Assembly: GCA_944345365.1 (NCBI GenBank)
Contig: CALVMJ010000005.1
Coordinates: 1 to 56,251 of the forward strand
Source of the DNA: an uncultured Clostridia bacterium
GTDB lineage: Bacteria > Bacillota > Clostridia > Christensenellales > UBA1242
Reading direction: 5' to 3'
DNA: 56,251 nucleotides
Under the pieces are notes generated by a model. The model ran no database searches, was not told where the DNA came from, and worked only from the letters and a program-made list of their open reading frames with translations. The translations under genes and the position numbers were made by a program. Below are positions 1 through 56,251 of this stretch, in pieces (within the stretch, counting starts at the first letter, position 1; every line of letters starts with the position of its first letter).

Positions 1-20
1 GCCCTTCTTATCAAAAAAGT

Positions 21-114
21 TGCGACCAACTTGCATTTTTAATTGCAAGTTGCGTTTGGTCGCACAAAGAAAAAAAACAAGCGAAAAGCGACGCTTTTCA
101 AACTCGTTTGAAAA
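21..114. repeat. Cluster of inverted repeats (three hairpins)
   Basis: Three perfect or near-perfect hairpins lie back to back. Arms TGCGACCAACTTGCA (21-35) and TGCAAGTTGCGTTTGGTCGCA (44-64) pair except for a 4-nt bulge. GAAAAGC/GCTTTTC spans 83-99, and TTTTCAAAC/GTTTGAAAA spans 95-114, so the last two overlap and are mutually exclusive. No credible gene covers this stretch. It lies downstream of tRNA-Glu in the direction of that tRNA's transcription and may be part of the same repeat system as 139-238. Confidence 0.6.
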
Positions 115-138
115 CAAGCAAGAGTGCAGTTTTTTTTT

Positions 139-238
139 CGTGGTAGCCTCAAGGGGAATCGCTCCGCTTCGCTTTCACGCCGGGGCTTGTCGCTTCACTG
201 AGCCACTGGCTCCGCGACTTCGCCCGTTCGATTCCCCT
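139..238 (-). repeat. Cruciform element carrying a copy of the tRNA-Glu 3' tail
   Basis: The 23 nt at 139-161 are identical to 294-316, the T-arm/acceptor/CCA end of tRNA-Glu plus two flanking bases. AGGGGAATCG (152-161) pairs with CGATTCCCCT (229-238). Inside lie a second stem GTCGC/GCGAC (189-193, 214-218) and a perfect GAGCC-ACT-GGCTC hairpin (200-212). Read on the minus strand, the element is a stem whose 3' arm is a tRNA tail. The middle is clearly GC-richer than the surrounding DNA. No protein-coding potential was identified. Confidence 0.7.
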
Positions 239-270
239 CTAAAATATCATCTGCTAAATAATCTTTAATA

Positions 271-304
271 AAATAAAAAACAGGCTCTTCGCCCGTGGTA
301 GCCT
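271..304 (-). terminator. Probable terminator overlapping the tRNA-Glu 3' end
   Basis: On the minus strand AGGCT (inside the acceptor end, 300-304) pairs with AGCCT (282-286), followed by a T-rich run (271-281). The left arm belongs to the mature tRNA, so forming this hairpin competes with tRNA folding. The stem is only 5 bp, hence moderate confidence. Confidence 0.45.
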
Positions 305-370
305 CAAGGGGAATCGAACCCCTCATTCCACCGTGAAAGGGTGGCGTCTTAACCGATTGACCATGAGGCC
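296..370 (-). tRNA. tRNA-Glu (anticodon TTC)
   Basis: The minus strand folds as a 75-nt tRNA including an encoded CCA. The acceptor is GGCCTCA with TGAGGCT (a G-U closing pair), the T-loop is TTCGATT, and the anticodon loop in CCCTTTCACGG gives TTC, decoding GAA/GAG. It has its own consensus promoter 18 nt upstream. Its last 21 nt are duplicated at 141-161. Confidence 0.95.
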
Positions 371-387
371 TTGTAGTCACATTGTCA

Positions 388-416
388 ATTATACATATCT
401 CCACATAGCCTGTCAA
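388..416 (-). promoter_or_regulatory. Sigma-A-type promoter of tRNA-Glu
   Basis: On the minus strand TTGACA (411-416) is separated by exactly 17 nt from TATAAT (388-393), both perfect consensus hexamers, and the tRNA begins 17 nt beyond the -10 box. Confidence 0.9.
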
Positions 417-469
417 GCATTTTTTTTAAAAAAATTTTTTATTTCGTAAAATTTCATCATTTTTTACCT

Positions 470-1906
470 TTAACTATCTTCGATAATTTCCTGATCTCTC
501 TCCCCCATCTTTATTTGGGCTTTTAAAACATCTGCCCTCTTTATTTTATACTTTGAAAAAATTAGAATAGCACAAGCAAGGGCAATACTGCAACCACAAA
601 AAACTATTACTCCCAATCCTTTTTGAACAGACATAGGCTGGACAGGCAATGATGAATCAAACTTGATTAAATCAAGCAAAAAGCCCATAACAAGAAGTGA
701 AATTGAATTTGATAGGTTATAAGTAAAAGAATAATAGCCTAAATATGCCCCCGACTTATTTTCTCCTGTTTCATACTTTTCAAGCGAAACCACATCTGCA
801 TACATTGATATTGGAAGAGAATACATCGCCCCTGTTCCAAATCCACAAATAAATATTGTGAAACATGTAACTGGGTAAATTATCGATACATCTATATATG
901 TCCTAAACAAAAAGCTTATTGCAGTTGTTCCAATTCCCATAAGAACAACGCTTAACGCAGTTATTACTGTTAGCTTTTTGTCGATTCTCTTTGAGAGAGC
1001 AATCCATACGGGCTGAGAAATAATTGCTCCACCAAAGATACACATAAGTAGTAGTGATATTTGAGTAGATGAAAAATGATAGCAATAAGTAAACAAATGC
1101 ATTCCTATTGAGGTTAAAAAAGAAGATGCCATTTGTGAAACAGAATAACCCAAAATTATGCAAGCAAAGGAAGATTTTTTAAATACGTCAAAATATCCCC
1201 CCATAAGCTTTTTAAAAGATTGCTTTTCGTTATACATGCTTTCAATTTTATTGTTTTTTTGAACCCTTCTTAAATTTCCAAAAACACCAATAAGACCACA
1301 CAATATCATAAGCGAAGAATTGATATAGGCAATTGCAACAAATCCTTCCTGAGTGTATTCTGTTTGAACCCCAATTGAAATTGAAGGCATAAAAAAGAAC
1401 AAAAGAATGCTCGGCAAAATCATTCCAATAATGTTAAAAACTGTTTTAAAGCTTTGAACTTTTGATTGCTCGTTGTAATCAGGTGCCAGATCAAGACCAA
1501 GCGCCGACATAGGAGTCGAAAAGAAAGTGTTAACCGTTTCTTGCAAAAGCATAAAAAACAAAAGCCAACAAAACATAAATGCTTGGTTTCCGTTTGGCAT
1601 ATTCCATAAGAATAAGTTACACAAAGCAACTCCGAATATGGCAAAAAAAACATAACCAAGGCGTCTTCCGAAAAACTTGTTTCTTGTCCTATCCGAAAGA
1701 TGTCCAACAAGAGGATCGCTTATACCGTCCCAAAGCGAAGCAATTGCTATAGCAATACCAACTAACGAACCAGAAATTCCCATGACACTTGTCCCAAAAA
1801 ACATAATAAAAGAATTAAGGGTTTGGGAAAGAGAGCTATAACCCATACTTCCCATTCCATAACAAATTTTGTTAAAAAGAGGTAATTGCTTTCTTGTTTT
1901 TGACAT
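470..1906 (-). CDS. GPH-family (MFS) sugar:cation symporter
   Basis: A 478-aa polytopic membrane protein with about 12 hydrophobic segments. The N-terminal part has the layout of glycoside-pentoside-hexuronide:cation symporters (MelB/LacS/XylP group): KICYGMG at the start, WDGISDPLVGHLSDRTRNK after the second membrane span, and the following GRR basic loop. The family imports sugars with Na+ or H+; the substrate cannot be read from sequence. ATG at 1904-1906 was preferred over the TTG one codon upstream, although neither has a good ribosome site. No sugar-utilisation genes are adjacent, so its role is unassigned. Confidence 0.85.
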   Translation of the reverse strand: MSKTRKQLPLFNKICYGMGSMGYSSLSQTLNSFIMFFGTSVMGISGSLVGIAIAIASLWDGISDPLVGHLSDRTRNKFFGRRLGYVFFAIFGVALCNLFLWNMPNGNQAFMFCWLLFFMLLQETVNTFFSTPMSALGLDLAPDYNEQSKVQSFKTVFNIIGMILPSILLFFFMPSISIGVQTEYTQEGFVAIAYINSSLMILCGLIGVFGNLRRVQKNNKIESMYNEKQSFKKLMGGYFDVFKKSSFACIILGYSVSQMASSFLTSIGMHLFTYCYHFSSTQISLLLMCIFGGAIISQPVWIALSKRIDKKLTVITALSVVLMGIGTTAISFLFRTYIDVSIIYPVTCFTIFICGFGTGAMYSLPISMYADVVSLEKYETGENKSGAYLGYYSFTYNLSNSISLLVMGFLLDLIKFDSSLPVQPMSVQKGLGVIVFCGCSIALACAILIFSKYKIKRADVLKAQIKMGERDQEIIEDS

Positions 1907-1954
1907 CAATGTATGTATATGCAGTAATTAAAACAATAAATTCTTATAAACAAT

Positions 1955-1980
1955 TAAAAAAAGAAGACTAGTTGTCTTCT
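1955..1980 (-). terminator. Terminator overlapping a stop codon
   Basis: On the minus strand GAAGAC-AACTA-GTCTTC followed by a T-run. The stem starts in the last codons of the 1968-2723 gene (E, D, N, stop), so coding sequence and terminator share bases. Confidence 0.75.
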
Positions 1981-2723
1981 TTTTGTTTGTCTCCATCTTT
2001 TTCTTCTTTAAGATTTTTTAGCCCCAGTTTATGTTTATTGACCTTTGGAAAAAGAATCCTTGATGCAATTTCAAAACGGCTCTCTTTGTAAGGAATAAGT
2101 TCTTTGCAATATTTTTCAACTCCCTCCAAAATATCTGCCTTATCTTTTTCATAGCCCTTTGTAGGCATTATTAATGTCACTTCTCTGCGTTTAACTTTCT
2201 TCTTAGCTATTAAGTCTTTGTAGATTGTCCTTCCAAAAACCATAACACCTTTAAAACCCGTCCCCCCCGAAATTTCATAAACATTTCCTTTTATGATAAT
2301 TTGAATTTTTGGATAAGTCTTTTTAACAACCTCAGCCAAATCTATTGTAAAAACATTTGAAAATGAATTATTAATTGCAGTTGAAACTTGCAGAGCAAAA
2401 TCTTTTGGAGATTCGTTGGATCTACAATCGGCAAGCTCAATTTTCTTGCTTGGTTTTTTAAATTCGGTTGGTAAATACGAAATCTTCCTTACCTTAAAAA
2501 AATTCCTGTTTTTAGTAGATTGCTTGCTAAGAACAATTCCTGCATTGGATAAAAGATTATTTGATGTATCATAAATAATTTCAGTTTCTCTAATTTTTTC
2601 TTTAAAACGAAAACTAAAAAAACCTAAATGAAGATTTAATTTATCAACAATTTCATCTTCATTATTTCTAAGCATATCATAATGATATTTTTCTTCTTCA
2701 AATTCAAGGGATTTTTCTGACAC
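1968..2723 (-). CDS. Hypothetical protein, possible CYTH-like fold
   Basis: A 251-aa soluble, lysine-rich protein without signal peptide or membrane segment. I do not recognise a family firmly. The first third has a glutamate-rich start (LEFEEEKYHYD), then RETEIIYDTSNNLL and later NFFKVRKI. This recalls the order of elements in CYTH/triphosphate-tunnel proteins (acidic N-terminus, yyDT-x-L, then tvK-like strand), but the ExExK signature is not clean, so this is a suggestion only. The C-terminal 30 residues are charged and probably disordered. It sits between a sugar transporter and HU with its own terminator. Confidence 0.6.
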   Translation of the reverse strand: MSEKSLEFEEEKYHYDMLRNNEDEIVDKLNLHLGFFSFRFKEKIRETEIIYDTSNNLLSNAGIVLSKQSTKNRNFFKVRKISYLPTEFKKPSKKIELADCRSNESPKDFALQVSTAINNSFSNVFTIDLAEVVKKTYPKIQIIIKGNVYEISGGTGFKGVMVFGRTIYKDLIAKKKVKRREVTLIMPTKGYEKDKADILEGVEKYCKELIPYKESRFEIASRILFPKVNKHKLGLKNLKEEKDGDKQKEDN

Positions 2724-2787
2724 GATAAACCTCCGATATTTATTAGTTTATCTTAATTTCAGAAAAAATGCAAACAAATATTTGCAT

Positions 2788-2815
2788 AAAAAAAATTAGG
2801 CAAGCCTAATTTTCT
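2788..2815 (-). terminator. Terminator downstream of HU gene
   Basis: AAATTAGGC-TTG-CCTAATTT followed by T-run on the minus strand, directly after the HU stop. A second hairpin, ATGCAAA/TTTGCAT, lies next to it (2768-2787). Confidence 0.75.
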
Positions 2816-2821
2816 TAAATT

Positions 2822-3097
2822 TTAAGCATTGAAAATTTGTTTAAAGCTATTTCCAAACTTGAATGATGGAACACTTTTTGCTGGAACCTTAACTTCTTTC
2901 TTTGTTAAAGGATTAAACTTTTTACTTTCTGCTTTTTTCTTTAATTCGAAAGAACCAAATCCTGCAATTGAAATCTTATCTCCTTTTTTAAGAGCTTCAA
3001 CAACAGTTGCCACCATTGCCTCAAAAGCAATTCCTGCATCTTTTTGAGTAAACCCAGCCTTGTCTGACATAACTTTAATAAATTCTGCTTTATTCAT
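2822..3097 (-). CDS. hup: HU-family nucleoid DNA-binding protein
   Basis: A 91-aa protein of standard HU length and order: MNKAEFIKVMSDKAGFTQKDA at the N-terminus, the dimer-forming helices, KGDKISIAGFGSFELKKKAE, and the DNA-binding arm ending in FKFGNSFK. The arm has NPLTKKEVKVPAKSVPSFK in place of the usual NP.TG..i.i.a...p.FK, so it is a mildly divergent but complete HU. It bends and compacts DNA as a homodimer. It is monocistronic, with a strong AGGAG ribosome site, its own promoter and its own terminator. Confidence 0.96.
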   Translation of the reverse strand: MNKAEFIKVMSDKAGFTQKDAGIAFEAMVATVVEALKKGDKISIAGFGSFELKKKAESKKFNPLTKKEVKVPAKSVPSFKFGNSFKQIFNA

Positions 3098-3143
3098 ATT
3101 TTTTTCTCCTTTTATTTAATCGTATATTACTATACCTGAAATA

Positions 3144-3171
3144 ATAGTAGCATATTTTCCTAAAATTTCAA
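3144..3171 (-). promoter_or_regulatory. Probable promoter of HU gene
   Basis: Minus strand TTGAAA (3166-3171), 16-nt spacer, TACTAT (3144-3149), about 45 nt before the HU start codon. Near-consensus. Confidence 0.5.
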
Positions 3172-3212
3172 AACGATTTTTCCCAAATTTAACAAATACT
3201 ATACTAACAATA

Positions 3213-4025
3213 TTATCTAGCAAATAATTTTTCTATTTCTCCCCAATAAAAGGAAGTGATTGCAACAAACTTTTTCCAAAACAACGAGCCCTCATCGATC
3301 GAACCATTTCTGACAATAATATCAGCCACCCCCCTTACCTGTTGTTCACTAAATGCTCCATAAAATCTTGAGTCATTGCTAACAGATCTGTTATCTCCAA
3401 GACAAATCATATAATCTTCGGGGATTTCGTAAAAATATGTTCCATCAATGTTCACAGCCTCTTCATAATATCCTGCGCTGTTGTTAATAAATTTTTGATA
3501 AAAAGCTTTTTCGTAAATTACACCACCATCAGTTACTGTTGCGATATAAGTCCCTGCATATTTCCACTCCTCGTAGCTTTTTATATAATCTTCTTGCAAA
3601 ACGATCACATCTTCTTGTCCTGCGTAAATAATAGAAACATGATAAAGCCCGTCCTCACCAACCGTTATTGCCACTTTGTCGCCTTCCATACCAATAACTC
3701 GCTTGATAATATTATCCTTTGTAGTTTTTATTACAACTATGTCTCCGTGATCCGGTTTTTCTTTATTGTTAACATAAACAAAGTCTTGCGATTGATGTTC
3801 AGTCGTTATACCTGGGTTTATGGTTGGTTGCATAGAGGACCCTACAACAGTAGATATGTAATAGGTAGATTTAAAAGAGAAATACCAAATTATTGCCGAA
3901 AGAAAAATTACCACATAAATAAAAAATATGATGGTTAACGCCTTTTTTGCTTTTTTTATTTCCTTGTCAACAAACTCGTCTTTTTCCCTTGATGCCATTT
4001 GTTTTTTTCTTTTAAACTTAAACAT
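3213..4025 (-). CDS. lepB: Signal peptidase I
   Basis: A 270-aa type I signal peptidase (family S26). A cytoplasmic basic N-terminus is followed by one membrane span (about residues 30-50). Then comes GSSMQPTI with the catalytic serine (about residue 64), GDIVVI and IIKRVIGMEGDKV with the catalytic lysine (about 108), and the C-terminal box CLGDNRSVSNDSR. It removes signal peptides from Sec-exported proteins outside the membrane. Between the lysine box and the last box there is an insertion of roughly 60 residues, longer than in small Gram-positive SipS-type enzymes. It lies 10 nt downstream of queH, so the two are probably co-transcribed. Confidence 0.95.
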   Translation of the reverse strand: MFKFKRKKQMASREKDEFVDKEIKKAKKALTIIFFIYVVIFLSAIIWYFSFKSTYYISTVVGSSMQPTINPGITTEHQSQDFVYVNNKEKPDHGDIVVIKTTKDNIIKRVIGMEGDKVAITVGEDGLYHVSIIYAGQEDVIVLQEDYIKSYEEWKYAGTYIATVTDGGVIYEKAFYQKFINNSAGYYEEAVNIDGTYFYEIPEDYMICLGDNRSVSNDSRFYGAFSEQQVRGVADIIVRNGSIDEGSLFWKKFVAITSFYWGEIEKLFAR

Positions 4026-4035
4026 TTTTCTCCTT

Positions 4036-4569
4036 TTACTTTCTTAAAGAAAATCTACAACCACAATAATTTTGCCTATATATGTCATATTTTTTTGAAA
4101 TCTCAATGCTGTTTTTAAAGCCATTTTGCTTTTTAAAATTCCCTTCCAAGAATTCTAAGTGGTTCATATCTGCAATTTCTTTTCCAATCTGATTAATAAT
4201 TTCAAAGTTTTTGTGTGGACTAACCGTCAAAGTTGTGCTAAAAACTTCAAAATTATTTTCTTTTGCAAATTTTGCAGTTCTTTTAAGCCTAAACTCAAAG
4301 CACTTCTTACAACGCTCTCCCCCTTCCTTTTCAAATTCAAGCCCTTTAACAAATTGAAGAAACTCTTTTTCATCATAAACATCTTCAATCACATCAATCC
4401 CCACTATTTTAGCATATCTCTTTTGCTCCTCCAAGCGTTTTTGATATTCAGAATGTGGATATATATTTGAATTTGTGTAGAAAATTGTCAAATCATAGTC
4501 CCTTTTTAGAACCTCAATAACCCAAGTGGAACAGGGCCCACAACAAGAATGAAGCAAAAGTTTTTTCAT
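4036..4569 (-). CDS. queH: Epoxyqueuosine reductase QueH
   Basis: A 177-aa protein of the QueH (former DUF208) family, the non-B12 enzyme that reduces epoxyqueuosine to queuosine in tRNA wobble position 34. The N-terminal LLLHSCCGPCS, the middle GGERCKKCFEFRL and the C-terminal YCGCRFS provide the family's paired cysteines that hold the iron-sulfur/metal cofactor. Its ATG overlaps the stop of the upstream 4566-5000 gene by 4 nt (ATGA), so translation is likely coupled. No other queuosine genes are in the window. Confidence 0.93.
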   Translation of the reverse strand: MKKLLLHSCCGPCSTWVIEVLKRDYDLTIFYTNSNIYPHSEYQKRLEEQKRYAKIVGIDVIEDVYDEKEFLQFVKGLEFEKEGGERCKKCFEFRLKRTAKFAKENNFEVFSTTLTVSPHKNFEIINQIGKEIADMNHLEFLEGNFKKQNGFKNSIEISKKYDIYRQNYCGCRFSLRK

Positions 4570-5000
4570 TTTTGCACCCCCAAAAGTTCCATAACCTCTT
4601 TTAAAACTGAGTTATGGGTTGACAATTCTTCTAAACTGCTCTTCTCAAAAAACTTTAAAGTAAAAATAAAAACAAAGAGTTTGCCTTGATTTTCAATGAA
4701 AATGTGTGCTATTTGCTTTTTTGAAAACTTTTCCTCAATAACATAAAAACGGCACTCTTTCTGACCAATATTAAATTTATCCACAAAAGTAAGCTTAAGA
4801 TTGACAGTTATTTTTTCGTAATCACGAAACATTTTGTCAAACATTCTAAGCCCTGCGTTTAACTCTTCCTCCACCTCAAAGACGGAAACCGTTTCCCCGC
4901 ATGGAGAAATAAGGTTGTCCACATTTTTTAACTTTTGATCATTGTTAAGAGAATATTTTTCTTTTGATTTTTTCCAACTCTTTGACAAAATTATATTCAT
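4566..5000 (-). CDS. Hypothetical protein upstream of queH
   Basis: A 144-aa soluble protein that I do not recognise. The start at 5000 (MNIILSKSW) was chosen because AGAGG lies 9 nt upstream; a longer reading to 5108 has no ribosome site and crosses the neighbouring small gene. It has alternating charged and hydrophobic segments consistent with an alpha/beta domain, and no signal peptide. The 4-nt overlap with queH indicates an operon, but nothing in the protein suggests a queuosine role. Confidence 0.7.
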   Translation of the reverse strand: MNIILSKSWKKSKEKYSLNNDQKLKNVDNLISPCGETVSVFEVEEELNAGLRMFDKMFRDYEKITVNLKLTFVDKFNIGQKECRFYVIEEKFSKKQIAHIFIENQGKLFVFIFTLKFFEKSSLEELSTHNSVLKEVMELLGVQK

Positions 5001-5056
5001 AAAAGAAACCTCTTTTTCAAGAGATTTTAGCACAATTGCATCAAAATAGCAACAAA

Positions 5057-5239
5057 TTAAAACAAAAGATTTCCTGAGCACCTTGGACAGGTGTTTGCAC
5101 AGCAACAACCATTGTTATTGTTTGAAAGCGTCAAAAGTAGAAGCAGTAAAAAGTTGGAATTTGTGTTAAGGTTTGTGTCTGTTGCAGAAGCAATAACAGA
5201 AATTAATAATACCAACAAAATTTCATTTGATATGCTCAT
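5057..5239 (-). CDS. Putative small membrane protein with Cys-rich tail
   Basis: A 60-aa reading frame starting MSISNEILLVLL, with GGGGGG six nt before the ATG as a usable ribosome site. It has two hydrophobic stretches (residues about 6-18 and 29-37, the second LLLLLLTLS), then NNNNGCCCANTCPRCS with five cysteines near the C-terminus. The layout recalls short hydrophobic Gly/Cys-rich sporulation or coat-type proteins of Bacillota, but there is no specific match that I can name. It lies 56 nt upstream of the 4566-5000 gene on the same strand. Confidence 0.45.
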   Translation of the reverse strand: MSISNEILLVLLISVIASATDTNLNTNSNFLLLLLLTLSNNNNGCCCANTCPRCSGNLLF

Positions 5240-5418
5240 TTTTCCCCCCATAAAACAAAAATTACGAAATTGCAATCAAATACCCCAAAATCAAACAAAT
5301 TTCTCTTTTGATTTTTTCTCTTATGTTGTTAATATAAACCTATAAAACATCAAAACAAAGATTAAAGATATTTTTATTTATGTTAAGACTAAAAAAAATG
5401 TTACAAAAAGGAGAGCAA

Positions 5419-5763
5419 ATGGAAAACGAAAAATATTTAATGCTTTCACAAAGAAACAAAACCGAGATTCAAAATTATCTCCCCCACGACAACCAACTGG
5501 ATAAATTGGCATTATATTTTCAAAATTTTTCGGACTTGACAAGATTAAAAATTTTGTCTTGCCTTGCCTTTTGTGATCTTTGCGTAAATGATCTGTCAAA
5601 TCTTTTAAAAATAAATCAAACAACAATAAGTCATCAATTAAAAACATTAAAAGATCAAAATATGGTCTCCTATAAAAGAAATGGAAAGATAATTATTTAT
5701 TATTTAAAATCAAAAGAAATAAATGATATTATGTCTTTTGCAGTTAATTCCTTAGAATATTAA
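5419..5763 (+). CDS. ArsR/SmtB-family winged-helix regulator
   Basis: A 114-aa ArsR-type repressor. SDLTRLKILSCLAFCDLCVNDL is the alpha-3 region, followed by LLKINQTTISHQLKTLKDQNMV as the recognition helix and KRNGKIIIYYL as the wing. The classical ELCVCDL metal motif is present only as DLCVND, with one of its two cysteines replaced; another cysteine lies four residues upstream, so metal sensing is uncertain. The start was placed at 5419 behind AAAAGGAG; an upstream ATG at 5380 lacks a site. No transporter or metal-resistance gene is adjacent, so its target is unknown. Confidence 0.85.
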   Translation: MENEKYLMLSQRNKTEIQNYLPHDNQLDKLALYFQNFSDLTRLKILSCLAFCDLCVNDLSNLLKINQTTISHQLKTLKDQNMVSYKRNGKIIIYYLKSKEINDIMSFAVNSLEY

Positions 5764-5941
5764 ATACAATTTAAAAATTAAATTAATAATATCACATTCA
5801 AATATTAGGCATCATTTTAAATAATATTAAATAATTCCAAACATATTTTGTAAATATAAAACTCCAAAAAATCATATTATGTCAAAAAATAAAATAATTT
5901 ATAATTTTTTTTATTTTTTTTAAAAAATATGTTAAAAACAT

Positions 5942-5970
5942 TTGGAGTTAATTTTTTTTTGTGTTATATT
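5942..5970 (+). promoter_or_regulatory. Promoter of the pilin-like gene
   Basis: TTGGAG (5942-5947), 17-nt T-rich spacer, TATATT (5965-5970). The start codon follows 86 nt later, leaving an AT-rich leader of about 80 nt. The gene-free stretch 5764-5941 holds nothing else that I can identify. Confidence 0.6.
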
Positions 5971-6056
5971 ATGAATGTAAAAGTTAAACAAGAAAGAAAT
6001 TTTGAATAAAAAAATATTCTTTTACAAAAAATAAATTAAACTTTTGGAGGTTAATT

Positions 6057-6377
6057 ATGTGGAAATTTTTGACAATGTTAGGTATAAATTGGGAAACAGT
6101 TGGAAATGGAGAATATAAATGGATAGGCGATATTTATAAAGTATTAAATCCTCTTCTTTATGCAATTATGGGTATTGTTGGTGCTGCTGGTGCTGTTTAC
6201 TCAATTGTACTTGGAGTTAACCTTGCAAGAGCAGAAGATCAATCAAAGCGTGATGAAGCAAAGAAGAGACTTATTACCACCTTAATTGCTGTTGCTGTTA
6301 CTATTGCCCTTTGCTTATTCTTTACATTATTATTCCCTATGATTTTGGAAGCATTTTTGAAACCTAATGAAGCATAG
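6057..6377 (+). CDS. VirB2/TrbC-like pilin (Mbov_0395-type)
   Basis: A 106-aa protein with two membrane segments (about residues 32-52 and 73-98) separated by a short charged loop, NLARAEDQSKRDEAKKRL. This hydrophobic-charged-hydrophobic layout with GAAGAVYSIVLGVNLARAED is that of the small VirB2/TrbC-type pilins, including the Mbov_0395 pilin-like family found in Mollicutes and Clostridia. Such pilins normally build conjugative type IV secretion pili, but no VirB4, VirD4 or relaxase gene is nearby. It has a GGAGG site, its own promoter and a strong terminator, so it is monocistronic and probably well expressed. Family call moderate, function open. Confidence 0.7.
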   Translation: MWKFLTMLGINWETVGNGEYKWIGDIYKVLNPLLYAIMGIVGAAGAVYSIVLGVNLARAEDQSKRDEAKKRLITTLIAVAVTIALCLFFTLLFPMILEAFLKPNEA

Positions 6378-6412
6378 ACTACTAAAATTAATAATTAATA
6401 ATTAATAATTTG

Positions 6413-6442
6413 AAAACAACCTCAAATGAGGTTGTTTTTTTT
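6413..6442 (+). terminator. Terminator of the pilin-like gene
   Basis: AACAACCTCA-A-TGAGGTTGTT followed by T8; strong and unambiguous. Confidence 0.92.
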
Positions 6443-6612
6443 GTTGTTAACGACAAATAAAAATTTTCAATAAATTAGTAAAGAGTTAATTTAAAATATT
6501 AAACAACCACTTGCATTAAAAATTTTTATGTGATAAAATAAGTGCGTTTAAGTAATTTAATAATTTCTTATGAAATGATATTCTACTTAACTTATTAAAT
6601 TCTCATATTAAT

Positions 6613-6702
6613 GCAGAGATGTCAGAGTGGTCGAATGTGCCGGTCTCGAAAACCGGTGTGCCTGCAAAGGCACCGAGGGTTCAAATCCCTCTCTCTGCGC
6701 CA
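6613..6702 (+). tRNA. tRNA-Ser (anticodon CGA)
   Basis: A 90-nt class II tRNA with a long variable arm (GTGTGCCTGCAAAGGCACC region) and encoded CCA. The acceptor is GCAGAGA/TCTCTGC, and the anticodon stem CCGGT/ACCGG encloses CTCGAAA, giving CGA, which decodes UCG. It is the only tRNA in the window without tail-derived repeats behind it. Confidence 0.95.
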
Positions 6703-6725
6703 AAAAAATTGATTTTCGACATTAT

Positions 6726-6747
6726 AATCAGTTAATAACTGATTTTT
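6726..6747 (+). terminator. Terminator of tRNA-Ser
   Basis: AATCAGTTA-A-TAACTGATT followed by TTT, 24 nt after the CCA end. Confidence 0.75.
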
Positions 6748-6798
6748 ATTTGACTTATTTTTGTTTTTGTTATACGCTTATAATATAAGGGGGTCATT

Positions 6799-7353
6799 AT
6801 GAAGACAAAAGAAATAGTAAAAAGAATATTTTTGTTCATATTTGGGTTGTTACCATTTATTAGCCTTGCTTTCCCTTTTCTTACATTGAAAGTAAGTGGT
6901 GGAATCGGAGATTATGGTGGAGCGCGTTCAGGTAACATATCTTTCACTGAATGGATTGATTCAATTAAGCAAGAAAACCTTGAAGGACTTACACCGGGAA
7001 TGACGCAGGAAGCTCTTACAAACTGGAAAGTTGCAGAGGTATTTTACATCATCTTCTTCGTTTTGCTTGGGCTGGCAATAATTGGCGCCGTTGCTCAGTT
7101 CTTCATTAAAAACAAATATTTAAATATCGCTGTTCAACTTTTAGGTCTTTTATCTCTTTTAACTGTTTTAATCGCAACGATAACAAACATCGCGGGTCAA
7201 GCACAACTTTCAAGAGGAATGGATATCCTCGGTGTTTATGTAACTTTCAGCATTCTTCCACACGCAGGATTTATTTTAATTTCGCTTGCTGGAATTATTG
7301 CAAGTTCAATAGCAATTTCTTGCAGTTTAAAAGCAAAAAAGAAAAAAAAGTAA
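6799..7353 (+). CDS. Hypothetical four-span membrane protein
   Basis: A 184-aa membrane protein not assigned to a family. Four hydrophobic segments lie at about residues 10-30, 81-103, 108-130 and 145-172, with an extracytoplasmic loop of about 45 residues between the first two and a lysine tail (KAKKKKK). An AAGGGGG ribosome site precedes the ATG, and a terminator follows directly. It stands alone between tRNA-Ser and the giant surface protein gene; a shared function with the latter is possible but not shown. Confidence 0.75.
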   Translation: MKTKEIVKRIFLFIFGLLPFISLAFPFLTLKVSGGIGDYGGARSGNISFTEWIDSIKQENLEGLTPGMTQEALTNWKVAEVFYIIFFVLLGLAIIGAVAQFFIKNKYLNIAVQLLGLLSLLTVLIATITNIAGQAQLSRGMDILGVYVTFSILPHAGFILISLAGIIASSIAISCSLKAKKKKK

Positions 7354-7372
7354 AAAATATTAAAATTAATTA

Positions 7373-7406
7373 AAAACACGAAATATTCGCTATTTCGTGT
7401 TTTTTG
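7373..7406 (+). terminator. Terminator after the four-span membrane protein gene
   Basis: AAAACACGAAATA-TTCGC-TATTTCGTGTTTTTT, a 12-bp stem with T-run. Confidence 0.9.
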
Positions 7407-7572
7407 TTTTCGGGTTTTTAGTCTTTTTGCCGATTTTAGCTTAAAACTTATTTTTTAAGCATTTTAATTTTAAACTAATTTAATCTTAAAATACATTTAA
7501 TTTGAATTATTTTACTTCGAATATATATAATATTATTATATTAATTAATTTAATATATATATTATAATTATT

Positions 7573-7600
7573 TTGTTTTTTTTCTTTTGTATGCTAAAAT
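7573..7600 (+). promoter_or_regulatory. Candidate promoter of the giant surface protein gene
   Basis: TTGTTT (7573-7578), 16-nt spacer, TAAAAT (7595-7600) with an upstream TG giving an extended -10 (TGCTAAAAT). The -35 is weak. The DNA from 7407 to 7572 is extremely AT-rich and holds no other signal that I can name. Confidence 0.4.
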
Positions 7601-7634
7601 AATATTGTCAAAAAATGACAAAAAGAGGTGGTTT

Positions 7635-10600
7635 ATGTCAAAGGTAAAAAAAATTTTAAGTTTATCCTTTATGGGACTTGCTTCGGTCTGCGTGCTTAGT
7701 GGATCTGCATTTTTGTTTGGCACTGACAAATCAAACCAAACGGAAATTTCCTCCGCCGATGTTTCATCGCAAATAAACAACAATGTTCGTGACTATTTCG
7801 AAGCAAAATGGAAAAAAACAGCTGGAACTGGAACTGAAACTGAAATAAAAAACCTAATAGCAACCAACTCTCCGGTAGCTTTGTTTGCTTCAACGGACTC
7901 TGATTTTGTGAATTTAAGGTTTACAACCGAAGACATTAAAATTATTGAAGAACCAACTGGCACGAAGGGACCTTTCCACTATAACCCAGACGGAGATGAC
8001 AGCAACGATGAGTGGTATGCCTTTAACTTTGACGGATTTTCAATCAAGCATAATGACAATGCTTTAAGTGTTGGCGAAACTAATGCTAGTTACATCACCA
8101 CCCAAACAGCCGAAACTGACTACTATGAAAGTTTTATGACCCAGGCTTTTGACCTTGATATAAAGCTTAATTCCACTATCGAAAACGCCTCGGTTAATGG
8201 CAATACATTGACTGTTAAAGATGAAGGTGTTTATGAAATAACTATTCCTTACTCGCTATACTACACTAATGACAACGGAAATTCCTTCACATCAAGTTCG
8301 GAAACACTTACCTACACTTTTATGATTTTTAAACATTCAACTTATTTGCAAGACTCTTTGAATAAGCCAAGAGTTGAAACTGCCGAGTTTGATATAGTAA
8401 ACATTTCAAATGATTCTGAAAGTGTTGATACATATTATTATCATAACTATCAATCAGCAAACCTTGGTTACATTAAATTTGACGCAACTAAGTTTGACCT
8501 TACAATAACAAAAAAGTATGGCTTTGATTCCATAACCGAAAAAATTGAATTTGACAGCCAAGCTTTTGAAAATGACAACAATTACTTTGTTGCTAAATAT
8601 CAAAACAGCAAGATTTTTAAGTTATCATTTGATAAATCAACAAAGTTTTGCACAGTTTATTTCACCGATATTGGAGAATACACCCTTAACTTTGACCTTG
8701 TTTACTCTCATTCAAACAAAAAATATGTTTTGCCTACATCTGTTAAAACCCAAAAAGCATATTTGTTTGGTTATCAATCAACCTACACCGTTTACGACAG
8801 CAACACAAAACAAAATTCCTATCCGGAATTTAAGTCGATTGACGAGAATTTTAATGTCACAAAAAGCGCAGATATAACGAGTAAAGTTACTGGGGAAGAT
8901 TTTTCTTCAACGACATTAGAAGGGATAATCAATGATGAAGATCTAGCTCTTACTCCCGTTTCAACAAATCAAACACCTGTTAAGTTTAATGAAAACGCAA
9001 ATCTTTCTTCGGCAACTCTTTACAAAGTGACAAGAGGTGGTGAAGCTCTCTCGCTTGACGGAGGCACACAAATAAACGCGTCCAAGAATATAAGTTCTGC
9101 TGGAACATATCTTGTTGTGTTTGAATACTCTTTCAATGAATATCGAGATAGGAATGGATTAATTAATGCAAGCAAAAGATTTCATCAAGTTTTTTACTTT
9201 AATATAAACAACGCAACTCCAACTGTTAATGTTTATGCAAGCGACAGCACACCTAGTGGAGAGACTCCTTCTCTTGCTTCTGGACAATACACAAACAAAA
9301 ATGTTTATGTTGAAAGCATTTATGAAGAAAACGAATTTAACAGCGATGTAATAATCAAAATTGAAAAATATGACTTTGAGGAAAAAACGACAACAACGAG
9401 TGATCTTTCTGATTATAGCAAAGATGGTGACTACTTTGTTTTCACAGAAAACGGAAACTACACAATTAAAATCTACTTTGGAAGACAAGGCATTAATGGA
9501 ACACCAATAACAAGAAGGTTCAACATAGACAAAACTGATATAAAAGATGTTAAAGGTTATTCTGTTGAAAGTGCTGGAGGAAGTTTTTATAAAACTTCGT
9601 CAGAAATTACAACCTTAACAAATCAGCCAATTATTTTCAGTTGGCAACAAGAAAAGCAAAGTGGGGCTTCGGTGACTGGCTATTACCGATATTACCCTAT
9701 CAATAAAACAACAAATTTGACCTCTCTTTCTTCAAATTTATCGACCTACATCACAAACAATTTGGGGATACCTGTTGATTATGAATTGAATCTAAGCGAT
9801 GTCTCATGGAACTACTATGAGAATGCAAGGGGTGTTGAAAACACATCATCAATTTCAAGGTCATACATTCGCGAAAGTTCTGGACTTTATGTTTTGCAAG
9901 TTTTTGATGATGCTGGAAACAGTGCAGTAAAGGTCTTCCTTGTTGACAAGACCTCTCCAAACTTTGTAATCAAAACAACTGATTCTAGCAACACAGATTC
10001 TTATTCCTTCCTAACAAAAAACACAACAATATCAGAAGACGCAGAAATTATTTGGGGAGAAAATAAGATATTTAAAGTAAATCCTTCCTCTACTACTGGT
10101 AGCTTATATCAAAACAAAAATGATATTACGGACACAAAACTTAAAGATGCACTTGACGCTTTTAAAACAGATTATTTCAAAACGCTTAATTTTTTTGGCA
10201 GTGACACAGGATTAAATGGCGAATATGTTAATATTAAAATAAACAAAGAAATCCTCTACTCCGAAAAAGGAAGTGATTTCGACTTTGAGGAAATATATAG
10301 TAAAAAAATTATTTCTTCATATTCACTTTACTATACAGCTGTTGACGGAATCTTTAATTATTACTTTTCAACCTCAAATCCTGAGGTTTATATTAAAGTT
10401 GATAACCCAAGCGCAGAGAACGCTTATGAAAATGGAACAGTGATATATAAAATAGATATCGTAGGAGAATTGAAAGAATATGTTGGAAATCCAGATGGAA
10501 ACAATTATCAATCTGTCTACATAATGGAAGGTTCTTTTAACTTCCTGTTAAGAGATGAATCAAACACTATGGGATCGTCGCTTTCTGACAAAGAAAAATA

Positions 10601-13600
10601 TTTACAATTCCCTAGCGCTTACCAAATTGTCAACCTTACTTCTGATGCATCGCTCCTACAAGTTGGCTATCAGGATTCAGAGTCCGACATTGTTCCATTA
10701 ATCAGTGCCGACAGCCCTGCTTATGAAATTACAATCAGTGACGACAGCCCTGCTTATGATGGTGCAAACGAAGGACAAAAAATAAAGTATGCTTATTATC
10801 AGCCAACAAGCTTAAACAAAAAACTTTACATATCATTTTTACCAAGGATTGAAAATGATGGCAAAGTGACACAAGTAGAGTCGGTTAACATTAAATTCTA
10901 TCCTTATGAAACAAAACCTCTTTCTTATTTTGATACTTCGACAGGAAAAATCAAGTTTAATTATCACCGAACTCTTTCTCAATCACCTACAATTGATTAC
11001 AACATCTACGAGTGGAAAGATGACATTTCAACAGCACAACTGACTTATGAACTTAATATCATTAATAATGTGACAGCAGAGGGAAAATATGTTATAACAA
11101 GGACCTATAAGCTTAACGGAGAAGGTGAAACTCAATACTCCATTGACAAATATGACTATTATCAAAGAGTTTTAACCGTTTATGTTGATCGCGAAAATGT
11201 TATATCAGAACCTGATGTTATAAACGCAAAAGTGTTGACATACCAAGCAACAATAGATGAAGAGGAAGTCACCTTTAAAACAGCAGGAAGCGTTTTGGTT
11301 TCTAGCGCTATATTAGATGGCGCCAACTATTATGCAAAAGCTAGCCTCAAAAACGGAAAAACGGTTAACACAACAGATCTAAGTGTTTCTGAATATAATT
11401 CAAGCTATTATTATTCCTTTTCTGATGAAATATCTAAAATAAGCCTGTTTAACTCATCAGGCGAAATCCCTCTTGAATCTCCAACAATAGAAAATGAGAA
11501 CTCAACTCAAAGTATTGTTGGCAATGGAATTTTGGTGAGTGTTTTTGCAGGAGACAGTTCATCTGTTGAATATCCAAATTATAAGGACAGCCAAGACGGA
11601 TTAACTGCACTTAACTCGGGCTACACATTCTACACCACGTCACAATCCTACACTGGCTCTTCTACACCAGTTACAACAAATCCGGTTTTCACGACTAACA
11701 AAATCCCTTTTGCGATAAATATTCCAGAATTTAAATATTCCTTGCAGGCAAAAAAATCTGATTCAGAAGAATTTGAAATCTCAAATGATTCTTCACTTTC
11801 ATATTTCAGAGAAGGCTTTGAATTGGATTACTATAAACTCAGTGCAAAGGTTTATCTTGAAGGAAAACTTATTGCACAAAGTGACGGGGCAGAAAAAGGA
11901 TTCTTAACCTTTAAAAGTACAGCTAATAATTCTCCTATACAAGATTTCACAGAGCCGGGAAATTATGTGGTGGTTGTAACGCAGGCAGAAAATTCAATTT
12001 CTTCTTCATTAAATGAAAATTCTTTTAGAAATTGTTACACATTTTCGTTTATAGTTGAAAGTGCTGTGCCTGAGTTTACAATTTCTGCTGATGGCAAAGA
12101 GTTAGAGGGAACAGACAACACTCTTTACACAAATAACGACGAAATTGAGATCACCTGGATTGATTCTGATGACCCACTTAAAACAAATATAGATGAGAAA
12201 AACATTTTACTTAATATAAACAACAATAATTACACTATTTCCATTAATAAATCAGGCAATTCTGTCGAAATTTTAGAAGATGACTCTGGATTAAATTTAA
12301 CTGCCTTCAAGTTCAAAAGCGTTGATTTAACAAATATTTTGACAATCAACCTCGAAACGCTTGGAATATATGAATTAGACCAAGAATTAAACGTTACAAT
12401 GAAATTTAAGTCACCAGCAGGAAATAATCTCTATCCAGATTCAAGCAAGAAGGTTGTTGTGGACACGACTATTTATGATATTTCCACAAATTCAAATGGT
12501 GATAAAACCTACACAACTACACTTGACAAACTTTTTGAAAACATTGCAAACCTAGACTATTCACTTTCATTAAATACTCTAAGACAAGGTTTTGATTCAA
12601 ATGGTGTAATAACAGAAATTCTTGAAAAAACATCTTATTCTGGAACAATTCAATCAGGATTTTATAAGTACTACTCCTTCCCTGTAAACAAAAGTTTCTT
12701 TGAAAATCTTCTTGAAAAAACACAATTAAACAAAACATCGAATTTAAAAGGAACAACAAGTGTTTATTACAGGCAAATAGATAACATTTACTCAGGGGAT
12801 TTTACTGAAACATCTTACTCAAACTTCTTCCCAAGCAATCCTGATTTTAAAGAATTAACTTTAAGTCAAAATATTGAAATTGGATATTATTACGAAATAA
12901 TTGAAAAAGATTATGCCGGCAACCTAATTATATACCTTGTTTCATGTTTCCAAGATAATGGAAGCAAGAATGGATTAGGGGTAACAAACCCAAGCCTAGC
13001 TGTTACAAATGATGAGATCAAGTCGAATAAATACAATATATATGGCTCGACCTCCCTGACCTTTAAAGAATTTTCATTCCTTGAAGACAAATGGAATTTT
13101 ATAAGGCTTGACGGTAACACAAGATTTGTTGCATCTCCTTGGCTTAATGGACAAGTGTTAAACCTTTCAACCGGAGAAATTGTGGATATATCGAATATGT
13201 TGCCAAAAGCCTCATTAACAAAAAATGTTTTGGAAATTTCCGACAGATCGAGCAATCAGTTCTACAAGGTTTACATCGCAAGATCAAACACTTCATCCCT
13301 CTCGGTGAAGAATTACTCTGACAGCGTTGAAGGAATTTCAATTTCAATCCCAAGTGACGACATTGTTTCTGGATTACAAATAAAGACCTTCCCAGTTAAG
13401 GTTCAAATTGAAACATCATTTGGAGGCGAGGCCTCTGTACCATATGAACCTTTTGTAAATGATCCTAACGAAAATCTTTTCACAGAAGGTTATAATTATC
13501 AAAATGCTTGGAATGTTTCAAGGCAAGGATATGTTGCACAGTTTGATCCTACGACCTCAACTTTAAACATTTTCTTCACAACCAATCCAGCTATAAACAC

Positions 13601-15917
13601 AAAAATAAAATACATTATTACCGACAATTTTGGAAAAGAAACAAATGTGATTCATATTTCTGGAACCAGCTTCACTGAATCCATAGATAAAATAGGAAAT
13701 GTCTATGAATCATTTGATAGCGAAGGAAATCTCTATTATCGCACTCAAGAAGCTTTTGCATATAATATCAATCCAAGCGTGTTTAGGGCAGAGATATACT
13801 CAAACGGCGTTAAAATTGAAGTAGAAGAGTATTTAGCTAACAATATTAGTTATTCAACAGATTCTCAAAGAACTCGATACGAATTCTTCTGTGGTGAAAA
13901 GCAAATTGACAAAAAATTTGAAATAAAAGTTTTTGACCAAGAAACAGATGATTATGTGAAATCTATTTATGTTCACCTGTATAAAATGCTACCTACACTT
14001 GACGGGACTGAAAAAATAGTAAGATTTATCGACGAAAATGCAAACGACCTAAAAGAAGATTTTTCTTCGACAGAGCAAGTGGTAATAGACGGAGTTCAAT
14101 ATACTGCAAGAAAAGCGACAACTTTTGCAACAATAGTAAACGTCTACTACGATCCATCTCCAACAGAAATACCTTATGTAGCATATATTTATAAGGTTGG
14201 AGGAGAAGAATCATTTGTCCCAATTGACAGTGGTTACAAAATTCAAGGAAGTGGAACTTACTATTTGATGTTTAAATATAATGCCGGAAACATCTTTACA
14301 AACGAATATGTTCTATACAAGCTTGAAATCTTGGATTCATCAACAACATTCTTCTTTGTGACGGTTGATGGAAACATAGTGCCTGCTCAAAGTAATTACT
14401 ACACTGCTCCAGATGGAACGCAATATTCAAATTATTTTATCGTAAATGTTCCATACTCAGAAAATTCAAGGGTAAAACTAGAAAGAAACGGATATCAGCA
14501 AGTGAAACTTGTTGGTAATGAACCACCAATAATTTCACAAGATGTAACAACAATAATTTATCATCTATCAAACAAAGACGGAGGCTCCTATCCTTCAAAT
14601 GTTTCACCTTATTCCGACTACGTTGTAATTTCCTATGTCCCAAGAACTCTGCAACCGGTGAAAGAAATCCTCTACATAAGTGCAACAGGAGAACAAGAGT
14701 TTATCACAAATCGAGATTCTGTGATGGTTGTTTCAGAAAAAGAATCTAATTTTAATAAATTAAAAATCAGATGGAGCAAGTATTATGGAATTAAGCAAAA
14801 CTTAATCGCTATAACAGCAGAAAAAGACGGTTATAATTACTCCTTGCCAGTTTATTATGAAGAAAACCATGCCTACACCGAATTAGATATTTCAGGAACT
14901 TATAAATTAACATTTATGGACGCTTCCGGAAATATCCAAAATTTTGGCTCAAAGAGTTATTTGGAAGTAGTATTCTTAAAAGATGTTCATTTTACAATGG
15001 AATACAGCGACTTAGAAGGAAATTTAATAGAGACAGAGGCAATTGACAAAGGAATTTTTAACAGTGAGTTAAAATTAAAATTAAAAAACATTGGAGAATA
15101 TTACACTACTTCTTCTGTCGGAATAGGAGAAAATATTATAACTGCAACTCGAAATGGATTGCCATATGAAGGCTACATTTACGATAAACAAACATCTGCA
15201 TTTATATTTAAAGAAGTTGGATACTACCAAGTTTACTTCTCGGCGACAGCTCTAAATGAAACAGCTGTCAGAGAGCAAGTCTACTCTTTCACAATAATTA
15301 ATAAAAATGAGTCGAGATATGCATTTGAATATTCTGATTTTGCAAATTATTATATCGAGAAGGTTTTGTTTGATAATGGTGTAAGGGTTGAAGATAAAAC
15401 AGAGCTAAAAGGATCTTCATTATTAGTTTCTTACTTTAACGAAACACCAACTTCTGGCCTATGGACAATAACAATCAATACTAATGAAAAATTAACACCA
15501 GGAAGCGATGAACCAACGAGATTTACATTCAGTTTCTTAATTCGAATGGCAAAACCTCCAATTAATATTTCAGTTGCAGAGGGAAGCACTACAACAGATG
15601 TAATTAATGTTTCATTTAATGCAGAAAATATTTATAATGCTGTTGGAGATTGCATCATAACTGTTGGAAGAGAGAAATATGCTATCAATGAAAGCACCAT
15701 TGCAGAAATTGGAATAAAGACAATTTCAATAACAAATGCAGGGACTTATTATATTCAAGTAACAACAGAGAGTGGAAATTTGATTTACAGTTACAAAGTA
15801 ATCAAAAAAGATCCTCTTAACGGTTGGGCAATAGCAGCTATAGTAATAAGCTCAGTCGTTGCAGTAGTTATTGTAATCATAGTCATTAAATTAAGAAAAA
15901 GAATAAAAGTTAAATAA
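7635..15917 (+). CDS. Giant Ig-like repeat surface protein, C-terminal membrane anchor
   Basis: A 2,760-aa exported protein. The ATG at 7635 follows AAGAGGTGG and gives a classical signal peptide (KVKK, hydrophobic core to about residue 27, GSAFLFG); the longer frame from 7587 would bury it. The body is a long series of beta-rich, Asn/Ser/Thr/Tyr-rich modules separated by phrases typical of bacterial Ig-like domains, for example FNIDKTD, VDKTSPNF and repeated 'aGtY.v...d.aGN' turns. The C-terminus is one transmembrane helix (WAIAAIVISSVVAVVIVIIV) and a short basic tail. There is no LPXTG motif, so anchoring is by the membrane span. It is probably an adhesin or surface-layer-type stalk protein; the ligand is unknown. 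Monocistronic. Confidence 0.88.
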   Translation: MSKVKKILSLSFMGLASVCVLSGSAFLFGTDKSNQTEISSADVSSQINNNVRDYFEAKWKKTAGTGTETEIKNLIATNSPVALFASTDSDFVNLRFTTEDIKIIEEPTGTKGPFHYNPDGDDSNDEWYAFNFDGFSIKHNDNALSVGETNASYITTQTAETDYYESFMTQAFDLDIKLNSTIENASVNGNTLTVKDEGVYEITIPYSLYYTNDNGNSFTSSSETLTYTFMIFKHSTYLQDSLNKPRVETAEFDIVNISNDSESVDTYYYHNYQSANLGYIKFDATKFDLTITKKYGFDSITEKIEFDSQAFENDNNYFVAKYQNSKIFKLSFDKSTKFCTVYFTDIGEYTLNFDLVYSHSNKKYVLPTSVKTQKAYLFGYQSTYTVYDSNTKQNSYPEFKSIDENFNVTKSADITSKVTGEDFSSTTLEGIINDEDLALTPVSTNQTPVKFNENANLSSATLYKVTRGGEALSLDGGTQINASKNISSAGTYLVVFEYSFNEYRDRNGLINASKRFHQVFYFNINNATPTVNVYASDSTPSGETPSLASGQYTNKNVYVESIYEENEFNSDVIIKIEKYDFEEKTTTTSDLSDYSKDGDYFVFTENGNYTIKIYFGRQGINGTPITRRFNIDKTDIKDVKGYSVESAGGSFYKTSSEITTLTNQPIIFSWQQEKQSGASVTGYYRYYPINKTTNLTSLSSNLSTYITNNLGIPVDYELNLSDVSWNYYENARGVENTSSISRSYIRESSGLYVLQVFDDAGNSAVKVFLVDKTSPNFVIKTTDSSNTDSYSFLTKNTTISEDAEIIWGENKIFKVNPSSTTGSLYQNKNDITDTKLKDALDAFKTDYFKTLNFFGSDTGLNGEYVNIKINKEILYSEKGSDFDFEEIYSKKIISSYSLYYTAVDGIFNYYFSTSNPEVYIKVDNPSAENAYENGTVIYKIDIVGELKEYVGNPDGNNYQSVYIMEGSFNFLLRDESNTMGSSLSDKEKYLQFPSAYQIVNLTSDASLLQVGYQDSESDIVPLISADSPAYEITISDDSPAYDGANEGQKIKYAYYQPTSLNKKLYISFLPRIENDGKVTQVESVNIKFYPYETKPLSYFDTSTGKIKFNYHRTLSQSPTIDYNIYEWKDDISTAQLTYELNIINNVTAEGKYVITRTYKLNGEGETQYSIDKYDYYQRVLTVYVDRENVISEPDVINAKVLTYQATIDEEEVTFKTAGSVLVSSAILDGANYYAKASLKNGKTVNTTDLSVSEYNSSYYYSFSDEISKISLFNSSGEIPLESPTIENENSTQSIVGNGILVSVFAGDSSSVEYPNYKDSQDGLTALNSGYTFYTTSQSYTGSSTPVTTNPVFTTNKIPFAINIPEFKYSLQAKKSDSEEFEISNDSSLSYFREGFELDYYKLSAKVYLEGKLIAQSDGAEKGFLTFKSTANNSPIQDFTEPGNYVVVVTQAENSISSSLNENSFRNCYTFSFIVESAVPEFTISADGKELEGTDNTLYTNNDEIEITWIDSDDPLKTNIDEKNILLNINNNNYTISINKSGNSVEILEDDSGLNLTAFKFKSVDLTNILTINLETLGIYELDQELNVTMKFKSPAGNNLYPDSSKKVVVDTTIYDISTNSNGDKTYTTTLDKLFENIANLDYSLSLNTLRQGFDSNGVITEILEKTSYSGTIQSGFYKYYSFPVNKSFFENLLEKTQLNKTSNLKGTTSVYYRQIDNIYSGDFTETSYSNFFPSNPDFKELTLSQNIEIGYYYEIIEKDYAGNLIIYLVSCFQDNGSKNGLGVTNPSLAVTNDEIKSNKYNIYGSTSLTFKEFSFLEDKWNFIRLDGNTRFVASPWLNGQVLNLSTGEIVDISNMLPKASLTKNVLEISDRSSNQFYKVYIARSNTSSLSVKNYSDSVEGISISIPSDDIVSGLQIKTFPVKVQIETSFGGEASVPYEPFVNDPNENLFTEGYNYQNAWNVSRQGYVAQFDPTTSTLNIFFTTNPAINTKIKYIITDNFGKETNVIHISGTSFTESIDKIGNVYESFDSEGNLYYRTQEAFAYNINPSVFRAEIYSNGVKIEVEEYLANNISYSTDSQRTRYEFFCGEKQIDKKFEIKVFDQETDDYVKSIYVHLYKMLPTLDGTEKIVRFIDENANDLKEDFSSTEQVVIDGVQYTARKATTFATIVNVYYDPSPTEIPYVAYIYKVGGEESFVPIDSGYKIQGSGTYYLMFKYNAGNIFTNEYVLYKLEILDSSTTFFFVTVDGNIVPAQSNYYTAPDGTQYSNYFIVNVPYSENSRVKLERNGYQQVKLVGNEPPIISQDVTTIIYHLSNKDGGSYPSNVSPYSDYVVISYVPRTLQPVKEILYISATGEQEFITNRDSVMVVSEKESNFNKLKIRWSKYYGIKQNLIAITAEKDGYNYSLPVYYEENHAYTELDISGTYKLTFMDASGNIQNFGSKSYLEVVFLKDVHFTMEYSDLEGNLIETEAIDKGIFNSELKLKLKNIGEYYTTSSVGIGENIITATRNGLPYEGYIYDKQTSAFIFKEVGYYQVYFSATALNETAVREQVYSFTIINKNESRYAFEYSDFANYYIEKVLFDNGVRVEDKTELKGSSLLVSYFNETPTSGLWTITINTNEKLTPGSDEPTRFTFSFLIRMAKPPINISVAEGSTTTDVINVSFNAENIYNAVGDCIITVGREKYAINESTIAEIGIKTISITNAGTYYIQVTTESGNLIYSYKVIKKDPLNGWAIAAIVISSVVAVVIVIIVIKLRKRIKVK

Positions 15918-15921
15918 ATAA

Positions 15922-15957
15922 AAAAACAACTTCAAAGATTTTGGAGTTGTTTTTTTT
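15922..15957 (+). terminator. Terminator of the giant surface protein gene
   Basis: AACAACTTCAA / TTGGAGTTGTT (one G-U pair) followed by T8. Confidence 0.88.
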
Positions 15958-16003
15958 AGTTTCTTCATAAATAAAGTAATCTAAATAAAACAAATTTTTA
16001 AAA

Positions 16004-16036
16004 ACTAAAAAAATATGCTTAAATTAAGCATATTTT
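16004..16036 (-). terminator. Terminator of the rpmG-rplA operon
   Basis: On the minus strand AAATATGCTTAA/TTAAGCATATTT with flanking A and T runs, directly after the rplA stop. The hairpin is symmetrical and could also stop transcription from the left. Confidence 0.85.
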
Positions 16037-16038
16037 TT

Positions 16039-16722
16039 TTACATTGTTGTTAAAACTTTAACACCAGGTCCCATTGATGATGAAAGTGCAATATTTTTAA
16101 AGTATTGACCTTTCGCCGCAGCAGGTTTTGCTTTTATAAGAGCTTCAATAACTGTGTTATAATTGTCTTGAATTTTTTCCTTACCAAAGCTTGCTTTTCC
16201 CAAAATTACATGGACATTGTTTGTTTTATCAAGTCTGTATTCCACTTTACCTGCTTTAACATCAGCTATTGCCTTCTTAACATCCATTGTAACTGTTCCA
16301 CTCTTAGGATTTGGCATAAGTCCTTTTGGTCCCAAAACTCTGGCAATTCTACCAACAAGTCCCATCATATCAGGTGTTGTGATAGCAACATCAAAGTCTA
16401 GCCATCCACCTTGTATTTTTGCTATGATCTCTTCTGCTCCAACATAATCTGCACCAGCTTTAACAGCTTCATCAGCCTTATCACCTTTTGCTATAACTAA
16501 AACTTTAACAGATTTTCCCGTTCCGTGTGGAAGAACAACAACGCCTCTCACCTGTTGATCAGCATTTCTTCCATCAACTCCAAGCTTGACATGAAGTTCG
16601 ATTGTTTCATCAAACTTTGCATTTGCTGTTGAAAGAACAGTCTCAATCGCTTCTAATGGAGAATAAGCTTTAAGCTTATCAAATGATTTAACTAAACCAT
16701 TATATCTCTTTCCGTGTCTCAT
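16039..16722 (-). CDS. rplA: 50S ribosomal protein L1
   Basis: A 227-aa L1 of normal length. Signatures include the N-terminal [39 protein letters not shown], and [12 protein letters not shown] followed by [17 protein letters not shown]1 binds 23S rRNA at the E-site stalk and in many bacteria represses its own operon. It follows rplK by 10 nt and has a strong AAGGAGG site. The usual next genes rplJ and rplL are absent: the operon stops here at a terminator. Confidence 0.97.
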
Positions 16723-16732
16723 ATCGTCCTCC

Positions 16733-17164
16733 TTACTCTTCCACAGTAACGCCCATGCTTCTTGCTGTTCCTGCTACCATGGACATAGCTGCTTCGATAG
16801 AACCCGCATTAAGATCCGGCATTTTTAATTCCGCAATTTCTTTTACCTGAGCTTTTGTAAGTTTTCCGACTTTTGTTTTGTTTGGCTTCCCTGACCCTGA
16901 CTCAATTCCAAGCGCCTTTTTAATTAACACTGGAACTGGAGGTGTCTTTAAAATGAAGCTAAATGACCTGTCTTGATAAATTGTTATCACAACAGGGATG
17001 ATAAGCCCAACTTTATCAGCTGTCTTATCGTTAAATTCCTTGGTAAACGCCGCAATATTGATCCCGTGAGGTCCAAGAGATGATCCTACTGGTGGTCCAG
17101 GTGTGGCTTTACCGGCTGGAAGTTGTAATTTTACAACTGCGCCAATTTTCTTTACTACTGCCAT
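16733..17164 (-). CDS. rplK: 50S ribosomal protein L11
   Basis: A 143-aa L11. The start at 17164 ([18 protein letters not shown]) follows AGGAGG; a longer reading to 17212 has no such site. [14 protein letters not shown] is the signature of the N-terminal domain, and the C-terminal domain carries the [21 protein letters not shown] segment that contacts 23S rRNA of the GTPase centre. Third-to-last gene of the rpmG-secE-nusG-rplK-rplA operon would be nusG; rplK sits between nusG (102 nt away) and rplA. Confidence 0.97.
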
Positions 17165-17266
17165 TTTTATCCTCCTTTGTGGTATCCGAGCGATGCAGTT
17201 TCGCTCTCCCACTATTTTTTTTGAGCTTAGCTCTTTATATAAAGTGAAAAATTCACGATATACCTT

Positions 17267-17866
17267 TTATAGTTTAATTTTTCTGATTTGTGCAAAATCT
17301 AATTCAATAGATGTAAGTCTTCCAAACATTTCAACTTCTATTGTTGCAACGCTTGCCTCTGGGTTAACAGAAATAACCTTTCCAACAGTTCCTTCAAGTG
17401 GACCATCAACTACTTCAATGTTATCACCAACAGCAAGGTCGACTTCTATAATGATTTTTTCCAATTTGTTCTTTCTAACTTCGTCCTCTGTGAGTGCAAG
17501 TGGTCTTCCATTAGGGCCAACAAAACCTGTTACACCACGAGTTCTTGTAACGTTATGCCAAAGGTCATCTCCATAAATCATTTTTACGAAGATATAGCAA
17601 GGCATACTCTTTCTTTCAACGAGTTTTTTCTTGCCATTTTTCTCCTCTAAAACAGTTTCCATAGGAATAATAATATCAAATATTCTGTTTTCAAGTCCAA
17701 ACTTTGTCCTAACTGTTTCAAGATTTTCCTTTGCCACATTTTCATACCCAGAAAATGTGTGAAGAGCATACCATTTTGCTTCTGGGCTTTTTGAAGCATC
17801 TTCTACCCCAAGATCTTGTGTGTTTTCCTTTTCGCTTAAATCTTTTTCAAATTCTTTCTCTTCCAC
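17267..17866 (-). CDS. nusG: Transcription termination/antitermination factor NusG
   Basis: A 199-aa NusG. After an acidic N-terminal extension of about 28 residues comes the NGN domain (WYALHTFSGYENVAKENLE, PCYIFVKM, VTRTRGVTGFVGPNGRPLAL) and then a KOW domain (VGDNIEVVDGPLEGTVGKVISV). It binds RNA polymerase and affects pausing, Rho termination and ribosome coupling. The start is GTG with GGGGTG upstream, 12 nt after secE. Standard Bacillota gene order. Confidence 0.97.
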   Translation of the reverse strand: MEEKEFEKDLSEKENTQDLGVEDASKSPEAKWYALHTFSGYENVAKENLETVRTKFGLENRIFDIIIPMETVLEEKNGKKKLVERKSMPCYIFVKMIYGDDLWHNVTRTRGVTGFVGPNGRPLALTEDEVRKNKLEKIIIEVDLAVGDNIEVVDGPLEGTVGKVISVNPEASVATIEVEMFGRLTSIELDFAQIRKIKL

Positions 17867-17878
17867 TTTAACACCCCT

Positions 17879-18196
17879 TTATTTAAGTAATCCAAAAAGT
17901 AATCCAAGAAGATAGTCTATTCCAAGTAATATAAGTCCAAAGATTAAAACAACAACTAAAACAACTCCGGTCTTCTTGCTAACTTCCTTAAATTTAGGCC
18001 AAGTTACTTTTTTTAACTCCGATGTCGTTTCTTTAACAGTTTTCTTAATTCGACCTTTCCTCTCCTTGTTCTTTTCTTTCTTCTTCTTTTCTAGTTTTTT
18101 TGAAGATTTTTCCTTTGAAACAGAAACAGGCGATGTTGCTACACCGTCCTTTTTTTCCTCTTTTACACCTTTATTCAAGGAATCTTTTTTTGCCAT
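17879..18196 (-). CDS. secE: Preprotein translocase subunit SecE
   Basis: A 105-aa SecE. A long lysine-rich N-terminus (about 60 residues with KKLEKKKKEKNKERKGR) precedes the conserved ELKKVTWPKFKEVSKKTGVVL and a single transmembrane helix. It stabilises SecY in the SecYEG channel. Gram-positive SecE is often only about 60 aa, so the basic extension is unusual and probably cytoplasmic and disordered. A GGAGGG site lies before the ATG. Confidence 0.95.
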   Translation of the reverse strand: MAKKDSLNKGVKEEKKDGVATSPVSVSKEKSSKKLEKKKKEKNKERKGRIKKTVKETTSELKKVTWPKFKEVSKKTGVVLVVVLIFGLILLGIDYLLGLLFGLLK

Positions 18197-18238
18197 ACGC
18201 CCTCCGAAAAAAATCTACAAATCAAAAAAACAAACAAA

Positions 18239-18400
18239 TTACTTTGTTTCTTTATGAACTGTTCTCTTACCACAACGAGCACAGAATTTTTTTATTTCAA
18301 TTCTCTCTGGATTTGATGTGGAATTTTTTGATGTTGCATAATTTCTCTCTTGACATTCTGTGCAAGCAAGTATTATGTGTTTGCGTTTTGGTGCTGCCAT
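18239..18400 (-). CDS. rpmG: 50S ribosomal protein L33
   Basis: A 53-aa L33, read directly from the minus strand: [17 protein letters not shown] at the start, ERNYATSKN in the middle, [15 protein letters not shown] at the end. Two CxxC pairs (CTEC and CARC) make it the zinc-binding form. A GGAGAGG site precedes the ATG. First gene of the rpmG-secE-nusG-rplK-rplA operon, 42 nt before secE. Confidence 0.95.
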
Positions 18401-18415
18401 TTTTCCTCTCCTAAC

Positions 18416-18449
18416 AAAAAACTAACACCCCAATCTGGAAGTGTTAGTT
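18416..18449 (-). promoter_or_regulatory. Terminator-like hairpin at the 5' end of the rpmG operon leader
   Basis: On the minus strand AACTAACAC (18441-18449) pairs with GTGTTAGTT (18420-18428) and runs into a T-tract (18416-18421). The hairpin begins only a few nucleotides after the start site predicted from the promoter at 18451-18479, so it is inside the leader, about 15 nt before the rpmG ribosome site. It could be an attenuator, a terminator for the upstream gene, or a 5' protective stem. Confidence 0.6.
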
Positions 18450-18450
18450 T

Positions 18451-18479
18451 ATTCTAACACAATAACAAGTGTTTGTCAA
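18451..18479 (-). promoter_or_regulatory. Promoter of the rpmG-secE-nusG-rplK-rplA operon
   Basis: Minus strand TTGACA (18474-18479), 17 nt, TAGAAT (18451-18456). Near-perfect sigma-A consensus. Confidence 0.88.
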
Positions 18480-18497
18480 GAGATTTACATTATTTTG

Positions 18498-18788
18498 TTA
18501 CACTTTTTTACTAAGAGTCTTGATATCTTTTGGCCCCACCATTGCGTCAACAATCATCGCAATCTCACCCTTTTTGCATGTTTTAATCAAGTCCTCTACT
18601 TTTGAAGGCAAATTAAAATCTAAATCATATTTTAAAACATAACAAAAATAAACTCTTAAAAGGTCTTTTGCAAACAGAAAAGCCTCTGTAAAATTATCTC
18701 CCTGTGTAGAAATATCGAGATCAGGAAACCTGACATTAATAATTCCTTCATCTTCAAAAAACAAAGCCGGATAAGCAAAATACTGCAT
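18498..18788 (-). CDS. HicB-like antitoxin-fold protein (orphan)
   Basis: A 96-aa protein with the HicB N-terminal fold: YPALFFEDEGIINVRFPDLDISTQGDNFTEAFLFAKDLL matches the family pattern 'ypa.f...dgg..v.fPDlpg..t.Gdt.eEAl..A.e.l'. In HicAB modules HicB neutralises the HicA mRNA interferase. No HicA (about 60 aa, dsRBD-like) is next to it, and the C-terminal DNA-binding helix-turn-helix or ribbon helix of full HicB is not evident, so it may be a free-standing relative. GGAG ribosome site at good spacing. Confidence 0.7.
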   Translation of the reverse strand: MQYFAYPALFFEDEGIINVRFPDLDISTQGDNFTEAFLFAKDLLRVYFCYVLKYDLDFNLPSKVEDLIKTCKKGEIAMIVDAMVGPKDIKTLSKKV

Positions 18789-18889
18789 TTTTTTCTCCTA
18801 TATAGAATTATATTATCACAAAACAAGCAAAATTCAAAACGATTTTATAAAAAACTTTGCTATAAAATATATTAAAAAAAGAGAGATTT

Positions 18890-19108
18890 TTATAAATCCC
18901 TCGAATCTCCCTTTTCACTTGCTTTGTTTTTAGCCCTAATTGCCATTGAATATATTTCGCTTGCCTTTAAATTTCCTTTTGGCTTTCCGTTAAAATTGAC
19001 TTGTTGATATTTTATCTCGCTTAAACCACCTGGAACAACCATTTCGCTAACCTTATAAGTTTTTCCATTAAAGGTTACTGCTGTTTGTATTTTATTTTGA
19101 AATTCCAT
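18890..19108 (-). CDS. Hypothetical small protein ending in RDL
   Basis: A 72-aa soluble protein with an AAAGGAG site upstream of the ATG. No family recognised. The first half looks like a beta hairpin (TAVTFNGKTYKVSEMVVPGG); the second is polar and helical. The last residues GDSRDL match the C-terminal R-[D/T]-[L/I] pattern shared by four other unknown proteins in the window. It stands alone downstream of argS. Confidence 0.65.
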   Translation of the reverse strand: MEFQNKIQTAVTFNGKTYKVSEMVVPGGLSEIKYQQVNFNGKPKGNLKASEIYSMAIRAKNKASEKGDSRDL

Positions 19109-19224
19109 ATTTGCTTCTCCTTTTCAGTTGACTTATAATAGCACATTTTTTTTATTTTGTAAATACCTTTTTTAAAATTTTTTAAAATATTTTTTTATTC
19201 GGAAATTAAAGGCAAGCAGGCATT

Positions 19225-20988
19225 TTACATTCTGTCTGGAATATCAATTGCTAAAACATAAAGTGCCTGCACCAAAGCTTTCTTAACAAGCTCACAAAGT
19301 GATAAGTAACTCTTTTTTCTTTCAACCTTTTTTTCGTTTAATATGTGGTGATTATTATAGAATGTTGAAAAAGCACTAGCCAAATCATAACTTGCACTGC
19401 AAAGAGTGTTTAAAGAATTTTCTTTGTAGCAAACTTGATAAGCGCCAATAAGTTTTAACAGTGAAATCAAAATCTTTCTTTCTTCATCACTCTCTATTTT
19501 TATTTCTCCGCCTTGACAATTTGTTTTAGCCATAATTGAATTTATTCTAGCTACTGTGTATTGAATATAAGGCCCGGTTTTTCCCTCAAAAGACAAGAAT
19601 TTATCTAGGTCAAAGACATAATCTTTTGTGACTGTATTAGACAAATCTCCAAATCTCATTGCGCCAAGTCCGATTTTTAACGCAAGTTCCCTGCTCGGCT
19701 TCACCCCATTACTTCTTAACTTTTCACTAGCCTTTTCAATGAGTAAATTTACCACATCGGCAAGTTTAACGGTCGTGCCTTCCCTTGTTTTAAAAGGCTT
19801 CCCATCTTTGCCATTCATTGTTCCAAATCCAACGTGCAATAATTCTTGCTCTGCCGGTGAAATTCCTGCCATTTTACAAGCCCTAAAAACTCTTTCAAAA
19901 TGGCTTGACTGTCTTCCGTCGACAACATAAATAATTTCATCTAAATCCTTAATAGTTTCATTTCTCATAAGGATTGTTGCTATGTCAGTTGTTGCATAAA
20001 CATCTGCTCCATTCTGCTTTTTTAATATAACAGGGGGCATTGGGTTAAGAAGATATGGCTGTCCATTTTCGTCAAGCTTGTCCGAAGGCATGTTTTCCCC
20101 ATCTTTTGCAACATCAACTATTAAAGCCCCTTCACTTTCATAGGCAAGCTTTTTGTCCTCAAAAATTTTTATTGTCTTTTCAATGTAGGCTTCAGCGTCA
20201 CTTTCTCCTAAGAACAAATCAAAGTTTGCATTTAATTCGTTATAATTTTTTTCAATTTCTTTAACTGAAACCTCACGGATTTTTTTATAAGCAGAATAAT
20301 ATGGTTCCTTTTTTTGCTGAATATAAAGAGTTATTTCACTTGCCTTTTGCTTAAATTCCTCGTCAAAATTCTTTCTTTTACTAGCCTTTGGATAAGCAAT
20401 GTTAAGCATTTCAAGGGTGATAATGGGTTCTTTTCCTGCCCCTTTAAAATAGTAATCTAAAACCCCTTCCTCTTGTAATTGAGCAATAGTAAGCCCCATT
20501 TGAAGCCCCCAATCGCCAAGATGCGCATCTGCTATAACCTCATCTCCAAAAAGCTTATAAAGTCTGTTTAACGCCTCCCCTATTATCGGCGATCTTAGAT
20601 GTCCAACATGAAGCTCTTTTGCCACATTTGCTCCGCCATAATCCATAAGAACTTTCTTTCTTTTTTTATTCTTTTCCACTCCAACAAGGTTATCTTCTAA
20701 AAGCTCTTGTGCTTTTTTGGAAAGATATCCATTTTTTATTCTTATGTTTATAAACCCAGGATTTTCTGCACTAAATTCATACTTGGTGTTTTGAGGAATA
20801 TTATTAACAATCTCGGTCGCCAATTCCAAAGGTTTTTTTGAGTGCCTCTTTGAGATAGCAAAACAACTATTTGATTGAAAGTCGCTCAGTTCTGGTCTAT
20901 TAGAAAAACTAACAACGAAATCTTCACCATAACCCAAACTGCTTCCAACTTTCTTTAAAATTGATTCAACTTCACTTTGTAAATTCAT
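19225..20988 (-). CDS. argS: Arginine--tRNA ligase
   Basis: A 587-aa class I arginyl-tRNA synthetase, complete. It has the N-terminal Add-1 domain (SEVESILKKVGSSLGYGED), the HIGH-type motif as ELHVGHLRSPIIGEALNRLY, and the DALR anticodon-binding domain at the C-terminus ending IDIPDRM, as is usual for the family. It charges tRNA-Arg and needs the tRNA for amino-acid activation. An AAGGAG site lies before ATG at 20988, 9 nt after recR, so it ends the dnaX-ybaB-recR-argS run. Confidence 0.97.
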   Translation of the reverse strand: MNLQSEVESILKKVGSSLGYGEDFVVSFSNRPELSDFQSNSCFAISKRHSKKPLELATEIVNNIPQNTKYEFSAENPGFINIRIKNGYLSKKAQELLEDNLVGVEKNKKRKKVLMDYGGANVAKELHVGHLRSPIIGEALNRLYKLFGDEVIADAHLGDWGLQMGLTIAQLQEEGVLDYYFKGAGKEPIITLEMLNIAYPKASKRKNFDEEFKQKASEITLYIQQKKEPYYSAYKKIREVSVKEIEKNYNELNANFDLFLGESDAEAYIEKTIKIFEDKKLAYESEGALIVDVAKDGENMPSDKLDENGQPYLLNPMPPVILKKQNGADVYATTDIATILMRNETIKDLDEIIYVVDGRQSSHFERVFRACKMAGISPAEQELLHVGFGTMNGKDGKPFKTREGTTVKLADVVNLLIEKASEKLRSNGVKPSRELALKIGLGAMRFGDLSNTVTKDYVFDLDKFLSFEGKTGPYIQYTVARINSIMAKTNCQGGEIKIESDEERKILISLLKLIGAYQVCYKENSLNTLCSASYDLASAFSTFYNNHHILNEKKVERKKSYLSLCELVKKALVQALYVLAIDIPDRM

Positions 20989-20997
20989 TATTTCTCC

Positions 20998-21591
20998 TTA
21001 GATATCTCTTCTTGCTTCAAGCGCTTTTGAAAGTGTAACCTCATCTGCATACTCAAGATCGCTCCCCATTGCTACTCCTTGTGCTAGTCTTGTCACCTTA
21101 ACACCCAATGGCTTTAAGAGTTTTGCAATATATAGCGCAGTTGCATCTCCTTCAACATCCGGATTTGTTGCCATTATAACTTCTTCTACATCGTCTTTCT
21201 GTACTCTTTGCAAAAGCTCCTTTACTCTTATGTCATTCGGTCCTCTGTTTTCAAGTGGGGAAAGAGTCCCAAAAAGCACGTGATAAACACCATCATAATT
21301 CTTAACCTTTTCCATAGCTAAAACATCTTTTGGCTCTTTTACTACACACACTATTTTTTTATTTCTCGTAGAACAAATATCACACACTTTTTTTTCGGTG
21401 TAATTTCCACACTCTTCACAAAATCCAATTTTTTCTTTTGCCTCTATTAAAGCGTTAGCGAAATTTTTTGCCCTTTCTTTGTCCCCTTCTATAATAGAAT
21501 AAGCATACCTTTGAGCTGTCTTATAGCCAACACCTGGCAATGAACGAAAATATTCAATTAATCTCTCTATTGGTTCGTCATATTTTTTCAT
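20998..21591 (-). CDS. recR: Recombination mediator RecR
   Basis: A 197-aa RecR with helix-hairpin-helix (LIEYFRSLPGVGYKTAQRYAY), the zinc finger CEECGNYTEKKVCDIC, a TOPRIM domain (VVKEPKDVLAMEKV ... ATNPDVEGDATALYIA) and C-terminal Walker-like TRLAQGVAMGSDLEYADE. With RecF/RecO it loads RecA on SSB-coated DNA gaps. Gene order dnaX-ybaB-recR is the classic bacterial arrangement. The start is one nt after the ybaB stop. Confidence 0.97.
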   Translation of the reverse strand: MKKYDEPIERLIEYFRSLPGVGYKTAQRYAYSIIEGDKERAKNFANALIEAKEKIGFCEECGNYTEKKVCDICSTRNKKIVCVVKEPKDVLAMEKVKNYDGVYHVLFGTLSPLENRGPNDIRVKELLQRVQKDDVEEVIMATNPDVEGDATALYIAKLLKPLGVKVTRLAQGVAMGSDLEYADEVTLSKALEARRDI

Positions 21592-21592
21592 T

Positions 21593-21916
21593 TTACATAC
21601 CCGGTATTTGAGGCATAGATTCTTTTTCGGCTTTGTTTATTTGATTAATAGCATCGTTAAATGCTGAAATAATAAGATCTTGTAACATCTCGACATCATC
21701 TGGATCAATTACTTCTGGCTTAATTGATATGCTTTTGACCTGCTTATTTCCCATCATAATGATTTCAACCATTCCTCCGCCTACACTGGCCTTAAATTCC
21801 TTTTTTTCAAGCTCTGCCTTTGCAGACTCCATTTGTGCTTGCATCTTTTGTGCCTGTCTCATAAGATTTTGAATGTTTGCTCCTCCAAAACCTCCACCGA
21901 ATCCGTTATAACCCAT
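21593..21916 (-). CDS. YbaB/EbfC-family nucleoid protein
   Basis: A 107-aa YbaB/EbfC protein: glycine-rich start (MGYNGFGGGFGGANIQN), LMRQAQKMQAQMESAKAEL helix, then the strand-rich core with GGGMVEIIMMGNKQV and the C-terminal IPGM typical of the family. It forms a pincer-like dimer that binds DNA and is often encoded between dnaX and recR. ATG at 21916 was chosen because GGAG lies at optimal distance; a TTG two codons upstream is less likely. Confidence 0.95.
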   Translation of the reverse strand: MGYNGFGGGFGGANIQNLMRQAQKMQAQMESAKAELEKKEFKASVGGGMVEIIMMGNKQVKSISIKPEVIDPDDVEMLQDLIISAFNDAINQINKAEKESMPQIPGM

Positions 21917-21940
21917 AATCAAATCTCCTTTTATTAATTT

Positions 21941-22276
21941 TTAAATAATGTTAATGTTATCTCCAAAAAATTCTTTTAACACAGAGATATCTTGTTGCTC
22001 TTTTGTTAGAGGAATAATCTTTTGCTTTACCAACACTCCAAGATCTAACCCCTGCCATTTCAACGCTCTTTCAATTTCTTTTTTCCCTTCTTGTAAAAGA
22101 GTTAACAGTGTATTATCTTGCACAAGTATTACAAGATTTCCATCAATGATAGAAATGTCAGTTAAATCACCACAAGCAACATGTAAAGCAACCTGATGGG
22201 TCTCCCTTAAAAAGAGAACAATCTTTCCCCATACATTTTTTATGCTTAAATCCTTTTTAATGTCTTGAAAATTCAG
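21941..22276 (-). CDS. dnaX: dnaX tau-specific C-terminal part, in the -1 frame
   Basis: Immediately after the A9 run at 22277-22285 the -1 frame stays open for about 111 codons, reading KLNFQDIKKDLSIKNVWGKI, then HQVALHVACGDL and finally LKEFFGDNINII. This corresponds to the C-terminal region of Bacillota DnaX (domain after the clamp-loader lid). It has no ribosome site of its own; an internal GTG at 22121-22123 is not credible. Joined to 22273-23373 by one nucleotide of slippage, it gives a 477-aa tau-like protein. Without slippage only the 366-aa form is made. Confidence 0.75.
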   Translation of the reverse strand: MNFQDIKKDLSIKNVWGKIVLFLRETHQVALHVACGDLTDISIIDGNLVILVQDNTLLTLLQEGKKEIERALKWQGLDLGVLVKQKIIPLTKEQQDISVLKEFFGDNINII

Positions 22277-23373
22277 TTTTTTTTTGCGTCTCCAACAATT
22301 GCAGAAAGTGCAGTCGTTTCAAGCAGAAGTCTTGTAGAAAGAGCATATCTAAGTTCTGACTCAGCACTTGAAAAGAGTTGCATAAAGTTTATTAATTGCT
22401 TTTCATCGGCCTCATCTGCTTGCTTTTTGAACTTTTCAAAAAGTTCGCTTGGCAAATTTAAGATTTTGTTTGGATCTTTGCAAGTCTTTGCTGTAAGCAA
22501 ATCTCTTGCATGCCTAGAAATATCTTTTGCGAAAACAGATAAGTTTTTTCCCATTAAATCAATTTGATTAATTAAAGTTAAAACCTCACCAATATCTTTC
22601 TTTAACATCTTGTCAAAAAAATCAATTAACAAATCATAATCTGTAACTCCAAGAACTTTAAGAACTTTTTCTTTTGTAACATTGCCATCCGAATAAGCAT
22701 TAATACAATCAGCTATTGAAAGTGTATCTCTTACACTACCTTCTCCTGCAGATGCAATAATTTTTAGGGCATCATGATCGTAATTAATCCCTTCTTTGTC
22801 AAATATCCTAGCAAGATGATTTGTTAATTCCGAAACCGACACCAGCCTAAAATCAAACCTAACACATCTTGATAAAATGGTTTGTGGAAGCTTATGAACT
22901 TCTGTTGTTGCAAGTATAAAAACCACATATTTTGGAGGTTCTTCAAGTGTTTTCAAAAGCGCATTAAAGGCGCTGTCAGAAAGCATATGAACTTCGTCGA
23001 TTATATAAACTTTGTATTTTGCCCCTATCGGCGCAAATTTAACCTTTTCTCTTAACTCTCTTATATCATCAACCTTGTTATTAGAAGCGGCGTCAATTTC
23101 AACAATATTCACATCATTATCGCTTGCAAGTCTCTTGCAAGCGTCACACTCTCCACAAGGCGAACCAGTTTTAGTGTTTTCACAATTTATTGCTCTTGCA
23201 AAAATCTTTGCTATTGATGTTTTACCCGTTCCCCGTGTTCCTGTAAAAAGATATGCATGAGCAACCTTGCCTGCCAAAACTTGATTGGCAAGCGTTTTTG
23301 TTATATGGTCTTGACCTATAACTTCTTCAAATGTCTTAGGCCTATATTTTCTGTATAGTGCAAGATGTTCCAC
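22273..23373 (-). CDS. dnaX: DNA polymerase III subunit gamma/tau (zero-frame, gamma-like form)
   Basis: A 366-aa clamp-loader ATPase starting at GTG (MEHLALYRKYRPKTFEEVIGQ) behind ACGAGG. It shows Walker A GTRGTGKTS, the zinc module CENTKTGSPCGECDACKR, Walker B IIDEVHML, sensor 1 LATTEVHKLPQTILSRC with the SRC arginine finger, and the collar domain. The zero frame ends in AKKN-TGA at a run of nine A, and homology continues in the -1 frame (21941-22276). It loads the sliding clamp and organises the replisome; the tau tail would contact DnaB and the polymerase. Followed by ybaB and recR. Confidence 0.96.
   Translation of the reverse strand: MEHLALYRKYRPKTFEEVIGQDHITKTLANQVLAGKVAHAYLFTGTRGTGKTSIAKIFARAINCENTKTGSPCGECDACKRLASDNDVNIVEIDAASNNKVDDIRELREKVKFAPIGAKYKVYIIDEVHMLSDSAFNALLKTLEEPPKYVVFILATTEVHKLPQTILSRCVRFDFRLVSVSELTNHLARIFDKEGINYDHDALKIIASAGEGSVRDTLSIADCINAYSDGNVTKEKVLKVLGVTDYDLLIDFFDKMLKKDIGEVLTLINQIDLMGKNLSVFAKDISRHARDLLTAKTCKDPNKILNLPSELFEKFKKQADEADEKQLINFMQLFSSAESELRYALSTRLLLETTALSAIVGDAKKN
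22277..22285 (-). promoter_or_regulatory. Slippery A9 run in dnaX
   Basis: On the minus strand GC-AAAAAAAAA-CTGA, read GCA AAA AAA AAC TGA in the zero frame. Nine A allow transcriptional slippage or -1 ribosomal slippage on A-AAA-AAA. The zero-frame stop follows at once, and the -1 frame continues the DnaX homology. GGAGA a few nt upstream may be an SD-like stimulator but is closer than the usual 10 nt. Confidence 0.65.
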
Positions 23374-23467
23374 TTTTTAATCCTCGTATGATTATTATAC
23401 ATTAAATTATTATTAAAATCAAGCAATAAAGATTTAATTTATTCCTTTATTGTGGCGATCATTCTTG

Positions 23468-24217
23468 TTATTTTATTTTGTTTAAAATACTGACAAATGA
23501 ATCTACATCAAGAGAAGACTTTCCAAATAAACCACCATCAATTCCCTTTGCCATCAAAATCTTGCCTGAATTTACAGAGTTTAGCCCTCCTCCATAAATA
23601 ACACATATATCTCTTCCAGCCTTATCAGAGTATAAATCTTGAATTGCTTTTCTTACTATATTGCACCCATCTTCTATATCTTTTACGCTAGCAAATTTAC
23701 CAGTTCCTATTGCCCAAACAGGTTCGTAGGCAATAATTAAACTTTCAAGCTCATTTTCATACAATCCCCTTATACCTTCTTCGACCTGCTTTCTCAAAAC
23801 CTCCACAGTTTTACCAGCAATTTTTTCAGAAACTGTTTCTCCCACACAAAGAATCGGCTTTAATCCGGTTTTTAGGGCCGTCTTAATCTTTTTATTTATA
23901 ACTAAATTGTTTTCCTTAAATTTTGTTCTTCTTTCGCTATGTCCGATAATGACATATTCCACACCAGCATCTTTTAGCATTTTTGCTGAGATTTCACCAG
24001 TTTGTCCTCCAATTTCTTCATCGCTTAAATTTTGCCCCCCAATTTTTATGCTTGTTCCTCTTGCAAAAAAGTTTGCAATTGATATAGATGTGAATGGTGG
24101 GCAAACAATTAATTCAATTTTATCATTTTCAAACTTTGATATTAATTTAGTAAAATACGCTTTGCTTTCTTGAATCGTTTGATTCATTTTAAAATTTGCT
24201 ATAATCTTTTTTTTCAT
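23468..24217 (-). CDS. tpiA: Triosephosphate isomerase
   Basis: A 249-aa TIM-barrel enzyme that interconverts dihydroxyacetone phosphate and glyceraldehyde 3-phosphate. Visible are NFKMN with the substrate lysine, IIGHSERR with the catalytic histidine, AYEPVWAIGTGK with the catalytic glutamate and flexible loop, and IYGGGLNSVNSGKIL for phosphate binding. Its ATG overlaps the pgk stop by 4 nt (ATGA), so the two glycolytic genes are translationally coupled. Confidence 0.97.
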   Translation of the reverse strand: MKKKIIANFKMNQTIQESKAYFTKLISKFENDKIELIVCPPFTSISIANFFARGTSIKIGGQNLSDEEIGGQTGEISAKMLKDAGVEYVIIGHSERRTKFKENNLVINKKIKTALKTGLKPILCVGETVSEKIAGKTVEVLRKQVEEGIRGLYENELESLIIAYEPVWAIGTGKFASVKDIEDGCNIVRKAIQDLYSDKAGRDICVIYGGGLNSVNSGKILMAKGIDGGLFGKSSLDVDSFVSILNKIK

Positions 24218-25395
24218 TCCAGACCCTCCTGTATAACATCAATAGCTGGCAGTGAACCCCCTTCAAGAAGATGCATTGTCGCACCTCCTCCGGTAGAAAG
24301 ATGATTAATCATCTTTGCTTTTCCACTTTTGTTCACGGCGCTAACACTATCTCCTCCTCCAACTATCGAGTAACATGGACTATTTGCTAAAATTTCAGCT
24401 ATTTTAAAGGTTCCTTCCCTAAACTTTGGTTCTTCATATTTCCCAAGAGGCCCATTCCAAATTACCTGCCCGGCTTTTCTAATTTCATTCCCAAAGAGTT
24501 CAACTGTTTTGGGACCAATATCACAACCGATCATATTCTCTTCCAAAGTATTGGTAACAAAAGCCCTCTGCCTCCTGTCGTTTGCCCTAATGGCAATGTG
24601 ATCTATAGGAAGAATAATCCTTTTTTGTAACTTTTCAGCTTCTAATAAAATTTCTTGTGCCTGAGTAATACTTTCCGAGCTTGCAGGAGATATACCAACA
24701 GACTTCCAGGTAGCAACTAAAAATGGATAAGCCATTGCTCCTCCAATTAAAATTGAATCTGCCTTGGAAAGCATATTCTTCAATACTTTGATTTTGTCCT
24801 TTACCTTAAATCCCCCAAAAATAGCTACAAAAGGCTTGCGAGAATTTTGCAATGCTTGTGATATTACATTTAGTTCCGTTTCCACCAAAAAGCCAATTGC
24901 ATTAGGCAAAAATCTGGCAACCCCATAAATTGAGGCGTGCTTTCTGTGACAAACACCAAAAGCATCATTTACATATATATCCGCAAGGCTTGCAAGCTCT
25001 TTTGCAAACTTAGTGTCATTTTTTTCTTCACCCTCATGGAATCTTGTATTTTCCAGCAAAAGAATGCTTCCTTTTGACATACTCTCTATCCTAGCCTTTA
25101 CTTCATCTCCAACAGTCTTATGAGAAAATTGGACTTTTCCCGGAAAATATTTCATCAAAATTAAGGAAATTGGCCAAAGGGAAAGCCTAATATCATACCC
25201 TTTTGGTCTTCCTAAATGACTGCAAATAATGACTTTTGCTCCCTTTTCAACTAAATACTTTATTGTTGGTATTTCAGCAATAATTCTGGTTGTATCCAAA
25301 ATTCTTCCCACTTTGTCAATAGGGACATTAAAATCAGCTCTTAAAAGAATATTCTTTCCTTCTAGGTCAACTAGATCTCTTATGGTTCTTTTCAT
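24214..25395 (-). CDS. pgk: Phosphoglycerate kinase
   Basis: A 393-aa monomeric phosphoglycerate kinase. N-domain: LLRADFNVPID, SHLGRP, LLENTRFHEGEEKND. C-domain: GGFKVKDKIKVL, VIWNGPLGKYE and the nucleotide loop SIVGGGDSVSAVNKSG. It makes ATP from 1,3-bisphosphoglycerate. GAPDH and phosphoglycerate mutase are not adjacent; only pgk-tpiA are together here. Confidence 0.97.
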   Translation of the reverse strand: MKRTIRDLVDLEGKNILLRADFNVPIDKVGRILDTTRIIAEIPTIKYLVEKGAKVIICSHLGRPKGYDIRLSLWPISLILMKYFPGKVQFSHKTVGDEVKARIESMSKGSILLLENTRFHEGEEKNDTKFAKELASLADIYVNDAFGVCHRKHASIYGVARFLPNAIGFLVETELNVISQALQNSRKPFVAIFGGFKVKDKIKVLKNMLSKADSILIGGAMAYPFLVATWKSVGISPASSESITQAQEILLEAEKLQKRIILPIDHIAIRANDRRQRAFVTNTLEENMIGCDIGPKTVELFGNEIRKAGQVIWNGPLGKYEEPKFREGTFKIAEILANSPCYSIVGGGDSVSAVNKSGKAKMINHLSTGGGATMHLLEGGSLPAIDVIQEGLE

Positions 25396-25427
25396 ATAAA
25401 TCTCCTTAATAATATTTTATATTATTT

Positions 25428-26369
25428 TTACTTATTTTCAAAATCATTATCACAAAAAATACTTTTTAAAACAGCCAAACTTTTTTCTATATCATTTGAT
25501 GTTGCAATCTTGACCCTTTGCTCACTTGCACACTTTACTCCTGATAGATACCACAAAAAATGTTTTCTCATATAAAGTTTTAACCACTTCTCGTCAAAAT
25601 ATTTTCTTAAAATCTCCACATGTTTTTTTGCAACCTCATAAGGATTTATTTTTAACTCTTTTCCTTGCAAAACTGAAAAAATCCATGGCTTGCCCTGTGC
25701 CCCCCTTCCAACCATAACAGCATCAACGCCAGTACCAAGCATTTTTAAGTAACTTTCTCTATCAACCACATCTCCATTTCCAATAACAGGTATTTTTACT
25801 GCGGACTTTACTTTTGCAATTTCTTCATAGTTAACGCTTCCAGAAAATAATTGGCTTTGAGTCCTTCCGTGGACCGTAATAAATGAAGCACCGCTATCTT
25901 CACACATTTTGGCAAAATCAGTAGCAACAATCTTGTCAAACCCCAGTCTAATCTTCACTGAAACTGTTTTTTTTGAGCTATTTACACAGGCCTTTATTAT
26001 TTTGCTTGCAAGCAATGCATTTTTCATCAAGGCACTTCCCTCTCCATTTTTAATAATTTTCGGTGCGGGACATCCCATATTAATATCAATGGCATCAAAT
26101 TTTTCCAAACTTTCATCATTAACGATCTTTGCCATGATTTCAGGAGATTTTCCAAAAATTTGCGCAACTTTAATTTTTTCAGCGTCAGTTGTTAATGTCA
26201 GCAACCTATTCTTCGAGGAATTATGTTCCATTGCCATTGCAGAGAGCATTTCTGTAAAAGTTGCATCGGCTCCATAATAAGAACACAAAAAACGCATACC
26301 AACATCACTAACGCCGGCCATCGGAGCAAAAACAAGATTGTTTTTTAATTCTTTATTGTTTATTCTCAT
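25428..26369 (-). CDS. tRNA-dihydrouridine synthase
   Basis: A 313-aa FMN-dependent Dus enzyme that reduces uridines in the tRNA D-loop. TIM-barrel signatures: APMAGVSDVGMRFLCSYYGA at the start, the catalytic cysteine in INMGCPAPKIIKNGEGSAL, VKIRLGF, VHGRTQSQLFSGSVNYE, and PVIGNGDVV followed by DAVMVGRGAQGKPWIF for FMN binding. It is closest in layout to DusB of Bacillota, but the subtype is not certain. It lies 32 nt upstream of pgk on the same strand. Confidence 0.93.
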   Translation of the reverse strand: MRINNKELKNNLVFAPMAGVSDVGMRFLCSYYGADATFTEMLSAMAMEHNSSKNRLLTLTTDAEKIKVAQIFGKSPEIMAKIVNDESLEKFDAIDINMGCPAPKIIKNGEGSALMKNALLASKIIKACVNSSKKTVSVKIRLGFDKIVATDFAKMCEDSGASFITVHGRTQSQLFSGSVNYEEIAKVKSAVKIPVIGNGDVVDRESYLKMLGTGVDAVMVGRGAQGKPWIFSVLQGKELKINPYEVAKKHVEILRKYFDEKWLKLYMRKHFLWYLSGVKCASEQRVKIATSNDIEKSLAVLKSIFCDNDFENK

Positions 26370-26419
26370 AGCAATATTTTATCAGATATTGATTTAAAAA
26401 CAAACTAAAAGAAAGGGGG

Positions 26420-27928
26420 TTACGCCTGTTTTTTCTTCGTCTTTTTAATAAAATTTTTAAATATTCCTATTAAACATGGAAGGCTTAGTCCCAAATAAAC
26501 AGTTGACCCCGAAACAATTCCAATAAGCAAAACAAAAATATTTGAAAATTCTAAAATATTTACAAGATATTTAACCAAGATAAACATAACTACTCCTGCA
26601 AACAACGGGACAGCTAACTCAAAAAATTCAATTCCAACATTTTTCCTCAAACACAATAAGCAACCAATGCAAACCACACTTGAAAACATAACATTTGAAA
26701 ATGCAAGACCATAAATATTAATCTCTGGCACTGAACACAACAAGACAACCATTAAAAACTTTAATACTCCCCCTCCAATTTGCAAGCCCATAACATAAAA
26801 AACCTTTCCTCTTGCTTGTAAGACAGTCGTAAAAATTTGCATAAGAGCTGTTATGATGGTAAAAATCCCTCCAATATTAGTCAGATTTACTGCATATCCT
26901 AAGGCTTCAAACTGCAAATTTGGATAAATTAAGGAAAACAAAGGTTTTGATATCGCCATAATTCCAAGAACCATTGGAAGAATTGTAATCCATAATATTT
27001 TAATTGACTGAGAAATTCTTTCTCCAACTTCTTTTTCATCCTCCTTTAAAAAAGATATGGAGGGCAGAATTGCCGAGGCCATTGATGTTGAAATAATAAG
27101 CGGAAGATTTAGTATTGCTCCAACCACCCCTGTTTGAATTCCGTAAAGCAAAACAGCCTGCTCAGAAGCAAACCCTGCAATTTTAAGTCTGTTAACGATA
27201 ATCAATGAATCAAATGCACTTAAAAAAGGGAAAACGCTCATTCCAATTACAATAGGAAGCAAAGCTTTATAAAATCCTTTATGTAAATTTCCTTCTGGCC
27301 TTATTTTCAATTTTTTTACAAAGAAAAGCAAGTAAATCATTGCAAAGATTTCTGCAATTGCAATTCCTAAAAAAGCCCCAAAAACACCAAGTTCTTTACT
27401 ATAATTTATAAGCAAAGAAGAAAACAAAATGCCAAAAACAAAGCGTATTGCCTGTTCTATAATCTGACTAATCGCCGTTGGAACCATATTCTCATATCCT
27501 TGAATAACTCCTCTTAAACAAGCGATTATCCCTCCAACGGGTAGAAGAACGATTAAAAGTTTATAACTAAGAGTTGAGTAATTGTTTCCTTGAAAAGCCG
27601 ATATCTGTCCACCCAACAAGAAAAATAACAAACCAATAACAACACCAACAATTAAACTAGTAATAATTGCAATCTTATAAAGGGATCTGATTTTTAATTC
27701 TTCATTAAAAGCTCTTGCTTGCGAAACAAGTTTTGATAATGTAACCGTCATACCTCCACTAGATAATATTAAAGAAAAACTATAAAGCACCATTATCATT
27801 TGAAAAACACCAATTCCGTCTACTCCTAATATATTAGTAAGAGGGATTCGAAAAAAAGCGCCCAACATTTTGCACGCAAATCCACTTACAATCAGTGCAG
27901 ATGACCCCTTAATTATTGCTTTATTCAT
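26420..27928 (-). CDS. SpoVB-like oligosaccharide/lipid flippase (MOP superfamily)
   Basis: A 502-aa protein with about 14 transmembrane helices. MNKAIIKGSSALIVSGFACKMLG followed by FRIPLTNILGVDGIGVFQM is the recognisable start of stage V sporulation protein B / polysaccharide transporter proteins of the MATE/MOP group. These flip undecaprenyl-linked glycans (lipid II-like or exopolysaccharide units) across the membrane; in spore formers SpoVB acts in cortex synthesis. No mur or spo gene is adjacent. The basic tail KNFIKKTKKKQA is cytoplasmic. Confidence 0.88.
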   Translation of the reverse strand: MNKAIIKGSSALIVSGFACKMLGAFFRIPLTNILGVDGIGVFQMIMVLYSFSLILSSGGMTVTLSKLVSQARAFNEELKIRSLYKIAIITSLIVGVVIGLLFFLLGGQISAFQGNNYSTLSYKLLIVLLPVGGIIACLRGVIQGYENMVPTAISQIIEQAIRFVFGILFSSLLINYSKELGVFGAFLGIAIAEIFAMIYLLFFVKKLKIRPEGNLHKGFYKALLPIVIGMSVFPFLSAFDSLIIVNRLKIAGFASEQAVLLYGIQTGVVGAILNLPLIISTSMASAILPSISFLKEDEKEVGERISQSIKILWITILPMVLGIMAISKPLFSLIYPNLQFEALGYAVNLTNIGGIFTIITALMQIFTTVLQARGKVFYVMGLQIGGGVLKFLMVVLLCSVPEINIYGLAFSNVMFSSVVCIGCLLCLRKNVGIEFFELAVPLFAGVVMFILVKYLVNILEFSNIFVLLIGIVSGSTVYLGLSLPCLIGIFKNFIKKTKKKQA

Positions 27929-28012
27929 AAAATTATGTTGCGTAAAGAGTCCATAGCTTATACAAAAGCATAATGAAATTCTAAAATTTTTTACTTTTTT
28001 TAAGAAAAGGTA

Positions 28013-28041
28013 TTTACAAAACTAAAATTTTGATTTATAAT
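28013..28041 (+). promoter_or_regulatory. Promoter of the 28078-28569 gene
   Basis: TTTACA (28013-28018), 17 nt, TATAAT (28036-28041); the ATG follows 37 nt later with a GGGAG ribosome site. Confidence 0.75.
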
Positions 28042-28077
28042 ATAACAAAAAAACAAAAGAATTAAAGGGAGATTTAT

Positions 28078-28569
28078 ATGAAACATACAACCAATCCATA
28101 TATCATTGACGCCTCTGATATGTCCGACTCCTATGTGTATGCAGCGAAGAAAACCAGCATGATGATTATATCAGCTGTGTATGGACTATTAAAAATGAAT
28201 CCAGGCGAAGAAAGAAACAACGAATGGTATACAAATTTAAAAGAATGGGCAACATCCTCTTCTCTGTATAGTGGCGCCGAAAATGAACCTGCTTGCAAGA
28301 ATGTGGTAAAGTATTGTATGAATAATAAGGCAGAATCTTTAAAAAACCAGTCCGTTATGGGAATTGTGAGGTTCGTTTCTAACTACGAGGATTACACCGA
28401 AGGGAAAAAAGCATATATAAACAACAAAAAGTCTAAAATATTATTCGATGTAGATAAGTTTTACTCAGATCTTTTTTCTAAGAAAATTAATTCAAATCAA
28501 GTAGATGATGCAATGGAAATTTTAAAAGGCGAATTACAAAATTCCCTTGGGCGTGATCGGACAATATAA
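28078..28569 (+). CDS. Hypothetical protein ending in RTI
   Basis: A 163-aa soluble protein without a recognised domain. It has an N-terminal segment with DASDMSDSYVYAAKKTSMM, predicted helices, three cysteines, and a charged C-terminal half. The last residues LGRDRTI fit the R-[D/T]-[L/I] C-terminal pattern seen in four other unknown proteins here. It has its own promoter and shares a bidirectional terminator with the convergent 28597-29973 gene, which carries the same kind of end. Function unknown. Confidence 0.7.
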   Translation: MKHTTNPYIIDASDMSDSYVYAAKKTSMMIISAVYGLLKMNPGEERNNEWYTNLKEWATSSSLYSGAENEPACKNVVKYCMNNKAESLKNQSVMGIVRFVSNYEDYTEGKKAYINNKKSKILFDVDKFYSDLFSKKINSNQVDDAMEILKGELQNSLGRDRTI

Positions 28570-28596
28570 AAAACAGCTTATAAGCTGTTTTTTTTG
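28569..28596. terminator. Bidirectional terminator between two convergent genes
   Basis: AAACAGCTTATAAGCTGTTT is a 10-bp palindrome with A-run on the left and T8 on the right, lying between the convergent stops at 28569 and 28597. Confidence 0.88.
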
Positions 28597-29973
28597 TTAC
28601 AAATCCCTATCAAAAGGTGGGGTTATTTTAATGCCTTTTGTATCCAGTTCAACAATTTCAATGTTTGGAACAATCACATCCTGTGTTTTTTCTATGCTAG
28701 GTTTTTGTTCAACTTTGCTTTCTTCCTCTCCAAACAATGATTTTTTCTTTATTGCCTCGCGCTTTATAACATTATCAAGCGAAGAGGAAATTTCGTCTAA
28801 CTTCTTCTTTTTAGATGCATCGTACACTTCTTCCCCTAGTTGATTAAACTTGGCGTCTTTTGTTTTGTCGGCATTGTCTTTTTCCCCCGGAACAATAGGC
28901 TCTTTTTTTTCTTTTTTCTTAGCTTTGGCTTTTCCCCCACCGGAAGCTGGTTTTCCTCCACCAGATTTTCCACCTGAACCTTTACCTCCTCCCTTTTTAC
29001 CAGAAGGAGCAGAAGATTTAGTTTTTTCGGCTTTCTTTTCGGCCATTTTTTGAAACTTACTTGGTGGTATGTCCAACTTTTCCGTAAAAGAATCAAAATC
29101 TTTTATTGGGTCCATAAAATCTTTTGTTATGCTTTTTAGCTCAGAAAAAGCATCAGGATTTTCTTGATATAATGAATTATACCCTCCCATAGAGTCTATT
29201 ACTTGATTTAACAAAACCCTTAATTGTGAATAAAGATTTGGAATCGTTTTATCAATTAACCCCCTTTCTTTCATTTGCCTTTTGTATTCTTCAAGCATTT
29301 CAAGGCCAATTCCTCCACATTTTTCAAGCAGTTTTACCATTCTTAACACATACTGCTCTGAGAACATTTCGATTATAAAGCTTCTTTCCTTGTTTTTCTT
29401 CTTTTTGTTGTCCTCAACCTTTTTTGATATTTGTGGCAACTCTTGATAAGCGTTTTTGTTTTTCTTATCTTCGTTTGCTTCATTTTTTTTGTCAATATTT
29501 GGCAAATATTCCAAAGTATCAGAATCTTCAAGCAAAATATTAAAAGCCTCTCTTGCTTTTTGCTTAAACTCGTAATTTTTTAGGCTTATGTATTCTGCAA
29601 CAAAAGTCTTCAATGGGGCACCATAAACTTTCTCAATGAGATATAACTTTGCAACCATACTCTTATCTTCAAAATCAGAAAATACTAATTCTAATTTTAA
29701 TGTAATATTCTCTCCACAAAGGGCACAATCAATAGAATTTTCTTTTCTCTGAGTCAAATGTTTCGTCTTAGTGACGAGTTCTTCCCGTATTTCCATGGAT
29801 AAAACATAGGCTCCGTCATTATTGTAATCACCTAAAAGATTATTGTTAATTATCGTTTCTTGATTTAAAAATTCCTTATATTCATGAATGTATTTATCTG
29901 AGATTTCTATTTTGCCGTCATTCACAAACACATCAACCCTATCTAATTTCTTTTGTTTTTTTTGTGGTTTCAT
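28597..29973 (-). CDS. Hypothetical lysine/glycine-rich protein ending in RDL
   Basis: A 458-aa soluble protein starting MKPQKKQKKLD behind AGAGGG; a longer frame to 30069 lacks a site. It is not assigned to a family. The N-terminal about 170 residues look folded and contain one CALC pair. A lysine/glutamate linker follows, then a helical domain (about residues 190-330). After that comes a low-complexity stretch with repeated GGG/GKKGGGKGSGGKSGG and KKEKKE, and a short C-terminal strand-like segment ending in PPFDRDL. The Gly-Lys stretch suggests nucleic-acid or polyanion binding, but that is inference. Confidence 0.7.
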   Translation of the reverse strand: MKPQKKQKKLDRVDVFVNDGKIEISDKYIHEYKEFLNQETIINNNLLGDYNNDGAYVLSMEIREELVTKTKHLTQRKENSIDCALCGENITLKLELVFSDFEDKSMVAKLYLIEKVYGAPLKTFVAEYISLKNYEFKQKAREAFNILLEDSDTLEYLPNIDKKNEANEDKKNKNAYQELPQISKKVEDNKKKKNKERSFIIEMFSEQYVLRMVKLLEKCGGIGLEMLEEYKRQMKERGLIDKTIPNLYSQLRVLLNQVIDSMGGYNSLYQENPDAFSELKSITKDFMDPIKDFDSFTEKLDIPPSKFQKMAEKKAEKTKSSAPSGKKGGGKGSGGKSGGGKPASGGGKAKAKKKEKKEPIVPGEKDNADKTKDAKFNQLGEEVYDASKKKKLDEISSSLDNVIKREAIKKKSLFGEEESKVEQKPSIEKTQDVIVPNIEIVELDTKGIKITPPFDRDL

Positions 29974-30032
29974 AACACCCTCTCTGTTGTATATTTTATC
30001 ACAAAAAACACCTTTGTGCAACAAAATGTAGT

Positions 30033-30344
30033 TTATTTTTTTACAACTGTCATACAATATGGCTTGCACTTTATATCATTAATAGTAATTCCATTGGCAA
30101 TACATCTTCCCTGTTTATTTAAAACGCAGTCATTTTCACATTCAATTTTCATTCTCTTTGTGTCTCGTTGTGGAGCATAATTTGGGGTTTTTGAAAAAAG
30201 TTTTTTTGATGTATCTGTCGTCTTCTTTTCTATTTTAGGGATATAACTTTGGCAAATATCATCTTTATCCACAAAAATGCTCTTTGACCGGCAAGTGTGT
30301 CTATCATTATATTTGCATTTAGTCTTTCTGCATCTTATATCCAT
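30033..30344 (-). CDS. Cysteine-rich protein with DUF1540-like motifs
   Basis: A 103-aa protein with two cysteine clusters. The N-terminal IRCRKTKCKYNDRHTCRSKS with a following DDICQSY matches the DUF1540 pattern (C-x4-C-x-YN-x4-C-x4-I-x-V ... C). The C-terminal cluster IECENDCVLNKQGRCIANG with IKCKPYC looks like a degenerate second copy. Between them lies a polar linker. DUF1540 proteins are small and probably metal-binding, of unknown function, common in Clostridia. The start has a perfect GGAGG site. Confidence 0.8.
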   Translation of the reverse strand: MDIRCRKTKCKYNDRHTCRSKSIFVDKDDICQSYIPKIEKKTTDTSKKLFSKTPNYAPQRDTKRMKIECENDCVLNKQGRCIANGITINDIKCKPYCMTVVKK

Positions 30345-30376
30345 TTTTTACCTCCATTTTTATATTGCCTTTTTTC

Positions 30377-30406
30377 TTGACTTTTAATCAAAAAAGATAG
30401 TATTAT
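30377..30406 (+). promoter_or_regulatory. Probable promoter of rplI
   Basis: TTGACT (30377-30382), 18 nt, TATTAT (30401-30406); the rplI ATG follows 22 nt later with AAAGGAGAG between. Confidence 0.6.
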
Positions 30407-30428
30407 AAATTAACATAAAGGAGAGAAT

Positions 30429-30872
30429 ATGAAGGTAGTTTTTTTAAAAGATGTGAAAGGAAGTGGAAAAAAAGGAGAAATTAAAGAGGTTGCAGACGGA
30501 TATGCAAACAATTTCCTAATAAAAATGGGCTATGCAAAAAAAGCCGATAACAGCTCTTTAAATGAACAAAAAGGAAAATCGCAAGCAAACGACTTCCATA
30601 AAGAACAAGAAAGATTAAAAGCTTTAAAGATAAAAGAAAATTTGGATAATAAAAGCATAAAACTCGGAATTAAATGCGGAGAAAACGGAAAAGCTTTTGG
30701 ATCAATAACTGCAAAAGAAATCGCAGATGAGCTGTCAAAGATTGGAATTATCTTAGACAAAAAGAAAATAGATTTAGCTGAGCCAATAAAAGCAATTGGC
30801 TCTTATAAAGTACAAGCAAAAATTTATCCAAATATTTCTTCGATATTTGAAGTTGTTATTTTTGAGCTATAA
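30429..30872 (+). CDS. rplI: 50S ribosomal protein L9
   Basis: A 147-aa L9 of standard two-domain form. The N-terminal domain is [20 protein letters not shown] with [16 protein letters not shown], followed by a long connecting helix and a C-terminal domain with [15 protein letters not shown]. It binds 23S rRNA helix 76 at the L1 stalk base. It is monocistronic here; the usual partner dnaB is not adjacent. Confidence 0.97.
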
Positions 30873-31068
30873 AAATTATTTTAAGCTTAAATAAAATTTC
30901 TATAAAATATCAATAGATATTTTTGTCTTTAAAAATCTATAAAAACTAACTTTTTAATCTGCTCTTAATAAATTTTAATTGTTTTCACTTATTAATATAA
31001 ATACGTTTATTAATATACTCATGATTTTTATTATCTTTATTCTTAAAAATTAAGATAATTATAATTCA

Positions 31069-32115
31069 TCAATGTTTTATAAATGTATTACATCTGCTTT
31101 TATTTAATCCTGTTAAAATTTCATACTGACTCAATCCGCTGTTATTTGCCCAATAATCTGCGTTATTAAAAATTATAATTTCATCGTTTAAAGAAGCCTT
31201 TTTACCTGTGATGTCAATCATAAAAACATCCATACAGATTTTTCCTACAATTTTAACTGACTCGTTTTTTAAATAAACCTCCATTTTGTTTTGAAATTGC
31301 CTTATCATACCATCGGCATACCCAAAAGGAACCACTCCTATTTTCATTTTATGCTTAGCCTTAAAATAACTATCATATCCAATAAAATCATTTTTTCTAA
31401 CTGTATTTATCTTTATAATTTTGCTTTTTATTTGCATAATAGGTTTTGTTAAATTATTTAAATAACCATATAAGCCTATTCCCACCCTTATAAAATCAAT
31501 AAATTCTGGGTTTTTATAGAAAATCATTCCGCTTCCGCCAATATGAACAATACAAAAAGGGTAATGTTTTTTTATAAACATTACGTACTTTTTAAACTTT
31601 AATAATTGTTTATTTGTAATATTAGTATCTTTGGTGTCAAAACAATGTGTATAAATGCCTTCGATTATAATATTTTTTTTTGCATTAATATATTTTAAAA
31701 TTTTTAAAAATTCTTTAAAGCTCTTTAATCCAAATCTATTCATTCCTGTATTAATTTTTAAATGAACTTTTATACTTTTATCTACACAAATAATCTTTTT
31801 TATTTGATCAAAAGCGTCAATTGAAACAGAAATATTGTGTTTTTGTGCAAGATAATAATTATTACAATAACCGAGAATCAAAATAGTTGCATTATTATTA
31901 ATCTTTCTTAATTCAATGGCTTCTGACAAATTATGAACTGCAAAAAAATTGCATTTATTTTGTAAGATTCTACAAATTTGATTCATTCCATGACCATAGG
32001 CGTTTGCCTTTACCACAGCACAAATATCTTTATTCGAAACCCTTTTTAACATATTGTAATTAACAATAAGCTGTTGTTTGTTTATTATTTTTGACGAATA
32101 ATATTGCATATCCAT
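31069..32115 (-). CDS. alr: Alanine racemase
   Basis: A 348-aa PLP enzyme that makes D-alanine for peptidoglycan. The PLP lysine is in AVVKANAYGHG, the barrel continues with HLKINTGMNRFG, GIYTHCFD, and VRVGIGLYGY in the form IRVGIGLYGY. The C-terminal beta domain holds GYDSYFKA with the second catalytic tyrosine, PFGYADGM and CMDVFMIDI. It is somewhat short, and its composition is richer in I, K and N (AT-richer codons) than neighbouring housekeeping genes. No good ribosome site precedes either candidate ATG (32115 or two codons later). Isolated in a low-GC pocket, so recent transfer is possible. Confidence 0.93.
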   Translation of the reverse strand: MDMQYYSSKIINKQQLIVNYNMLKRVSNKDICAVVKANAYGHGMNQICRILQNKCNFFAVHNLSEAIELRKINNNATILILGYCNNYYLAQKHNISVSIDAFDQIKKIICVDKSIKVHLKINTGMNRFGLKSFKEFLKILKYINAKKNIIIEGIYTHCFDTKDTNITNKQLLKFKKYVMFIKKHYPFCIVHIGGSGMIFYKNPEFIDFIRVGIGLYGYLNNLTKPIMQIKSKIIKINTVRKNDFIGYDSYFKAKHKMKIGVVPFGYADGMIRQFQNKMEVYLKNESVKIVGKICMDVFMIDITGKKASLNDEIIIFNNADYWANNSGLSQYEILTGLNKSRCNTFIKH

Positions 32116-32212
32116 TTATATACATTTATATTTTATTTTGTTACTCAGTTATATAATCTATAATAAATGATTGTATTATTCGCAATGTTAAGCATAAATA
32201 TGATATCTAAGG

Positions 32213-33304
32213 TTATTCTTGCTCGCCAATGGCAAGTTTTTCTGTTCTGTCTTTTAAGATTAAAGCATCGATAAACAAATCAATATTTCCGTTTAAAACT
32301 CCTTCAAGATCATAGGAAGAAACTCCCACTCTGTGATCGGTAACTCTTCCTTGTGGATAGTTATAAGTTCTTACCCTTTCACTTCTATCTCCACTCCCCA
32401 CTTGGCTTTTTCTGTTTTCTTTAAACTCCGAGTCTCTTTGGCTTTGATAGAATTCATATAATTTTGATTTTAAAACATTCATTGCCTTTTCCCTGTTTTT
32501 AAGCTGAGACCTTTGATCTTGACAAGTTACAACTATCCCAGTTGGCAGATGGGTCATTCTTATAGCTGAATCTGTTTTGTTAATGTGTTGTCCACCAGCT
32601 CCACTTGACCTATATGTATCGACTCTTAAATCACTTTCCTTAATTTCAAAGTCAACTTCCTCTACCTCAGGTAAAACAGCAACCGTTGCAGTTGATGTGT
32701 GTATTCTTCCTTGCGTCTCGGTTTCTGGCACTCTTTGAACTCTGTGAACACCTGCCTCATATTTTAATCTGCTGTAAGCTCCCTTTCCTCTCACGACAAA
32801 TGTCGCATCTTTAATTCCACCAAGTTCGGTTTCATTCACATCAACTATTTCGACCTTCCACCTCTTAGCTTCAGCATAATAGTTATACATTCTTAAAAGC
32901 TCTGTTGCAAACAAGGCAGACTCCTCTCCACCAGCAGCCGAACGAATTTCCATGATAATATTCCCATCGTCATTTTCATCTTTTGGCAAAAGCAAAATTT
33001 TTATATTTTCTACAAGCTCCTCTTCCTTTTTTGATAATTGAGATATTTCCTCATGAAAAAGAGCCTTCATTTCGTGATCTTTTTCCTCTTCAAGACTTTT
33101 TTTACATAAATTTAAATCATTTTCGATCCTAGACAAAAGTTTAGAAGCTTCAACTACTTCCTCCATTTTGCTTCTTTCTTTTATTAATTTTTTCCATTCT
33201 TGATTGTTTGAAATCACAGCCGGATCTGAAACAAGCTCGGTTAATTCATCGTATCTTTCTATCATTATTTTTGTTTTTTCAAGAATATTTTTTACTTCTT
33301 CCAT
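32213..33304 (-). CDS. prfA: Peptide chain release factor 1
   Basis: A 363-aa RF1 recognising UAA/UAG. The PxT-type codon-reading loop region lies in GVHRVQRVPETETQGRIHTS, and the peptidyl-tRNA hydrolysis motif is GGQ in SSGAGGQHINKTDSAIR. It overlaps the 3' end of the DUF1385-PrmC gene by 26 nt, so the release factor and the methylase that modifies its GGQ glutamine are co-transcribed. The ATG lies inside the upstream gene. Confidence 0.97.
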   Translation of the reverse strand: MEEVKNILEKTKIMIERYDELTELVSDPAVISNNQEWKKLIKERSKMEEVVEASKLLSRIENDLNLCKKSLEEEKDHEMKALFHEEISQLSKKEEELVENIKILLLPKDENDDGNIIMEIRSAAGGEESALFATELLRMYNYYAEAKRWKVEIVDVNETELGGIKDATFVVRGKGAYSRLKYEAGVHRVQRVPETETQGRIHTSTATVAVLPEVEEVDFEIKESDLRVDTYRSSGAGGQHINKTDSAIRMTHLPTGIVVTCQDQRSQLKNREKAMNVLKSKLYEFYQSQRDSEFKENRKSQVGSGDRSERVRTYNYPQGRVTDHRVGVSSYDLEGVLNGNIDLFIDALILKDRTEKLAIGEQE

Positions 33305-34994
33305 TTTTTGCTATAACCACCCTATAAATCTTATTATAATCTTTTATCCCTTTTATGTCAAAAAAATTGTGCTGACTTAACAATTCTTTTACATCCTTGA
33401 ATTGCCCCTTTCCTATTTCAAAGGCAACATAGCCATTTCTGTTTAGGTGAGAAGGAGCCTGTTCTATAATTTTTCTGTAAAAATCTAGGCCATCTTTTCC
33501 ACCATCAAGAGCAAGTTTAGGATCAAACTTTTTAACCTCCTCATCAAGAAATTCTATTTCATCACTAGGAATATAAGGAGGGTTTGAAACAATAATGTCA
33601 AACTTTCTTCCCTTTTTTATTCCACTAAAAATATCTGATTCCAAAAATTCAACTTTTGCGTCATTTTGGTTTGCATTTTGCCTAGCGACTTCAAGCGCCG
33701 ACTTAGAGATATCCACAGCACATATCTTAGCATCTATGTTTCTTGCAATCGAAACAGCAATAGCGCCACTACCAGTCCCTATTTCCAATATTTCACACTT
33801 TTTTATAGTTGAAGCAATTTTAATTACTTGTTCGACCAATATTTCAGTTTCCATTCTTGGGGAAAGAACTTTTTTATTAACATTAAATCTAAATCCATAA
33901 AAATCTACAAAACCAAAAATTGAGGAAAGAGGTTTTCCCAATGCTCTTTGCTCTGTTGCTTTCATAATTTCTTTATAGGTTTTTTCATCAAAATAGCGAA
34001 CTAGTTTTGCTTCTGCTCTGTTTTTACCAAGAACAGTTGCAATAATCCACTCCACATCACTTTTATCATATCTATTTGCCTTTGTCAACTTTGTTTGCAT
34101 TTCACTCAAAACTGTTGCTAGCGCAATTTTCCCCTCATTCATTGTTGCTCCATAAAACTTTTCTTTCATACTAAGTTGTGAAAATGCCACCCTAGCTACC
34201 TCGTCATGAGTCAGCTGTGGCCTCATACACACAAAAAAAGATGTCAAAACACATGCTTTTTCTAACTTATTATTTAATGATAATAAATACAGAATTTCAT
34301 AGGAAAAACTAAGACAAACAATAAATAGCCCAAAATTTATCAACCAATTGCCCCAGAATGACACCCTTATTCCAACTAATGTTATCACAAATGTGGATAA
34401 AATAAAAGTAAAAACAAAAAAATTCAAAAAATTTAAGGCATAGTGGTAATCTAGTGTTTTATCGGTATTTATCTCCCCTTTATTTTTAATCACCAAGTTT
34501 CCAGCACCATTAAATTTATAAAGTTCTTGCATTGCAGGGATAAATCTTAAAGTTAGTAAAACCAAAAAAATTAATATAATTTTTGTGAGCGCTATGATAA
34601 AGTTTCTCAGCAGAAAATTTTCCTCCATTCCCAAGATTAAAAAACTTATTTTTGAGGGCAAATATCCCAGTAAAAATAATGATATAAAAAGGGCAACAAT
34701 TCCAATAATCGTGTAAACGACTGACAACTTTGCAATTTTAGTTTTTTGTAAAACTTTTTTTGCATCTTTACTTTTAACTTCTTCTTTTATACTTTCTCCA
34801 AAGTTTTGAAAAAACACAATAAGCCCCATAACAAAGTAAATTACACCTCTAATTAAAGGTATATCCAAAAAATAATTTCGTTTAAATGATTTTGTTGAGA
34901 TCTTTTTTCTTCCCTCATCAACAAACACAGAAACGCTTCTTTTCTTATAGATACCTCTTACTCCATTAACTGTTGGAAAAAATAAATACTTCAT
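33279..34994 (-). CDS. prmC: Fusion of DUF1385 membrane protein and PrmC release-factor glutamine methyltransferase
   Basis: A 571-aa protein joining two families normally encoded as neighbours. Residues about 1-290 form a polytopic membrane domain of the DUF1385 type (IPLIRGVIYFVMGLIVF, FIPAMQELYKFNGAGN, TLDYHYALNF, then CMRPQLTHDEVA). The C-terminal part is PrmC: helical N-domain, RALGKPLSSIFGFVDFYG, SPRMETEILVE, the SAM site EILEIGTGSGAIAVSIA and the catalytic SNPPYIP. It methylates the GGQ glutamine of RF1/RF2. ATG 34994 (MKYLFFPTVNGVRG) was preferred because the preceding 12 residues do not belong to the family; its site (GGAAA) is weak. Confidence 0.88.
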   Translation of the reverse strand: MKYLFFPTVNGVRGIYKKRSVSVFVDEGRKKISTKSFKRNYFLDIPLIRGVIYFVMGLIVFFQNFGESIKEEVKSKDAKKVLQKTKIAKLSVVYTIIGIVALFISLFLLGYLPSKISFLILGMEENFLLRNFIIALTKIILIFLVLLTLRFIPAMQELYKFNGAGNLVIKNKGEINTDKTLDYHYALNFLNFFVFTFILSTFVITLVGIRVSFWGNWLINFGLFIVCLSFSYEILYLLSLNNKLEKACVLTSFFVCMRPQLTHDEVARVAFSQLSMKEKFYGATMNEGKIALATVLSEMQTKLTKANRYDKSDVEWIIATVLGKNRAEAKLVRYFDEKTYKEIMKATEQRALGKPLSSIFGFVDFYGFRFNVNKKVLSPRMETEILVEQVIKIASTIKKCEILEIGTGSGAIAVSIARNIDAKICAVDISKSALEVARQNANQNDAKVEFLESDIFSGIKKGRKFDIIVSNPPYIPSDEIEFLDEEVKKFDPKLALDGGKDGLDFYRKIIEQAPSHLNRNGYVAFEIGKGQFKDVKELLSQHNFFDIKGIKDYNKIYRVVIAKNGRSKKYS

Positions 34995-35072
34995 ATTTTT
35001 TATATTTCCATTTTTGTAAAAAATAAACAAAAAAAACAGGGAATCCTGTTTATTTTGTGCTTTAAATTTAAA

Positions 35073-35300
35073 TTAAATTTTTTCTTGTTCTTCAGCTTGC
35101 TGAAATAGAATTTCATCAATCTGTCTTTTCATTCTTAATTTTTTTGAAATAATTTTTTTCCTTACACTCCTTTTTGGATCACTGCTTCTTCTTGCAAAAC
35201 TAGGAGTTTGATCTTTAAAAGAGTCATGATATTTGGTAAAACTATAAATACCCCCAATCATTTCTTCAATTTCTTTGTTTTTTGTATCAAAATTTGCCAT
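35073..35300 (-). CDS. Hypothetical basic protein
   Basis: A 75-aa protein starting MANFDTKNKEIEEMIGG behind AAAAGGAG; the upstream in-frame extension to 35354 has no site. It is highly charged, with a central SFARRSSDPKRSVRKKIISK and a helical acidic end (AEEQEKI). No family recognised. It lies between the DUF1385-PrmC fusion gene and the rpsF operon terminator on the same strand. Confidence 0.6.
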   Translation of the reverse strand: MANFDTKNKEIEEMIGGIYSFTKYHDSFKDQTPSFARRSSDPKRSVRKKIISKKLRMKRQIDEILFQQAEEQEKI

Positions 35301-35397
35301 ATTTTTTCTCCTTTTAGATACAAATAATTTACCATATCTTAATATATAAGTCAATACCTAATTCGAAAAAAAATGACTTTTTTATTAAAATTTCGAC

Positions 35398-35430
35398 AAA
35401 AAAAAGAAGAGCTAAATCTCTCTTCTTTTA
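35398..35430 (-). terminator. Terminator of the rpsF-ssb-rpsR-rpmE operon
   Basis: On the minus strand AAAAGAAGAG/CTCTTCTTTT with an 8-nt loop and T-run, 12 nt after the rpmE stop. Confidence 0.88.
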
Positions 35431-35441
35431 AAAGTTTTATA

Positions 35442-35648
35442 CTATTCTAAATTGTATTTTTTCTTAAATTTATCAACAGTTCCACTTGTGTCAACAACTT
35501 TTTTCTTTCCTGTAAAGAAAGGATGGCATTTATTGCAAATATCTATGCTTAATGTTTCGCCTTTAACAGTTGACTTTGTTTTAAAAGTGTTTCCACAAGC
35601 ACAAACAACTGTAACTTCATGATAATTTGGATGAATTTCTTGTTTCAT
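35442..35648 (-). CDS. rpmE: 50S ribosomal protein L31
   Basis: A 68-aa L31: [20 protein letters not shown], then [25 protein letters not shown]. The cysteines of CACG and CNKC make the zinc-binding (C+) version. In most Clostridia rpmE sits beside prmC/prfA; here it is the last gene of the rpsF operon, 9 nt after rpsR, and only one small gene separates it from the DUF1385-PrmC/prfA pair. Confidence 0.96.
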
Positions 35649-35656
35649 ATTTCCTC

Positions 35657-35914
35657 CTAATCAGCACTATATGGCAAAAGCGCCAAATTTCTTGCTCTTT
35701 TTATTGCGGTTGCAAGCTGTCTTTGGTGATATGAACAAACTCCGGTTTGTCTTCTTGGTAAAATTTTGCCTTTTTCAGTGATATATTTTTTTATTTTTGC
35801 AACATCTTTGTAATCTATTTCTTTTTCTCCTGCAACACAGAAAGGACAAACTTTCTTTTTTGCTGGTTTACGAAACTTTTTAACTGGTCTTTCCTCAGTT
35901 TTTACTTCACTCAT
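35657..35914 (-). CDS. rpsR: 30S ribosomal protein S18
   Basis: An 85-aa S18 with [40 protein letters not shown] and [13 protein letters not shown]. CxxC plus the downstream C indicates the zinc-binding form. It pairs with S6 on the 30S platform. Third gene of rpsF-ssb-rpsR. Confidence 0.97.
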
Positions 35915-35935
35915 TTCTAATTCTCCTTTTTAATA

Positions 35936-36346
35936 TTAAAATGGAAGGCTGTCGTCGTCGATTGGCTCTAATTCTGCCACCTTTTTAGGTGCTTCTTGCC
36001 TTTCCTCTGCAACCGAATCACCAGCAGATGACTTTGTTGACAAAAATTCAACTTCGTCTGCGATTATTTCTGTCACATATCTTTTATTTCCATCTTGACC
36101 TTCATAAGATGATGTTTGTATTCTTCCTACAACACCACACTTAGATCCCTTTTTCAAAAATTTATGGCAATTTTCAGCCTGACCTCTCCAAACAACAACA
36201 TTTAAAAAGTCGGCATCTCTTTCTCCCTCAGAGTTTTGAAATCTTCTTTGAACGGCAACCGTAAATCTGCAAACTGAAATACCTCCGTTTGTGGTTGAAA
36301 GTTCTGGATCCTTGCTCAAATTTCCTACTAAAATAACTTTATTCAT
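35936..36346 (-). CDS. ssb: Single-stranded DNA-binding protein
   Basis: A 136-aa SSB. OB fold with MNKVILVGNLSKDPELSTT, FTVAVQRRF, DFLNVVVWRGQAENCHKFL and KGSKCGVVGRIQTSSYEGQ; a short linker; and the acidic protein-interaction tip DDDSLPF at the C-terminus. It protects ssDNA and recruits RecO/RecR and replication proteins. Classic position between rpsF and rpsR. Confidence 0.97.
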   Translation of the reverse strand: MNKVILVGNLSKDPELSTTNGGISVCRFTVAVQRRFQNSEGERDADFLNVVVWRGQAENCHKFLKKGSKCGVVGRIQTSSYEGQDGNKRYVTEIIADEVEFLSTKSSAGDSVAEERQEAPKKVAELEPIDDDSLPF

Positions 36347-36359
36347 ACTTTTCTCCTAA

Positions 36360-36647
36360 TTAAGCATTTTTCTTAATAAACAAATGTCTTATAATTCCGT
36401 CAGTAATCGTCATAAGTTTGCTCATAGCATCAACTTCTGCCATTGGAAGAGAAAGGTTCATTAAAACATAGTACCCTTCGTTCTTGAAGTTGATTGGATA
36501 AGCAAGCTTTTTCATTCCGATTCTGTCTATTCCTTCAACAACACCGCCCTTAGATTCAGCATAAGACTTAAATTTTGCTATAAGCTGTTCTCTTTTTTCC
36601 TCGGCTGTGTCACAAGAAATGACATACATAAGCTCATACTTATTCAT
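36360..36647 (-). CDS. rpsF: 30S ribosomal protein S6
   Basis: A 95-aa S6 with the ferredoxin-like fold: MNKYELMYVISCDTAEEKRE, EGIDRIGMKKLAYPINFKNEG, YYVLMNLSLPMAEVDAM and IIRHLFIK. First gene of the operon, with AGGAGG before the ATG and a structured leader and consensus promoter upstream, where autoregulation by the S6:S18 pair would act. Confidence 0.97.
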   Translation of the reverse strand: MNKYELMYVISCDTAEEKREQLIAKFKSYAESKGGVVEGIDRIGMKKLAYPINFKNEGYYVLMNLSLPMAEVDAMSKLMTITDGIIRHLFIKKNA

Positions 36648-36672
36648 TTTTCTACCTCCTTTTGGACTAAAT

Positions 36673-36719
36673 GGTTTTCTTTTTTCAAGAAAACAAGGAT
36701 AGCTTTTCTTGCTACCCTT
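36673..36719 (-). promoter_or_regulatory. Structured leader of rpsF (possible S6:S18 autoregulatory site)
   Basis: Two consecutive hairpins on the minus strand lie between promoter and start codon: AAGGGTAGC/GCTATCCTT (36695-36719, 9 bp with one G-U) and GTTTTCTT/AAGAAAAC (36674-36694). Many bacteria control rpsF-ssb-rpsR through an S6:S18-binding leader; whether this one fits that consensus cannot be decided by eye. Confidence 0.45.
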
Positions 36720-36721
36720 GC

Positions 36722-36750
36722 ATTATAACACAATGTTTTACAAAAATCAA
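36722..36750 (-). promoter_or_regulatory. Promoter of the rpsF operon
   Basis: Minus strand TTGATT (36745-36750), 17 nt, TATAAT (36722-36727). Confidence 0.85.
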
Positions 36751-36772
36751 GTGTTATTAATAACAAATAATT

Positions 36773-37189
36773 CTATTTTTGTCTGTCAGTTTTTTCTTTT
36801 ATAAATTGTTCTAATTTTTCCAACTTATAAAAATCTTTTTGATTGTTTGCGTCTTTTTTTGCATTAGACAGTGTCATATCAATCAAAATACTGTTACCTT
36901 TACTTCTATTTAACAAATCCCTTGCAAGAAGCGAAAAATTTTTAGGAAATTTCGTGATATAAGACGGTGAAACAAAAGTTATTTCAGCAGGCTTTATTTT
37001 TGTTCTATAGCTTGCATATAAATAGAATTCATTAGGATATTTTAACGCAAAAACCTCGGGAACAGTCGCCAAAGAATAATTTTGTAAAGCCATCTTTTTT
37101 AATAAAAAATTAACATCTCTTACTTCATAGTATTCTATTCCTTTTTCGACATCTTGCCAAATTTCATCATCAACTTTACTTTTATACAT
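36773..37189 (-). CDS. Hypothetical protein
   Basis: A 138-aa soluble protein starting MYKSKVDDEIWQDVEKG, with TAGGAG eight nt before the ATG. Not recognised. It appears alpha/beta, with paired phrases such as ALKYPNEFYLYASYRTKI and FPKNFSLLARDLLNR. No signal peptide. It lies between the rpsF promoter and the direct-repeat-bounded insert, just downstream of the latter's left boundary in reading direction, so it may be the next native gene after secA in the ancestral order. Confidence 0.65.
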   Translation of the reverse strand: MYKSKVDDEIWQDVEKGIEYYEVRDVNFLLKKMALQNYSLATVPEVFALKYPNEFYLYASYRTKIKPAEITFVSPSYITKFPKNFSLLARDLLNRSKGNSILIDMTLSNAKKDANNQKDFYKLEKLEQFIKEKTDRQK

Positions 37190-37284
37190 AATTATTCTCC
37201 TATTCAATATTTGTTTTAACAATTTTATTATAGCAAATATAATAGAATTGTCAATACCATCTTTTTGTTATTGCACAAAAAAAC

Positions 37285-37320
37285 AAAAAATGGCGCATAT
37301 TGCACCATTTAGTCGTTTTT
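37285..37320. repeat. 36-bp direct repeat, left copy (secA 3' end and terminator)
   Basis: Identical over 36 bp to 39797-39832. On the minus strand it codes the K-N-D-stop end of the 37309-37560 gene and then the terminator hairpin AATGGTGC/GCGCCATT with T-run. The right copy is the true end of secA. Together they bound a 2.5-kb insert. Confidence 0.9.
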
Positions 37321-37560
37321 ATCTACTTGTTTTTTTAATCTCTCTGATTCCAATTTAAGAACTTTAACCTCTTCAAGTAAAAGTTTGTATTTTTCTAGGC
37401 TTAATTCCATTTGTTTCATCAATTTTAAATCTTTTTCTTTGTGTATATTATTCTTTATTAAATCTCTTTCTTCATCCAGCTTCTTAAGTTCTTTTACTTT
37501 TTCATCGAGCGTTTTCGTTATCTCCGTCCATCTAACTATTATCTCTTGATTACTTTTCAT
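37309..37560 (-). CDS. Hypothetical coiled-coil protein
   Basis: An 83-aa protein starting [11 protein letters not shown] behind GAGGGGG, overlapping the end of the LRR gene by 11 nt. Almost wholly charged heptads ([40 protein letters not shown]) predict one long coiled coil. Its last residues KND and stop lie in the 36-bp repeat shared with secA, so its C-terminus was probably acquired from, or captured at, the secA end. Likely partner of the LRR protein; function unknown. Confidence 0.7.
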
Positions 37561-39703
37561 TCCGCTTTTCCCCCTCTCTTTCATAAATTACATACTGAGA
37601 ACCATGCCAATCTCCACTCCAATTTCCACTCCCAGAATATTTATATTCATTAAAGTTCGGTGCCTTTAATGTATGGTGAGATTTTTCTCTCTCGATGTAT
37701 TGATTCAATCCCCCCTTAGACCAATTTGGAGAAACTCCACATGTCACAATTCTTATCGGCTTTGCAACATATCCTGAGTCTTTTCTTGCTTTTTCACTTT
37801 CCTCCTTATCATATTCTTTTACGAATTCTTTCACGCCCTGTATCGCTTTTTTGTATATCTTTTCTGTCACTTCACTAGACGCATTTTGATATTTTTTGTT
37901 AAGCTCAAAGTCATTCACAACTGCATAACTTTCTTCTCGATTGACATAAACTATTCCAAAGCAAACAATATCCCCTCTGTTGTCTCGTATCACAAGAGGT
38001 TGCATATCCGGGGATACTATCATCGCTCTTTGTGCCCCTGCCCCTGCTCCATATAAATTTGCACAGCAATTTGTCAAAAAGCCCATACAAAAATTTACTT
38101 CATCGCTCTTTTTAAGCATTTCATAGGTAAATATTTTTCCTGCTGTTTCTGTTTGAGTTTTTAATGTGTCTTGAGCAACATCTAAAATCTCGTTCTTTGT
38201 TTTTTCAACTTCTTCAAAATACTCCTTCCATGCTTCCTCTATACTCTGCTTTACTTCCCTTTCTAAAATATGATCCGGGGTTCCCTTTTCTTTTCTTTCC
38301 CTATCAATTTCTATCGCTTTGTCAAAATGTTTTTGCTCGTATCCCAAGAATTTTGACATTTGTTCGGCAATATGCCTGTTCTCTGATGTTACATTAATAA
38401 ACTTTTTAGACGCAAATTCTTTTTTTAAATTTTCCACATTCGGCTCTCTCCACCTAAGTTTATCAATCCCTGATTCTGTTGTCTCATACACCTGAACTTG
38501 ATATCTGTTTTCCTCTGTCATATCAACATATTCAGCAGTTGAAATATCAGTGTGTTTTCTCTCATTAAACCAGCTGTAAACCCTGGTAATAAACCCAGAA
38601 TTTACCCTCTCCTCTTCTATCAACTCTTCAAGGTTATTCTTCTTATTAAGAAACAGCAAAAATTCTTTATTAAATTCTGTTACTTGCATCGAATGAAAGT
38701 GACTGTGTATGTCATTAATATCAATTCCGGTGGATAACACCTTTTGCAAAACATTATATGCTAGTTCTCGAACCTTCATCTCGGTGACCTTTCCATTTTG
38801 CCCCCTGTATTGAATTTTTTCGTTTGAAAAAATACCAAGGTTAAATCCAAAAGAAACCAGATCATAAATGTTGCCGTCGCTCTTTTCTCTGTCTCCAAAT
38901 TTATTTATCAATGTGTGAAAAGCTGACAAATCTTCAATATCATCAATCTTCCTTTTTTCTATTAAATCATCAACTGCTCGCTGAGGAATTGATTTACTTA
39001 AATATTTTAAATATTTTTCTTTCTGGCTTACCACGGCAAAAAGATCACTCATCATTGCTTTTCTTAATCCATAAATTTTCCCGTGACTAACAAAATTAAA
39101 TATGTTTAGGTTTGAACAGCCAGAGAATGCACTAGCTCCAATTGATGTAACACTGTCTGGAATCGTTATTGATTGTAAGCCTGAACAGTCAGCGAATGCC
39201 CAATTTCCAATTGATGTAACAGCTTCTCCAATCGTTATTGATTGTAAGCCTGAACAGTCAGAGAATGCACTAGCTCCAATTGATGTAACACCTTCTCCAA
39301 TCGTTATTGATTGTAAGCTAGAACAGTTCCTGAATGCTTCATCTCCAATTGATGTAACACTGTCTGGAATCGTTATTGATTTTAATCCCTCACATTCACT
39401 GAATGCACCCTCTCCAATTGATGTAACGCTGTCTGGAATCGTTATTGATTGTAAGCTAGAACAGTCAGAGAATGCACCCCATCCAATTGATGTATATCCA
39501 AAAGGAATGTCTATGTGAGTTTTGGACCTATCAAATTTTGTTCCTTGATAGACTTTTTCTTCTAAACTTGTGCTTACTGTGTTTTCAACCATTGGATTAT
39601 TTTGATCTTTGTATTCTCTGGCCCAAGAAAAAACTTCCTTCTTTTTTAAACATCCACCTATTTTCCTTATTATTTCGTTAAGCTTTTCTTTAAATCCTGA
39701 CAT
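37550..39703 (-). CDS. BspA-type leucine-rich repeat protein with unknown C-terminal domain
   Basis: A 717-aa protein. After about 65 residues it has six 23-residue BspA/LRR_5 repeats of the form '[21 protein letters not shown]'. A helical middle region follows (about 205-470, KRKID, ERKHTD), then a C-terminal domain of about 220 residues ([55 protein letters not shown]). The C-domain could be a GNAT- or transferase-like fold, which I cannot confirm. No signal peptide or anchor is visible, so it is probably cytoplasmic or exported by another route. It has its own promoter and AGGAG site, and is translationally coupled to the coiled-coil gene. It lies inside the 36-bp direct repeats. Confidence 0.8.
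39097..39509 (-). repeat. 69-bp tandem repeats encoding LRR units
   Basis: The phrase AATCGTTATTGATT recurs at 39161, 39230, 39299, 39368 and 39437, exactly 69 bp apart, with partial units on both sides. Copies are nearly identical at DNA level, including third codon positions, which indicates recent expansion or gene conversion. Confidence 0.9.
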
Positions 39704-39726
39704 TTTTTCTCCTATATATATTTTAT

Positions 39727-39755
39727 ATGATAATATTAATACAGTTTTTTGTCAA
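39727..39755 (-). promoter_or_regulatory. Promoter of the LRR/coiled-coil gene pair
   Basis: Minus strand TTGACA (39750-39755), 17 nt, TATCAT (39727-39732); the start codon lies 24 nt downstream of the -10. The same hexamer pair and spacing precede the giant gene at 42927. Confidence 0.8.
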
Positions 39756-39796
39756 TAGTTTTCTTGAAGCTATTTTTTGTTACAAAAATAACTACT

Positions 39797-39832
39797 AAAA
39801 AATGGCGCATATTGCACCATTTAGTCGTTTTT
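39797..39832. repeat. 36-bp direct repeat, right copy (native secA end and terminator)
   Basis: The minus strand carries the last codons K-N-D-stop of secA, then AATGGTGC/GCGCCATT and a T-run, i.e. the secA terminator. Identical to 37285-37320. Confidence 0.9.
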
Positions 39833-42532
39833 TCCACAACAATTTTTGTATTTTTTACCCGAACCACATGGACATAAGTCGTTTCTTTTTGGTTGTTTAC
39901 TTTCATTTATGACCGTTTTTTGAACCTCTATTTTTCCCTTTTTAGGCTTGTCAAACAGGTCTTCTCTTCTCTTAACTGGCGTAAATGTTGGTTTTTTTAT
40001 TGGTTCTGGTTGTTTGACCTCGATATTAATGTTTAAAAGCATCATACAAGTCATTTCTCTTATCTTTTCAATCATCTCGTCAAACATTGCGTAACTTTCT
40101 TTTTTGTAGGCAAGAACTGGATCTTCATTTCCAAATCCTCTTGCAAAGATTTCATTTTTCAGAGTTTGCATGTCGTCTATGTGATTTGTCCAATGAGAAT
40201 CAACAATTCTAAGCATAACAAGCCTTTCAACTTTTTCAAAGTCTATCCCCATTTTTTGTGCCTCTTCTATTTTTTCTTGATATCTTCTATCAACATAAGA
40301 AAGCACTTTTTCTTCGACTTCTGAAACATCACACCCTTCAACAAAAGCCTCTGTTACAAGATTTTTTTCTTTTTCAACAAGTCCTCTTTCCAAGGCGTTG
40401 TTTAGCGGGGATAAATCCCATTCATAGTAAGGTTTGTCGTCTGACAAATTTTCCCTTACAACCTTAGACACAACAGCTGGAAACATTCCAACGATTTGCT
40501 CGTGGATAGGCATTCCATCTAAAACTTTGTTTCTTTGCTCATAGATCACCGTTCTTTGAGTGTTCATAACATCGTCAAATTTAAGAACTGTTTTTCTTAT
40601 AGAAAAGTTTTGAATTTCAATCTTTTTCTGAGCGCTTGTTATTTGTTTGGAGAGAATTTTTAATTGTATAGGGGTAGATTCATCAAGTCTGAAAATCATT
40701 GCGATTTTCTTCATTTTATCTCCACCGAATCTTCTTATTAAATCGTCTTCTAGCGACAAGAAGAAAACGCTTGAACCAGGGTCTCCCTGCCTTCCAGCAC
40801 GACCTCGAAGCTGATTATCAATCCTCCTTGACTCATGCCTTTCTGTTCCAATTATGTGAAGACCTCCAAGAGCAACGACTTCTTTCTTTTCCTTGTCTGT
40901 TTCTTGTTTTATCTGGGAAAGGAGTTCGTTATACCTTTTTCTGGCTTTGTTAAGTTCTTCGTCATTTGAGTTATAGAAAGCTGTTGCATAGGAAATCTGT
41001 TCTTCAGTAAAGTTTTCATCGCTCATTTTCTTCTTTGCCAAGAACTCTGGATTTCCACCAAGTAAAATGTCAGTTCCTCTTCCTGCCATATTGGTTGCAA
41101 TTGTTACAGCTCCCTTTCTTCCAGCCTGTGCAACTATTGCACTTTCCTGTTCGTGATTTTTCGCATTTAGCACAATATGCTTTATTTTCTCTCTTTTAAG
41201 TGCCCTTGAAAGTTCTTCAGATTTTTCAATGGTTATTGTTCCGACTAGCACCGGTCGTCCTGTTTGATTAAGCCTTTTTATTTCTTCTGTTACAGCCTTG
41301 ATCTTTCCGTTATATGTTGTGTAGATAATATCTGGCTCGTCCTGACGCTTGTTTGGAAGATTTGGCGGAATTGTTACAACATCAAGGTTGTAAATCGTTC
41401 TAAACTCACCCTCCTCGGTCTTTGCAGTTCCTGTCATACCGGAGAGTTTTTTGTATAGCCTAAAATAGTTTTGGAAGGTTATGGTTGCAAGAGTTTTGTT
41501 TTCATCTTTAATTTCAACACCTTCTTTTGCCTCTATTGCTTGATGAAGTCCGTCGTTAAATCTTCTTCCCGGCATAAGTCTTCCTGTAAACTCATCGACA
41601 ATTATAACTTCGCCGTCCTTTACGATGTAGTTTTCGTCTTTGAACATAACAAAATTAGCTTTCATCGCATTGTTAATATAGTGATTTAGTTCTATGTTTT
41701 GAATATCGGAAAGAACATCGACACCATAAAATCTTTCGGCCTTCTCCACACCCTTTTCAGTAAGATTTATGGCCTTTGTTTTTTCGTCCATTTCAAAATC
41801 TACATCTTTTTTCATGGTTCTTGCAAGCTTGTTTGCTTTAACATAATCATCACTCGACTTTCCGCCCTGTCCCGAAATAATAAGAGGCGTTCTTGCTTCG
41901 TCAATTAAAATACTGTCAACTTCGTCAACTATTGCAAAATTTTGTCCTCTTTGCATCCTTCTGTCGGCTGATATGGCCATATTATCTCTTAAATAGTCAA
42001 ATCCAAGTTCGTTGTTCGTGCAATAACAAATGTCTGCAAGATAGGAGTTTCTCTTAACATTTTCTGGCATTCCCGACACAATAACTCCAACCGTTAAGCC
42101 AAGAAATTTATAAACCTTTCCCATCCACTCGGCATCACGCCTTGCAAGATATTCGTTGACAGTAACAATGTGAACACCTTTCCCACTTAATGCATTTAAA
42201 TATGCCGGCAAAGTTGCGACCAAAGTTTTACCTTCACCCGTTTTCATTTCGGCAATTCTGCCTTGATGTAAAGCAATTCCGCCCAAAATTTGAACATAAA
42301 AGTGCTTCATATTCAAAACTCTCCATGCAGATTCCCTACAAACAGCAAAAGCTTCGGGCAAAATATCGTTTAATGTTTTTCCGTTTAAAAGTTCTTGCTT
42401 TAAAATGCCCGTCTGTGCTTTTAATTCTTCATCAGACATAGTTGAATACTTATTTTCAAGTGCAATAACCTTGTCTGCAATTTTTTTAAGTTTTTTTACC
42501 TGTGAATTGTTTTCGCTTCCAAAAAGTCCCAT
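39821..42532 (-). CDS. secA: Preprotein translocase ATPase SecA
   Basis: A 903-aa SecA, full length. N-terminal FGSENNSQVKKLKKI, Walker A MKTGEGKTLVATLPAY, Walker B IVDEVDSILIDEARTPLIIS, preprotein cross-linking domain, VTIATNMAGRGTDILLGG, LRGRAGRQGDPGSS as motif VI, long helical scaffold, and the C-terminal zinc tail LCPCGSGKKYKNCCGKND. It drives proteins through SecYEG. AGGAG before the ATG. Its 3' end serves as boundary of the neighbouring insert. prfB, commonly downstream, is absent here. Confidence 0.98.
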   Translation of the reverse strand: MGLFGSENNSQVKKLKKIADKVIALENKYSTMSDEELKAQTGILKQELLNGKTLNDILPEAFAVCRESAWRVLNMKHFYVQILGGIALHQGRIAEMKTGEGKTLVATLPAYLNALSGKGVHIVTVNEYLARRDAEWMGKVYKFLGLTVGVIVSGMPENVKRNSYLADICYCTNNELGFDYLRDNMAISADRRMQRGQNFAIVDEVDSILIDEARTPLIISGQGGKSSDDYVKANKLARTMKKDVDFEMDEKTKAINLTEKGVEKAERFYGVDVLSDIQNIELNHYINNAMKANFVMFKDENYIVKDGEVIIVDEFTGRLMPGRRFNDGLHQAIEAKEGVEIKDENKTLATITFQNYFRLYKKLSGMTGTAKTEEGEFRTIYNLDVVTIPPNLPNKRQDEPDIIYTTYNGKIKAVTEEIKRLNQTGRPVLVGTITIEKSEELSRALKREKIKHIVLNAKNHEQESAIVAQAGRKGAVTIATNMAGRGTDILLGGNPEFLAKKKMSDENFTEEQISYATAFYNSNDEELNKARKRYNELLSQIKQETDKEKKEVVALGGLHIIGTERHESRRIDNQLRGRAGRQGDPGSSVFFLSLEDDLIRRFGGDKMKKIAMIFRLDESTPIQLKILSKQITSAQKKIEIQNFSIRKTVLKFDDVMNTQRTVIYEQRNKVLDGMPIHEQIVGMFPAVVSKVVRENLSDDKPYYEWDLSPLNNALERGLVEKEKNLVTEAFVEGCDVSEVEEKVLSYVDRRYQEKIEEAQKMGIDFEKVERLVMLRIVDSHWTNHIDDMQTLKNEIFARGFGNEDPVLAYKKESYAMFDEMIEKIREMTCMMLLNINIEVKQPEPIKKPTFTPVKRREDLFDKPKKGKIEVQKTVINESKQPKRNDLCPCGSGKKYKNCCGKND

Positions 42533-42553
42533 TTTGATCTCCTAATGTTTGTA

Positions 42554-42582
42554 TTATTACATAAATGTGTGCAAAAAATCAA
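42554..42582 (-). promoter_or_regulatory. Probable promoter of secA
   Basis: Minus strand TTGATT (42577-42582), 17 nt, TAATAA (42554-42559), followed by AGGAG and the secA ATG, leaving a very short leader. The 277 bp from 42583 to 42859 are AT-rich with short CTTTTGTAA/CTTTCGTAA-type direct repeats and no gene that I can support. Confidence 0.55.
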
Positions 42583-42859
42583 GCATTTTTTGTTTGGATA
42601 CACTACAAGTTGTGTATAGCTTCAAGTTAATAATAAAATTCAACATTTTTCACGAAATTATTTGCTGATTATTTTTTTTATTTATTAGCTCTTCATAAAA
42701 AAATCAATCTATAAAAAAACAATTTTTTAAAAATTTCTTACAAAAAAACTTTGACTTTTTTTTACAAAAAGACTTTTGTAATGTCTTTCGTAATCTTTTT
42801 CAACGAAACCCCTTTTGACCTTAGCATTTTAAAATATATTTTAAATATTATTATTACCA

Positions 42860-42888
42860 TTGACAAAACATCTTTTTAATGGTATCAT
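42860..42888 (+). promoter_or_regulatory. Promoter of the giant 1,855-aa gene
   Basis: TTGACA (42860-42865), 17 nt, TATCAT (42883-42888), 38 nt before the ATG. Confidence 0.85.
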
Positions 42889-42926
42889 AATATCGTAAAA
42901 TTCTACAAAAATACAAATGGAGGATT

Positions 42927-45900
42927 ATGAGTGAGAAGACTTTGTTGGAAATGCAACAAGAATTACAAAGAATAATAAAAGGACAAGAGGTGTCGGAAAG
43001 AGTTAAAAATGCACAAAAAAGAGAAAATATCCTTAAAAAAGCCGGAGCTTCTCTTGCCTTACCCGCCACGGCTATGGCAATGTTCGGTGCTGGTGGGCAT
43101 GCGTATCAACAAAAAAACTATATAAGCGAAGTTAATGAAACACCACCTCCCATCGTCTATGAAATTGAAGATCAAGAAACTTTAAACCGTCTTAGTGACT
43201 CCTATTCCCCATACAATTTCATTAAATATAAAGACACTCAGGTAGAAGACGAGCCAATTAACTCAATTAAAAATGTTCTTTCAAAAGACTCTACTTTTAA
43301 TGGTTATGGCAGAGCAAACACTCCTGGACTAAGCGCAGAGGAAAGAAACCTAATAAACGAAAAATTGTCTGACGCAAAAAATTATTTCAATGATCAAAAT
43401 AAAAAGATTCTTGAAGACAACAAAAAAAATGTTCAAGTTAAACAAACACAAAAAAAGGAGAAAGCAATGGACAACAATAATCCTATTAATGATTACAAAA
43501 ACAACATCAATACTTTACTTGGTATAACCTTGATGAAAGCATATCAAGAAAACGCAGCAGAAAAATACAAAAGTGACACATTACAAAACACCGTTCCAGC
43601 TAGCAATTGGCTCCCAGGAAAAACTGATTCAAAAGTTGCTTCTTCAATTACTGCAACAAAAATAAGCGAAATTCCAAAAAGTGATCAAGTGGAATACGAA
43701 ATTATTGAACCACCTTCAACAGAATTTAATTCATCTCAAAATAAAATGGAAGATATTTCCAGCTTTGTTAAGATTAAAAAATCATTTGATAAAAAAGGCA
43801 TCACACATTATGACATTAAACCCAAAAAAGAAGTTCCTCCTATTCTAAAACAGTTTGGGACAAGCTTAAAAAATGCTTCCCAATCAATTGCGAGGGGAAT
43901 TAGTCAAGTCGCAGGAGCAACATTAGAAACTGCAAAACGAGGCGCTCAGGCAGCCGTTTCAGTAGTTCAAAAAGGTGCCGAAAAAGCTATTGATACTGCA
44001 GGCACCATTGCGGAAGGCGCTGTCAATATAGCCGAAAATGTTGTTGACGGAGTAGTCGATATTGGAAAGGAGACAGTAAATATTGCAGGTGATGTCGCAA
44101 GAGAGGTTGTTGGAACTGCCGGCGATGTCGCAAGAGAGGCTGCTAGAGCCGGAGGGCGTGTCGTTGATGGAGCAGTAAACATCGCCGAAAACACTGCTAA
44201 AACAGCTGGACGTATTGTAGAAGGCGCTGCAAACACTGGATATGCAATTCTTAAAAATGCCTCAGATGGAATGTTATACGGTGCAAAAGGAGCTGTTGAT
44301 ATACTAAAAGATATTTCAGGAAATTATCAACAAAGACTTAATGTAAGAAACTATTATGCAGAACAAAGGGAAACTGATATAGTTAGACAACAACAGTATA
44401 GAAAAAATATTAGAAGTGAGTCTAGGGCTTTTACTAAAGCTGAGGTAGAAAAAAGAAAAACTGATGATAATCAAACAAAAAATACAATCAATATAATTAA
44501 TGCAGAAGCAGAGGCAAACGCCAAAGCTCATGAACAAGCAAGGTTAACCAGCCAGCAAAAAAGAGAAGATGCCGTTGCTGTAATAAAAGCAAATGAAGAA
44601 AGCAAAGAAGCATTAATATCAGCACGAGTTCAAGCAGAAAATGAAAGTCTTAATAATAAAATTATTTATGCTCAAAGATTATCTGATGTTAAACTTGATC
44701 ATCAACAAAAAAGAAATGAGAATAAATTGACTGCTGAAGCTTTACATGCTCAACTTAATTTAATTCAAAATATGTTGAATGCCTCAATCAATGTAAAGGA
44801 AAGACAAGCCTTTAATCAGTCAGAAGTAGAAAAACAAAAAGCTCTTGCTGATATTGAAATAAATAAAGCCAGAGAACTTGCTAATATAGAAATTGAAAAA
44901 CAAGAAAAATTAACACAGCTTAACGAGCCTCTCGTAAAAAACAAAATGGAAGTTAAACCTGCAAAAGATCCTATGTTTATAAATCTTCAATTATTTGCGG
45001 GTGACTCTGATGAAGTGGACAATAAAGATGATGATGATACTTCACTTGACGGATTCGACAAAGATTTTCTTTCAGCCAGAGAGCTTGCAAGAAAGTTAAT
45101 TAGAAAAGAGAGTTTGTTTAATCAACTTAAAGAGGACTCAGAAAATCTTGGGGTATCCTTTACTTCTGTTTTTAAAACAAAGAAAATAGATGAAAATGGC
45201 AAACCGATGCTGTTTTATCCAAAAACTTATATCTCTTCCAAAATGGGCACAACCCTTTTAAATATCCTCGATGCAGAAAATGGCAATAAGTCAATTTTGT
45301 CATTGATAGACAATGGTAAAGAAACACCTTTTATCAACATTGACAAATCTATTTTGTCAAAAGAATTAATTGAAGCATTTAATGAGAAAGGCTTTGAGTC
45401 AAAAGATGAACACATAACTATTCCTGTTGAATCTTGCATGAGGACAAACAGCAAGGTGATTAAATTTAAAATTCAGGGCTCAAATCTTGCTGTTAATATT
45501 GACGCAAAAAATATTTACTTTACACTAACAGATAACGAAAACAAGGTTACTCATGTTCATCAGCCAGCAAAAGATTCTGTTTTTGACTTCCAAATAAATC
45601 CTGAGCTTGTAAGAAAAACTTTGGACAAAGACGACAAAACCTATTTCTTTATGGATAAGAATGAAAAACCTTTTTCTAAAAATACAAGTCTTGTAGCAAA
45701 TCTCGACCCAAAAGAACTCCTGGCATTAGCAAAAACAGCTCCTGAAAAAGAAGGGGTTAGAATATTTAATGAAGGTGGGGTTCCAAGCATATTCTACACC
45801 ACAATTAAGGATAGAGACAAAAAAGATCAAGAAGTGCTTATTTTAAAAATTTCAGAAGATGAAAATTATGTTTTTGGAAATTTTGGAAATGACAAAACAA

Positions 45901-48494
45901 AAGATTTATGTTATTTCAGAAAAGTTGACTCTGTTTCCCTTATTGGTAGAGATGAGACAAAGGAAAACAAGACCTACGATTGTGGCTTGGTTTTTAACTC
46001 TGAATTAAGAACTCCTTTGGAAATTCACACCAACATTTATAACAAAGAAGGTTCAAAGAAGGATCCTAACGACCTTACAATTGCCGAAGCAAAAGTCAAT
46101 AACAAGGTACTAAAAGAAATTGTAAAATTCGTTAAGCAAGAAACATATGATGGGGTTACTCACACTGATATTGATGACTTTACCTTTTCCGAAACAAATG
46201 AAATAGTAACAAATAAATTTGACTCATCAAACAATTACACCGATTTCTTTACAAGACCAGATAAAGGTAGAGAGTTTGTCATTGATATACCAGAAAAAGA
46301 AAGCGATAAAGAAGAACCAACAGATGAAACTCCTGAAGAAATCAAAGAACCAACAAACCTTGTTGTAGATAACAATATCGAAGGGTTCGACAAGGATTTC
46401 TTGTCAAACAGAGTGCTTGAAAGAATGGAGCTAAACGATAAAAATCTTTTCGAAAAAATTAGCATTAATGAAAAGCTTGGCATTAGTTATTCTACAATAT
46501 TTAGAACACTTAAAAAAGACGAAAATGATAATCAGATCGAATTTGAACAAAACACATATATATCAAACAATATGGGCTCTGCTCTTTTAAATGTTTTGGA
46601 TCCTAAAAATGAAAACAAAAAAATTTTGTCTTTAAGTGAAGACAAAGAAAAGACCCCTTATATTACTGTGGACAAGTCCGTTCTTTCAGCTGAGTTAATA
46701 AAGCTGTTTGAAGATAAAAATTTTGCCTCAACAGAAGAAAGCATAGAAATTCCTGTTGAAACTTGCATTAGGACAAACAGTAAGATTATGAGCTTTAAGA
46801 TTGAAGGAACCGATCTTGCTGTCAATGTTGACGCAAAAAACATCTACTTCACCCTAACAGACAAGGAAAACAAGGTTACTCATGTTCATCAGCCAGCACA
46901 AGATTCTGTTTTTGACTTCCAGTTAAATCCAGAGTTTATGGCAAAAACACTTGATCAAGAAAATAATAAATACTTGTTCCTTGATCATAAAGGAAATTCC
47001 TATTTGGATAACAAAGACTTGATTCTTGACCTTGATCCAAAAGAGCTTCTTGCACTTGCTATGTCTGAAAAAGATGTTGAAGGAGTGAGAATTTTTAACA
47101 ACGGAAAATTCCCTAGCATTCTTTACACAACCATAACTAACACAAATAACGAAGAACAAAAAATTTTGATTGTAAAAACGGGCGAAGATGAAAATTTTGT
47201 TTATGGAAACTTTGGTCTAGACGAAAACAAGGATTCGTGTGCATTTAAAAAAGTTGATTCCATTTCGTTAGTTGGAGAGGAATTTAACTCTGAAAACAAA
47301 AATTATAATTGTGGATTGGTCTTTAATTCCGAAGATAAACCTCTTATAATTGACACTCAAATTGCAAGCAATCAAATCGGCAAAGATAGGGAAAACGACT
47401 TGCAATACGACCAAATCAAAGCAAACTATGATAAATTAGAATTAATAAAAAGTTATATTAAAGAATCTAACGACCAAATTGCAACGGAAGAAAATTCTGA
47501 TCCTAATGAAATAAGGTTTGGAAAGCTTAACTTTGCTAACATTAACACAGATTCAATTGAATCTTTTAACTCTTCTCTTAACCACACAGAGTATTACACT
47601 AAACCTGATGAAGGAAAGCAAGCCGTTGATGAAATCGCTAAGCCGGAAGTTGAACTACCTAAGCCAGATGTCGACGACCCTTCAAAAGGAGAACCGGAAG
47701 TCAAAGAACCACCTGCTCAACCAAAACCTGAAAAATCGGGAGAAGCGGAAAAGAGCCTCAAAGACACTTGGGGACCTGCTGGATTGCTTTTAATGGCAGT
47801 TGGCGTGATCTTTATGCTTCTAGCGACAATACTAGGCGCTCCATTTGCTTTCATCGGAGTTTCGGCATTAGTAGTTGGTGCAGGCGTTAAAGTTGTTTCC
47901 AATGTTAAATTTAGCGACAGCGCCAAACTAAATAAAGCTGTTGATGAACAATTAAAAAAGAAAAAAAGAGAAAAGAAGGAAAACAAAAAGAAACAAAGGC
48001 TTCGTGAGAGATTAAATATTTTTAATCATATTCGCAACTCAAAAAAACTTAAAATACAAGAATCTGAACAAGATAGTGAATCTGAAAATAAAAGAAAAAA
48101 TGGAGATAAACATAAAATTATTACAAATATATCTAATAGTGAGCAAAGTTTTTGGAGCAGATTGTTTAACAGAAAGACATCAAAACTCCCTCCTGAAATT
48201 ATGTTTCCTGAAAACGAAATTTCTGATACTATCCCATCTGTAGAGAATTATTCACCAGCAGGATACGTAGAAATTTCATCAGGAGAATATTCAGAAAATT
48301 TACCAGAGAAATATGCAGAGACAAGAGCACCTGAAGAAACAGCTGATGAAAGCGAAACACAAATGAATTATAACTCAGATGAAATCAAGGTGATAGATGG
48401 GGTTAGAAAAATTTTCAGAAAAGGTAAAAAACCTTTAGATCCCGCAAAAACAGAATATAAATCGTCAGATACTGGTGATGAACGTACCCTTTAG
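42927..48494 (+). CDS. Giant modular protein: 11-mer amphipathic repeats, duplicated domain, two membrane segments, RTL end
   Basis: A 1,855-aa protein, GGAGG at the start, not assigned to a family. Order: polar N-terminus with a short Ala/Gly hydrophobic patch (about residues 37-55); 11-residue amphipathic repeats (about 345-450, e.g. IAGDVAREVVG, TAGDVAREAAR) resembling synuclein/LEA lipid-binding helices; coiled coil (about 470-680); an internal MFINLQLFAGD at about 683; two copies of a ~410-aa domain starting GFDKDFLS at about 709 and 1153; a Pro/Glu-rich linker; a hydrophobic hairpin (about 1615-1658); and a basic then acidic tail ending GDERTL. No signal peptide, so probably a cytoplasmic protein inserted or attached to the membrane. 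An in-frame ATG at 43467 has AAGGAG upstream and may be a second start. Confidence 0.85.
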   Translation: MSEKTLLEMQQELQRIIKGQEVSERVKNAQKRENILKKAGASLALPATAMAMFGAGGHAYQQKNYISEVNETPPPIVYEIEDQETLNRLSDSYSPYNFIKYKDTQVEDEPINSIKNVLSKDSTFNGYGRANTPGLSAEERNLINEKLSDAKNYFNDQNKKILEDNKKNVQVKQTQKKEKAMDNNNPINDYKNNINTLLGITLMKAYQENAAEKYKSDTLQNTVPASNWLPGKTDSKVASSITATKISEIPKSDQVEYEIIEPPSTEFNSSQNKMEDISSFVKIKKSFDKKGITHYDIKPKKEVPPILKQFGTSLKNASQSIARGISQVAGATLETAKRGAQAAVSVVQKGAEKAIDTAGTIAEGAVNIAENVVDGVVDIGKETVNIAGDVAREVVGTAGDVAREAARAGGRVVDGAVNIAENTAKTAGRIVEGAANTGYAILKNASDGMLYGAKGAVDILKDISGNYQQRLNVRNYYAEQRETDIVRQQQYRKNIRSESRAFTKAEVEKRKTDDNQTKNTINIINAEAEANAKAHEQARLTSQQKREDAVAVIKANEESKEALISARVQAENESLNNKIIYAQRLSDVKLDHQQKRNENKLTAEALHAQLNLIQNMLNASINVKERQAFNQSEVEKQKALADIEINKARELANIEIEKQEKLTQLNEPLVKNKMEVKPAKDPMFINLQLFAGDSDEVDNKDDDDTSLDGFDKDFLSARELARKLIRKESLFNQLKEDSENLGVSFTSVFKTKKIDENGKPMLFYPKTYISSKMGTTLLNILDAENGNKSILSLIDNGKETPFINIDKSILSKELIEAFNEKGFESKDEHITIPVESCMRTNSKVIKFKIQGSNLAVNIDAKNIYFTLTDNENKVTHVHQPAKDSVFDFQINPELVRKTLDKDDKTYFFMDKNEKPFSKNTSLVANLDPKELLALAKTAPEKEGVRIFNEGGVPSIFYTTIKDRDKKDQEVLILKISEDENYVFGNFGNDKTKDLCYFRKVDSVSLIGRDETKENKTYDCGLVFNSELRTPLEIHTNIYNKEGSKKDPNDLTIAEAKVNNKVLKEIVKFVKQETYDGVTHTDIDDFTFSETNEIVTNKFDSSNNYTDFFTRPDKGREFVIDIPEKESDKEEPTDETPEEIKEPTNLVVDNNIEGFDKDFLSNRVLERMELNDKNLFEKISINEKLGISYSTIFRTLKKDENDNQIEFEQNTYISNNMGSALLNVLDPKNENKKILSLSEDKEKTPYITVDKSVLSAELIKLFEDKNFASTEESIEIPVETCIRTNSKIMSFKIEGTDLAVNVDAKNIYFTLTDKENKVTHVHQPAQDSVFDFQLNPEFMAKTLDQENNKYLFLDHKGNSYLDNKDLILDLDPKELLALAMSEKDVEGVRIFNNGKFPSILYTTITNTNNEEQKILIVKTGEDENFVYGNFGLDENKDSCAFKKVDSISLVGEEFNSENKNYNCGLVFNSEDKPLIIDTQIASNQIGKDRENDLQYDQIKANYDKLELIKSYIKESNDQIATEENSDPNEIRFGKLNFANINTDSIESFNSSLNHTEYYTKPDEGKQAVDEIAKPEVELPKPDVDDPSKGEPEVKEPPAQPKPEKSGEAEKSLKDTWGPAGLLLMAVGVIFMLLATILGAPFAFIGVSALVVGAGVKVVSNVKFSDSAKLNKAVDEQLKKKKREKKENKKKQRLRERLNIFNHIRNSKKLKIQESEQDSESENKRKNGDKHKIITNISNSEQSFWSRLFNRKTSKLPPEIMFPENEISDTIPSVENYSPAGYVEISSGEYSENLPEKYAETRAPEETADESETQMNYNSDEIKVIDGVRKIFRKGKKPLDPAKTEYKSSDTGDERTL

Positions 48495-48521
48495 AAAATA
48501 ATTAAAAGGAAAATATAAATA

Positions 48522-49613
48522 ATGAAAATAGGTGTAGTTGGCCTACCAAATGTAGGAAAAAGCACTCTCTTTAACGCAATTACAGAGGCTGGTGCTGAAA
48601 GTGCCAACTACCCTTTTTGCACTATTGAGCCAAATGTTGGTATTGTTGATGTTCCCGACAAAAGGCTTACTGAGCTTGGGAAACTTTACAATACGCAAAA
48701 AATTACACCTGCAACCATTGAATTTATGGATATTGCAGGGCTTGTGGCTGGTGCAAGTAAGGGTGAAGGTCTTGGCAATAAATTTTTAAGTCATATTCGC
48801 GAAGTTGATGCAATAGTCCATGTAGTTAGGTGTTTTGAAAACGAGAACATTATTCATGTAAGTGGCTCTGTTGACCCAATTCGCGATATTGAAGTAATCA
48901 ATCTTGAACTTGCTCTTGCAGATTTGGAGCAAGTAACCAAAAAACTTGAAAAAGATTCGAAACTAGTAAAAACCGGAGACAAAACTTTGGCAGAAACTGT
49001 TGCTTTGTTAGAAAAGGTTAAGGCCGTTTTAGAAGAGGGAAAGCCTGCAAGAACACTTTCTTATTCGGAAGAAGAGGAAAAACTTTTGAAAAACTTTTCA
49101 CTTTTAACTGCAAAGCCTGTAATATATGTTGCAAACATAAGTGAAGAAGACATTGAAGCAGAGACAAATGCTCTTGCCGAGAAGGTGAAATCTTTTGCTA
49201 AAAGCGAAAATTCTTCTTGCATTTGTTTGTGTGCTAAGATTGAAGAAGAATTAATCTCCCTCCCACCTGATGAAAGAGAAATATTTAAAGAAGAGCTTAA
49301 AATTAAGCAAAGTGGACTTGAAAAACTTGTAATTGCAAGTTATGACCTGCTTGGACTTATGAGTTTTTTAACAGCAGGGGAAAAAGAAGTCCGCGCTTGG
49401 ACAATTAAAAAAGGAACGAAAGCTCCTCAGGCTGCCGGAAAAATTCACACCGATTTTGAAAAAGGATTTATTAAAGCAGAAATTGTTTCCTACGACGATT
49501 TGATGTCGGCTGGATCATATTTAAAGGCAAGGGAAAGTGGAAAGGTTAGAATTGAAGGAAAAGAATACGTTATCTCTGACGGCGATGTTGTGTTGTTCCG
49601 ATTTAATGTTTAG
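48522..49613 (+). CDS. ychF: Ribosome-binding ATPase YchF
   Basis: A 363-aa Obg-like ATPase of the OLA1/YchF family. G1 GLPNVGKSTLF, switch region IEFMDIAGLVAGASKGEGLG, NFS-type/coiled-coil insertion, and C-terminal TGS domain with TIKKGTKAPQAAGKIHTDFEKGFI. The family prefers ATP over GTP and binds ribosomes. First of a tight plus-strand operon ychF-mrnC-rlmB-sigH, 28 nt after the giant gene, from which it may also be read through. Confidence 0.97.
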   Translation: MKIGVVGLPNVGKSTLFNAITEAGAESANYPFCTIEPNVGIVDVPDKRLTELGKLYNTQKITPATIEFMDIAGLVAGASKGEGLGNKFLSHIREVDAIVHVVRCFENENIIHVSGSVDPIRDIEVINLELALADLEQVTKKLEKDSKLVKTGDKTLAETVALLEKVKAVLEEGKPARTLSYSEEEEKLLKNFSLLTAKPVIYVANISEEDIEAETNALAEKVKSFAKSENSSCICLCAKIEEELISLPPDEREIFKEELKIKQSGLEKLVIASYDLLGLMSFLTAGEKEVRAWTIKKGTKAPQAAGKIHTDFEKGFIKAEIVSYDDLMSAGSYLKARESGKVRIEGKEYVISDGDVVLFRFNV

Positions 49614-49621
49614 GAGAAAAA

Positions 49622-49987
49622 ATGAAAAATTATTCTATGCTGGAACTTGCTTTTCTTGGAGACTCTGTTCACACTTTGTTTGTGAGAGAAAACATCTTAA
49701 AAAACAGTTGTTTTAAGCTAAATGAAATTCACAAAATGTCCTCTAGGCTTTGCAGTGCAAAATTTCAAAGTTCTGCCCTAGATAAACTTGTTTCCCTGCT
49801 CACAGACGAAGAAAAAGAAATCGTTAGAATGGCAAGAAATTCAAAACCAAAACACAGTGCAAAAAATTCTGACCCAGCCACCTACCACAAAGCCACAGCT
49901 TTTGAAGCTTTAATAGGCTGGCTTTATCTTAATGATAGACAGAGATTGGAATTTATATTAACTTTATCTCTTAATGAAAAGGAGTAG
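49622..49987 (+). CDS. mrnC: Mini-ribonuclease III
   Basis: A 121-aa stand-alone RNase III catalytic domain without dsRBD. LELAFLGDSVHTLFVRENIL holds the conserved acidic residue of the signature (usually LAYIGDAVYELYVR), and KHSAKNSDPATYHKATAFEALIGWLYL holds the second metal-binding glutamate. It matures 23S rRNA ends in Bacillota. AGGAG site; 8 nt after ychF and 3 nt before rlmB. Confidence 0.93.
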   Translation: MKNYSMLELAFLGDSVHTLFVRENILKNSCFKLNEIHKMSSRLCSAKFQSSALDKLVSLLTDEEKEIVRMARNSKPKHSAKNSDPATYHKATAFEALIGWLYLNDRQRLEFILTLSLNEKE

Positions 49988-49990
49988 ATT

Positions 49991-50725
49991 ATGCTTATTG
50001 AAGGGAAAAACGCAGTGCGTGAAGCATTGCAATCCGACATTACAATCAATAAAATCTTGGTAGATAAAAACTTTGAACATCGTGCAAACGAAATCATATC
50101 GCTCGCACATAAGCTTAAAATCAAGGTTGACTTTTTGCCAAAACACGTGCTAGACAAAAAATCTTTGACAAATCATCATCAAGGATTTATTGCCGAAGCA
50201 ACTGAGTTTAAGTACTCCTCACTAAATGACTTGCTGGAAAATGCAAATTCTTCAAATACCGCTCCTTTCTTTGTTTTGCTTGACGGCATTGAAGACCCTC
50301 ATAATTTGGGAGCTATTATAAGATCCTGCGAATGTGCTGGCGTCCATGGCATTGTAATTCCAAAAAACAGGGCTTGTCAGATCAACGAGACCGTGATTAG
50401 AACAAGCACCGGGGCAATTGCCAATGTACCTGTTTGTATGGTTACAAACTTAAAAGAAGCTGTTGACTTTTTTAAGGAAAACGATATCTGGACATTTGTG
50501 GCAGAAACAGGTGGAGAAAATATTTATGATAAAAAATTAGATATGCCAATAGCCGTTGTAATCGGATCTGAAGGAAAAGGAGTTAAACAATCTTTGAGGA
50601 GTTATTGTGACGGCATAATAACTCTGCCTTTAATGGGAAAAGTTAATTCACTTAACGCAAGTGTGGCCTGTGCAGTTGTAATTTTTGAAATATTAAGACA
50701 ACGAAAGTTTAAAAGGAAGGATTAA
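49991..50725 (+). CDS. rlmB: 23S rRNA (guanosine-2'-O-)-methyltransferase RlmB
   Basis: A 244-aa SPOUT (TrmH-type) methylase. N-terminal substrate-binding domain IEGKNAVREALQSDITINKI, then LLDGIEDPHNLGAIIRSCECAG, NETVIRTSTGAIANVPV, and the knotted SAM site VIGSEGKGVKQSLRSYCDG followed by LPLMGKVNSLNASVACAV. Expected target is G2251 of 23S rRNA in the P loop. Canonical partner of mrnC; yacP, normally between rlmB and sigH, is missing. Confidence 0.96.
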   Translation: MLIEGKNAVREALQSDITINKILVDKNFEHRANEIISLAHKLKIKVDFLPKHVLDKKSLTNHHQGFIAEATEFKYSSLNDLLENANSSNTAPFFVLLDGIEDPHNLGAIIRSCECAGVHGIVIPKNRACQINETVIRTSTGAIANVPVCMVTNLKEAVDFFKENDIWTFVAETGGENIYDKKLDMPIAVVIGSEGKGVKQSLRSYCDGIITLPLMGKVNSLNASVACAVVIFEILRQRKFKRKD

Positions 50726-50727
50726 AA

Positions 50728-51315
50728 GTGTCTGACGAAGAACTTGTTTTAAGGGCTCAGAAAGGAAATTCTGACGCAGAATTAGAAATCTATTCTCGCT
50801 ATAAGAACCTTTTGCTTAAAATTTGCAGGGGATATTTTTTGGTTGATGGAAGCATTGAAGACCTTGTCCAAGAAGCAATGATTGGGCTTTTTAAAGCAAT
50901 CAAGAGTTTTTCAAGGCAAAAAGAAGTTAGTTTTGCCACATACGCTGGACTCTGCGTTAAACGACAAGTCCAAACAGCCGTAAAAAAAGCAACAAGTCAA
51001 AAAAACTTAATTCTCTCGTCTGCCCTTCCATTGATAGGACAGAGTGATGACGATGAAGATGGATCAAGTGAAATTATAATCCCCTCCTCCGATCCCCTCC
51101 CCGACGAAATTCTTATCTCAAAAGAAACAGTGGCTCAAATAAAATTGGAGATAAAAAAAAGACTTTCTGCAATGGAGCAAAAAGTTTTATCGAGGTATTT
51201 GCGCGGAGAAAGCTATGCCGAAATATCAAAACTGACAGGCCTTACTAACAAAAGTATTGATAATGCGCTTACGAGAATAAAGAAAAAACTTGAATTTTTG
51301 AAAAATAAAGCTTAA
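50728..51315 (+). CDS. sigH: RNA polymerase sigma factor, SigH-like
   Basis: A 195-aa sigma-70-family factor with GTG start and AAGGAAGG upstream, 2 nt after rlmB. Region 2 contains GSIEDLVQEAMIGLFKAIKSF and SFATYAGLCVKRQVQTAVKK. Region 4 contains SAMEQKVLSRYLRGESYAEISKLTG and NKSIDNALTRIKKKLEFL. Position after mrnC-rlmB identifies it as the sigma-H (Spo0H) orthologue, which directs early sporulation or transition-state genes. In Bacillota it usually precedes rpmG-secE-nusG; here that operon is about 33 kb away. Confidence 0.9.
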   Translation: MSDEELVLRAQKGNSDAELEIYSRYKNLLLKICRGYFLVDGSIEDLVQEAMIGLFKAIKSFSRQKEVSFATYAGLCVKRQVQTAVKKATSQKNLILSSALPLIGQSDDDEDGSSEIIIPSSDPLPDEILISKETVAQIKLEIKKRLSAMEQKVLSRYLRGESYAEISKLTGLTNKSIDNALTRIKKKLEFLKNKA

Positions 51316-51340
51316 TTAAAAATAAAGATATTAAATTTAT

Positions 51341-51369
51341 TTGGCAATTACTCAAATTTTGGTTATACT
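51341..51369 (+). promoter_or_regulatory. Promoter immediately before the 51378 gene
   Basis: TTGGCA (51341-51346), 17 nt, TATACT (51364-51369). The ATG starts only 9 nt after the -10 box, so the transcript may begin at or next to the start codon. Confidence 0.65.
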
Positions 51370-51377
51370 ATAACTAG

Positions 51378-52052
51378 ATGATGAGTTTAATTGCCTTTTT
51401 TTGTGTGCTTGGAGCTTGCTTGACTCTTTGTGGAGTCTCTGCTTTTAAGGTGCAAAGAGATAAACTTTTAATATATGTAACATTAAAGGGTCTTGCTATT
51501 TTATCCATATTGACATTTGCAGTTACTTGCGCTAATTTGGCATCAAATATGCAAGGGACTACTCTTTTTATCTTACTTGGAATATCTTTTCAAATATTTT
51601 CAGCCATAGTTTCAATTTTGCCAACAAAAAATGATTTGTTCGCTCCGCTATATCAGGCGCTTGACCTAGGAACAGCTTTGTGTTTGGCTTTTGCTGGATT
51701 ATTATTGACATCGCTTTCCCCTTTTGGACTTCCAATTGGGCTTGGAGTGGGGATAATTGCAAGTTTAATAATAATCTTAGTAAAAAAATCTTTCAACTGG
51801 AAAGTTGATATTTCAAAATATGGTTGTTTTTCATTTGCTGTTGCTTTGCTTGGACAAGTTGTAGTTATATTAATTAATTCTCAATCTATTCAAAGTATAA
51901 TTTTTGGTATTGGGAGTGTATTATTCTTTGCATACATTATTCTAAAAAACTTCTTTTTAGAAGAAAATAAAAAAGTTTTAATATCAAAAAATTTATTATA
52001 TTACCTGTCATTATTGACAATAGTTTCTTCCATTTTCCTTTATATCTATTAA
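51378..52052 (+). CDS. Polytopic membrane protein, possibly YhhN/lysoplasmalogenase-like
   Basis: A 224-aa protein with about eight hydrophobic segments and very short loops. Size, number of spans and the final GIGSVLFFAYIILKNFF recall YhhN-family proteins (TMEM86-type lysoplasmalogenases), which end in a similar helix. The expected GD and SD motifs of that family are not obvious, so the call is tentative. There is no ribosome site before either ATG (51378, 51381), in line with a leaderless mRNA. A terminator follows directly. Confidence 0.6.
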   Translation: MMSLIAFFCVLGACLTLCGVSAFKVQRDKLLIYVTLKGLAILSILTFAVTCANLASNMQGTTLFILLGISFQIFSAIVSILPTKNDLFAPLYQALDLGTALCLAFAGLLLTSLSPFGLPIGLGVGIIASLIIILVKKSFNWKVDISKYGCFSFAVALLGQVVVILINSQSIQSIIFGIGSVLFFAYIILKNFFLEENKKVLISKNLLYYLSLLTIVSSIFLYIY

Positions 52053-52089
52053 AAAGGCAATATAAACCAAAATTTTAATGCCTTTTTTT
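52051..52089 (+). terminator. Terminator after the 51378-52052 gene
   Basis: AAAAAGGCA / TGCCTTTTT with a 19-nt loop and T-run; the stop codon overlaps its left flank. Confidence 0.75.
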
Positions 52090-52099
52090 TATTTTTTTC

Positions 52100-52128
52100 T
52101 TGACATTTTTAAAGAAATGGCATATAAT
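52100..52128 (+). promoter_or_regulatory. Promoter of the initiator tRNA gene
   Basis: Perfect TTGACA (52100-52105), 17 nt, perfect TATAAT (52123-52128); the tRNA starts 21 nt later. Confidence 0.92.
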
Positions 52129-52148
52129 ATATGAGTATTAACGAATGT

Positions 52149-52225
<77 letters not shown>

Positions 52226-52227
52226 GT

Positions 52228-52570
52228 AACCGGAAGACATCCGGTTTTTTTATTGAGGGAGGGAGTGGTTTGAAGCACGACCTCTTAGTGAGCCTAAGCG
52301 AACGAGCGGTCCTTTAAAGCTTCAAGCCCTACTCCAAGAGCCACTAACCGGAAGACATCCGGTTTTTTTTATTGAGGGAGGGGGGGGGTGAAGCACGACC
52401 TCTTAGTGAGCCTAAGCGAACGAGCGGTCCTTTAAAGCTTCAAGCCCTACTCCAAGAGCCACTAACCGGAAGACCTCCGGTTTTTTTATTGAGGGAGGGG
52501 ATTGAAGGACGACCTCTTAGTGAGCCTAAGCGAACGAGCGGTCTTTTAAAGCTTCAAGCCCTAATGCAAG
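52228..52570 (+). repeat. Three 118-bp tandem repeats derived from the tRNA tail and terminator
   Basis: Units start at 52228, 52346 and 52464 (AACCGGAAGA...). Each holds a terminator hairpin ACCGGA/TCCGGT with T-run, a GAGGGAGGG spacer, and an imperfect cruciform: outer stem GGAGT...TTTGAAGC / GCTTCAA...ACTCC, inner GACC/GGTC and CTTAG-TGAGC-CTAAG. Each unit ends in GCTTCAAGCCCTACTCC-AAGAGCCA, which resembles the tRNA T-arm/acceptor end GGTTCAAATCCTACTCCCGC-AACCA. Units 1 and 2 are near-identical; unit 3 has lost the 5' arm and the CCA part. The open frame across it is a by-product of the repeats. Confidence 0.9.
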
Positions 52571-52597
52571 AATTAAATAAATACATAATACTTCATA

Positions 52598-52638
52598 AAA
52601 AAAGCTTATGGGTTTAAAATACCATAAGCTTTTTTTTA
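52598..52638. terminator. Bidirectional terminator between repeat array and the 52645 gene
   Basis: AAAAAAGCTTATGG / CCATAAGCTTTTTT, 14-bp stem with 10-nt loop, usable on both strands. Confidence 0.85.
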
Positions 52639-52644
52639 GTTTTT

Positions 52645-52971
52645 TTATAGATCTCTGCCATCTTTTTTCGATTCCTTTATTGGAGGCAAAAAACTTGTTC
52701 CAAATTTAACCTTAATAATTTTTGCATTATCGTACCTATTTGAAATATAACTTTCAATAGATTGATTTTCTAGGTGTTTTTTTCCTGAATTTATTTCATC
52801 TTCTCTAATACTTAATATAACGCCTAATTTTTGTGTCCTTACATAGTACTCTCCTTCTGGAGTTTGATAGAAAAGAAAAATATTATTATCACATGTTTCA
52901 GGATCTTCTATATTTGGCATTTTTCTACTACTTAAACTGCTTATTTCTATGTATTTAATTTTATCTTTCAT
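52645..52971 (-). CDS. Hypothetical protein ending in RDL
   Basis: A 108-aa soluble protein behind AAAGGAG. No family recognised. Strand-rich middle part (IFLFYQTPEGEYYVRTQKLG, VILSIREDEI), then IIKVKFGTSFLPPIKE and a charged end KKDGRDL that fits the R-[D/T]-[L/I] pattern of four other unknown proteins in the window. Monocistronic with its own terminator. Confidence 0.7.
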   Translation of the reverse strand: MKDKIKYIEISSLSSRKMPNIEDPETCDNNIFLFYQTPEGEYYVRTQKLGVILSIREDEINSGKKHLENQSIESYISNRYDNAKIIKVKFGTSFLPPIKESKKDGRDL

Positions 52972-53054
52972 TTTTAGCTCCTTTTTTCTTATTAATACTT
53001 TGAGAGTATACCATCATTCCTCTCATTTGTCAATATGTAATTTTTTATTTTTTG

Positions 53055-53083
53055 TTGACTTTTTTTTTCAATATTAATATAAT
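53055..53083 (+). promoter_or_regulatory. Promoter of the glyS T-box transcript
   Basis: TTGACT (53055-53060), 17 nt, TATAAT (53078-53083). Confidence 0.85.
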
Positions 53084-53089
53084 ATAGAA

Positions 53090-53226
53090 AATAACAATGA
53101 AGGGGTTGGAATCCTGGAGTTATTCGCTTGTCGGCGAAAAGACAAAATAAGGCACTTTTTAGTGTGAATTAGGGTGGAACAGCGAAACAAACATCGCCCC
53201 TATGCAAAATTGCAGAGGGGTTTTTT
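53090..53226 (+). promoter_or_regulatory. Glycine-type T-box riboswitch with terminator
   Basis: The leader carries the T-box core AGGGTGGAACAGCG (53171-53184) and the terminator CCCCT-A-TGCA/TGCA-G-AGGGG with T6 (53197-53226). The tRNA-end-binding bases TGGA fit the UCCA end of tRNA-Gly (discriminator U). CACT-TTTT-AGTG (about 53154-53165) is stem III. TTGTC-GGCGAAAA-GACAA presents GGC, a possible Gly specifier. Only about 60 nt precede stem III, so Stem I must be much reduced. Uncharged tRNA-Gly would favour antitermination and glyS expression. Confidence 0.85.
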
Positions 53227-53263
53227 AATTCCCTCAATTAATTACAAAAAAGGAGAATAAATT

Positions 53264-54631
53264 ATGTCAAAATTAACAATGGAAAAACTTGTTTCACTTT
53301 GCAAAAACAGAGGCTTTGTCTTCCCTGGGAGTGAAATATATGGTGGCTTTGCCAACACTTGGGACTTTGGCCCTGTTGGAGTTGAACTGAAAAACAATGT
53401 GAAAAAAGCTTGGTGGAAGAGATTTGTGCAAGAAGATCCAAACACTTATGGAGTTGACGCAGCAATACTTATGAATCCAAAAGTTTGGGAGGCAAGTGGT
53501 CATGTTGCAAGTTTTGGAGATCCAAAAATGGACTGCAAAAAGTGTAAGCAAAGATTTCGTGCTGATACCTTAGTTGAAAATCACAGCAAAGGAAGTGTTA
53601 GTGCCGAGGCAATGACCAATGAGCAACTTGAAGAATATATTCAGTCTAACCATATAACTTGCCCTCATTGTGGTGGTTTCGACTGGACAGCAATCAGAAA
53701 ATTTAATCCTATGTTCACCACTTCAAGAGGGACTCTTGAAGAAGGTGCTGACACGGTTTATCTTAGACCAGAAACATGTCAGGGAGAATATGTAAATTTC
53801 TTAAATGTTCAAAGAACGGCTAGAGCAAAAATTCCTTTTGCTATTGCACAAATTGGAAAGTCTTTTAGAAATGAAATTACTCCGGGGAATTTCTTGTTTA
53901 GGACAATTGAATTCGAACAAATGGAGCTTCAAATGTTCTGCAAAGAGAGTGAATCTATGGAGATATACAATGATTACAAGGCAAGAGCCCTTAAATTCGT
54001 CGAGGATCTTGGCTTAAAATCGGAAAATTTAAGATATCACGATCACGACAAACTTGCTCACTACGCAAAAGCCGCTTGCGACATTCAATACAACTTCCCT
54101 ATTGGCTGGCAAGAACTTAATGGAATTCATCACAGGGGAACTTGGGATCTATCCAGACATCAAGAATTTTCGGGAAAATCAATGCTATACCTAGATCCTT
54201 TTACAAACGAAAAATTCCTGCCTAATGTAATTGAATATTCAATAGGTGCAGATAGATTAACTCTTGCTTTGCTTTGTGCAGCATATGAGGAAGAGGCGTT
54301 AGAAAACGATACAAGAATTGTTATGCATCTCCACCCTGCAATCGCTCCTTATAAAGTGGCAATTCTTCCTCTTCAAAAAAATCTTTCGCAAAAAGCAAAA
54401 GAGGTCTATGCGTCTCTTGCAAAAGATTTTATGTGTGATTACGATGAAGCAGGATCAATTGGGAAAAGATACAGAAGGCAAGATGAAATAGGAACTCCTT
54501 TCTGCGTGACAATTGACTTTGATACCCTTGAAGACGAAACGATTACAATAAGAGATCGGGATACAATGAAACAAGAAAGACTTAAAATTAACGAATTAAA
54601 CAACTACATTTCTCAAAAAATAAAATTCTAA
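53264..54631 (+). CDS. glyS: Glycine--tRNA ligase (homodimeric type)
   Basis: A 455-aa class II synthetase of the single-chain alpha2 type, not the bacterial GlyQS heterotetramer. It starts LVSLCKNRGFVFPGSEIYGG and has FGPVGVELKNNVKKAWWK (motif 1 region), a CKKC/CPHC insertion that may bind zinc, FRNEITPGNFLFRTIEFEQ (motif 2), IEYSIGADRLTLALL (motif 3) and a C-terminal anticodon-binding domain. AAAAGGAG site; controlled by the T-box upstream. Confidence 0.97.
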   Translation: MSKLTMEKLVSLCKNRGFVFPGSEIYGGFANTWDFGPVGVELKNNVKKAWWKRFVQEDPNTYGVDAAILMNPKVWEASGHVASFGDPKMDCKKCKQRFRADTLVENHSKGSVSAEAMTNEQLEEYIQSNHITCPHCGGFDWTAIRKFNPMFTTSRGTLEEGADTVYLRPETCQGEYVNFLNVQRTARAKIPFAIAQIGKSFRNEITPGNFLFRTIEFEQMELQMFCKESESMEIYNDYKARALKFVEDLGLKSENLRYHDHDKLAHYAKAACDIQYNFPIGWQELNGIHHRGTWDLSRHQEFSGKSMLYLDPFTNEKFLPNVIEYSIGADRLTLALLCAAYEEEALENDTRIVMHLHPAIAPYKVAILPLQKNLSQKAKEVYASLAKDFMCDYDEAGSIGKRYRRQDEIGTPFCVTIDFDTLEDETITIRDRDTMKQERLKINELNNYISQKIKF

Positions 54632-54694
54632 TATTGTATATAAATATTGTAAATTGATACAAAGCCAAATTACCTATTATAAAAAGAGCATATA

Positions 54695-54814
54695 TTACCA
54701 ATCGTAAATGTTGTGTGTATGACTTTTTATGTCATCATATTTATCAAAATACGACTTTTTAAACTTCTTGGTCTGTTCATTTTTTGATTTGTTATTCTTA
54801 ACTGTTTTATCCAT
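54695..54814 (-). CDS. Putative 39-aa basic protein
   Basis: A short frame MDKTVKNNKSKNEQTKKFKK continuing to HNIYDW, with GAGGTGG six nt before the ATG, the main support for it being real. It is strongly basic, without hydrophobic segment, and not recognised. A longer frame to 54880 has no site. It lies between glyS and the collagen-like gene. Confidence 0.4.
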   Translation of the reverse strand: MDKTVKNNKSKNEQTKKFKKSYFDKYDDIKSHTHNIYDW

Positions 54815-54873
54815 TTTTAGCCACCTCAATTTTGTAGAAAAATTATAACATATTATATTAAAATTCATTAAGA

Positions 54874-54906
54874 AAAACAAGTGGATATCCCACTTGTTTT
54901 TTTTCT
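54874..54906 (-). terminator. Terminator of the collagen-like gene
   Basis: ACAAGTGG / CCACTTGT with a 5-nt loop and flanking A- and T-runs; close to symmetrical, usable on both strands. Confidence 0.85.
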
Positions 54907-54911
54907 TAAAT

Positions 54912-56251
<1,340 letters not shown>

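Follow-up and report, generated by a model that had tools for sequence, protein, structure and literature searches.

A species-private C-terminal tag on unrelated proteins of a Clostridia genus, with a type IV secretion system as its candidate reader

Type IV secretion systems (T4SSs) recognize protein substrates by C-terminal signals that, in the available portion of PMC10025392, share no common consensus and are Arg-rich, hydrophobic or Glu-rich. The Arg signal of the Agrobacterium VirB/D4 system and the E-block of the Legionella Dot/Icm system resemble the pattern described here in being short, polar or charged C-terminal signals on unrelated proteins that have no Sec-like signals; unlike in those systems, the host is a genus of small-genome gut Clostridia and the role in secretion is proposed from sequence. 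As in effector T4SSs, the genomes of this genus carry VirB4, VirD4 and a pilin, and the tag is of the Arg type in one clade and acidic in others, yet, in contrast to the consensus-free effector signals of that portion of PMC10025392, the endings agree closely inside several genomes and are exchanged for others from one species to the next. Whether Gram-positive T4SSs have become dedicated effector translocators is a long-standing question according to the available part of a 2025 review (PMC12857230), in which the 89K system of Streptococcus suis is apparently the first Gram-positive effector translocator. The system of the present genus would likewise be a protein-secreting T4SS in a Firmicute, here only as a candidate. 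It differs from 89K, which is located on a pathogenicity island and has a protease as its exported substrate, in that nearly every genome of the genus has VirB4 and VirD4, with a PF03432 relaxase in 1 of 13. Patescibacteria/Saccharibacteria are also small-genome monoderms with T4SS genes (PMC12857230, available part), but they belong to another phylum and no such tag is described in that part of the review. Judged by titles and abstract openings, the literature yielded no account of such a tag system.

The window is the whole 56,251-nucleotide stretch analysed, from contig CALVMJ010000005.1 of an uncultured Clostridia bacterium (genome G000). Five unrelated proteins in it had been noted to share an R-[DT]-[LI] end, and all five open reading frames were recovered with these ends at the coordinates given below, where they are shown with the two genes that served as synteny anchors.

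18890..19108, minus strand: 72-aa orphan ending GDSRDL (18893-18901), with no match in 100 other genomes of the genus
28078..28569, plus strand: F3, a 163-aa protein convergent to F2, ending GRDRTI (28558-28566)
28597..29973, minus strand (longer open frame to 30069): F2, a 458-aa protein ending PFDRDL (28600-28608)
39821..42532, minus strand: secA, untagged synteny anchor on one side of F1
42927..48494, plus strand: F1, a 1,855-aa protein between secA and ychF, ending GDERTL (last three residues 48483-48491)
48522..49613, plus strand: ychF, untagged synteny anchor on the other side of F1
52645..52971, minus strand: 108-aa orphan ending KDGRDL (52648-52656), with no match in 100 other genomes of the genus

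The Arg codons of the five ends vary (AGG, AGG, AGA, CGG and CGT), as do those of the last residue (TTA, TTG, CTA, ATA and CTT), so the ends are not a copied DNA word, as had also been proposed. RecR (20998-21591) ends in RRDI. In a scan of many three-position residue classes, R-[DT]-[LI] ranked first in the window, with 6 bearers among 47 called genes, RecR included, against 0.04 expected, a figure whose p is inflated, since the classes DT and LI were taken from the finding itself. Widening the middle position to [STND] leaves 6 bearers where 0.08 are expected (log10 p -9.5); among 200 shuffles the strongest pattern reached -5.2. The pattern might still have been picked after the fact by chance, given the large number of windows and patterns presumably inspected and the absence of any further bearer among the called genes of the genome; yet none of the 200 shuffles reached the best observed window pattern, and the concerted tails of other genomes, found even with G000 left out, together with the Arg ends of its sisters (see below), in effect refute this explanation, which we regard as extremely improbable.

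As a fixed word the tag does not extend beyond the window. Genome-wide, 6 of 734 called genes end in R-[DT]-[LI] (contigs C29 and C30 being read as N), all six of them inside the window (the five and RecR), and a single uncalled open frame of 60 aa outside it (L039 4235-4417) terminates in RTL. The end is retained in 0 of 25 homologues of F2, two of which terminate in R-[ES]-L (GREL in G006 and GRSL in G034). These two results exclude R-[DT]-[LI], taken literally, as a tag of the whole genus. The original prediction had named both the lack of genome-wide enrichment and the loss of the tail in orthologues as grounds for its rejection, and literally both were observed, but both presupposed one universal tag. 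There is good support for its broader claim, a C-terminal tag that unites proteins with no other relation, though not for R-[DT]-[LI] as an invariant word. A KDGRNV end (G000, L047 3566-4069) considered as a sixth tag was dropped, the protein being a GtrA membrane protein.

F1, F2 and F3 were followed through relatives by homology or position. In 50 of the 52 genomes examined a large protein occupies the position of F1, the positional rule failing in G021 and G035. A hydrophobic hairpin inside this protein, at residues 1614-1661 of F1 itself (about 47766-47909 in the window), is present in 50 of 50, while the tail varies by species. A search of 60 relatives for F2, in which a conserved N-domain (about residues 25-320) is followed by a Lys/Ser/Gly-rich tail, yielded homologues in 25, every one of them in the genus, and the F2 profile matched no solved structure (best E 0.11). 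No sequence matching F3 turned up in 100 other genomes of the genus, and its counterparts were assigned by position beside the F2 homologue, at 11-20% identity. Pfam placed nothing above cut-off on the tagged proteins except a helicase in G032, which is the bearer of an LTNR end, and DUF4116 repeats in G000. By hydropathy scan alone, an N-terminal hydrophobic segment was assigned to 2 of 50 F1, 0 of 31 F2, 0 of 26 F3 and 0 of 13 F4 proteins, and the main tagged families thus appear to lack Sec-like signals. The F4 family, a neighbour of about 700 aa, was dropped as a tagged family because its charge does not co-vary with that of F1 (rho -0.22, n 13).

In relatives these syntenic proteins share another ending, which is altered together from species to species. 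Across 11 sister genomes, Arg is the C-terminal residue of 19 of 29 syntenic counterparts, often as [hydrophobic]-[ST]-R, and of 3 of 179 other proteins from the same regions; some sisters (G015 and G020) have no clear shared tail. When 78 pairs of non-homologous proteins were compared within genomes across families, similarity over the last 3, 5 and 7 residues exceeded all 5000 permutations (mean 0.95 against -1.49 permuted for the last five), and with G000 left out 0, 0 and 6 of 5000 permutations were as good. For inner stretches of the tails the corresponding counts were 3998, 1270, 621, 3431 and 154 of 5000, the first of these for residues -6 to -10, where there is no within-genome similarity, while residues -31 to -35 gave p 0.03. 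Between families, the last six residues also correlate in charge (F1-F2 rho 0.80, n 19; F1-F3 0.68, n 16; F2-F3 0.71, n 26). Inner charges also correlate in places, as for F1-F2 at residues -7 to -12 (rho 0.53, p 0.02), F1-F4 at -13 to -18 (rho 0.70, p 0.008) and F1-F3 at -13 to -18 (rho -0.56). Outside the Arg clade, the last six residues of 88 proteins include 1.98 acidic residues, as compared with 0.96 for 432 other proteins, the ends being loosely defined. Unrelated proteins, F1, F2 and F3 among them, therefore carry a C-terminal tag private to the species or lineage, a conclusion we consider well supported, and this tag, some 3-7 residues long, is limited to the last few residues.

Such tails could, in principle, be functionless disordered ends of fast-evolving proteins that drift with lineage-specific composition: they are rich in Lys, Ser, Gly and Glu and look unstructured by eye, the acidic ends of many lineages are loose, and some inner stretches have weak similarity or charge correlation. 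Drift, however, is hard to square with the lack of similarity at positions -6 to -10 of these tails, with the excess of terminal Arg over other proteins of the same regions, or with RDL, RTL and RTI ends written in varied codons, and we consider it improbable. Short bacterial C-terminal degrons of a few residues exist, and this precedent lends something to the idea that the tail is a degradation or processing signal for a quickly evolving protease or adaptor; it would be odd, though, for the same syntenic genes to bear such a signal in many species, and 176 of the 179 regional proteins have no Arg end, so that this explanation too has little in its favour.

The sister genome G076 was sampled as 340 called genes from 431 kb. 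The pattern [hydrophobic]-[STDN]-R, fixed before these stretches were examined, occurs there on 8 proteins against 0.98 expected, three bearers being already known and five new; the narrower [LIVMF][ST]R, chosen after the list was inspected, was the top pattern (7 against 0.49 expected, 0 of 60 shuffles as good). One bearer, of 124 aa, has an apparent N-terminal membrane segment by eye. On contig C15 of G000, two adjacent repeat proteins end in ELTR and SSSR, as in the sister species. A chimeric bin, with the window contig from another species, was not supported by the identity of the window proteins to G076: median identity is 64.7% for the window contig (30 proteins), 57-63% for C3, C4, C6, C12, C13 and C17, 73% for C1 and 46-52% for C7 and C8. 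Contigs C2, C9, C11, C14, C16, C18 and C20 gave 2-6 matches each at 31-51% identity, so few because the comparison covered about half of G076.

Among the readers originally suggested (a receptor, compartment, protease or export system), an export system, namely a T4SS, is the best supported, although its link with the tag is circumstantial. The window itself encodes one component:

6057..6377, plus strand: type IV secretion pilin, VirB2/TrbC-like (Pfam PF18895 T4SS_pilin, E 3.6e-8, above cut-off)

G000 also encodes a TraG P-loop VirB4-like protein and a PF02534 VirD4 split over two contigs (Pfam), and thus possesses a T4SS with a coupling protein, as a host of T4SS effectors should. Counterparts of VirB1, VirB6 and VirB8 were not identified; three tandem multi-membrane L047 proteins were considered as VirB6-like, and the two of them scanned had no Pfam match. 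At E <= 0.001, VirB4 is found in 110 and VirD4 in 107 of 112 genus genomes, and T4SS coupling proteins are also present in 5 of 8 further families within the order. PF03432, the one relaxase family searched, was found in 1 of 13 genus genomes (G004) against 13 of 13 for VirD4; G000 lacks it, and on this family its T4SS does not qualify as conjugative.

We propose that fast-evolving proteins without Sec-like signals carry a short recognition tag, about the last 3-7 residues, whose sequence is private to the species or lineage and shifts together on unrelated bearers: R-[DT]-[LI] in G000, often [hydrophobic]-[ST]-R in its sisters, and acidic or Gly-Arg-containing ends in other lineages. The reader would be the coupling protein VirD4, or its partner, of the chromosomal T4SS, and the tagged proteins would be effectors or surface-delivered proteins sent through it. 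The tag would change in concert because an altered binding site of the reader would force the same change on every substrate. To this explanation as a whole we give about even weight. The T4SS is the best candidate for a reader and the tag may serve as a secretion signal. VirD4 diverges faster than VirB4, with median identities to G076 of 48% and 70% (33 of 112 genomes, among the matches listed), and tag distance tracks VirD4 distance after correction for SecA (partial r 0.21, p 0.03, 18 genomes) while the reverse does not hold; the VirD4-tag link is weak and confounded by phylogeny. A swap of VirD4 as the cause of the G000 tag was not supported, as its VirD4 groups with the sister clade.

The same tail evidence (window enrichment, within-genome similarity and the Arg ends of sisters) would also be accounted for by another intracellular reader, one that brings its bearers together without secretion, be it a scaffold, a compartment or a polar-localisation protein. 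F1, with its hairpin, could lodge in the membrane of the bacterium itself and recruit tagged partners there, and VirD4 was found by neither search in five genomes (G014, G098, G109, G117 and G132), of which G098, G109 and G132 retain F1 and G014 retains F2; only G109 (97%) and G014 (92%) of these exceed 90% completeness, and gaps are possible. Orphan status and fast evolution would, on the other hand, fit effectors better than housekeeping scaffolds, and we consider an intracellular reader rather unlikely. Encapsulin cargo peptides are C-terminal.

It is possible, then, though we lean slightly against the claim in this full form, that in this genus the chromosomal T4SS has become an exporter devoted to proteins, with a coupling protein that recognizes a species-private C-terminal password, rewritten jointly on all its unrelated substrates. 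With near-universal VirB4 and VirD4, a relaxase in 1 of 13 genomes searched and a concerted tag, the genus is a direct, testable candidate for a dedicated translocator. If the proposal is true, natural VirD4-tag pairs over about a hundred species would reveal how coupling proteins recognize their cargo, the drift or switching of the password between species would be a readable record of reader-substrate co-evolution, and the tag would offer a simple means of cataloguing each species' effectors. Even with another reader, it would be unusual for a C-terminal tag to be rewritten in concert, and differently in each species, on proteins that are unrelated. Chlamydial Inc proteins are substrates of a type III system with an N-terminal signal; F1 resembles them, in layout alone, in its two-lobed hydrophobic hairpin within an otherwise soluble protein that appears to have no Sec signal.

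All five window proteins noted as sharing an R-[DT]-[LI] ending are present with the ends originally reported, and their last codons do differ from one another. They sit among core genes, including secA, ychF, recR and argS (named by eye from translations), and are given here with two further proteins of the window.

Proteins of the window
7587-15917: untagged surface-type protein of 2,776 aa with a basic tail and a membrane segment at the C-terminus, downstream of the T4SS pilin gene
18890-19108: 72-aa protein, ending GDSRDL
28078-28569: 163-aa protein, ending GRDRTI
28597-29973: 458-aa protein, ending PFDRDL
42927-48494: 1,855-aa protein, ending GDERTL
52645-52971: 108-aa protein, ending KDGRDL
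54912-56249: collagen-like Gly-Pro-Thr repeat protein, which seems to run past the window end

R-[DT]-[LI] ranked first in the window when residue classes at the three terminal positions were scanned openly: 6 of 47 called genes carry it, RecR included, versus 0.04 expected. With the middle class widened to [STND] the expectation was 0.08 for the same 6, and the best of 200 shuffles missed the observed value by four orders of magnitude. In the genome G000 (914 kb, 30 contigs, 98.4% complete), of which the window is contig C5, a simple caller, whose gene counts are approximate, yielded 734 genes (contigs C29 and C30 read N). Only the six genes of the window carry the ending: the claimed number of such ends was correct, but the genome-wide set is absent.

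Nor was the tail kept in homologues, contrary to the original prediction. Homologues of the 458-aa protein occur in 25 of 60 relatives searched, and all 25 are among the 36 members of the genus in that set. Not one of these homologues has an R-[DT]-[LI] end, although two end in R-[ES]-L (GREL in G006, GRSL in G034). For the remaining four proteins, a search of 100 other genomes of the genus yielded nothing usable, three having no match at all and the 1,855-aa protein two short weak ones. By the rule of the original prediction this would refute the tag; synteny is more informative. Applied to 52 genomes, a positional rule placed a large protein (F1, the 1,855-aa protein and its counterparts) between secA and ychF in 50, G021 and G035 failing it. 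Among 28 of 80 loci from a YchF search, F1 occupied this site in 4 of 4 within the genus (two of which, L077 and L079, look like the same records as G086 and G125) and in 0 of 24 outside, and the arrangement seems limited to the genus. Counterparts of the 163-aa protein (F3), similar in size, were picked in 25 relatives as the convergent gene adjoining F2, the 458-aa family; the picks were automatic and some, such as that in G007, are probably wrong.

In several close relatives, these unrelated syntenic proteins F1–F3 have a common ending of their own.

C-terminal ends of syntenic proteins in relatives
G076: VFSR, ELSR, IVTR
G005: KLSK, DLSR, ERTR
G086: GLSR, DMTR, SAGR
G032: EISR, QLDR, VLGR
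G089: GRSR, ERGR; exception ILGN
G025: AITR, SLNR; exception NYRL

Other lineages have acidic ends (DESV, EQES and EAGK in G133) or Gly-Arg ends on F1 (DGRSI in G068, EGRDI in G102, GRERI in G085); G125 has DRTL, resembling the window, and the syntenic proteins of G015 and G020 have no clear common tail. The window tag looks reversed relative to the sisters, R-x-L versus L-x-R. Contig C15 of G000 encodes two adjacent repeat proteins (L044, 14370-15575 and 15641-16732) with sister-type ends, ELTR and SSSR; DUF4116 (PF13475) was detected by Pfam in the first and recognized by eye in the second, which the contig end truncates at its start, and a phage portal-like gene (by eye) is near. The pair may be of sister-species origin. 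The window tag is therefore a switch inside a clade otherwise favouring C-terminal Arg. A DEAD/HA-domain helicase of G032 (L169, 7110-9365) ends in LTNR, resembling the local tag.

The pattern [hydrophobic]-[STDN]-R, fixed from three G076 proteins before the test stretches (431 kb, 340 called genes) were fetched, had 8 bearers in G076, where 0.98 were expected. A narrower pattern, [LIVMF][ST]R, chosen after inspection of the bearer list, topped the G076 scan (7 versus 0.49 expected; 0 of 60 shuffles as good). When genomes were permuted within families (78 cross-family pairs, 5000 permutations), within-genome similarity over the terminal 3, 5 and 7 residues exceeded every permutation; for the inner stretches -6 to -10, -11 to -15, -16 to -20, -21 to -25 and -31 to -35, permutations as good numbered 3998, 1270, 621, 3431 and 154. 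With G000 left out, the three tail lengths were matched by 0, 0 and 6 of 5000 permutations. F1–F4 pairs (F4 being a ~700-aa neighbour) showed no within-genome tail similarity. C-terminal Arg occurs in 19 of 29 F1–F3 proteins from 11 sister genomes; among the other proteins called in those regions the count is 3 of 179 (Fisher p 7e-17, which is too small because the rows are related). The charge of the last six residues is likewise correlated among F1, F2 and F3 (rho 0.68-0.80), but the control stretches show some correlation too (-7 to -12: F1–F2 0.53, p 0.02, F1–F3 0.47, p 0.07; -13 to -18: F1–F3 -0.56, F1–F4 0.70), and the argument rests on the similarity test.

We hold that these final residues form a recognition tag, which as a pattern is shown. 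Its concerted change suggests that one reader per species recognizes it, and the bearers would be exported from the cell, possibly into another bacterium, a protist or an animal. In all 50 genomes scanned, F1 contains a hydrophobic hairpin in its interior, and in 2 of the 50 a hydrophobic segment lies at its N-terminus; membrane segments occur in 1 of 31 F2, 0 of 26 F3 and 0 of 13 F4 proteins. In F2, a conserved N-domain is followed by a variable Lys/Ser/Gly-rich stretch and then the tag.

We consider it an evenly balanced proposal that the reader is VirD4, the coupling protein of a type IV secretion system (T4SS), or a partner of it. The window encodes a type IV pilin (PF18895), and a VirB4-like protein and VirD4 are encoded elsewhere in G000. 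At E <= 0.001, VirD4 was detected in 107 and VirB4 in 110 of 112 genus genomes, a few matches being partial or weak, and in 70 and 71 of the 72 better assemblies. Of 8 other families in the order, 5 also have PF02534 (VirD4), and possession of a T4SS therefore does not set the genus apart; the sole relaxase family searched, PF03432, was found in 1 of 13 genus genomes. In G076, VirB4 (~73 kb away) and a pilin-like gene (by eye, ~7 kb away) are separated from VirD4 and lie among ordinary genes. VirD4 is far more changed than VirB4 (median identity to G076 48% versus 70% in 33 of the 112 genomes). Across 18 genomes, tag distance tracks VirD4 distance once SecA is accounted for (partial r 0.21, p 0.03), and the reverse gave r -0.06 (p 0.66), a relation only suggestive of a VirD4 reader. 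Neither search found VirD4 in five genus genomes; of these, G098, G109 and G132 keep F1 and G014 keeps F2.

Beside the common pair, an additional VirB4 and an additional VirD4 that is diverged (37-41% to G076), perhaps an integrative element, occur in G002, G029, G035, G063, G083, G085, G102 and G112. Two VirD4 matches (G020:C1:119600-121594 and G120:C67:9877-11877) contain one in-frame TAG each, possibly broken genes or sequencing errors. Three tandem large proteins on contig C18 of G000 (L047, 4344-11436), with 6-7 predicted membrane segments each and no Pfam match in the two scanned, are candidate VirB6-like proteins. Directly adjoining VirB4 in G076 is a giant lipoprotein-like open frame of 3,402 aa (L178, 6937-17145); the same frame stands beside VirB4 in G000 (L069, 13659-20000, cut by the stretch end).
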